Of a stretch of 34,343 bases of DNA, positions 1 through 34,343 are shown in pieces (position 1 is the first letter of the stretch; the number at the start of each line of letters is the position of its first letter). This DNA comes from Bacteroidales bacterium (GTDB lineage: Bacteria > Bacteroidota > Bacteroidia > Bacteroidales > UBA10428): contig JAFGEO010000012.1 in the NCBI GenBank assembly GCA_016931575.1, positions 1-34,343 on the forward strand, in the 5' to 3' direction. The notes beneath the pieces were generated by a model. That model made no database searches. It was not told where the DNA came from and saw nothing but the letters and a program-made list of their open reading frames with translations. Both the position numbers and the translations under genes were made by a program.

Positions 1-2
1 AT

Positions 3-557
3 GGCACAATGCCGGAAGAAGATAAATGGGTCCACTACACGCTTACCTTCGACGGCATGCTGGAGAAAATATACGTCGACAGTGTCCTGAACAATCAGAG
101 TCAGCGCAACCTCTTTGTCCATCCCGGGTGTGACATAATGGTGGGATTTTCAGGACAGAGCGGGGAGTACCTGCGCGGATCCATCGCTTCGCTGCGGATG
201 TATGACAAGTGTTTCCCGGAGGACAGCATCGGGTACCTGATGAAGATGGACGCTCTTGATATTGATTACGACTGGGTACCCACCGTGATCGACAAGCTGG
301 ATCAACAAGAAAAACTGGAAGAATCTGTGAATGTATTCTACAATCCTGAACACAACAGTCTGATCATACAAAACCCGGATGAAAAACAGAACATTGAGAA
401 AATACTGATATCCGATCTGACCGGAAGATTGCTGCATTCTGAAAATCATCAATTTATTAAGGAGAGGACAGAAATACCTGCCCCTGACACAAATTCGTTT
501 GTGATCACCATTCAAAGTAAATCTGAGATTTTCTCAAAGCTGATACTCAAACAATGA
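3..557 (+). CDS. LamG-like domain protein with T9SS sorting domain, 3' end only
   Basis: This is the C-terminal part of a secreted protein; the reading frame is open to the window edge, so the true start lies upstream and the ATG at 9 is probably internal. The first ~75 residues (WVHYTLTFDGMLEKIYVD, then GSIASLRMYDKCF) have the pattern of a concanavalin A/LamG-like beta-sandwich, where such segments describe the ligand-facing strands. After an acidic linker (DYDWVPTVIDKLDQQEKLEE) the last ~80 residues look like a type A T9SS C-terminal sorting domain: VFYNPEHNSLII, a DLTGRLL strand, and a basic end (KLILKQ). Such proteins are exported across the outer membrane by the Por/T9SS machinery and often attached to the surface. 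What the full protein binds or cuts cannot be told from this fragment. A strong terminator follows. Confidence 0.75.
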   Translation, partial: GTMPEEDKWVHYTLTFDGMLEKIYVDSVLNNQSQRNLFVHPGCDIMVGFSGQSGEYLRGSIASLRMYDKCFPEDSIGYLMKMDALDIDYDWVPTVIDKLDQQEKLEESVNVFYNPEHNSLIIQNPDEKQNIEKILISDLTGRLLHSENHQFIKERTEIPAPDTNSFVITIQSKSEIFSKLILKQ

Positions 558-616
558 GTATGAGAGGCATTGGTAGAGAATGCGCTCTTTTCAAGTAATA
601 CCAGATTAATTATGAT

Positions 617-664
617 TGAAATTGGCGACTTTTTACCGGGACCAGTCGCCAATTTCATTTTTTA
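617..664 (+). terminator. Rho-independent terminator of the LamG/T9SS gene
   Basis: A perfect 14-bp inverted repeat (TGAAATTGGCGACT at 617-630 and its complement at 644-657) with a 13-nt loop is followed by a run of seven T (658-664). It lies 60 bp after the stop at 557 and only 10 bp before the next start, so it separates the partial first gene from the S9 peptidase operon. Confidence 0.9.
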
Positions 665-674
665 ACACAAGCAC

Positions 675-2948
675 ATGTCCATAATGAAACCTATGAATAA
701 TTCCATTTTAAGCTCAGGATCCCTTTTCCTGATCCTGTTTTTCCATCTTCTACCCACCAGGAGTGTGGGGCAACCCACCCTGGAAGATTATAACCGGGCA
801 GATTCAACGCGGAATTACCCGAACCTGGTATTTTACGCTGCAGAAAGGATAAACTGGGTGGATAGTACCCAAACCTGCTGGTACAGAACAAATACCGAAA
901 GCGGAATCGATTACCGGATCCTCGATACAAAAAAGCTAAGTAAAAGATCCCTTTTCAATGCTGCAAAGTTTTGCCGGGTACTGTGGGAAGAGATGGGCGT
1001 GGACTGCAAGCCGAAAGAACTTTACCTGCAGGATACGAAGCTCTCGCAGGATCTGCAGACACTGGAATTTGAGCTTCAGGGTCAAAAATTCCGTGCCGAC
1101 CTGAAGAAGTACAAGTTTGAAAAGCTTCCAAAGTTGAAGAGGGAGGAAGATGTTTACTGGGGAACTTCCTTCGATGAACGTTCCAATGAACCTGTGGTTT
1201 CACCTGACAGCAGCTATCTTGCCTACATAAAGGATTACAACCTGTATGTGAAGGAACTGGAGGGTGGCAGGGAAATCCAGCTGAGTTTCGACGGCTCGGA
1301 AGGTGAACTTTACTCTTCCTGCGTGAACTGGTCTCCGGATTCAAAATACCTGGCCCTCTTTAAAGTCAGGCCACAAACAAAAAAATACCTTCAGTTTGTA
1401 GAATCAACGCCGAAAGATCAATTCCTGCCTTTGCTGCACGAAAAAGAATACCTGAGACCCGGAGATGCGCTGCCAATCAGGACTCCGGCCCTGTTCGATG
1501 TGGAAGGCAGGAAGGCAGTGACTGTTGAAGGTTCAGACTACACAGATCAGTTTTCTCTCGAAAACCTGGTATGGGCCGGGGACAGCAAGTCGTTCTCCTT
1601 TGAATACAACCAGCGCGGGCACCAGCGGTTCCAGGTAATCAGGATCGATGCGGCGACCGGAAAAAAGCAGATCGTGCTCGATGAGCACAGCAATACTTTT
1701 ATCGACTATAGCAGTAAAAAGTACCGGTACGATTTAAAATCTGAAAATAAAATACTTTGGGCATCCGAACGCGATGGCTGGAACCATTTGTACTTTTTCA
1801 GCGCGGAGGACGGAAAGCTTATCTGTCAGGTTACAAAGGGAGAATGGCTTGTCCGGGAAGTAATACGCGTTGATGAGGAAGGTGAAAGGATCCTCTTTGC
1901 CGGCAGCGGCATGAATGCTGACGAAGACCCGTATTTTATTCATTACTACTGGATAAACTTCGATGGTTCAGGGCTTAAAGAGCTGACCCCGGAAAAAATG
2001 AACCATTCGGCAGTTTTCAGCCCCGACCACAAAGCCCCCTCTTTTGTAGACACCTACTCTGCTGCAGATCAGCCACCCCTGACGGTTGTCCGGGATATTA
2101 ATTCCGGTAAAGTCCTTATGGAAGCTGAAAAAGCTGATATTTCAAGGCTCCTTGCGGCCGGGTATATCCTGCCTGAACCCTTTGTGGCCAAAGCCAGGGA
2201 TGGAAAAACAGATATCTGGGGCAATATCTACCGCCCTTCCGGTTTTGATCCGGAGAAGACTTACCCTATCATTGAATACATCTATGCCGGACCACACAGC
2301 TCCTTTGTTCAGAAGTCGTTCCGGCCTTATATGTATGCCTTCACCGGACTCGCTGAACTTGGATTTGTTATTGTCCAGATCGATGGCATGGGGACCTCGA
2401 ACCGTTCGAAGGCTTTTCATGATGTATGTTATCAGAATCTGAAAGATGCAGGGTTTGAGGACCGCATCCTTTGGATGAAGGCAGCGGCCAGGAAATATCC
2501 CTATATGGATACAAGCCGGGTGGGCATCTTCGGAGGTTCGGCAGGCGGCCAGAATTCAACGGCGGCTCTCCTTCATCATCCTGAATTTTACAAGGCTGCC
2601 GTATCCGCATGCGGATGCCATGACAACCGTCTTGACAAAATCTGGTGGAACGAACAGTTCATGGGATTCCCCATCGGCCCGCACTATGCTGAAAACTCAA
2701 ACATTGAACATGCTGATAAACTTGAGGGCGAACTCCTGCTGATCGTCGGTGAGGTGGATGACAATGTAGACCCCGCCTCAACCTTCCGCCTGGCAGATGC
2801 CCTTATTAAAGCGGGGAAAGAATTCGAACTGGTTGTTCTTCCCGGAACAAACCATACTCTGGGAGGAGATTTCGGGGAACGGAAACGAAGAGATTTTTTT
2901 ATTAAAAAACTTATGGGTACTGATCCTCCTGACTGGAACAAGCCCTGA
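675..2948 (+). CDS. S9 family prolyl-oligopeptidase/DPP-IV-like serine peptidase, secreted
   Basis: This 757-residue protein is of the S9 (prolyl oligopeptidase/dipeptidyl peptidase) family, which cuts peptides after proline. A signal peptide (hydrophobic SLFLILFFHLLP) is followed by a DPP-IV N-terminal type beta-propeller (roughly 140-500; repeats such as VVSPDSSYLAYIKDYNLYV and VNWSPDSKYLALF) and a C-terminal alpha/beta-hydrolase domain (about 510-755). The triad is visible: Ser622 in GGSAGG, Asp695 in EVDDNVDP, His727 in GTNHTLGG. I do not see the double-Glu motif (YEEE) that anchors the substrate N-terminus in true DPP-IV, so dipeptidyl specificity is not assured. Methionines 4 and 7 (684, 693) are alternative starts. 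It is the first gene of the set ending with the arabinofuranosidase at 7200; the next gene starts 157 bp downstream, so it may or may not share that transcript. Confidence 0.88.
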   Translation: MSIMKPMNNSILSSGSLFLILFFHLLPTRSVGQPTLEDYNRADSTRNYPNLVFYAAERINWVDSTQTCWYRTNTESGIDYRILDTKKLSKRSLFNAAKFCRVLWEEMGVDCKPKELYLQDTKLSQDLQTLEFELQGQKFRADLKKYKFEKLPKLKREEDVYWGTSFDERSNEPVVSPDSSYLAYIKDYNLYVKELEGGREIQLSFDGSEGELYSSCVNWSPDSKYLALFKVRPQTKKYLQFVESTPKDQFLPLLHEKEYLRPGDALPIRTPALFDVEGRKAVTVEGSDYTDQFSLENLVWAGDSKSFSFEYNQRGHQRFQVIRIDAATGKKQIVLDEHSNTFIDYSSKKYRYDLKSENKILWASERDGWNHLYFFSAEDGKLICQVTKGEWLVREVIRVDEEGERILFAGSGMNADEDPYFIHYYWINFDGSGLKELTPEKMNHSAVFSPDHKAPSFVDTYSAADQPPLTVVRDINSGKVLMEAEKADISRLLAAGYILPEPFVAKARDGKTDIWGNIYRPSGFDPEKTYPIIEYIYAGPHSSFVQKSFRPYMYAFTGLAELGFVIVQIDGMGTSNRSKAFHDVCYQNLKDAGFEDRILWMKAAARKYPYMDTSRVGIFGGSAGGQNSTAALLHHPEFYKAAVSACGCHDNRLDKIWWNEQFMGFPIGPHYAENSNIEHADKLEGELLLIVGEVDDNVDPASTFRLADALIKAGKEFELVVLPGTNHTLGGDFGERKRRDFFIKKLMGTDPPDWNKP

Positions 2949-3105
2949 TCAATGAAGACATTTTTAACTAGTATTAAGACGAATAAATGTACCTGAACAA
3001 ATATTCCATACTTATGACATAATACTCCAAAGGCTGACATCTTTTTCATGCATGAAGAAAAGATAGGCAGCTTTGTTGTAGCGAAGTATTTTTAAAATTG
3101 CTGGT

Positions 3106-3975
3106 ATGAATAAGAAAATAACCATAAAATCAATTTCCGGTTTGCTAAGTCTGCTGACAGTAAGTTTTTTGTCGTTTACTTTTACTTCCTGTGTAGAAAA
3201 AAGTGCTGCAGAACAAGGTAAACCTCAGCCTGTCACCCAGGAATTTATTGACTGGGAGATCACAAAACCGCCTGCTTCCCTTGAACTCGATCCGTTTTAT
3301 AAAAAATATGTCTATGTAAACGGGATCCATGTGATCAGTTCCCGGAAAGTGCCGGATACAGCCATTTACCAGGCCTGCAATATCATCATGGCCATGACGG
3401 AGGCTCTGCCGAAAGATATCCTGAAAGAGCTGACCGTCCGTAATACCCGGGTAGGTATTATGGCCCGGTACGAGGGCACTACCGATATCCCCGAACACCG
3501 GGAGCTGGCGTCTGATACAACCCTGAACTGGGATGTGCGTGCACGGGGCCTGGGAGGGACCATCGAATTGCCACTGACCACCTGCGCAGAAGAAAACCTG
3601 CTTTGCTACCAGATTGATAAATACCATGCCGAGGACATCCTGATCCATGAATTTGCCCATACCATACATGGTGTCGGCATTCTTCCAAAGTACCCTGATT
3701 TCAACCAGCGTCTCCAAAAAATCATGGATGCTGCCCTCGCTGACGGGAAGTATGAAAACACCTATGCCCGTACGAACGTGGATGAGTATTTCGCTGAAGG
3801 AGTTCAGGACTGGTTCAATGTGAATGCAGAGGTGCCGGCACCGGACGGTAAACATAATCATGTAAATACAAGAAGCGAATTAAAAGAATATGATCCTGCC
3901 CTGTATGAATTAATTGCTGAGTTTTTTGAACCTACTATGGTTCTGGTAAGCTGTCATGCAGTACCTTTTGAATGA
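3106..3975 (+). CDS. HExxH zinc metallopeptidase lipoprotein, anthrax-lethal-factor-like
   Basis: A 289-residue predicted lipoprotein: the signal sequence ends in TFTSC, with the lipobox cysteine near residue 29, so it should be anchored to a membrane, probably facing the periplasm or cell surface. His181-Glu182-Phe-Ala-His185 (ILIHEFAHTIHGVG) is a zinc-peptidase HExxH motif. Downstream, NVDEYFAEGVQDWFNVN supplies a likely third ligand, Glu231 (Glu227 is also possible). The pairing of HEFAHxIH with EYFAEGVQxWF resembles the ATLF-like (lethal-factor-related, M34-type) gluzincins found in many secreted bacterial proteins of unknown substrate. The next gene begins within its stop codon (ATGA overlap) and the arabinofuranosidase follows, so protease and glycosidase are probably cotranscribed. 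The substrate is unknown; a glycoprotein is the attractive guess. Confidence 0.75.
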   Translation: MNKKITIKSISGLLSLLTVSFLSFTFTSCVEKSAAEQGKPQPVTQEFIDWEITKPPASLELDPFYKKYVYVNGIHVISSRKVPDTAIYQACNIIMAMTEALPKDILKELTVRNTRVGIMARYEGTTDIPEHRELASDTTLNWDVRARGLGGTIELPLTTCAEENLLCYQIDKYHAEDILIHEFAHTIHGVGILPKYPDFNQRLQKIMDAALADGKYENTYARTNVDEYFAEGVQDWFNVNAEVPAPDGKHNHVNTRSELKEYDPALYELIAEFFEPTMVLVSCHAVPFE

Positions 3976-4814
3976 TATTGCCCATACCCATGAAATCCGC
4001 GCCCTTTATATCATTTTCACTCCTGGTTGTGATGACAGCTTGCTTTCCTGAGGAAAACATCCCCGTAGTGACCGATGTGACAAATGCGCGTTGGAGCTAT
4101 AATTACGAACCTTATGAAACCTGGGTTGGAAGCACGCTCGTAATTCAGTTCCTGCCTGATAACGAGCTTGAAATCTATGGCGTTGCTTACGAGGTTACCG
4201 GAAGATGGCAGGTCGAAGATGCCTGTGTCGTAATCAGCGACCTGGATACATGCCGACTGTTTGACAGTCTCCCGGACTACATGTACGAAATGGATGCACG
4301 CGTTCTGGAATACCTCGGGGCGAACAGGTTTATGGCGCTGGAAGATTCAAACCTGTATATCGAAAGGGATATCCATCAACCCGTTTTTAAACGGACCGTT
4401 TCGCTTCCGACCTATTGTCTGAAAGCTCACGAAGCGCTCTCTGGTGACCCGGATGCATTTGAAACTCCGGAGCTCAACGGAAGCTGGGTACTTACAAGTG
4501 CTTATAACGGGTGGGGCACTCACTGGCATTATCCCGACAGCTTGATCATTACTGAAGATCATACTTACCGGATGTACATGGAGGACTGCCAGTATGAAAC
4601 AGGAAGCTATACCGTTGACTCATTGAGGAATCCGGACGAAACCTATACCCAATACTTTGTCAGGTTCACGGCCCGGGATAAAGGGACCTTTACTCAAACA
4701 CTGGGGTTTGACTACCATAAGCATGGTACAATTCTGGAGCTGAATGATCTTCCTCAGAAACTCTTGGCGAGCACCAATGTGGATGCCATGAAGTACAATT
4801 TTGCACGAAAATAA
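3972..4814 (+). CDS. Small lipoprotein with two lipocalin-like repeats, function unknown
   Basis: A 280-residue protein that overlaps the upstream metallopeptidase by 4 bp (ATGA). An alternative start at 3990 (MKSAPFISFSLLVVMTAC) gives a more classical lipoprotein signal, with the cysteine at about residue 24 of the longer form. Two segments look related: NARWSYNYEPYETWVGS with later GRWQVEDACVVI (about 38-90), and LNGSWVLTSAYNGWGTHW with later MEDCQYETGSYTVDS (about 168-225). The W-start and G-x-W/Y layout recalls lipocalin-like domains of Bacteroidota lipoproteins, where several copies are common. No catalytic motif is seen. Its place between a metallopeptidase and a DUF1680 arabinofuranosidase suggests a binding or accessory role at the cell surface, but this is inference. 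Confidence 0.6.
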   Translation: MILPIPMKSAPFISFSLLVVMTACFPEENIPVVTDVTNARWSYNYEPYETWVGSTLVIQFLPDNELEIYGVAYEVTGRWQVEDACVVISDLDTCRLFDSLPDYMYEMDARVLEYLGANRFMALEDSNLYIERDIHQPVFKRTVSLPTYCLKAHEALSGDPDAFETPELNGSWVLTSAYNGWGTHWHYPDSLIITEDHTYRMYMEDCQYETGSYTVDSLRNPDETYTQYFVRFTARDKGTFTQTLGFDYHKHGTILELNDLPQKLLASTNVDAMKYNFARK

Positions 4815-4842
4815 GAAACAATAAAAATAAACCTAAGATTAG

Positions 4843-7200
4843 ATGAAAAAGACGACCACAGGATGTTTACTGTTATTGATGAGCTTTCAGCTTGCAATCG
4901 GTAACAGGACGATGGAGGAACCCATAAAAACTGATAATCCAAGGGAGGTTATTGCATTCGATGTCCTTCCTTTCGGGATAACGCAGGTTAAACTGCTTGA
5001 CGGTCCATTTAAACATGCAACGGAGCTAAATATACACTCACTTCTTGCCTATGAACCCGACCGCCTGCTGGCAAAGTTCAGGATTGAAGCCGGACTGGAA
5101 CCGAAAGCAGAACATTATGGTGGCTGGGAAGGGGAAACCCTTGCCGGACACAGCCTTGGCCATTACCTGAGCGGCTGCGCCCTGATGTACAACACTACCG
5201 GAAACCAGGAATTCCTGGACCGTGTGAATTATATCGTTGACGAGCTGACTGCCTGCCAGGAAGCATCGGGAAGCGGGTACCTCGGTGCCGTTCCCGGAGC
5301 CAAAAAAGTTTTTGATGAAGACATGGTGAATGGAGAGGTACGCTCCCAGGGTTTCGACCTTAACGGTATCTGGGCACCGATCTATACCCAGCATAAGATC
5401 ATGGCCGGATTGCTGGACGCCTACATGCTGTGTGCTAACGAAAAGGCCCTGGTAGCTGCAGAAAAATTCGCCGGGTGGATGGAAAACTACATTTCAAAGA
5501 TGACCGATGCGAATATCCAGAAAATGCTGCATTGCGAACACGGGGGAATAAACGAATCCCTTGCCGAGCTCTATGCCATTACCGGAAAGAAAAAATACGA
5601 AGATCTGTCCCTGAAGTTCTATCATAAAGAAATCCTCGATCCCCTGAGCCAGGGCATCGACATCCTCCCCGGCAAACATGCCAATACCCAGATCCCGAAA
5701 ATTATTGGTCTGGCCAGGTTGTATGAGCTCTCCGGGGACACTGAATACAAAGAAACCGCTGAGTTTTTCTGGGACAGGGTGGTGTACCATCACTCCTACG
5801 TCACCGGCGGGCATTGCGACCATGAGTATTTCGGTCCTCCGGATACCCTGCGAAACCGACTTAGCGAAAGCACAACCGAAACCTGCAATGTGTACAACAT
5901 GCTTAAGCTGTCACGTCACCTGTTCGAATGGCATGCTAGGGCAGAAGTTGCTGATTTTTATGAACGGGCTCTGTTTAATCACATACTCGCCTCACAGCAT
6001 CCTTCTACCGGCCATGTTATCTACAACCTGTCGCTGGAAATGGGAGGTCACAAAGTCTATCAGGATCCGGCATGGTTTACATGCTGTGTCGGCACCGGAA
6101 TGGAGACCCACTCAAAGTATCCGGCAAATATTTACTACCATAATGAGAATGAACTGTATGTTAGCCAGTTTATCGCTTCTGAACTGAACTGGGAAGAAAA
6201 ACAGGTCGTCATCAAACAAGTCACCCAATACCCGGAGGAAGAAGGTACGCAGCTTACTGTTCATACAAAATCGCCCCTTGAGTTCACCATGAAAATCAGG
6301 TACCCTTATTGGGCCGTATCCGGAATAAAGGTGAAAGTCAATGGTAAGGAATTAAGAATCAAAGAGACTCCCTCTTCATTCATTGCCATTAAACGAAAAT
6401 GGAAAAACGGTGACAAGGTTGAAGTCAGCTTCCCCTTTAGCCTTAGAACCGAGAGCATGCCCGATGATCCCAAAAGGATTGCCATTTTTAACGGTCCGGT
6501 TGTCCTTGCAGGTATATTGGGCGATACTACGGATGCAAATGCCTATGACCCCATGTACGTACCTGTGCTGATCACTACTGCTGACGATCTCCCGTCGAAG
6601 CTTGCAGCTGTTTCCGGTGAGCCTGGCACCTTCAGCATGGCCAATGTCGGCAGGCCCCGGGATGTCATGCTAAAACCCTTCTATAAGACCAATGATGTCC
6701 GGTATACTATTTACTGGGACATCTTCACAGAAGATAAGTGGAAGCAGGCACAGGAGGAGTATAAAGCAAAAATCGAAGAAGACAAGAATATCGAACGACA
6801 GACCATCGATTTCTTCCAGCCGGGAGAAATGCAACCTGAAAGGGACCATAACTTCCAGGAACATAACTCCTGGGTCGATGAGCATAAAGGAAGAAAATAC
6901 CGGGAAGCACATAATGGATGGATGTCCTGCGAAATGAAAGTGGTTCCGGGTGAGCACATTAGCCTTCTGGTGGACTACTGGGGAGGATTCCCGGGATCAA
7001 AAACCTTTGACATCCTGGTAGACGATACTTTTCTAACTACTGAAAACATTTCAAACCTGAACGAGGGGAAATTCATCACCTGTAAGTATGAAATCCCCGA
7101 AAACCTGCTTGAAGGAAAGAATAAGGTCACGGTCACCTTTAAATCCCATCAAGGCCATCGTGCAGGTCCCATTTTTGGTGTTCGCACCATCAGGAAATAG
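4843..7200 (+). CDS. DUF1680 beta-L-arabinofuranosidase, GH146/GH127-type
   Basis: A 785-residue exported glycoside hydrolase (signal peptide GCLLLLMSFQLAIG) of the DUF1680 clan. Glu346 and Cys348 in TTETCNVYNMLKLSR, and the pair Cys414-Cys415 in FTCCVGTGMETH, match the Glu/three-Cys zinc site of GH127/GH146 enzymes, in which a cysteine acts as nucleophile to release beta-L-arabinofuranose. Further clan features are the (alpha/alpha)6-barrel segments HCEHGGINESLAELYAITG and GKHANTQIPKIIGLARLYE; the latter and the TCCVGTGMETH form look more like the BT0349-type (GH146) branch than HypBA1, which I judge from memory. The C-terminal ~150 residues (from about 640) form an extra beta-rich domain (DUF6805-like). 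It starts 28 bp after the lipoprotein gene and is followed by a terminator, so it ends this operon. Another enzyme of the clan lies at 17639-20329. Confidence 0.88.
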   Translation: MKKTTTGCLLLLMSFQLAIGNRTMEEPIKTDNPREVIAFDVLPFGITQVKLLDGPFKHATELNIHSLLAYEPDRLLAKFRIEAGLEPKAEHYGGWEGETLAGHSLGHYLSGCALMYNTTGNQEFLDRVNYIVDELTACQEASGSGYLGAVPGAKKVFDEDMVNGEVRSQGFDLNGIWAPIYTQHKIMAGLLDAYMLCANEKALVAAEKFAGWMENYISKMTDANIQKMLHCEHGGINESLAELYAITGKKKYEDLSLKFYHKEILDPLSQGIDILPGKHANTQIPKIIGLARLYELSGDTEYKETAEFFWDRVVYHHSYVTGGHCDHEYFGPPDTLRNRLSESTTETCNVYNMLKLSRHLFEWHARAEVADFYERALFNHILASQHPSTGHVIYNLSLEMGGHKVYQDPAWFTCCVGTGMETHSKYPANIYYHNENELYVSQFIASELNWEEKQVVIKQVTQYPEEEGTQLTVHTKSPLEFTMKIRYPYWAVSGIKVKVNGKELRIKETPSSFIAIKRKWKNGDKVEVSFPFSLRTESMPDDPKRIAIFNGPVVLAGILGDTTDANAYDPMYVPVLITTADDLPSKLAAVSGEPGTFSMANVGRPRDVMLKPFYKTNDVRYTIYWDIFTEDKWKQAQEEYKAKIEEDKNIERQTIDFFQPGEMQPERDHNFQEHNSWVDEHKGRKYREAHNGWMSCEMKVVPGEHISLLVDYWGGFPGSKTFDILVDDTFLTTENISNLNEGKFITCKYEIPENLLEGKNKVTVTFKSHQGHRAGPIFGVRTIRK

Positions 7201-7226
7201 GTTTAATAAATAGGTTTAATAAATAG
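7201..7226. repeat. Perfect 13-bp tandem duplication
   Basis: GTTTAATAAATAG occurs twice head to tail (7201-7213 and 7214-7226) directly after the stop codon at 7198-7200; the last bases of the gene (AAATAG) repeat the unit's end. It is probably a replication-slippage product in the 3' untranslated region. Confidence 0.85.
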
Positions 7227-7263
7227 ATTTAGTCATACGAGGAGAATAGTGTTAATAAGCGCA

Positions 7264-7306
7264 GGGTTTCCTTATATTTCGAAAAAGGAAATCCTGTTGT
7301 TTTTTT
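7264..7306 (+). terminator. Rho-independent terminator after the DUF1680 enzyme
   Basis: GGGTTTCCTT (7264-7273) pairs with AAGGAAATCC (7285-7294) with one mismatch, and is followed by TGTTG and a seven-T run (7300-7306). It isolates the arabinofuranosidase operon from the HTCS gene downstream. Confidence 0.85.
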
Positions 7307-7339
7307 AGGATGGTTTTCTTTATTTTAATTATGAAACTG

Positions 7340-7371
7340 AGCCATGATTCTGTTTCATGGCTTATTTTTGC
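7340..7371 (+). promoter_or_regulatory. Candidate HTCS promoter: hairpin plus TAnnTTTG-type -7 box
   Basis: TATTTTTGC at 7363-7371 fits the Bacteroidota -7 consensus TAnnTTTGC exactly and lies about 20 bp before the HTCS start codon at 7390. No clear TTTG -33 box is visible. A hairpin with 7-bp arms (AGCCATG 7340-7346, CATGGCT 7356-7362) sits immediately upstream. It could be an operator, or a second terminator with TATTTTT as its T-tract; the sequence alone does not decide. Confidence 0.4.
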
Positions 7372-7389
7372 AGGATATAAGTTCATCGG

Positions 7390-10300
7390 ATGAAGTCCCC
7401 TGTCATAAAATATTTCCTTTTATTCTGCCTGCTCCTCAAGGTTGTGACGATGGGTGCCCAACCCCATGGCAAACTACTGATCACCAATTACAGCCAGCGC
7501 GAATTAGGCAGCGGCAGCGGCCAATTCTGGGCAGTAACTAAGGATCATCGGGGTGTCCTGTACGTCGCCGGTGAGGGTAACATCTTTGAATTTGACGGAA
7601 ACAGCTGGCGGGCAATTCCCATTCCGAATCAATCTGCCGTACGATCGCTGGCAGTTGATTCCAAAGGAGTTATCTATGTCGGGGCAGTGGGTGAGATCGG
7701 TTACCTTAAAGCCAATGCAAAAGGAAAGATGGAGTATGTTTCCATGCTTTCAAAGGTACCCAGGAACAAATTGCTCTTTTCCGATGTTTGGAGCACCAAC
7801 ACCATCGGCGATGCAGTATACTTTCAGACTGACAACCGTCTATTTCGCTATCAGGATGATAAAATCAAGGTTTGGAACCTGGAAAAATCCTATCACAGGA
7901 GTTTTGCCATTGAGGAGGAGATTTACCTGAACCAGCAGGGTATCGGGCTATGCAAACTTGACGGGGACTCCCTGAAACTTCTGCCTAATGGCGGGTTCTT
8001 CAGCGAGAATGTGATTTCCTCCATCATTCCTTATCGGGGCAACTACCTCCTGATCGGCACACGCAAAAAAGGCTTGTTCCTTTATAATATGAAAGATCCC
8101 GGCCCGTCAGGCATTCGTCCCTTTCATTCCGAGGCTAATGATTTCATCATTTCTAACCTTTTATACCACGGAATTAACCTGACGGATAACAAAATGGCCT
8201 TCTCAACCCTCACAAACGGTACCATCATAACCGACTTTGATGGCAAGATCCTTAAATACATCAACAAATCAACAGGTTTCATTGACTATACAACCTATTA
8301 CCTGAATCTGCTTGATAATGATGAATTATGGATCACCTCATCCCGGGGGGTTGGATTTTACAACATCAACTCTCCGGTAAGCTACTGGAACGATGAGCTT
8401 GGGCTGAAGGGGATTGTGAACGCCATCATACGGGACCGTGACTATCTCTATGTCGGCACCCATACCGGGCTCTTTTACCAAAACCTGAAGGAATTCAATT
8501 CCCGGAACCGAGCAACCCGGGACATTGCCTCCTCCTTCGGCCTCTATGAAAACCTGAATATGGAAGTCTGGGACATCATCAAGTTTAATCCTACCGGAAA
8601 CCCGAACGATAAAGCCAATGAGCAGATCCTTGCCGGCACGGGCTTAGGCCTCTATGACATCAATAAGAAAAAAACGGTCTATCCCAACATCCGCAACGGG
8701 CAGGTTACCATCTGCCAATCGGTGAAGAATCCTTCAATCCTCTATTTTAATACCCATCCCACATTTTACATCCTTCAGTATCATAAGGGAGTATGGCACA
8801 AAGTATGGGAAAAAAACATCTCCAGCTATATCCTCTCTATCGTTGAGGATGCAAACGGGGATGTTTGGATCGGCACGAGGTACTATGGGATTTTCCGTCT
8901 GAACCTTAAGGATTTCTTCCAGATGAAACCCCGCGATTACACACAGAAACTTAGTGAGGAGGATTTCAATTCCATAACTATGGACCATTTCAACACCCTT
9001 TCAGGACTTCCGAACCTGAATGAGTGTATGGTTTTTATGTATTTGAACCAGCTGGTGGTTTCCTGTCAGGGGCTATATGGCTTCAACGAGGAAAAGCAAC
9101 AATTCGAGAAAAGTGAAATTTTCGGTGAGGAGATCAAATCGTGGAACAAAACCCCCAATGACCTGAAGCCTGATGTTTATGGTAATATCTGGGGACTGGA
9201 GTCGGAAGTTCTTGATAAACAACCCGACGGTACTTTTAAAATCAGCCGGTTGCCCTACCAGATGCTGTGCTCCAGGAATGCCACCCTGGCCTATTACCAT
9301 GATGAGGAAGGTTCCACCTGGATCGGTGGGGAACAAGGTTTATTCCAGTATGACAGCAGGCAGGTCAGGCCCTCTAAAAAGAAAAACTTCCAAGTGTTGA
9401 TCAGGAAAGTCTCCATCGACCGGGATTCCCTCCTCTTTTTCGGAACGAACTTCAGATATGAGAACGAGTATCCCTATACAGCACTCAAGCAGCCTGCTCA
9501 GCTGATCCCGGAACTTTCCGTTCAGAATAAATCGATTATTTTCGAGTTTGCCAGCCCCTACTTCCAGGACGATGCCAGCCCGGAATACAGCTTCTACCTG
9601 GAGGGCTACGATGAAAACTGGTCAGACTGGTCGAATACCCGGAAAAAAGAATACAACAACCTCAGGGAAAATACCTACACCTTTCATGTTAGGGCCAGGA
9701 ATACCGCCGGAGAGGTCAGTGAGGAAAGCTCCTACACCTTTATTATCAATCCGCCCTGGTACAGGACAATCCTGGCCTATATCGCTTATATCCTCCTGGT
9801 GATCCTAACTTTTTATACCGCCATAAAGCTGAATTCAAAACGCTTGCGAAGGTACAACCTGGTCCTTGAAAAAACCGTTAAAGAGCGTACGCAGCAGCTT
9901 GAAGATCAGAAGGAGGAAATCAACAACCAGGCCATGGTCTTGCAAACCCAGAACGAAAAACTGGTACACCAGAAAAACAGGTTGGCAGAAATGTCCAAAG
10001 AGATCATGGAAACCAACAAAAACAAGCTCCGTTTTTTCACCAACATCTCCCATGAGCTCAGAACGCCCCTAACCCTTATCCTGGGCCCTGTCGAGGAATT
10101 ACTGGGCTCCTCCGGGAAAATGCCCGAAAAAGACCGTAAGAATCTTTATACTATTATACACCGGAATGCCAGCCGGCTGCTTACCCTGATCAATCAAATT
10201 CTGGATTTCAGAAAGATGGAGATCGGAAACCAGAAGCTTTCCGCTACGCAGGGAGATATCGTTGAGTTCGTGGAATCCATCGCTGCCTACTTCAATGATA

Positions 10301-11625
10301 TTGCACACAAGAAAAATATCGATTTTATTTTCTCTTCCCGCCTGAAAGAGATCACTACCTGGTATGACCAGGATAAGATTGAGAAGATCCTGTTTAACCT
10401 GCTTTCCAATGCGTTTAAATATACCGGGGACGATGGCAAAATCAGTATCTCCATCGATCTTACCGAGTCGCACAAACTTGAAAACTTCAAAGGCAAGGCA
10501 GTCTCAATCGCTGTTCGGGATAATGGCATTGGAATTGAGGAAGAAAACACTCATAAGATCTTTGACCGGTTCTTCCAGAGCGGTCAGTCCATCAGCTTGG
10601 CGGCCGCAGGCAGCGGTATCGGCCTGAGCATGGCATCAACGCTGGCGGCGCTGCACCACGGAAAAATAGAGCTGGAAAGCAAAATTAATGCCGGCAGCAC
10701 CTTCACCCTGCTTATTCCCTATGGAAAAGACTACCTGAAAGATGACGAGGTGAAAAAAGAAGCACCAAAACAGGAGGCTCCCCGTTTTATCGAGTCAAAG
10801 ATGGCGGAATTTAAATACCTGAATACCTCGAAAGGCAAATCTGCTAAAGAGTTCGCAGCTGATCCCAATAAGAAAACGGTGCTTCTGGTCGAGGATAGTG
10901 AAGATATCCGCTCGTTCATCATGCAAAGCCTCCACGACGATTTTAACTTTATCGAAGCGGAGAATGGTGTCGAAGGGATCGAAATGGCTACCGAACACAT
11001 GCCCGACCTCATCATAACGGATGTGATGATGCCTAAAATGGACGGTTTTGAGTTTTGCTCGAAAATAAAAACCACCCTGGAAACCTCACATATCCCGGTG
11101 ATCGTACTGACATCCAAATCGAATGCCACAGATCAGAAGGCCGGTCTGGAAAAGGGAGCGGATGATTTTATCAGTAAACCTTTCAATATCAACATTCTGA
11201 AAGCCCGCATGCAGAACCTGATCAAATCCAGGGATGACCTGCGTGAACGTTTCCAGAAGGAGCTGGTGATCAAACCTACGGAAGTTGTCCTGGGATCCAC
11301 AGATGAGAAATTTATCCATAAAGCTATCAAACTGGTCGAGGAAAACATGTCAAATCCGGCCTACGACATCGATACCTTCAGCAGGGACATGGCCATGAGC
11401 CAGTCTACTCTTTACCGAAAACTAAAGGCACTGACCGGGCAGTCTACCAACAATTTCATCAAGGACCTGCGCCTGAACCGCGCTGCTACCCTGCTTGCGC
11501 AGAATGAAATTTCCGTCTCGGAAATTGCCACCATGGTTGGCTTCGACGATCCGGCGTATTTCTCAAAGAGCTTTAAGCAAAAGCATAAGCTTTCGCCGAG
11601 CGAGTATTCGAAGAAGAAGGGGTAG
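7390..11625 (+). CDS. Hybrid two-component system sensor/regulator (HTCS)
   Basis: A 1411-residue one-protein signalling system of the type that controls polysaccharide-utilisation loci. Order: signal peptide (1-~24); periplasmic two-component-regulator propeller repeats (about 30-700); Y_Y_Y domain (about 735-795; YSFYLEGYDENWSDWSNTRKKEY); membrane helix (about 793-815; AYIAYILLVILTFYTAI); coiled coil (about 820-875); HisKA with phospho-acceptor His888 (ISHELRTP); HATPase with NLLSNAFKY, DNGIGI and GSGIGLS boxes (about 995-1110); receiver with acidic pair in LVEDSEDI, Asp1211 (ITDVMMPKMDG) and SKPF lysine; AraC-type DNA-binding domain (about 1308-1411; ISVSEIATMVGFDDPAYFSKSFK). All signalling residues are present. 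Family knowledge says a glycan fragment binds the propeller and the AraC domain activates susCD and enzyme genes. The nearest likely target is the DUF1680 operon upstream; targets on the far side of the window are inference. Confidence 0.95.
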   Translation: MKSPVIKYFLLFCLLLKVVTMGAQPHGKLLITNYSQRELGSGSGQFWAVTKDHRGVLYVAGEGNIFEFDGNSWRAIPIPNQSAVRSLAVDSKGVIYVGAVGEIGYLKANAKGKMEYVSMLSKVPRNKLLFSDVWSTNTIGDAVYFQTDNRLFRYQDDKIKVWNLEKSYHRSFAIEEEIYLNQQGIGLCKLDGDSLKLLPNGGFFSENVISSIIPYRGNYLLIGTRKKGLFLYNMKDPGPSGIRPFHSEANDFIISNLLYHGINLTDNKMAFSTLTNGTIITDFDGKILKYINKSTGFIDYTTYYLNLLDNDELWITSSRGVGFYNINSPVSYWNDELGLKGIVNAIIRDRDYLYVGTHTGLFYQNLKEFNSRNRATRDIASSFGLYENLNMEVWDIIKFNPTGNPNDKANEQILAGTGLGLYDINKKKTVYPNIRNGQVTICQSVKNPSILYFNTHPTFYILQYHKGVWHKVWEKNISSYILSIVEDANGDVWIGTRYYGIFRLNLKDFFQMKPRDYTQKLSEEDFNSITMDHFNTLSGLPNLNECMVFMYLNQLVVSCQGLYGFNEEKQQFEKSEIFGEEIKSWNKTPNDLKPDVYGNIWGLESEVLDKQPDGTFKISRLPYQMLCSRNATLAYYHDEEGSTWIGGEQGLFQYDSRQVRPSKKKNFQVLIRKVSIDRDSLLFFGTNFRYENEYPYTALKQPAQLIPELSVQNKSIIFEFASPYFQDDASPEYSFYLEGYDENWSDWSNTRKKEYNNLRENTYTFHVRARNTAGEVSEESSYTFIINPPWYRTILAYIAYILLVILTFYTAIKLNSKRLRRYNLVLEKTVKERTQQLEDQKEEINNQAMVLQTQNEKLVHQKNRLAEMSKEIMETNKNKLRFFTNISHELRTPLTLILGPVEELLGSSGKMPEKDRKNLYTIIHRNASRLLTLINQILDFRKMEIGNQKLSATQGDIVEFVESIAAYFNDIAHKKNIDFIFSSRLKEITTWYDQDKIEKILFNLLSNAFKYTGDDGKISISIDLTESHKLENFKGKAVSIAVRDNGIGIEEENTHKIFDRFFQSGQSISLAAAGSGIGLSMASTLAALHHGKIELESKINAGSTFTLLIPYGKDYLKDDEVKKEAPKQEAPRFIESKMAEFKYLNTSKGKSAKEFAADPNKKTVLLVEDSEDIRSFIMQSLHDDFNFIEAENGVEGIEMATEHMPDLIITDVMMPKMDGFEFCSKIKTTLETSHIPVIVLTSKSNATDQKAGLEKGADDFISKPFNINILKARMQNLIKSRDDLRERFQKELVIKPTEVVLGSTDEKFIHKAIKLVEENMSNPAYDIDTFSRDMAMSQSTLYRKLKALTGQSTNNFIKDLRLNRAATLLAQNEISVSEIATMVGFDDPAYFSKSFKQKHKLSPSEYSKKKG

Positions 11626-12292
11626 GTACATTTTTACGGGCAGGCAAATCCTGAAATCACTGCTCTCCCCTGCATAATGAATGAGAGGGATACTGCTGTT
11701 AAGCTCAGGCATAATCGATAACGCAGAAGCTTGTACATTTAATCAAAGCTGGTAATGCGGTGCATGGAATGCTAACATTCCAATCTGAGTAGAACGTGCA
11801 CCTCCGGAGCATACGCTCTCCATACCCAGGCCTTTGCCCTGGGCTGTGTTCTCTCACCCCTTCAGGGTGAAATAGGGTGCAAATTCAAAGGGCTGCTTCA
11901 TCGAAATGTAGCAGAACGCTCCACAACGGGGCAAGCAGCAAGGGTATAGGACAAGGTCTTTTGAAAGGCAGCAGGAATATGATGAAGGCGCACGCACCGT
12001 CATTCTAAAGATGATGACAGCATCTGCTTCCCGTTGACTGGCATCGGAAGAAGGAATACTTTAACTGACTATTCAAACCTTACTCACTAACGTTCAGGAT
12101 TGGTCTACTTCGAACAGGATGAACTGATATTCCAACCCTGTGAAGGATTTTTCCTGTTGCTGACCATACATTCCTGCACATCGAAACAATGCTCTGAACC
12201 CGGCATGAGGGAATGACGTATTATTGCATATCTCCTGATGCATACTGAAGGATAATAGGATTGGAGATGAATTTCAACGAGTATACCGTCTC
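11626..12292. other. 667-bp gene-free region with REP-like hairpin cluster
   Basis: No credible coding frame was found here. The first half holds four closely spaced hairpins (listed separately). The remainder (about 11900-12290) is unremarkable. It contains the sequence TAACTGAC near 12063, which also occurs upstream of susC, but eight bases are too few to mean much. No clear terminator follows the HTCS stop. The promoter of the CotH gene must lie in the distal part, but I see no convincing TAnnTTTG box close to 12293. Confidence 0.6.
11765..11869. repeat. Cluster of four hairpins, REP/BIME-like intergenic element
   Basis: Four inverted repeats lie within 105 bp: TGGAATG-ctaa-CATTCCA (11765-11782); CTCCGGAG overlapping GAGC-atac-GCTC (11802-11818); CCCAGG-n6-CCCTGGG (11825-11843); CACCC-cttca-GGGTG (11855-11869). 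Paired CCCAGG...CCTGGG and CACCCCTTCAGGGTG stems resemble intergenic repeats that I recall being dispersed through Bacteroidota genomes. The family assignment is from memory and copy number cannot be judged from one window. Confidence 0.55.
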
Positions 12293-15200
12293 ATGGATCG
12301 ACTAGTTTCCAGTTTTGAAAAACGAATAGCCTGGACTTTCCTGCTGTTTGCAATTTTATCACCCCTTAGTGCCCAGATCAGTTCGGAATTCGGGCAAAGC
12401 TACAGCTACCTGAAAGGAAGTGATGCCGCAGGGATTGCAGAAAACTGGGTCATGCCTGACTTTGATGATAGCGGCTGGGCAACCGGCGCAGCACCCTTCC
12501 GCTACGGAGACGGCACAGGGGGCACAGTGCTTGGCGATATGCGTTACACTTACTCCACCGTCTACCTGCGATCGACCTTCACAGCAGAAAACATCGGAAA
12601 TATCAGTAAAATAGGATTTCAGGCCAACTATGACGACGGTTTTATCCTTTGGCTGAACGGGGAGAAGATCATTTCCAGGAATGCCCCCGATATTGCTTCA
12701 TACGATGGTCTGGCGTTTGAAGATCACGAATCGGGGACGGTCGAATCTATCGAAGTGGATTCTTCGGCATTCCGCCTGATCGAAGGGGAAAATACCCTGG
12801 CTATTCAGTGTTTTAATGTGCTGCTTAACAGTTCCGATATGTACTTTGACCTTGCCATCCAGGCCGGTTTATCCCTCCCCGGCTTCCCGGACAGCATACC
12901 GGCAGGATTCAGTCATCCTTCAGGATTCTATGATGAGGCTTTTGACCTGACCTTGACCTCCCCGTCCCCTGCATATCAACTTGTGTACACCCTGGATGGG
13001 AGCAACCCTCAAACATCCGGGACAGCGATCACAGCTGCAGGACCGGTTACCATACCAGTTGATCCGGCTTCTGCATCGGGCAGGCCGGTTACCCCGGCCT
13101 TTATTGTCCGGGCTTCGCTGGTAGCCCCGGATTTTTCACCTTCCCATTCCCTGGTACGAAATTACATTTTCATTGAAGCCCTCAGAAACCAGACCTATCC
13201 CGGTGGTGAATGGCCCTCATCCGGCGTCAACGGCCAGTATATCGACCTTGATATGGATGGCGATGTGCTGAATGACAGTCGCTATACCACGCTGTTGGAC
13301 GATGCCATCCTGCAAATTCCGACAGTTTCAATTGCCACCGACCTGGAAAACCTCTTTGATCCGCAGCGGGGAATTTATGTAAATGCCCGTGAACATGGGG
13401 CTGATTGGGAACGGGAATGTGCCATTGAATACCTTCTGCCGGATGGCAGCGAAGGTTTCCAGGTAAATGCAGGCCTGAGAATCAGGGGAGGAAACAGCCG
13501 TAACAGCTCAAACCCCAAGCATGCTTTCAGGCTCTTTTTCAGGGAGGAGTATGGCGCAGCAAAACTTGAATATGCCCTGTTTGGCAGTGATGGGGCATCA
13601 TCCTATGATAAAATCGACCTGCGCACAGCACAGAACTACTCCTGGAGCATGGACGGCAGCGATCATAATACTTTTGTAAGGGATATTTTTTCCCGCGATG
13701 CCCAGCTCGACATGGAACAGCCCGGAACACGCGGAGATTATGTGCACCTGTTCCTGAATGGCATGTACTGGGGCTTATTCCAAACCGAGGAACGTCCGGA
13801 GGCACGCTATGCCGAATCATACTTCGGGGATGATGAAGAAGATTATGATGTCATAAAAGTCGCTGTTGACAGCTGGCCCTATTTTAATGAGGCCACCGAT
13901 GGGAATATGGAAGCATGGAGCGAATTATGGGAGTTATGTGATGATGGATTCAGCTCGAACGGTGCCTTTTATGCCCTGGAAGGCAAGGATGAGGACGGAA
14001 ATCATGTTACCGGCTCAAAAGTGCTGGTAGATATCGATAACCTGATCGATTACATGCTGGTCATCTTTTATACCGGCAACGTTGATGCACCGGTTTCAGC
14101 GTGGCACAGTAACGATATGCCCAATAACTTTTATGCTATCTACAACCGGAAAGACCCGGGCAAAGGATTCATCTTCCTGGCACATGACTCGGAGCACAGC
14201 ATGTTTGTTGACCCCATTTATGTACACAGTGGCCTCTATGAAAACCGGGTAACCATCGATGATCCTCCTATGTATGCATCGGATATTTACGATTTCCAGC
14301 CACAATGGCTGCATGAGGAACTATGTGGCAATCAGGAATACCGGCAGCGCTTTGCTGACAGGGCATTCAAACACCTGGCTTCCGGCGGGGAACTGGCAGG
14401 CGACGCCTGTGCGGAACGCTTTTCAGAGCGGGCAGCAGAGATCGATATGGCCATTATTGCAGAGTCGGCAAGGTGGGGCGATGCCCAGATTTCCACTCCC
14501 AGGAACAAGGTGGATGACTGGGATCCGGAAATTGAATCTGTTTTGGAGGACTTCATTCCTTACCGCACAGCCATCGTTATCGATCAACTTAAAGACGCAG
14601 GACTTTATACCGACCTCATACCCCCGGTTATCAGGTATTCCGGTACAAGCATCCTGGATGACCTGGTTAGTGTTAACGGGTCTTTCTCCGTCACCCTTGA
14701 AAATCAGAACGACGGGGGAAGCATCTGCTATACCCTGGACGGTCAGGATCCCAGGATCAGTGGAGGTTCTCTCCTCACCACAGCCATGAGCTCGGAAACA
14801 GACCTAAACCTGAGCCTCTCAGGATCGGCAGTAATAACGGCACGAATTAAAGAAGGCAGCAACTGGAGTGCCCTCCGAAGGGTCTCTTTCTCCCTGGTGA
14901 ACGAGGATTACAGTCAGCTGCGCATTACCGAACTTCATTACCACCCTGCTGATGTAGTGGAGGGCACAGATACGACTGGTGGTAAATCCTTTGAATTCCT
15001 TGAACTGAAAAATACAGGCGATCATGCCATCGATATTTCAGGGATCCGCATCGATTCCGCCATTACTTTCAGGGTACCGGAAGGTACGCTGCTCCCACCG
15101 GATCAGTTTTATGTAGTCGGCGCCAAACCTGAAAACTTTTATGAGTACTATGGAAGAACCCCCAGCGGGAACTTCTCAGGGAATTTTAGCAACTCGGGCG

Positions 15201-15682
15201 AGTATGTCCTGCTTTCTGATCCTGACGGCGGGGAAATTATCTCCTTCACATACCATGATGACCATCCTTGGCCTGCAGAAGCCGACGGCGACGGTTACAG
15301 CATGGTTCCCACAGAAATTTTACCCCAGGGGGATCCAAATGAACCCGCATACTGGAGAGCTTCCTATCGTGTAGGGGGATCACCCTTTGCCGATGACCTC
15401 CTGACATCGCTTGAGGAACCCTTCGCTGCTGCAGAGATCAGCGTAAGCTTCTACCCGAACCCAACCACTGACAGGATATTCCTGGAAGTCAAGGGTGCTG
15501 CCGCCGGGGAAACGGTCCGTGTCCGCCTGATAGATACCAAGGGGACCCTGCTTGCAGATGAGAACATACATACAGGCGGAAGCTTCTCACTGGCCGGGAA
15601 GGGAATTGCCCCGGGAATTTATGTCGTGCGGACAGATTTCCTGGGATATACCAGCTATGAAAAAGTGATCTATACCTACTAA
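12293..15682 (+). CDS. Secreted CotH-kinase family protein with lamin-tail and T9SS domains
   Basis: An 1129-residue T9SS cargo protein. Order: signal peptide (1-~28; FLLFAILSPLSAQ); galactose-binding-like beta-sandwich (about 30-195; FDDSGWATGAAPFRYG, GFQANYDDGFILWLNGE); chitobiase/hexosaminidase C-terminal-like domain (about 203-293; YQLVYTLDGSNPQTSG); CotH domain (about 340-765; LRIRGGNSRNSSNPKHAFRLFF, YDKIDLRTAQNYSW, LFLNGMYWGLFQTEERPE, IFLAHDSEHSMF); a second hexosaminidase-C-like domain (about 773-866; ICYTLDGQDPRISGG); lamin-tail domain (about 871-993; LRITELHYHP); T9SS sorting domain (about 1043-1129; VSFYPNPTTDRIFLEV). CotH proteins are atypical protein kinases that phosphorylate spore-coat proteins in Bacillus; for Bacteroidota homologues the role is unknown and extracellular display is the main inference. 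An ATG at 12267 preceded by GGAG is out of frame. The LytTR gene starts 36 bp after the stop. Confidence 0.88.
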   Translation: MDRLVSSFEKRIAWTFLLFAILSPLSAQISSEFGQSYSYLKGSDAAGIAENWVMPDFDDSGWATGAAPFRYGDGTGGTVLGDMRYTYSTVYLRSTFTAENIGNISKIGFQANYDDGFILWLNGEKIISRNAPDIASYDGLAFEDHESGTVESIEVDSSAFRLIEGENTLAIQCFNVLLNSSDMYFDLAIQAGLSLPGFPDSIPAGFSHPSGFYDEAFDLTLTSPSPAYQLVYTLDGSNPQTSGTAITAAGPVTIPVDPASASGRPVTPAFIVRASLVAPDFSPSHSLVRNYIFIEALRNQTYPGGEWPSSGVNGQYIDLDMDGDVLNDSRYTTLLDDAILQIPTVSIATDLENLFDPQRGIYVNAREHGADWERECAIEYLLPDGSEGFQVNAGLRIRGGNSRNSSNPKHAFRLFFREEYGAAKLEYALFGSDGASSYDKIDLRTAQNYSWSMDGSDHNTFVRDIFSRDAQLDMEQPGTRGDYVHLFLNGMYWGLFQTEERPEARYAESYFGDDEEDYDVIKVAVDSWPYFNEATDGNMEAWSELWELCDDGFSSNGAFYALEGKDEDGNHVTGSKVLVDIDNLIDYMLVIFYTGNVDAPVSAWHSNDMPNNFYAIYNRKDPGKGFIFLAHDSEHSMFVDPIYVHSGLYENRVTIDDPPMYASDIYDFQPQWLHEELCGNQEYRQRFADRAFKHLASGGELAGDACAERFSERAAEIDMAIIAESARWGDAQISTPRNKVDDWDPEIESVLEDFIPYRTAIVIDQLKDAGLYTDLIPPVIRYSGTSILDDLVSVNGSFSVTLENQNDGGSICYTLDGQDPRISGGSLLTTAMSSETDLNLSLSGSAVITARIKEGSNWSALRRVSFSLVNEDYSQLRITELHYHPADVVEGTDTTGGKSFEFLELKNTGDHAIDISGIRIDSAITFRVPEGTLLPPDQFYVVGAKPENFYEYYGRTPSGNFSGNFSNSGEYVLLSDPDGGEIISFTYHDDHPWPAEADGDGYSMVPTEILPQGDPNEPAYWRASYRVGGSPFADDLLTSLEEPFAAAEISVSFYPNPTTDRIFLEVKGAAAGETVRVRLIDTKGTLLADENIHTGGSFSLAGKGIAPGIYVVRTDFLGYTSYEKVIYTY

Positions 15683-15718
15683 CAGATTTCAAATACCTAT
15701 CTATTAAATTCACTCGTT

Positions 15719-16078
15719 ATGACTAAGGAACATTTTATCGATACACGTAAGCTGAGAAGGTACAAGGATCTTCTTATCATCGATCATGAAGACAAAATGG
15801 AATACATCCCGATCTCACAGATCGTCTATTGCGAAAGGTCAAAACTCACAACACGGATCCATATGGTGCAGCCTGTCTACCTGGTTGCCAATGCCGACCT
15901 GCAGGAGATTGTTGAGCTCATTGATGACCGTTCCTTTGCCAGGCTGAATAATATGCACTACATTAACAAAAAATATATTGCAAATTACCAGGAGGATAAA
16001 CATCTGATAACCACCATCCTGAACCAGAAAATCCCATATACACCTGCAATCAAGTCTGAACCCCTTAAAACCCGCTAG
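15719..16078 (+). CDS. Standalone LytTR-type DNA-binding protein
   Basis: A 119-residue cytoplasmic protein with no receiver domain or membrane helix. Nearly its whole length fits the LytTR DNA-binding fold: KMEYIPISQIVYCERSKLTTRIHM (first strands), ADLQEIVELIDDRSFARLNNMHYINKKYIANYQ (the conserved helix, F-x-R-x-N/H and I-N-x-x-Y-I pattern), then a short C-terminal strand. LytTR proteins bind spaced direct repeats and commonly act after phosphorylation of a fused receiver; as a one-domain protein this one must be controlled by its level, a partner or a ligand. It sits 36 bp after the CotH gene and 5 bp before the M24 peptidase gene, so it is probably cotranscribed with both. Its targets are unknown; the direct repeats upstream of susC and of the gene at 24427-25431 are candidates only. 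Confidence 0.75.
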   Translation: MTKEHFIDTRKLRRYKDLLIIDHEDKMEYIPISQIVYCERSKLTTRIHMVQPVYLVANADLQEIVELIDDRSFARLNNMHYINKKYIANYQEDKHLITTILNQKIPYTPAIKSEPLKTR

Positions 16079-16083
16079 AAACA

Positions 16084-17466
16084 ATGTTCACTCCTGGTAC
16101 CTATACAAAGCGACGTACTTTACTGAAGGAAAAGCTAAACGGAGGAATACTCCTGTTTATCGGGAATGAACTAAGTGCCATGAATTACCGGGACAATATC
16201 TATCCCTTTCGACAGGACAGTACCTTCCTGTACTATTTTGGTCTCAACAGACCTTCGCTCTCTGCCCTGATAGACATCGAAGGAGATGCGGAGATCATTT
16301 TCGGGGACGATGCCACACTTGACAGCATTATCTGGACAGGGAAGCTGCCGCTGTTACGGGAGGAAGCTGCCGGAGCCGGGATCAAAGATACACGTCCCCT
16401 CTCCGACCTCGGAAAGTATCTCAGGAAAGCGATCGATAAAGCCCGCCCAATCCATTTCCTCCCGCCTTACCGCGAGGAGCACACCCGGGCTGTCAGCCGG
16501 CTGACAGGCCTGGCCTGCGAAAAAGTTCCTGAAGCCTGTTCGGTAGAGTTTATCCGGGCCATTGTTTCTCAACGGGAAGTGAAATCGGAGGAGGAGATCG
16601 CTGAGATCGCCCAGGCTGTGGATGTTTCCGTTGACATGCATTCACGTGCCATCCTGTTTGCCAAAGCAGGAATGAAGGAAGCACAGCTTGCTGCTGAAGT
16701 GCACAAGACAGCCCTTGCTGCCGGATGTGAACTGGCCTTCCCGATCATTGCCACCGTCAACGGCCAGATCCTTCACAATTACTACTATGGAAATACCCTC
16801 CGCAAAGGGGACATCTTTTTGCTGGATGCCGGGGCCCAGGCGCCCTCAGGGTATGCCGGCGACCTGTCATCAAGCTTCCCGGTTTCGGGAAAGTTTACGG
16901 AGCGCCAGAAGGAAATATACCTGGTCAGCCAGGAAGCACACCGCGCAGCTGTCCAGGCGCTGAAACCTGGCACCAGATTCCGCGAAGTACACCTGGCAGC
17001 CTGTCGGGCAATTATTGAAGGACTTAAACAGCTGGGGATTATGAAGGGGGATACCGAAGAAGCCCTTGCCGCGGGTGCCCACGCCCTGTTCTTTCCCTGT
17101 GGTGTGGGTCACATGATGGGGCTCGATGTGCACGACATGGAAAACCTGGGTGAAGACTTCGTGGGCTATGGCAGCGAAACAAGAAGCAGTCAGTTTGGCC
17201 TTCGCTCCCTGCGGCTGGCAAAAGAACTGAAGCCCGGATTTGTACACACCATCGAGCCCGGCATCTATTTCATTCCCGACCTGATCGACAGCTGGCAATC
17301 GCAGAACCTCCACACCGAATTTCTGAACTACGACCGGATAAATACCTACCGGGATTTTGGAGGGATCAGGAATGAGGAGAATTTTGTCATCACTGCTGAC
17401 GGACACCGGAAACTGGGAAAGGACTTTCCGAAGGGTATTGAGGATATTGAGGGGATGAGGTTGTGA
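16084..17466 (+). CDS. M24B aminopeptidase P family (Xaa-Pro aminopeptidase), long form
   Basis: A 460-residue cytoplasmic peptidase (no signal peptide). The N-terminal AMP_N-type domain (1-~175; YRDNIYPFRQDSTFLYYFGLNRP) is followed by the pita-bread catalytic domain. All five metal ligands are visible: Asp248 (LLDAGAQ), Asp260 (GYAGDLSSSFP), His343 (GVGHMMGLDVHDM), Glu391 (HTIEPGIYF) and Glu431 (IRNEENFVI). Length and layout match aminopeptidase P (PepP), which removes an N-terminal residue preceding proline and typically binds two Mn ions. It begins 5 bp after the LytTR gene, so it is likely in that operon. A second M24 protein lies at 31150-32223. The gene converges with the minus-strand GH127 operon; no plus-strand terminator is obvious. 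It may be a general peptide-turnover enzyme rather than locus-specific. Confidence 0.9.
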   Translation: MFTPGTYTKRRTLLKEKLNGGILLFIGNELSAMNYRDNIYPFRQDSTFLYYFGLNRPSLSALIDIEGDAEIIFGDDATLDSIIWTGKLPLLREEAAGAGIKDTRPLSDLGKYLRKAIDKARPIHFLPPYREEHTRAVSRLTGLACEKVPEACSVEFIRAIVSQREVKSEEEIAEIAQAVDVSVDMHSRAILFAKAGMKEAQLAAEVHKTALAAGCELAFPIIATVNGQILHNYYYGNTLRKGDIFLLDAGAQAPSGYAGDLSSSFPVSGKFTERQKEIYLVSQEAHRAAVQALKPGTRFREVHLAACRAIIEGLKQLGIMKGDTEEALAAGAHALFFPCGVGHMMGLDVHDMENLGEDFVGYGSETRSSQFGLRSLRLAKELKPGFVHTIEPGIYFIPDLIDSWQSQNLHTEFLNYDRINTYRDFGGIRNEENFVITADGHRKLGKDFPKGIEDIEGMRL

Positions 17467-17560
17467 TACAGTGTGAGAGTGAGTTTTCCGTATACTGAAA
17501 ATCCTGGTATTGTGCAAGCCTTGAGATAAAGATTCAGGCAGCAGGGTAACAGTAGTACCA

Positions 17561-17599
17561 CCAAAAAAACAAACAGGCACGCTATATATTGCGTACCTG
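17561..17599 (-). terminator. Rho-independent terminator of the minus-strand GH127 operon
   Basis: Read on the minus strand, CAGGTACGC (17599-17591) pairs with GCGTGCCTG (17582-17574) around an 8-nt loop with one mismatch, followed by TTTGTTTTTTT (17573-17563). It lies about 40 bp after the end of the gene at 17639. Confidence 0.8.
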
Positions 17600-17638
17600 T
17601 CCGATCAATCAAAAACCAATTAAAACTTATTCTTTCTC

Positions 17639-20329
17639 TTAATTCGAAAAGAGTAATTTACGGGAAAAACTTGCCCCCCCGGAATCAAGGGTAACAATAT
17701 AACAATTTCCTTTGTCAGCCAGATCAGTTCTTCTAAGCACCATCTCACTATCAAAATGATGTTCATAGACCAGCTTTCCGTTCAGGGCAAAAACCTTCAG
17801 GTTGGCTTCCCCTTTATTATGGAGCCGTATCGAGACTTTTTCTTCTGCCGGAACCGGAAAAAGTTCAAATCCCTCGCCGCGATCATCCTGCTGTGCCTGT
17901 ATTGCGTCTGCCTCTTCACCGTAGATCATCCACTCCAGAATGCCCTGGGCCCGGGTATCGCCTTTGAAGTAAAGCCTCATCTGATTGGTAGTCACCGTTT
18001 CAAAATCAGTAGTATTGTACTTGTCCCATTCTATCTCGCCACGACTCAAATATTTCATACTTCCAGGGACCTCAACGAAGTCGTCCGTTCCGGCATCATA
18101 ATAGGCCAGGTAGTAACTATCGGGTAGTGTAATCCCTTGATTATCATCCCACCAGTAAACATCGGAAGCCGTAATGTTATAGACTTTATGCAGGTTGAAC
18201 TGCACCCAGTTCCATTGACCGACGGTCTCACCGCTTGCTGCCCAGTTGCCGAAGGCTGCAGGCCCCTTATCGGCAGAACTCTGTGGGTCGTACAGATCGT
18301 AAATCCCCGTAAGGTCTTCCCAGGTTGAGACATAGTTTGTCGTAGCAAAATCACCGGCATCCTCATCGATGATAATGAGGGAATCGGGAAGCACCCGCAG
18401 GGGTTTGACAGAAAGCCATACCTGCATGGGTCCGGTTCCGCGGTTTGCCCACAGGTGATAGGGTATGAAACTGACCTCTTGTTCCACGTCATCATTCACT
18501 ACCGTTGAAGTAAGCACATTGGTGCCAAAGAACAGGTCGGGATGAAAGCCCGACTCAACAAGCATCGCACTGTCATACCGCTGATACAGCACATCGATAT
18601 CGGGGTTGTCCACGAATTCGGAACAGAATACGAGCGGTCCCTGCTGCAGCGCTATACGCCCGCGGTCGGCAAGGATCGCTTCGTTAGCAACGATCTTACG
18701 CACCTCAAAGGGCAGTTCATAGCTGATGCTGTCGCCGTCTGACCATTCCCTGGTCAGCACCAGGTAACCATCATGCTCAGGGGCATCAAAGCTTACCCCA
18801 TTTACCTGCAGGGTATAAGTCTGTTCCAGTGAATCACTGAAAGTATACAGATCGCCCGGCAGCACCTCCTCATTGGCCCAGCCCGGTTTACGGACAAGCA
18901 TGGTGAAAGTCTTCGGGCTCTCTAAGGCAACTGAGATAGCGATATCCCCACTCCAGGGATAATTGGTATGCTGTTGAACATGTACGGTGTCATCCCCAAC
19001 TTTTATCCTTCCTTCATTGGTCATAAACAGGTTCACATACAGGCTATCCTCCCGGGTGGCATAAATATATCCCGGTACTGAAGGTATGATCCTGGTAACG
19101 TTGGAAGGGCAGCAGGAACATTCAAACCATGCTGAGCGCTCAGCACCTGAAGTTTCGAGCCGGTTAGGGTAAAAGAAGCGGTCGCCCGAATAAGATATCC
19201 CGGAAAGCATGGCATTGTACAGCGACCTTTCCAGTAAATCGATGTATTTAGCCTGCCCGTGTAACAGGAACAGCCTGTAGTTCAGGTAAATATTACCGAT
19301 TGAGGCACAGGTTTCGCAATAAGCACTTGAATTAGGAAGGTTATAGGGTTCATCAAAACCTTCATTCCCTCCTGATGCACCGATGCCTCCTGTTACATAG
19401 ATCTTCTTTGAAACTATATCTTCCCATATTTGGTCAATGGCATTGATGTAGGAGGTTTCCCCCATGATGGCAGCAATATCTGCCATCCCGGCATACATGT
19501 ACACTGCACGCACTGAGTGCCCTACAGCTTCGGTTTGTTCAGTTACAGGAAGGTGTGCCTGACAGTACTCGGGTCCGCCACCCCGTACGTCCAGGAAGAA
19601 TTTCGCCAGGTTTAGGTAACGGGTCTCCCCGGTAACGCGGTACAATTCAACCAGTCCTTTTTCGATCTCCTGGTGGCCAGGGTAGTTCTCGATTTTTCCC
19701 CATCCAAAGGCATTATCCACGCAGTCTGCAGCCTTGATGGCCACATCGAGGAAATTTGTTTTCCCGGTAGCTACATAGTGTGCCGATGCAGCCTCCAGCA
19801 AATGGCCGATGTTATAGAGCTCATGACTTAGATCATGAACCAGCACCCAACGGTCATCGCCAATCCAGGGGTGTGCATTGTCCCCGTCGATGGTACGGAT
19901 GGTATAGATGTAGCCATCGTCTTCCTGGGCAAGTGCGATAATGCTTATCAGGGAGTCAAGCTGCTTATCCAGTTCAGGATCATCATAATACTGCAGGGCA
20001 TAGCTGGCTCCCTGAATCACCTTGTATACCTCACTGTCATCGAAAGGGAGTGAGGTTTGAAAATGGCCTTCTTCCAGACCTGCGGCAATTTTAAAATTCA
20101 TAATCCGCGAGTCGCACATGTTCAGGGCATGGGGTATTGTCACCTCATGGTTCAGGGCGATCCTGGGATTCCAGAACTGATCCGTAACCTCTACCTGCGT
20201 AAAAGGTATCGGAGTGATGGGATAGTCACTTCCTGTCAGTCCCGCAGGAGGTTCAACAGCCCTTTTCTGTCCGAAGCTCATCCCACAGGCAAGGACCAGG
20301 AGAGATACTATTGCGATCTTGTTTTTCAT
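17639..20329 (-). CDS. GH127 beta-L-arabinofuranosidase with discoidin-like and T9SS domains
   Basis: An 896-residue secreted enzyme. The signal peptide (SLLVLACGMSFGQ) is followed by a GH127 catalytic region (about 35-640) close in pattern to HypBA1 of Bifidobacterium: YVTGGIGASGGNEGF (region of the acid/base Glu), Glu339 and Cys341 in YCETCASIGN, and Cys406-Cys407 in ECSCCPSNVTR, giving the Glu/three-Cys zinc site with the catalytic cysteine. HypBA1 splits beta-1,2-linked L-arabinofuranose disaccharides of hydroxyproline-bound glycans. A discoidin (F5/8 type C)-like module (about 650-815; SDVYWWDDNQGITLP, ILEWMIYG) and a type A T9SS domain (about 825-896; FELFPVPAEEKVSI) follow, so the enzyme should work outside the cell. 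It lies 50 bp behind the large metallopeptidase gene and is the second gene of that operon. It differs from the DUF1680 enzyme at 4843, so the two probably act on different linkages or steps. Confidence 0.92.
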   Translation of the reverse strand: MKNKIAIVSLLVLACGMSFGQKRAVEPPAGLTGSDYPITPIPFTQVEVTDQFWNPRIALNHEVTIPHALNMCDSRIMNFKIAAGLEEGHFQTSLPFDDSEVYKVIQGASYALQYYDDPELDKQLDSLISIIALAQEDDGYIYTIRTIDGDNAHPWIGDDRWVLVHDLSHELYNIGHLLEAASAHYVATGKTNFLDVAIKAADCVDNAFGWGKIENYPGHQEIEKGLVELYRVTGETRYLNLAKFFLDVRGGGPEYCQAHLPVTEQTEAVGHSVRAVYMYAGMADIAAIMGETSYINAIDQIWEDIVSKKIYVTGGIGASGGNEGFDEPYNLPNSSAYCETCASIGNIYLNYRLFLLHGQAKYIDLLERSLYNAMLSGISYSGDRFFYPNRLETSGAERSAWFECSCCPSNVTRIIPSVPGYIYATREDSLYVNLFMTNEGRIKVGDDTVHVQQHTNYPWSGDIAISVALESPKTFTMLVRKPGWANEEVLPGDLYTFSDSLEQTYTLQVNGVSFDAPEHDGYLVLTREWSDGDSISYELPFEVRKIVANEAILADRGRIALQQGPLVFCSEFVDNPDIDVLYQRYDSAMLVESGFHPDLFFGTNVLTSTVVNDDVEQEVSFIPYHLWANRGTGPMQVWLSVKPLRVLPDSLIIIDEDAGDFATTNYVSTWEDLTGIYDLYDPQSSADKGPAAFGNWAASGETVGQWNWVQFNLHKVYNITASDVYWWDDNQGITLPDSYYLAYYDAGTDDFVEVPGSMKYLSRGEIEWDKYNTTDFETVTTNQMRLYFKGDTRAQGILEWMIYGEEADAIQAQQDDRGEGFELFPVPAEEKVSIRLHNKGEANLKVFALNGKLVYEHHFDSEMVLRRTDLADKGNCYIVTLDSGGASFSRKLLFSN

Positions 20330-20379
20330 GCCATTTATCTTTTATCTACTTATGTAACCAGTTAGTTTTGGTGAAGGAC

Positions 20380-23300
20380 TTAAGGAATAACGATCAGCTT
20401 TTTGGTGTAGCGCCCCATTATCGTTTCCAACTCGGCGTAGTATACTCCTTCGCCTCCCAGCTGAGCAGTCGGGACCTCCAGGCTACCCGTAAAACTGGTC
20501 CTGAAAATGGCCCTTCCGGTGCTTTCGTAGATTACAACCGAAACGGGTTCTGATGCATCTGACACAAAGTTAACTACTTCCTCGGAAGGATTCGGGAATA
20601 TCCGGACTGCATGATCGGTATTCAGCCCCGGCAAACCGGCAATAGCTGTTGTGATCTCAATGGTATCGCTGCTTGCAGAGAAATTACCCTGATAATCCAT
20701 AGCCCTGACATAAACCTCGTAGGTAGTTTCCGGTTCAAGCTCCCCAACGATTGCGGATGTTTCTTCCGATGACAGTACCGTATTTCCATCGATGACAACA
20801 ATGTATTTTGACAGCCCATTCACGGACTCCGCAGCATCCCAGCTCAGGGAAACTGTGCTTTGTGTAATATTCAGGGCATCCAGGTTCATGGGGGCAGTCG
20901 GGATTTCTCCGATTGGATAAGCATAAATCTCCCAGTCAGGATTCACATCCTCGTTCAGTCTGTGGGTGACTTCCCCGTCACAGCCTGCAGTCCTGACCGT
21001 ACCCATCTGCAGGTACATTCCCTCTGAGCAGTTCGTCCATTCTTCTGCATCGCCACCGACGATCACCGTTCCGGAAAGACTCACATCTGAGAGGTAAGCC
21101 AGATCCTTTGCAATTGCAGATTGCCTTAACCTGGAATTATACAGCAGGGCACTTCCAGTTGCAACGGCATTGTCTGATAGTGAGGAGCCATATACCCTTG
21201 CAGCTTCTTCCACGACAGCATTTTCAGTGATAATCGATGTGCCACCAACAATGGCAGTTCCCCTGACAACCGCTGATCCGTCCACTGTGGCACTGCCTTT
21301 AATGATCGCAAAACCTTCGATGCGGGCATCCTCAGATACTACGGCATTTTCCAGCACCTGAGCGTTAGGTCCTACCCAGACAGTTTCTGCAACGGTGGCA
21401 GTTGAAGCAACAAAGCCTCCCCCATTTGGGTGGGCATCACCGGCTATGCCTTCGTGTTCGCTGTTATAACCGGCTTTATGTCCGGCAGGCACTGCTCCCT
21501 GAATCGAAAAGCTGTATGGATAGCGGTATTCCTTCGGGAATCCTGTCGTCCACCCATAGTTATGATGCTTCTGCGGAGCGCCAGTCACAACCAGGAATAC
21601 TTTACTATCGGCGGCGGATATGGTGAAAGTTGCATCTGTCTGCAAATCGGAATACACATCGCTGTACCGTGGGTTCCCCTCCTCGTCAACAGCGACAAAA
21701 CCGTACCGGTTTCCGGCACCTCCTGCCGGTTCGTTGGCATAGCCCGTAAACTGAATGCTGATCTCAGAAGCCGCCTCATCGGGATAGAGCGGAATGATGT
21801 TGTATCCATAATCGCCCGGGGCGAGGTGTCGGGGAACTACAAAAGACCCTGAACCATCAGCCAGTGAATCGGGTATTGTATATTCCCGGCCAATATAGCT
21901 CTCACTGATGGAAGAAACCGCACTGCGGATGAGGGGGCCGTTAACATAATCCCAGGTGACATTCTTCATGGCATAGCGCCCGAAATCATCGTTCAGGTCT
22001 GACTGGGTGTAACGAAGTACTGAGTCACGCAGACTGGTGAGCGGATGGCTGTATACCGGGCTGGCTTTTCTCCAGATCTCGTTCACCGCCTGCAGTCCGT
22101 AAGTATCTCTGACATAGTCAATGAAATATGCATTCTGATAGTAGTGACGTGTTGTACTGAAATGCAACATGGAGGTATTGATAAAACGCTCGGGTTGCAC
22201 GCCGGAATATGTTCCTGAATACTGGGCCATCATGTAGTTGGCATGCGATTCCCAGAAGAAACCGGCATAACTGGCATTCAGTCCGTATCCGGGATACTGG
22301 CTCATGATCATGGCCTGGCACATGTGTGTGAATTCGTGGGCAAGAACTGCAGGGCCGCCTGTAGCTGAAGGATGTATCCACATGCCTCCGGCCTTGCCGT
22401 CACCAATCCAGCCACCAAAGGCATAGCCCGTGAAAACGCTGGTATTTTCCCATGTTTCATTCATCACCACTTCATGCTTGTATCGCCCCATATTACCCTC
22501 ATCCGGGTTTTCGATAAACCCGATTGTATCCGTCATATACGACAAGAGGGCTTCCATGATCTCCAGGATGTTATTCGGGTTGAAACGCAGGTCTCCGTTT
22601 GCTGCATCCGTTGGATCGCCAACAATGCGGCCTCCCCAGTAAACAATGAAATTCCGGGACTGGGCGGTACGTTCCCAACTGAAATCGCTTTGCTGGTTAA
22701 CAGTAGCCTGGAGAACTATTTCCTTCTCTGAGCCATCATTTGAATAACTCACCGGATTCGAAACCGGTGTTTCATCAGCAAGTTTTACCTGGATCAGCAC
22801 GCCGTCTTCCGAATCAACAAAATCAGGGATCGTGATGCTTAGCAAGGCTTGTCCGTCTGCACCGGTCAACGGAAAATCCTGATCGGCGAGACTGGCAGAA
22901 ACGGCCGTTCCCCCAAGGGTATATGCCTCATTGGTTGTAGCATCAGCATTTGTTACCGTAATATCATAGGCTGCAGCATAACCTTCAACAGGATTATCGT
23001 ACTGGTCCCTGGCTGTAAGTTGTATTTGCGTGGTGGTATGCAGGTAAAGGTTCAATAAGGTGCTGACTTCGGAGCGTTCAGCATTCACTTCGCCAGTCAG
23101 CAGGATCTGCTGAACACCTGCATCTTCGTAACCAGCTGCATGGACCAGAATATTTTTGGTTCCTGCACCGGTAAGTGCAGGATTTTCTGCTGAAGGAAAT
23201 AAGGTAATGATACCGGCACTCACGGAGAAGTCGATTCCTCCATTCAGCTCATTTCCATTGACGGAAACGCCGGAAATGGCTGCGCGCCAGTCGATATCAT

Positions 23301-24261
23301 CGGTAAACGATATTTCAATATCATTATCGACAGTGTTGTCTGAAACATCTCCCGTTAAATCAGGTGGTACAAGACCGGGTTCCTGAAAGGCATAGTATTC
23401 CCCGACCTGTGTATACCCATTGTTAAAATACGCATACAGGGCAATGCCATCTTTGGGGTCGATAACAGGGGGCAGGGTCACATCAAAGCTTACCACACCC
23501 AGGGCGTCGGTGCCGGAAAGCTCAATGATCCCTGGTGAGCTGGTATAATCTGTCCCATTGACCGTGTAGCTCTCGGTGTTGTCCGGTACGGTACTCATAA
23601 GTTCAATGCCGAGTTTAAACGTATAATCCTGCACGGGACTTCCACTATTATCAATAGCTGTGAGGGTAAACGTGCTGGTGCCCCCTTTAGTCAATGGCAT
23701 ATCAACAGAGCAGGTTGATCCAACAGGGATATTCTCACCTTCCTGTCCCCAAACCCTCCATTCGAGGATGCCGGTGGCAATGGTGCTGGTAGCATATACC
23801 CGGATCCGGGTGGTTACGAGGGTATCGAAGGTGGTAATATTGTACTGATCCGTTGCAATGCCGTTTCCTGAAACACCGGGGAGGGTATCCCAGCTTTCAT
23901 CCAGAAGGTTCCAATAGAGCTGATAGGTATTATAGGGAATCTGGATCCCGCCGTTGTCAGTCCACCAGTAAACATCAGACCGGCTGATCTCCATGATATC
24001 ATTCCAGCGGTACTCTACCCAGTCCCAGTCGCCATTGCTCCCGCTTTCCCAGTTCCCATAGGCACCGCCTGTTTTATCGGTCGAACCCGAAGGGTCGTAC
24101 CCGTCATTGATGGCGTACAGATCCTCCCAATCCGAAACATACGATGTCAGGATCTCATCTGCTTCCAGGGCAATGTTCCGCTGGGCATAACTTATCAGCA
24201 TGCAGGAGATTGTCAAAATGCCTGTAAGCAACAGGCGTCTAATCCGCTTGGTAGTCTTCAT
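20380..24261 (-). CDS. Large secreted HExxH metallopeptidase, DUF6055/Svx-AvrXca-like, multidomain
   Basis: A 1293-residue T9SS cargo protein. I choose the internal Met at 24261 (MKTTKRIRRLLLTG, typical signal peptide) over the in-frame ATG at 24306. Order: discoidin-like module (about 26-172; SRSDVYWWTDNGGIQIP, GILEWRVWG); three Ig-like segments (about 175-510), the middle one DUF1533-like; metallopeptidase region (about 515-930) with His642-Glu-Phe-Thr-His646 and Glu671 (FFWESHANYM); left-handed beta-helix hexapeptide repeats (about 962-1072; NAVVSEDARIEGFAIIKG); fibronectin type III (about 1112-1205); T9SS domain (about 1215-1293; RIFPNPSEEVVNF). The HEFTH and WES-HANYM pairing recalls DUF6055 proteins, to which the Svx/AvrXca plant-associated proteins belong; this assignment is from memory. 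Its module matches that of the GH127 partner 50 bp downstream, which suggests one shared substrate. Confidence 0.8.
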   Translation of the reverse strand: MKTTKRIRRLLLTGILTISCMLISYAQRNIALEADEILTSYVSDWEDLYAINDGYDPSGSTDKTGGAYGNWESGSNGDWDWVEYRWNDIMEISRSDVYWWTDNGGIQIPYNTYQLYWNLLDESWDTLPGVSGNGIATDQYNITTFDTLVTTRIRVYATSTIATGILEWRVWGQEGENIPVGSTCSVDMPLTKGGTSTFTLTAIDNSGSPVQDYTFKLGIELMSTVPDNTESYTVNGTDYTSSPGIIELSGTDALGVVSFDVTLPPVIDPKDGIALYAYFNNGYTQVGEYYAFQEPGLVPPDLTGDVSDNTVDNDIEISFTDDIDWRAAISGVSVNGNELNGGIDFSVSAGIITLFPSAENPALTGAGTKNILVHAAGYEDAGVQQILLTGEVNAERSEVSTLLNLYLHTTTQIQLTARDQYDNPVEGYAAAYDITVTNADATTNEAYTLGGTAVSASLADQDFPLTGADGQALLSITIPDFVDSEDGVLIQVKLADETPVSNPVSYSNDGSEKEIVLQATVNQQSDFSWERTAQSRNFIVYWGGRIVGDPTDAANGDLRFNPNNILEIMEALLSYMTDTIGFIENPDEGNMGRYKHEVVMNETWENTSVFTGYAFGGWIGDGKAGGMWIHPSATGGPAVLAHEFTHMCQAMIMSQYPGYGLNASYAGFFWESHANYMMAQYSGTYSGVQPERFINTSMLHFSTTRHYYQNAYFIDYVRDTYGLQAVNEIWRKASPVYSHPLTSLRDSVLRYTQSDLNDDFGRYAMKNVTWDYVNGPLIRSAVSSISESYIGREYTIPDSLADGSGSFVVPRHLAPGDYGYNIIPLYPDEAASEISIQFTGYANEPAGGAGNRYGFVAVDEEGNPRYSDVYSDLQTDATFTISAADSKVFLVVTGAPQKHHNYGWTTGFPKEYRYPYSFSIQGAVPAGHKAGYNSEHEGIAGDAHPNGGGFVASTATVAETVWVGPNAQVLENAVVSEDARIEGFAIIKGSATVDGSAVVRGTAIVGGTSIITENAVVEEAARVYGSSLSDNAVATGSALLYNSRLRQSAIAKDLAYLSDVSLSGTVIVGGDAEEWTNCSEGMYLQMGTVRTAGCDGEVTHRLNEDVNPDWEIYAYPIGEIPTAPMNLDALNITQSTVSLSWDAAESVNGLSKYIVVIDGNTVLSSEETSAIVGELEPETTYEVYVRAMDYQGNFSASSDTIEITTAIAGLPGLNTDHAVRIFPNPSEEVVNFVSDASEPVSVVIYESTGRAIFRTSFTGSLEVPTAQLGGEGVYYAELETIMGRYTKKLIVIP

Positions 24262-24313
24262 ATCGGAAATCTTCAAGATGAATAAAAAATGAAATGCACT
24301 AAGCAAATTCGCT

Positions 24314-24321
24314 CAAAAATA
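24314..24321 (-). promoter_or_regulatory. Candidate -7 box for the metallopeptidase/GH127 operon
   Basis: On the minus strand TATTTTTG (24321-24314) fits TAnnTTTG, about 53 bp before the chosen start at 24261. No TTTG -33 box is seen at the usual spacing, and the box overlaps the T-rich tail of the upstream terminator, so it may be fortuitous. If real, it supports the start at 24261, because the ATG at 24306 would lie almost on the transcription start. Confidence 0.35.
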
Positions 24322-24324
24322 AAA

Positions 24325-24376
24325 AGAGTAAAAAGAAAGTGAGAACTGAAGTAGTGCGTCTTCATCCTCACTTTCT
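24325..24376 (-). terminator. Rho-independent terminator after the DUF1349-like T9SS gene
   Basis: Perfect 10-bp outer arms (AGAAAGTGAG 24334-24343, CTCACTTTCT 24367-24376) with an inner TGAAG/CTTCA stem form a long hairpin. On the minus strand it is followed by TTTTACTCTTTTT. It separates the gene ending at 24427 from the metallopeptidase/GH127 operon. Confidence 0.85.
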
Positions 24377-24426
24377 ATACTATGAACAGGTCAACAATTG
24401 GTAAAAGTTCAGGAAAACCAGTATTA

Positions 24427-25431
24427 TTAGAAAATGACAACTTTATCAGAATAAATCTGACCATCAGCAGTCTGAACTGCGATAACATAAGTTCCGTCAG
24501 TTAAGCCAGCGACGCTGATTCCGTTTGCATCAATGTCAGAAACAGATTTAACAAGCTGTCCGGCCATATTTACGACCTGGATCTGCTTAAGGCCTGAAAT
24601 GTTGTCAGAGCCGAATTTGATCATCTGATCGAGGGCGCTGTAGTAGAGCTTGATTTCCTCACCATTCATGGCAGGAATAGCCAGCGTTGAACCGGTGATC
24701 GATACGTTGTCGAATACAACCGTTCCTTCCTGATCGGTGTAGGAAGCGTTGTATAAACCAACCTGCAGTGGAAATGCATCCATATCTTCACGATCTTCAC
24801 TCCAGTACTCCCACCAGGTTTCTCCATCTTCGCTGATAGAACCTGTAACGGTTGAACCAGATTTGCTCAGGCGCATCCAGGGATGTGAAGCGACAGAAAC
24901 TTCATTCTCGTCAGCATCCACAGAGATCCAGTTTTCTTCCGGATCCATCGGAATGTTTCTGAAACCATAGACTGCTCCCCAATTCGGACGGTCAAAAGCC
25001 TGCAGGGCAACAAAGCTGACTGTTTCAGCATCGTCAACACGAACAATAGGTCCAACCATAAGGTAGTCCACGGTATCACCATTTCCGAATGAAGGGAAAG
25101 TACCATCAAAGATCTCAACGGTAATTGAGAAATCAGATCCGGCAGGAACGTTTTTGTAGATCATACAACCGTTGTCGTTATTACCAGCAAAATACGAGTA
25201 AACCGTTGTGAAGGTCAGCGCACCTGAATTGGTTGTAGTGTTCAGGTCCAAAATTTCTGCAACTTCAGCAACCTCAAGGATACCGCCATTTTCCTTGACG
25301 CCATCCCAGATTGTTCCGTCAACTCCGTCAAGGTAGTCGTGAGAAGCGCTGAAATCGTCCGTTATCTGTCCAAATACTGAGAGGCTACCCGCAGCGAACA
25401 AAATCATTAAAAAAGTAAAAGTTTTTTTCAT
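24427..25431 (-). CDS. Secreted DUF1349/LamG-like protein with T9SS sorting domain
   Basis: A 334-residue protein; the Met at 25431 (MKKTFTFLMILFAAGSLSVFGQ) gives a clean signal peptide and is preferred over the ATG at 25443. The body (about 22-245) looks like a concanavalin A-type beta-sandwich of the DUF1349 kind: ITDDFSASHDYLDGVDGTIWDG, then VGPIVRVDDAETVSFVALQAF, SHPWMRLSKSGSTVTGSISEDGETW (shortened) and QVGLYNASYTDQEGTVVFDNVSI. That DF...W...G...D / W-x-R-L / DG-x-W / VGL / FDNV pattern marks a carbohydrate-binding or glycoside-hydrolase-associated fold. A T9SS type A domain (about 255-334) follows. No catalytic residues are recognised. It is transcribed alone between two terminators, with direct repeats upstream that share a block with the susC promoter region, suggesting co-regulation with susCD. 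A surface glycan-binding role is inferred. Confidence 0.8.
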   Translation of the reverse strand: MKKTFTFLMILFAAGSLSVFGQITDDFSASHDYLDGVDGTIWDGVKENGGILEVAEVAEILDLNTTTNSGALTFTTVYSYFAGNNDNGCMIYKNVPAGSDFSITVEIFDGTFPSFGNGDTVDYLMVGPIVRVDDAETVSFVALQAFDRPNWGAVYGFRNIPMDPEENWISVDADENEVSVASHPWMRLSKSGSTVTGSISEDGETWWEYWSEDREDMDAFPLQVGLYNASYTDQEGTVVFDNVSITGSTLAIPAMNGEEIKLYYSALDQMIKFGSDNISGLKQIQVVNMAGQLVKSVSDIDANGISVAGLTDGTYVIAVQTADGQIYSDKVVIF

Positions 25432-25599
25432 AGCTAAGTACATTTAAAAGTTAGAAATAGTCTTTAATCCCGATTAGATCTTATTATGAGTCCGGCAGTA
25501 ATTCCTGACCCGGCACATCACTTCTATGGTCTGGACATTCTGCATACTACAATATTAACCGGAATAGCCTCAAAAATCGTGTTGATACAATTCTTTAAG

Positions 25600-25655
25600 T
25601 ATGAAATGGCTGTCAGTAATTGGAGTTTTAATTCAAAAAGTTGGAGTTTTTATTC
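25600..25655 (-). promoter_or_regulatory. Candidate operator: 21-bp-spaced direct repeats plus block shared with susC
   Basis: TTGGAGTTTTAATTC (25620-25634) and TTGGAGTTTTTATTC (25641-25655) are direct repeats differing at one base and spaced 21 bp start to start, about two helical turns. The adjoining 22 bp (25600-25621) match 18 of 22 bases of 30801-30822 upstream of susC, in the same orientation relative to the gene. The site lies about 170-225 bp before the start codon at 25431. Confidence 0.5.
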
Positions 25656-25961
25656 AGGGATACTATCGTATAATGATTTATCTAATTGATTTTCTTTTAT
25701 TTATCATCACAATCCTTATCTACCTGTGGAGACAGGACAAAGTGATTGAATCGTGGGTGTTAAATACATGGTAAGAGGTTATTATAAATACAAGATACCA
25801 CCGACCTGGAGAGGGTCACCGACTTTTCATGGCAGTCAGGCATATCATGTGCCGCAACTACTGTCATGCAAAAGCGCGAAATGATAAGAGACGAAGACCT
25901 TCATTGTAGCTGTCTGCTGCTGGCAGGTCGCTGTTTCCCATGCCCTTTCAGGGTATTTAAT

Positions 25962-25994
25962 AAAAAAAGGGGCCGTCTCCTGTGAGACAGCCCC
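25962..25994 (-). terminator. Rho-independent terminator of the susCD operon
   Basis: On the minus strand GGGGC-T-GTCTC (25994-25984) pairs with GAGAC-G-GCCCC (25979-25969) with one internal mismatch, a tetraloop ACAG, and then a seven-T run (25968-25962). It lies about 40 bp after the SusD stop. Confidence 0.92.
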
Positions 25995-26034
25995 TGATTA
26001 CCTATTTAACCTAATATGAAGTATCTGTGATATC

Positions 26035-27678
26035 CTAGTAACCCGGGTTTTGTACCAGGTTTGAGTTTGTCTGCAATGCGGTTTCAGGAATCGGGAAAAT
26101 GGTTCTGAAATCACCATTTGGCACGTGGGAGAGCCACTTTTTAGTAGTGAATACACCAAATCGGATCAGATCCTGACGACGGCGGGCTTCTGCAGCGAAC
26201 TCCCATCCCAGTTCATCCAGGAAACGTCCATACTGAATGTCGGCTCCACCTTCCGGACTGGCTTCCAGAACACCTTCGGTAACGTTGCCATACTCATAGC
26301 TACTTCCAGCTTGTAGTTCAGCTCCGGTAACCTCTGCATCAGCAGGATCATCGAAAGCACGCAGACGGACCTCGGTAACGAGTGTTGCAGCACCATCGGC
26401 ATCACCTGTGCGAAGCAGCGCTTCAGCCTTCATCATCAGTATGTCGGCATAGCGGAACCATACCCAGTCGTTTTCGAGGCGACCGAATTTTGTACCCACG
26501 GCAATTTCATATTTACCGATCCGGTAACCTTCTTCTTCATAGGTATCCTCGATTCCTTGCAGGATGTTGGTGTAGTTCAGCTGTTCGCTGGTTCTGGCAT
26601 CGTCCATGGAAAGATATACGGTATCCCCGTTCAAAGCAAACTGGGGCCCCATGATCCAGGTTGCTGCCAGCCTGTCATCATTCGGATGATACGTATTGAT
26701 AAACTGAGGAATGGCACAGTTTCCACCCCAGGGCTGTACTTCCAGGTCGTAGGTAGCCTGGCTGCCGGGGTGAAGCGTCTTATTCAACAGGTGGAACCAT
26801 CCATAATCTTCAAATGGGTCAGATTTGGATGCAAAAGGAACGGCAAAGATGATTTCAACGGATGATTCATTATTCGTCTTGAAGGTATTCCTGACATCAG
26901 GTTCGAGACTATACAGGTTGCTTGTAATCACTGCATCACATTCCTCAATGCACTTAGCCCACTGGGCTGTACCGGTGTATACCTCAGCATTCTGATAGAC
27001 TTTTGCCAACAGCGTGTGAGCAGCCCACTGGTTGAAACGACCGTAGGTTTCTACGTTGTTTTCTGCCGGCAGGTTCTCCATGTTATCGTTAATTTCCTGT
27101 ATTACGAAGTTGTATACTTCCTGGCGGGTGCTCTGTTCAGGCAGAAAATCTTCAGGAACATCATACTGCGTTGTTACCGGTACGTTACCAAAGTTATCCA
27201 GAAGGATGTAGTAGTAAAATGCCCGAACGACTTTTAGCTCAGCCAAAGTTTTTACCGCATCATCCGGATCCATTGGAAGGTTTCCTGATTCAATCTGGTA
27301 CAAGGCACGGTTACAATGGTTAATCCCTGTGTAGCAGCGATTCCAGAGCGCTGATGAATGACTTTGTTCGCTATTCCAGATGTGCTCATGCATGGCACGG
27401 TAAACACCGCCGTCAACCCATCCATTGGGCCTTTCAGGGGTAACAATAATGTCCGAACATTCCTCCTGGGTGTCAAACATACCATGCCAGTAAAACAGAA
27501 CCTCTCTCAGGTTAGTATAGGCGGGTCCGGTAATGGCAACAGCATCCTCCGGGGTAGGAATAAATTCCTCTGAAAGCAGATCGTGGTATACTACTTCCGA
27601 TGTGTCGGTACAAGCATTAAGCAGGAAGAGTGTACCGATCAGTGCAATGTTAAATATTCGTATGATAGTCTTTTTCAT
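26035..27678 (-). CDS. susD-like: SusD/RagB family nutrient-binding outer membrane lipoprotein
   Basis: A 547-residue lipoprotein (signal FNIALIGTLFLLNAC, lipidated Cys23) of the SusD/RagB family, the surface lid that binds glycan over its SusC porin. Family features: N-terminal TPR-like helices with the typical ALYQIES and AELKVVRAFYYYILLDNFGNVPV (shortened here) segment, and the C-terminal RRQDLIRFGVF followed by FPIPETALQTNSNLVQNPGY, the canonical SusD end. The gene starts 19 bp after susC on the same strand and is closed by a strong terminator, so the two form a complete bicistron with no enzyme gene in the transcript. The ligand cannot be told from sequence; the genetic neighbourhood (two beta-L-arabinofuranosidases) suggests arabinose-containing oligosaccharides or glycopeptides, which is inference. 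Confidence 0.95.
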   Translation of the reverse strand: MKKTIIRIFNIALIGTLFLLNACTDTSEVVYHDLLSEEFIPTPEDAVAITGPAYTNLREVLFYWHGMFDTQEECSDIIVTPERPNGWVDGGVYRAMHEHIWNSEQSHSSALWNRCYTGINHCNRALYQIESGNLPMDPDDAVKTLAELKVVRAFYYYILLDNFGNVPVTTQYDVPEDFLPEQSTRQEVYNFVIQEINDNMENLPAENNVETYGRFNQWAAHTLLAKVYQNAEVYTGTAQWAKCIEECDAVITSNLYSLEPDVRNTFKTNNESSVEIIFAVPFASKSDPFEDYGWFHLLNKTLHPGSQATYDLEVQPWGGNCAIPQFINTYHPNDDRLAATWIMGPQFALNGDTVYLSMDDARTSEQLNYTNILQGIEDTYEEEGYRIGKYEIAVGTKFGRLENDWVWFRYADILMMKAEALLRTGDADGAATLVTEVRLRAFDDPADAEVTGAELQAGSSYEYGNVTEGVLEASPEGGADIQYGRFLDELGWEFAAEARRRQDLIRFGVFTTKKWLSHVPNGDFRTIFPIPETALQTNSNLVQNPGY

Positions 27679-27697
27679 GATCGTTATTTTTTATCGC

Positions 27698-30673
27698 TTA
27701 AAACTTGACATTTAAACCCACCGTAAACGTTCGTGTGGTTGGATACTTATCGCGGTTATCATTTCCGGGAGCCAGGATAGATCCATCTTCCAGAGAAACT
27801 TCCGGATCCATACCGGTATAGTTGGTAAAGGTGTACAGGTTCTGGGTAGAAACATATACCCTAAGCGATTTCATGTTTTCAGTATTCTTTGGCGTAAACG
27901 TGTAGCCAAGGGTCACATTGTCAATTTTAACGTAATCACCGTCTTCAATATAGTAACTTACGTATGACTGCGGACTGCTCAGCGTATCCTTACCGTATAC
28001 CAGGTGGTGAGCCGTTTCAAGCATATTATAAGAGATGGTAGGATTTTCGTAGAACATACGCTGGAAGTTCAGGATCTGGAACCCGAAAGCGCCACGGATA
28101 CCCACTGACAGATCAAAGTCCATGAACCTGACGGTATTGTTCCATCCGGCATAGAATTTCGGAATTCCGTTACCGAGTACCATCTTATCCTCAGGAGCTG
28201 CTGAAGTATAGCGGACAGTATCCCCTTCGGGAGTCAACACAAGGAAGCGTCCCCGGTCATCGATATCCACCGACTGATAGCCCCAGAAATTACCGATCTG
28301 CTCGCCCACATAGACACGGTGTGTCCCTTGCTGAATGGGGTCTCCGGTATAACCGGCATCTAGGTAATCGTAATCAAGTTCGAATCCATAGCCCTGAAGC
28401 GCAACCAGCTTATTCTTGTTTGAAGAAAAGTTAATGGCTGAGGTCCAGGTAAGATTCTTTGTCTGTACCGGAACGAGTGTCAGTAATGCCTCGATGCCCT
28501 TGTTCTCCATTGAAGCAGCATTTGCCAGGATGCTTGAATATAGGTAAGGAGGTACAGACACCGGATAGTTGTATAGAAGATCTTCTGATCTACGTATATA
28601 GTAATCAACCGTACCGGAAACCCGTCCTCTCAGGAAGGCAAAATCCAGACCAATGTTGGTTTCTTTCTTCTTTTCCCATCGAAGATCGGGGTTAGGGTTA
28701 CTTCCAGGAACAATGGTCGGAACCCACTCTCCGTTATAATATATATATGAGCTATAATTCAACAATGTCAATGACTGATACGGATTGCTCGGAATGATAC
28801 CTGTTACCCCATAACCGGCACGCAGTTTCAGGTCGGTAACAAAATCGATGTTTTCCATGAAGGATTCCTGGCTGATCCTCCAACCCGCCTGAATGGACGG
28901 AAAATTACCCCATTGGTAGTTTTCTCCGAATTTGGAAGACCCCTCGCGGCGCATACTGGCAGTGAGGAGGTATTTTCCATCGTAACTATAATTGATCCTT
29001 CCGAAAAATCCTATCAGGAGTGACATATTTTTATTACTGCTCATGTCAGCCGCTCCATCTGGCAGAGCTGTTCCGCTTCCCAGATTATTATACAGATAAG
29101 CATCTGTCGGGAAATACTTGTTATAGGCCCAGAAAGTTTCCCAGGTATTGTACTCATAGCTGTATCCTCCAACGATGCTGATGCGGTGGGCACCAAAAGA
29201 TTTTGAATAATCTCCGGTAAGTTCAAGCAGCTTGTTCTCGCTGGCGTCAGCAGATTTTTGAGCCTGACCACCCTGTCCATCACGTGTATTGGAAATATGG
29301 TTGAAGGTCTCAGCCCTTGCCCATACCTGGTTGTAGATCTGACGGGAGAGTAAAAGGTTGATCTTAAGTTCCCGGATTGGGGTCAGCGTTACATTTCCAT
29401 ATACCCTTGAGTGTAATCCTTTGGTTCCTCCGAAAGTTTCCTCCAGAAGGGCTACCGGGTTCTCATACTGGAACTTATCCACCTCGTACCAGCTTCCATC
29501 CTCGTTGGTGAGAGGCTCAGTGGGGTTATGGATCATTGCCTGTCGATAAGCCCAGTTGATATCGGCTACAGGACTGGTATTCCTGCTGGTATACGTTCCG
29601 ATATTAACAGAAAGTATGTCTTTCCAGATCTCCTGGGTAACATCTACCCTTGTCTTGAAAGTTTCAAGGTAGGAGTTATTGAAAATACCATCTGCTTTGG
29701 TGTAGTTTACGCTGGCCACATAGGCTGTTTTTTTGCTGCCGCCCTGGATAGAAAGACTGTGCATCTGACTGAAAGGATTGTGGGTGATGGCATCCAACCA
29801 GTCTGTTGCATACCCCAGGTCGCTGAAGTTGTCAACGCCGGCCGCAGCCAGTCGCCGATAATCTTCCACACCATAGAAAGGTGCGGTTTCATACATGCGC
29901 TGTGTACTGACATAGGCATTGTATTCTGCAGACATCTCCATGTTCTTGGTGCCTTTTTTCGTGGTGATAATGATCACACCGTTGGTACCGCGTGTTCCAT
30001 AAATTGCGGCTGCGGAACCATCCTTCAGGATGTCGATGGTTTCAATATCTTCCACAGCTACCATATCCAGACTACCGGGAATTCCGTCAACGATCACCAT
30101 GGGTGAGTACCCGGATTGAAGGGAGGAAATACCCCTTAACATGATCTGAACACCGTCCAGCGGGTTACCGGAGGGGTTATGAACGGCCAGACCGGCGACT
30201 TTTCCCTGCAGCAGCTGACCGGCATCCTTCACCTGACCGGTGACAAATTCGTCAGAACTAACAGAGGTAATGGCACTGGTCACATCGCTTTTGCGCTGGG
30301 TACCGTATCCGATGACGACCACCTCATCCAATCCTACGAGGTCGGGAGCCATCGCGAGATCCAGTACAGACATCCCTGCGGTGACTTCCACCTCCTCGGA
30401 GAGGTAGCCGATAAAGCTGATTTGCAGGATATCCCCTGCTTCAGCCTGAAGAGCGAAAATTCCCTCGGAATCCGTAATGGTCCCGTTGGAAGTTCCTTTA
30501 ACAAAAATCGTTACTCCGGCCATTGCATCGCCATTTTCATCGGTGACGGTTCCCCGAATTTCGGATTGCGAAAAGCCGGCTTGAGAGAGTGCAAGAGAAA
30601 AGATCAGTACAGCGACTATTTTCCTAATCACTTTCCTCTCATAATAAGAGCATTTTTTAATGATTGATTCCAT
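27698..30673 (-). CDS. susC-like: SusC/RagA TonB-dependent outer membrane transporter
   Basis: A 991-residue TonB-dependent transporter of the SusC/RagA family. Order: short basic N-terminal extension and signal peptide (IVAVLIFSLALSQAGFSQ); carboxypeptidase-regulatory-like domain (about 37-115; IRGTVTDENGDAMAGVTIFV); TonB-box-like region and the SusC signature LDEVVVIGYGTQRKSDVTSAI (cut at 20: LDEVVVIGYGTQRKSDVTSA); plug (about 125-240; LQGKVAGLAV, ILKDGSAAAIYGTRGTNGV); then the 22-strand beta-barrel ending in TFTVGLNVKF with the terminal aromatic residue. It forms the channel that takes up oligomers captured by SusD, driven by TonB/ExbBD. No STN (anti-sigma-linked) domain is present, so it should not signal through an ECF sigma/anti-sigma pair; control by the HTCS is more likely. 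The gene has a 476-bp upstream region with candidate operators. Confidence 0.96.
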   Translation of the reverse strand: MESIIKKCSYYERKVIRKIVAVLIFSLALSQAGFSQSEIRGTVTDENGDAMAGVTIFVKGTSNGTITDSEGIFALQAEAGDILQISFIGYLSEEVEVTAGMSVLDLAMAPDLVGLDEVVVIGYGTQRKSDVTSAITSVSSDEFVTGQVKDAGQLLQGKVAGLAVHNPSGNPLDGVQIMLRGISSLQSGYSPMVIVDGIPGSLDMVAVEDIETIDILKDGSAAAIYGTRGTNGVIIITTKKGTKNMEMSAEYNAYVSTQRMYETAPFYGVEDYRRLAAAGVDNFSDLGYATDWLDAITHNPFSQMHSLSIQGGSKKTAYVASVNYTKADGIFNNSYLETFKTRVDVTQEIWKDILSVNIGTYTSRNTSPVADINWAYRQAMIHNPTEPLTNEDGSWYEVDKFQYENPVALLEETFGGTKGLHSRVYGNVTLTPIRELKINLLLSRQIYNQVWARAETFNHISNTRDGQGGQAQKSADASENKLLELTGDYSKSFGAHRISIVGGYSYEYNTWETFWAYNKYFPTDAYLYNNLGSGTALPDGAADMSSNKNMSLLIGFFGRINYSYDGKYLLTASMRREGSSKFGENYQWGNFPSIQAGWRISQESFMENIDFVTDLKLRAGYGVTGIIPSNPYQSLTLLNYSSYIYYNGEWVPTIVPGSNPNPDLRWEKKKETNIGLDFAFLRGRVSGTVDYYIRRSEDLLYNYPVSVPPYLYSSILANAASMENKGIEALLTLVPVQTKNLTWTSAINFSSNKNKLVALQGYGFELDYDYLDAGYTGDPIQQGTHRVYVGEQIGNFWGYQSVDIDDRGRFLVLTPEGDTVRYTSAAPEDKMVLGNGIPKFYAGWNNTVRFMDFDLSVGIRGAFGFQILNFQRMFYENPTISYNMLETAHHLVYGKDTLSSPQSYVSYYIEDGDYVKIDNVTLGYTFTPKNTENMKSLRVYVSTQNLYTFTNYTGMDPEVSLEDGSILAPGNDNRDKYPTTRTFTVGLNVKF

Positions 30674-31149
30674 AGATAAAAAGGTTTGTTTATAAGCAAT
30701 AGTTAGGTTAGCTCAGTATTGGCCCCGATTTTGATCCATTAAGGCCCATACAATAATAGGTAATTGTACCTACTTAAGAGTGGCAGTTATATTCTTACAA
30801 TATAAAATGGTCGTCAGTTATTGTATTATTTTGTCAGTTACTTAGAAAATCCATTCAGAAAATTACTGAAAAACACCTGGGACGGCAAGCTTCACCAGAG
30901 CGGATGATTTCGGGAAATCCCCTCTATACCACTGTTTTCCTGATATTTAGTCATTTACCTGCCACAAGTATAAGATACCCTAAAGGAGCAGATCCAACCA
31001 GTTGGTAAAGCAACTTTTTTGTCTTCAAAAACAAATATTCTGACAAATACTTTCTACTTTCATATTTCGGTCAGACTCGTCAAGCTGTTTTAAAAAACAG
31101 CCAGGCCTTATTATCGTAAAAGTTCCATCGACATTAACTATATATACCC
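30674..31149. other. 476-bp divergent intergenic region between susC and M24 peptidase
   Basis: This gene-free, AT-rich stretch carries the control regions of two divergent genes. The susC-proximal part has a 16-bp palindrome (30757-30772) and three repeats of GKCAGTTA (30782, 30813, 30833). The part near 31150 has the T-rich runs TACTTTCTACTTTC (31048-31061) that loosely resemble a -7 region, but I see no convincing consensus promoter for either gene. Confidence 0.55.
30757..30840 (-). promoter_or_regulatory. Candidate susC operator: palindrome and helically phased repeats
   Basis: TAGGTA-ATTG-TACCTA (30757-30772) is a perfect 6-bp-arm palindrome. Beyond it, GGCAGTTA (30782), GTCAGTTA (30813) and GTCAGTTA (30833) are direct repeats with offsets of 31 and 20 bp, about three and two helical turns, so all lie on one face of the DNA. 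The middle copy sits in the 22-bp block (30801-30822) shared with the region upstream of the gene at 25431. HTCS AraC domains and LytTR proteins both bind direct repeats, so either could be the reader. Confidence 0.5.
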
Positions 31150-32223
31150 ATGGAAAGAATAAAGCAATTTCTTAAAAAAATGTCCGCATCAGGATACGAT
31201 GCTTTCCTGGCTGTGAAACCGGAAAACGTCAGCTACCTCACCCATTTCACCGGCGATTCATCGCACCTGATGGTTTCGGAAACCGGCACCTTCCTGCTGA
31301 CCGATGGGAGGTACTCCGAACAAGCCCGCATGGAGTGCCCGGCAGGGGTCGAAGTGCTGGAATGGCTGGATAACGAAAGGTATGGCGTGAAAACCTATGC
31401 CTATGTCCTGCAGAAGATGAATGCCGCAAAACTTGGCTTCGAATCGAACGTTCTGAGTTATGCCGACTACCTTAAACTCAGCGCCGGACTCACCGATGCC
31501 AGTCTGATCGCGACCACCGATGTCATCGATGAGCTCAGAATGATCAAAGATGATGACGAGATCGCTTTTCTGAGGAAGGCCTGCCAGATCTCCGATGCCG
31601 CCCTTCAGGCCCTTATCCCCTCAATTAAGCCAGGCGTTTCTGAACTGGAGCTCACTGCCACACTGGAATATCAGCTAAGGATGCAGGGTGCCGAGGATAT
31701 TTCCTTTGCCACCATCGTCCTTTCGGGAAGCAAAACCTCCCTCCTGCATGGCCACCCGGGAACAAAAAAACTGGAAAACGGGGAATTCCTGCTCTTCGAT
31801 TTCGGGGCCCTCTATAAAGGATACCATGCAGATATCAGCAGGACCCTGGTGGTGGGCAAAGCTTCCGACAGGCATAAACAAGTCTATGCCATGATCAGGG
31901 AAGCCCAGGAAAAAGCCGTCTTCTCCATCCGGGACGGTGTTGTGGGAAATACCCCCGATGCTGTGGTTCGTGAAACCCTGTCAGAGGAATACCTCCCTTA
32001 CTATTATCCGGGTATGGGCCATGGTGTAGGCCTCGAGATCCACGAGCAACCCTTCATTAAAAAAGGTTGTGATACAGTTTTTAAAACAGGCATGGTGGTA
32101 ACCGTTGAACCCGGAGTGTATATTCCCGGCTGGGGCGGACTTCGGATTGAGGATACGATCCTGGTTCGTGACGGGGAGCCGGAGCTGTTGACGAATTTTC
32201 CGAAGGAATTGATGGAGGTTTAG
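31150..32223 (+). CDS. M24B Xaa-Pro aminopeptidase/dipeptidase, short form
   Basis: A 357-residue cytoplasmic peptidase without signal peptide. The N-terminal creatinase-like domain (1-~130; YDAFLAVKPENVSYLTHFTG, FLLTDGRY) precedes the pita-bread catalytic domain with all five metal ligands: Asp217 (LLFDFGA), Asp228 (YHADISRT), His291 (GMGHGVGLEIHE), Glu320 (VTVEPGVYI) and Glu334 (LRIEDTIL). Length and order match the PepP/PepQ-like short M24B enzymes that remove the residue before proline from peptides or split Xaa-Pro dipeptides; which of these applies cannot be read from sequence. It is divergent from susC across a 476-bp gap and is the second M24B protein of the window, which would suit a diet of proline-rich peptides. 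It is also common as a housekeeping gene, so the link is uncertain. Confidence 0.92.
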   Translation: MERIKQFLKKMSASGYDAFLAVKPENVSYLTHFTGDSSHLMVSETGTFLLTDGRYSEQARMECPAGVEVLEWLDNERYGVKTYAYVLQKMNAAKLGFESNVLSYADYLKLSAGLTDASLIATTDVIDELRMIKDDDEIAFLRKACQISDAALQALIPSIKPGVSELELTATLEYQLRMQGAEDISFATIVLSGSKTSLLHGHPGTKKLENGEFLLFDFGALYKGYHADISRTLVVGKASDRHKQVYAMIREAQEKAVFSIRDGVVGNTPDAVVRETLSEEYLPYYYPGMGHGVGLEIHEQPFIKKGCDTVFKTGMVVTVEPGVYIPGWGGLRIEDTILVRDGEPELLTNFPKELMEV

Positions 32224-32404
32224 GGGTTGATGAGGCGAAAAAGGTAAAAGGCAGAGGGCAAAAAGGTGTCATTGCCTAAATAGTGTTGACCGTTCTCTTG
32301 TAGTAAGTATATTGGAATATCGAAAGCGCTTCATTATCAGTTCATATATTATCTGAGATTGCACCATCCATTAATCTCATATAGAAATTCCCATCTTTTA
32401 TTAG

Positions 32405-32413
32405 TTACTTTGC
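32405..32413 (+). promoter_or_regulatory. Candidate -7 box of the methyltransferase gene
   Basis: TTACTTTGC resembles the Bacteroidota -7 element TAnnTTTGC with one mismatch, about 40 bp before the chosen start at 32452. No clear -33 box is seen. If real it supports 32452 over the ATG at 32359, which lies upstream of it. Confidence 0.4.
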
Positions 32414-32451
32414 GCAAATTTGATTCAAGTATCTCTATAAAATACCACTGT

Positions 32452-33516
32452 ATGAAACCGGATTATTCTATTCTGCAATGCCCCATTACTAAGGAAGGTC
32501 TTCTCAAACTCAGTAGCGAAGAGGTTCATGCAACACTTAAAAAGTACGATACTTCATTTCTTCAATTTGATAATATTAAAGAAGGTTTCACCAATGAAAG
32601 CCGGACTTATTTCTATCCCATTTTCGAGGATATAATCCTTTTATTACCCGTATACGCCCTATATATTGGAAATGAAACCGATCAACGAGAAAAAATGGTA
32701 TTTGACAAGAATAGGGTTTTTGAATACTACAATCAGATAAATTACGACACAAAAAACAGCCTGAAGATCTATGAAGATTCACCCAAATGGGTTGATTTCA
32801 GAGAGGTATCCGATGCATATATCCGAAATTCATTTACAAAGGCAAAAAAATACCTTGACAAAGGAAAATATCTACTTGATATTGCTTCGGGGCCCATCGG
32901 CTTAGAAGAGTATGTAGGTCTTTCAGATAATTATGAGGTCCGTATCTGTGCTGATATTTCGGTCAACGCCCTCATTCAGGCAAAGTATAATTATCAGCAC
33001 AGAGAGGGAATGTATCTATGCTGTGATATCACAAATATCCCTATTAAAGAAAATGCCTGTGATGGTGTGTTGTGTCAGCATACCCTTTATCACATACCAA
33101 AAAATGAACAAAAGACAGCGGTTCACGAGATGTACAGGGTAACCAAAAGCCAGGGGAAAGTGGCAATCGTATATAGTCTCTTTTATAATAGCTGGTTGAT
33201 GAACATTTCTCTGTTACCATTACAATTATACAGGATCGCCAGACATTTTGCAGGCAAAGCGTATGTTAGACTATTTAAAAGTAAGCCAAGATTATATTTT
33301 TTCCCACACAGCCTTTGGTGGTTCAGACGCAATTTCAAAGACTACAATATGGAGATCTTCTGCTGGAGAACTGTGAACAAATATTTTCTGAATGTTTACA
33401 TCCATAAGTGGTTCTTTGGAAAGAAAATTCTGTCCTGGTTAATGAAAGTGGAAGATAAACATCCGAAAACACTGGCTAAATTTGGTGATTATCCCATCAT
33501 TGTCATTACGAAGTAG
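32452..33516 (+). CDS. Class I SAM-dependent methyltransferase with Trm112-like N-terminus
   Basis: A 354-residue cytoplasmic protein; the start at 32452 (MKPDYSILQCPITKEGLLKL) is preferred because the open frame before it lacks domain features and contains a likely promoter. The first ~60 residues resemble a Trm112p/zinc-ribbon-like segment (LQCPITKEGLLKL) without the usual second cysteine. The methyltransferase core (about 130-260) has a relaxed glycine motif I (YLLDIASGPIGLEEY), an acidic motif II (ICADISVNALIQAK), motif IV (CDITNIPIKENACDGVLCQH) and HEMYRVTKSQGKVAIV. Such Methyltransf_11 proteins are frequent in surface-polysaccharide and lipid modification clusters; the acceptor is unknown. 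Codon use is more AT-rich than in the genes before 32223, and an IS21-type remnant lies downstream, so this end of the window may be a different, partly decayed genomic segment. Confidence 0.75.
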   Translation: MKPDYSILQCPITKEGLLKLSSEEVHATLKKYDTSFLQFDNIKEGFTNESRTYFYPIFEDIILLLPVYALYIGNETDQREKMVFDKNRVFEYYNQINYDTKNSLKIYEDSPKWVDFREVSDAYIRNSFTKAKKYLDKGKYLLDIASGPIGLEEYVGLSDNYEVRICADISVNALIQAKYNYQHREGMYLCCDITNIPIKENACDGVLCQHTLYHIPKNEQKTAVHEMYRVTKSQGKVAIVYSLFYNSWLMNISLLPLQLYRIARHFAGKAYVRLFKSKPRLYFFPHSLWWFRRNFKDYNMEIFCWRTVNKYFLNVYIHKWFFGKKILSWLMKVEDKHPKTLAKFGDYPIIVITK

Positions 33517-33543
33517 ATCCAGGTTTGCCTTTTAAAATATACG

Positions 33544-33577
33544 TCAGGATAGTCGTCAATGAGATTATTTATCCTGA
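33544..33577. repeat. Inverted repeat after the methyltransferase gene
   Basis: TCAGGATA (33544-33551) and TATCCTGA (33570-33577) are perfect 8-bp arms with an 18-nt loop, 28 bp after the stop. It lacks a T-tract, so it is at best a weak terminator or a processing hairpin. Confidence 0.5.
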
Positions 33578-33589
33578 AGTATCTGCTGA

Positions 33590-33615
33590 TTTCCAAAATA
33601 TTTCTATTTTGGAAA
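33590..33615. repeat. Perfect 11-bp-arm hairpin abutting the start of the truncated gene
   Basis: TTTCCAAAATA (33590-33600) and TATTTTGGAAA (33605-33615) flank a TTTC loop and end one base before the ATG at 33617. It has no T-tract on either side, so it is not a standard terminator. In RNA it would cover the ribosome-loading region of the downstream gene. Confidence 0.75.
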
Positions 33616-33616
33616 C

Positions 33617-33802
33617 ATGATTCAGTATAAAGAAATGACCTTTGGTAATCTGGATGCATTTATTCATTCAGACCTATTCAAATCATTTTCTTTTTTGCCC
33701 ATCAATCCTTTTCGGTCGTTAACACATGCAAATAATCCCAGAAGCAAAGGAGTTGAATCAGCATTATTCCTGGCTATGGATGGTGAAATCCTAATTGGAT
33801 AA
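33617..33802 (+). pseudogene. 5' fragment of a GNAT/acyltransferase-like gene
   Basis: Sixty-one codons (MIQYKEMTFGNLDAFIHSDLF ... LFLAMDGEILIG, then stop) look like the N-terminus of an acetyltransferase-like protein; LFLAMDGEILIG is the usual 'I have activity X, it is useful to (L)xGY' strand of GNAT enzymes, which would continue with tyrosine exactly where the frame stops at TAA (33800). The point of truncation coincides, within a few bases, with the end of the IS21-type istA similarity on the other strand, so the rest of the gene was apparently lost through the insertion and a later deletion. With the methyltransferase upstream it may be the relic of a polysaccharide or lipid modification cluster. 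The family call is a judgement from pattern; the truncation itself is clear only if that call holds. Confidence 0.5.
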
Positions 33803-33952
33803 ATCGGAACGCATGTACTCTGCAAGGTACTCTCCGACACTAGTTATGATAACGCCAGCAGCCCCTGCAATCTGGCGTATGCAAAATTTCAATTCCTGGC
33901 TGAGTCGTAATATCTCTCTTATTTTTTCCACGTTTGTTCTTTTTACTGGCAT
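33797..33952 (-). pseudogene. istA (fragment): IS21-family transposase IstA, N-terminal fragment
   Basis: On the minus strand from the ATG at 33952 the frame reads MPVKRTNVEKIREILRLSQE, then a helix-turn-helix segment RQIAGAAGVIITSVGEYLAE and DLSN before a stop. This follows the opening of IS21-family IstA proteins (KR..M.KIREILRL...LS.RQIA...GVS..TVGEYL...GLS). A normal IstA has about 500 residues, so only the DNA-binding N-terminus remains; no IstB helper gene is present. The gene cannot support transposition. Upstream (higher coordinates) lies the expected IS21-type terminal repeat array. Confidence 0.65.
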
Positions 33953-34026
33953 TTGTTTTCTCTTGTTGGTTAATAACGCCAACAGAGATAATGGATATTC
34001 CGTGGAAAATGAAGGATGTAGGTAGG

Positions 34027-34095
34027 TTTCCGCTTTCGACAATAATCGGTGTCCGCGTTCAGCAGGAATGAGTGTCCGTTTTGGGCAAGAATATG
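34027..34095. repeat. Three tandem 23-bp repeats, IS21-type end
   Basis: Units begin at 34027, 34050 and 34073 with an exact 23-bp period. The common pattern is TGTCCGCTTT, two variable bases, GCAAGAAT, and a final G; neighbouring units share 15-16 of 23 bases. IS21-family ends carry such repeats as transposase-binding sites. Confidence 0.7.
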
Positions 34096-34097
34096 CA

Positions 34098-34343
34098 CTT
34101 ATTTAAGGAACAAAAAGTGTAAACACTGAAAATATGCCTTTGACGGATGGGAAAATTTAAGCACCCTATACGATCCTTAAACCCAATTAATGCTTATATT
34201 TATTTTGCTGAAACGGGTTTATGCACAACTTGTCCCGCCCTCCAGACGGGAGACTCCCGTTGTGTAAAATGCCTAAACTATGGGACACACTAGGAGAGTA
34301 GAAAACTATAGTTCACGCACTGCTAATTATACTTGCATGTGCA
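34098..34343. other. Terminal stretch with a multi-stem palindrome
   Basis: Beyond the IS tip the sequence is AT-rich and gene-free up to about 34279. At 34224-34264 outer arms CACAAC/GTTGTG enclose TCCCG/CGGGA, and ACGGGAG-A-CTCCCGT forms an alternative stem. This could be another element end or a small structured RNA; nothing identifies it further. Confidence 0.4.
34280..34343 (+). CDS. Possible start of an LCM-type SAM methyltransferase, cut by window end
   Basis: From ATG at 34280 the frame stays open for 21 codons to the window edge (MGHTRRVENYSSRTANYTCM). The SRTANYTCM segment resembles the SRTAxxxAxxRA start of leucine-carboxyl-methyltransferase-like proteins. With so few codons the call is weak; the frame could equally be chance. 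Confidence 0.3.
   Translation, partial: MGHTRRVENYSSRTANYTCMC

What the first reader, a model, noticed from the sequence alone, without database searches (positions are those of the whole stretch)
675..32223. Possible utilisation locus for arabinosylated, hydroxyproline-rich glycoproteins
Two operons each couple a DUF1680 beta-L-arabinofuranosidase with a HExxH metallopeptidase: 3106-7200 (lipoprotein peptidase plus GH146/127-type enzyme) and 24261-17639 (T9SS peptidase plus HypBA1-type GH127). The same window has an S9 prolyl-oligopeptidase-type enzyme and two complete M24B Xaa-Pro-type peptidases. Known: HypBA1 acts on beta-L-arabinofuranosides attached to hydroxyproline in extensin-like proteins; S9 and M24B enzymes act around proline. 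Inference: the locus dismantles both the glycan and the protein of plant or green-algal hydroxyproline-rich glycoproteins, rather than a plain polysaccharide such as arabinan. I know of no described locus with this exact combination, but cannot search.
Basis: partly seen in the sequence, partly recalled or inferred. Interest (0 to 1): 0.82.

Follow-up and report, generated by a model that had tools for sequence, protein, structure and literature searches.

The report
Locus for eating extensin-type plant glycoproteins
A stretch of DNA from a Bacteroidota bacterium carries a matched set of sugar-cutting and protein-cutting enzymes, and its relatives keep genes for breaking down hydroxyproline beside such enzymes, so it most likely lets the bacterium eat the sugar-coated, hydroxyproline-rich proteins of plant or algal cell walls, sugar and protein together.

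Summary
In detail: GH127, GH146, two HExxH peptidases, a DPP4-type S9 and two M24B peptidases lie where stated, with SusC/SusD and a hybrid regulator. The T9SS peptidase is DUF6055/Svx-like with the acyltransferase-like domain; Pectobacterium Svx cleaves extensin and needs that domain (PMC13164431). The lipoprotein peptidase P3 models best on Pro-Pro endopeptidases. P3, S9 and M24b orthologs travel together, often beside GH146. Relatives add GH43 and alpha-galactosidases, as extensin's glycans would require. Most telling, hydroxyproline catabolism sits beside such genes: HypD within 10 kb of GH127/GH146 in 8 of 15 genomes that have it, the window's own included, and 4-hydroxyproline epimerase operons in Flavobacterium and Chitinophaga. 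Against: 55 of 80 named Svx-like loci show none of the partners searched for; several well-clustered relatives have a compact DUF6055 without the acyltransferase-like domain; the window has no alpha-galactosidase or HypD; nothing has been assayed. Best reading: a hydroxyproline-rich glycoprotein utilisation locus, extensin favoured.

The parts
3..557 (+). C-terminal piece (LamG) of a GH43-type protein cut by the contig end
   Evidence: Laminin_G_3; 49% over 182 aa to the C-terminus of GH43 protein L178:2-2047 of same-genus genome G645, which there also precedes S9
675..2948 (+). S9 dipeptidyl-peptidase (DPP4 type); secretion read from the N-terminus only
   Evidence: Pfam DPPIV_N + Peptidase_S9; best solved chain 2d5l; matches of 47% identity or more in the same 10 of 20 genomes that have P3
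3106..3975 (+). P3: gluzincin metallopeptidase, probable lipoprotein, Pro-Pro endopeptidase-like fold
3972..4814 (+). P4: protein of unknown function, overlapping the end of P3 by 4 bases
   Evidence: no Pfam or NCBIfam match; no homolog labelled in the neighbourhoods
4843..7200 (+). GH146-type beta-L-arabinofuranosidase
   Evidence: PF07944 1.2e-122; best solved chain 5opj 1.5e-147; E-x-C 346, CC 414
7390..11625 (+). hybrid two-component regulator (HTCS)
   Evidence: Reg_prop, Y_Y_Y, HisKA, HATPase_c, response regulator, HTH_18
12293..15682 (+). CotH / lamin-tail-domain protein with T9SS tail, role unknown; homolog in the G661 locus
   Evidence: Pfam CotH, LTD; L183:1220-4606, 1261 bits
16084..17466 (+). 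M24B Xaa-Pro aminopeptidase, one of two copies in the genome
   Evidence: Pfam M24 + AMP_N; 62% to the G645:C374 copy next to P3/GH146; other own copy at G000:C100 46%
17639..20329 (-). GH127-type enzyme with F5/8-like region and weak T9SS tail match
   Evidence: PF07944 8.2e-104 plus middle and C domains; best solved chain 6ex6 4.1e-206; E-x-C 339, CC 406
20380..24261 (-). Svx-like (DUF6055) gluzincin peptidase with acyltransferase-like (left-handed beta-helix) domain, Fn3 and T9SS tail
24427..25443 (-). P12: protein with T9SS tail and DUF1349-like region, possible binding protein
   Evidence: DUF1349 3.7e-5, below cut-off; TIGR04183 tail 35.0 over 23; homolog between Svx-like and GH127 in G661 (L083)
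26035..27678 (-). SusD-like protein
   Evidence: SusD_RagB 8.8e-26
27698..30673 (-). SusC-like TonB-dependent transporter
   Evidence: TIGR04056 719.3 bits over cut-off 368
31150..32223 (+). M24B Xaa-Pro dipeptidase; its ortholog adjoins P3 in the 6 other genomes that have it (in the window it lies 27 kb away)
   Evidence: Pfam M24 + Creatinase_N

Best explanation
The window is a utilisation locus for arabinosylated hydroxyproline-rich glycoproteins (HRGPs), extensin favoured. Proposed working: (1) at the cell surface the T9SS-exported Svx-like peptidase cuts the glycosylated protein chain, its beta-helix domain reading the arabinose chains, while the T9SS GH127 enzyme trims beta-L-arabinofuranose and P12 and SusD bind the product; (2) SusC/SusD import glycopeptides; (3) in the periplasm GH43 (cut off at the contig end) removes the alpha-linked arabinose cap, GH146 removes the remaining beta-arabinose from hydroxyproline, P3 opens bared proline/hydroxyproline runs and the DPP4-type S9 enzyme clips X-Pro dipeptides; (4) in the cytoplasm the M24B enzymes split Xaa-Pro; (5) freed hydroxyproline is dehydrated by HypD, which this genome encodes on contig C92 between a GH43 and two GH127 genes. 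The hybrid regulator 7390-11625 probably switches the locus on. Shown here: gene content, motifs, homology, fold match, clustering. Inferred: substrate, cellular location, order of steps.
Against: No assay. In the named set 55 of 80 Svx-like loci show none of the partners searched for (26 of the 80 are under 20 kb), and GH127/GH146 appears in only 7 of 80, one of them weak. DUF6055 proteins of G238, G202, G222 and Dysgonomonas are compact and lack the acyltransferase-like domain, so the Svx experiment bears directly only on forms like the window's. The window has no alpha-galactosidase and no HypD; own HypD is on another contig. Svx model cut-off not met (249 of 625). 12 of 25 DUF6055 loci lack GH127 within 20 kb: four in genomes without any, two on contigs of 3.5 and 7.1 kb, six with GH127 elsewhere, some of these on contigs too short to cover 20 kb on both sides. 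7 of 15 HypD genes have no GH127 near, two of them on contigs under 5 kb. GH43 subfamilies were not determined. GH127-type enzymes have other substrates too (aceric acid in RG-II, AGP, arabinan; PMC10850190).
Confidence: 0.82

Rival explanations
1. The locus serves arabinogalactan-proteins (AGPs) or other arabinosylated HRGPs (for example green-algal wall glycoproteins) rather than extensin; the peptidases and hydroxyproline genes would fit these too.
For: AGP backbones also carry hydroxyproline; beta-arabinofuranosidase BT3674 acts together with galactanases on larch arabinogalactan (quoted in PMC10850190) and is, from memory, the 6ex6 chain closest to the window GH127. A GH42 beta-galactosidase lies in the G021 locus (L191). 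GH43 subfamily was not determined, and GH43 includes galactanases (recalled).
Against: An Svx relative is shown to act on extensin, and alpha-galactosidase-type GH97/GH36 genes in relatives suit Ser-linked alpha-galactose.
Confidence: 0.25
2. A plain pectic (arabinan or RG-II) utilisation locus with unrelated peptidase neighbours.
For: GH146 BT0349 acts on arabinan-derived oligosaccharides (PMC10850190), and the aceric acid hydrolase model is the best NCBIfam hit of the window GH127 (430 bits of 950).
Against: P3, S9, M24b and DUF6055 recur with these glycosidases in other genomes and families; hydroxyproline catabolism would be pointless for a pectin; no pectin lyase family among the 16 window proteins scanned.
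Confidence: 0.06
3. A collagen- or gelatin-utilisation locus: hydroxyproline, X-Pro peptidases and a collagenase-like metallopeptidase.
For: Foldseek lists clostridial collagenases among the first matches of P3; HypD is discussed with collagen in PMC7077986 (passages).
Against: Collagen carries no arabinose (established knowledge), and beta-arabinofuranosidases are the recurring partners.
Confidence: 0.03
4. Chance or lineage-specific neighbourhood of common genes.
For: S9, M24 and SusC/D genes are common; many sampled genomes are related; 55 of 80 named Svx-like loci lack the partners.
Against: 10 of 25 versus 0.56 expected; like sets in different gene orders in Dysgonomonas, the window's family, Flavobacterium and Chitinophaga.
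Confidence: 0.04

Closest known systems
Svx peptidase of Pectobacterium (PMC9266454, PMC10815107, PMC13164431)
   Same: DUF6055-type gluzincin domain plus acyltransferase-like domain; extensin is the substrate shown there
   Different: There a secreted virulence factor of plant pathogens; here with a T9SS tail and extra domains, inside a SusCD locus with arabinofuranosidases; below the NCBIfam Svx cut-off
HypAA-HypBA2-HypBA1 systems of Bifidobacterium longum and Xanthomonas euvesicatoria (PMC7263609, PMC6085000)
   Same: GH43 and GH127/GH146 enzymes that strip Hyp-linked arabinooligosaccharides
   Different: No peptidase or hydroxyproline-catabolism genes are mentioned in the abstracts seen; GH121 did not turn up among the proteins scanned with Pfam here but was not searched for
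Pro-Pro endopeptidases PPEP-1, -2, -3 (PDB 5a0p, 6fpc, 9g5j)
   Same: Best structural matches of P3; HExxH, Tyr and Glu in the same order (PPEP residues from the PDB titles and from memory)
   Different: Clostridium, Paenibacillus and Geobacillus enzymes; P3 is a Bacteroidota protein, 17-20% identical in the alignments, E 0.11 by profile
trans-4-hydroxy-L-proline dehydratase HypD (PMC7077986, PDB 6vxc)
   Same: Own-genome and relatives' enzymes pass the NCBIfam equivalog cut-off
   Different: Terms for plant wall, extensin, arabinose and gene cluster do not occur in that paper's main text; clustering with beta-arabinofuranosidases is what is seen here
Latescibacteria HRGP degradation proposal (PMC4454575)
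   Same: GH127 taken as a sign of extensin use, beside general peptidases
   Different: A genome-wide list; no Svx, Pro-Pro endopeptidase or hydroxyproline-catabolism genes in the passages seen

Membership tests
Svx/AvrXca peptidases | DUF6055 gluzincin domain with HExxH and downstream Glu | tested here: met
   DUF6055 338 bits; H123, E124, H127, E152 invariant in 31 aligned sequences
Svx/AvrXca peptidases | C-terminal acyltransferase-like domain | tested here: met
   NF040510 match spans 627-1056, NeuD-type repeats 954-1038; strand pattern in the model, but low pLDDT there
Svx/AvrXca peptidases | NCBIfam NF040510 equivalog cut-off 625 bits | tested here: not met
   249 bits; so called Svx-like, not filed as Svx
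Svx/AvrXca peptidases | cleaves extensin | not testable with these tools
   needs assay
GH127 / GH146 beta-L-arabinofuranosidases | PF07944 domain with intact E-x-C and CC motif | tested here: met
   motif per PMC10850190
GH127 / GH146 beta-L-arabinofuranosidases | activity on Hyp-linked arabinose | not testable with these tools
   GH127 also holds an aceric acid hydrolase, so family does not give substrate
Pro-Pro endopeptidases | PPEP fold | tested here: met
Pro-Pro endopeptidases | sequence-level homology | tested here: inconclusive
   profile of 14 sequences: lethal factor 2l0r E 0.0051, 6fpc E 0.11; ATLF below cut-off
Pro-Pro endopeptidases | cleaves Pro-Pro bonds | not testable with these tools
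   needs assay
Sus-type polysaccharide utilisation locus | SusC/SusD pair with glycosidases and a hybrid regulator | tested here: met
   TIGR04056 719 over 368, SusD_RagB, HTCS domains
HypD hydroxyproline dehydratase (own genome, contig C92) | NCBIfam NF043068 equivalog cut-off 1100 | tested here: met
   1218 bits
HypD hydroxyproline dehydratase (own genome, contig C92) | dedicated activase, NF043069 cut-off 425 | tested here: not met
   273 bits, though it is the best-scoring model; a glycyl-radical activase by TIGR02494 (265.7 over 174)

The most novel reading that the evidence does not exclude
Bacteroidota hold a modular system for consuming whole extensin-type glycoproteins: arabinose, galactose, the poly-hydroxyproline backbone and free hydroxyproline. 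Its peptidase core is a DUF6055/Svx-like endopeptidase plus a Pro-Pro-endopeptidase-like protein specialised for poly-hydroxyproline, with an anaerobic (HypD) or aerobic (epimerase) hydroxyproline branch according to lifestyle. DUF5695, DUF885 and M64 proteins would be further unrecognised members.
Probability: 0.62. Interest if true: 0.88.

Novelty: new variant of a known kind. Interest (0 to 1): 0.79.

Why it matters
Extensins and related HRGPs are cross-linked wall proteins, and how microbes consume their protein part is little described. A locus that pairs arabinose removal with dedicated peptidases and hydroxyproline catabolism would give a full, testable pathway, point to plant or algal wall protein as a source of hydroxyproline for HypD in anaerobes, give a nutritional role for relatives of the Svx family known from plant pathogens, and supply enzymes that read extensin glycosylation.

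Tried and rejected
Considered and rejected: plain pectin or arabinan locus; collagen locus; chance neighbourhood (see rivals). The M24a gene as strong evidence was rejected: homologs in 19 of 20 genomes. The own second DUF6055 gene (G000:C38) has no GH127 nearby (L040). Weak partial DUF6055 matches (52 of its 61 genomes have only matches weaker than 1e-40) and the partial G690:C28 match were dropped before the count; G416's gene, split over two frames, was counted once; G665's is cut by a contig end. In one search two further genomes (G644, G647) have only a 28-30% S9 match and were not counted as orthologs. The phmmer labels used for neighbourhoods misfire at low score: L041:6529-9168 was labelled GH127 or Svx through its T9SS tail but has no such domain; L142's GH127 label is 123 bits only. 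Foldseek alone gave no match under 0.001 for P3 and ranked lethal factor and collagenases first; the Pro-Pro endopeptidases appear in the VIA-align second look. DHDPS-, aldehyde- and FAD-type genes of the aerobic pathway match only models below cut-off; their roles are taken from their place beside the epimerase and from memory. Literature: ten searches, of which some were aimed at such a locus; none listed one; two returned nothing; the library holds open-licence papers only. Papers: PMC13164431 abstract, passages and Results section; PMC9266454 abstract and passages; PMC10815107 and PMC6085000 abstract and outline; PMC4454575, PMC10850190 and PMC7077986 passages; PMC7263609 listing only. Recalled, from no call: that 6ex6 is BT3674, 5opj is BT0349, 3wkw is HypBA1; GH43 including galactanases; PPEP catalytic numbering. 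In this version confidence was lowered from 0.84 to 0.82 because the compact DUF6055 forms without acyltransferase-like domain had been left out.
Full report
What is there. The window is a whole contig (C143, 34,343 bases) of a 4.8 Mb genome in 168 contigs. A genome of the same family (G661) shares its contig length with a record titled Bacteroidales bacterium (L083). All genes in the finding are present. On the plus strand: the tail of a GH43-type protein (3-557), a DPP4-type S9 peptidase, the HExxH protein P3, an unknown ORF overlapping it, a GH146-type arabinofuranosidase and a hybrid regulator; then CotH, LytTR and an M24B peptidase. On the minus strand: SusC, SusD, P12, the T9SS peptidase and GH127, with gaps of 19, 591, 120 and 50 bases. 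A second M24B peptidase follows at 31150. In same-genus genome G645 the order is GH43-S9-P3-GH146 with M24a opposite, and window 3-557 is 49% identical to the C-terminus of that GH43 protein, so a GH43 gene is cut off by the contig edge.

Do the peptidases travel with the arabinofuranosidases? Where the system occurs, yes. In 60 relatives DUF6055 (E up to 1e-20) is in 10, P3 in 9, both in 7 (Fisher 1e-5, relatedness ignored). Among 20 genomes (18 of the 23 of the family plus G690 and G238) S9 matches of 47% identity or more are in the same 10 that have P3, within 0.5 kb of it in 7 of 10; two more genomes have a 28-30% match only. The M24b ortholog is in 7, adjoining P3 in the six other than the window's genome. 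M24a homologs are in 19 of 20 and carry little weight, but the window copy is one of two and is 62% like the one beside P3-GH146 in G645. Dysgonomonas sp. Marseille-P4677 (L158) has HTCS | SusC-SusD-DUF6055-GH127-P3-GH43-GH127-S9; G238 has GH127-SusC-SusD-DUF6055-[GH97+P3]-GH43-GH127-S9. Of 25 strong DUF6055 loci in 22 sampled genomes, 10 have a GH127-family gene within 10 kb (0.56 expected) and 13 within 20 kb (1.04 expected). Of the 12 without, four are in genomes with no GH127 gene, two on contigs of 3.5 and 7.1 kb, six in genomes with GH127 elsewhere, some on short contigs. Against: of 80 named loci of the wider phylum (54 of them 20 kb or longer), 55 show none of the partners searched for other than SusC; GH127/146 is found in 7 (one weak), GH43 in 12, alpha-galactosidase families in 11, M24 in 9, hydroxyproline-pathway genes in 9, P3 in 1, S9 in 1.

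The glycan set. Extensin carries Hyp-linked beta-arabinose chains with an alpha-arabinose cap and Ser-linked alpha-galactose (PMC13164431, PMC6085000). The loci hold GH127/GH146, GH43 and, outside the window, GH97 or GH36; the GH97 of the G661 locus is nearest retaining alpha-galactosidase 3a24 (2.8e-161) rather than alpha-glucosidases. GH43 subfamily and substrate were not determined; the best solved chain for the G645 GH43 is weak (1.4e-22).

Hydroxyproline. In the window's family a glycyl radical enzyme and activase recur beside these genes. It passes the HypD (trans-4-hydroxyproline dehydratase) cut-off in G651 and G648 (1265 and 1161 over 1100) and in the window's own genome (1218; solved HypD 6vxc 1.3e-294), where it lies on contig C92 between a GH43 and two GH127 genes. 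The activases score below their own model's cut-off. HypD was found in 15 of the 36 genomes I chose; GH127/GH146 lies within 10 kb in 8 of 15; of the other seven, two are on contigs under 5 kb and one at a contig end. On the nine with a GH127 map, 4 of 9 against 0.30 expected. In other relatives the epimerase pathway appears: 4-hydroxyproline epimerase passes its cut-off in G202, G222, Chitinophaga japonensis and C. silvisoli (592, 590, 595, 598 over 376). In G202 one stretch runs SusC-SusD-M61-(one gene opposite)-DHDPS-type-aldehyde dehydrogenase-epimerase-FAD oxidase-amino acid permease-S9-GH127-DUF885-DUF5695-GH43-M24-DUF6055-GH36; G021, whose contig length equals that of a Flavobacterium limi record (L116), is laid out much the same. 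In the two Chitinophaga species the Svx-like gene stands just upstream of epimerase-FAD oxidase-DUF885-GH146, with DHDPS-type-aldehyde dehydrogenase-permease on its other side (directly in C. japonensis, three opposite genes between in C. silvisoli). HypE lies within 10 kb of GH127 in 4 of 8 genomes (0.19 expected) and within 21 kb of DUF6055 in 3 of 8 (0.10 expected). Such genes make little sense for a pectin locus and, with arabinofuranosidases, little for collagen.

Judgement. Function is inferred, not shown; extensin over AGP or algal HRGPs is a preference. The statistics ignore relatedness and use sampled, partly hand-chosen genomes. None of three literature searches aimed at such a locus listed one, nor did the other seven, in a library of open-licence papers only.

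Noticed in passing
window 12293-15682; L183:1220-4606: CotH/lamin-tail protein with T9SS tail has a homolog in the G661 locus right after GH127; role in these loci unknown.
   Followed up: partly
   Followed up: partly
L181, L183, L211, L212, L214: M64 peptidase genes recur near HypD or GH127.
   Followed up: no
G000:C38:5948-7198 (L040): Second, compact DUF6055 protein of the same genome without acyltransferase-like domain, no GH127 near.
   Followed up: partly
L180:11493-14036: HypD open frame matches the model only to position 740 of 784 and continues into a TrpC-like stretch; possible assembly or frame problem.
   Followed up: no
window 3972-4814: ORF of unknown function overlapping the end of P3; no family found and no homolog labelled in the fetched neighbourhoods.
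   Followed up: partly
L155, L157, L160, L161: Bacteroidales genomes, by record title partly from ruminant gut, carry 654-668 aa DUF6055 proteins without the searched partners nearby.
   Followed up: no
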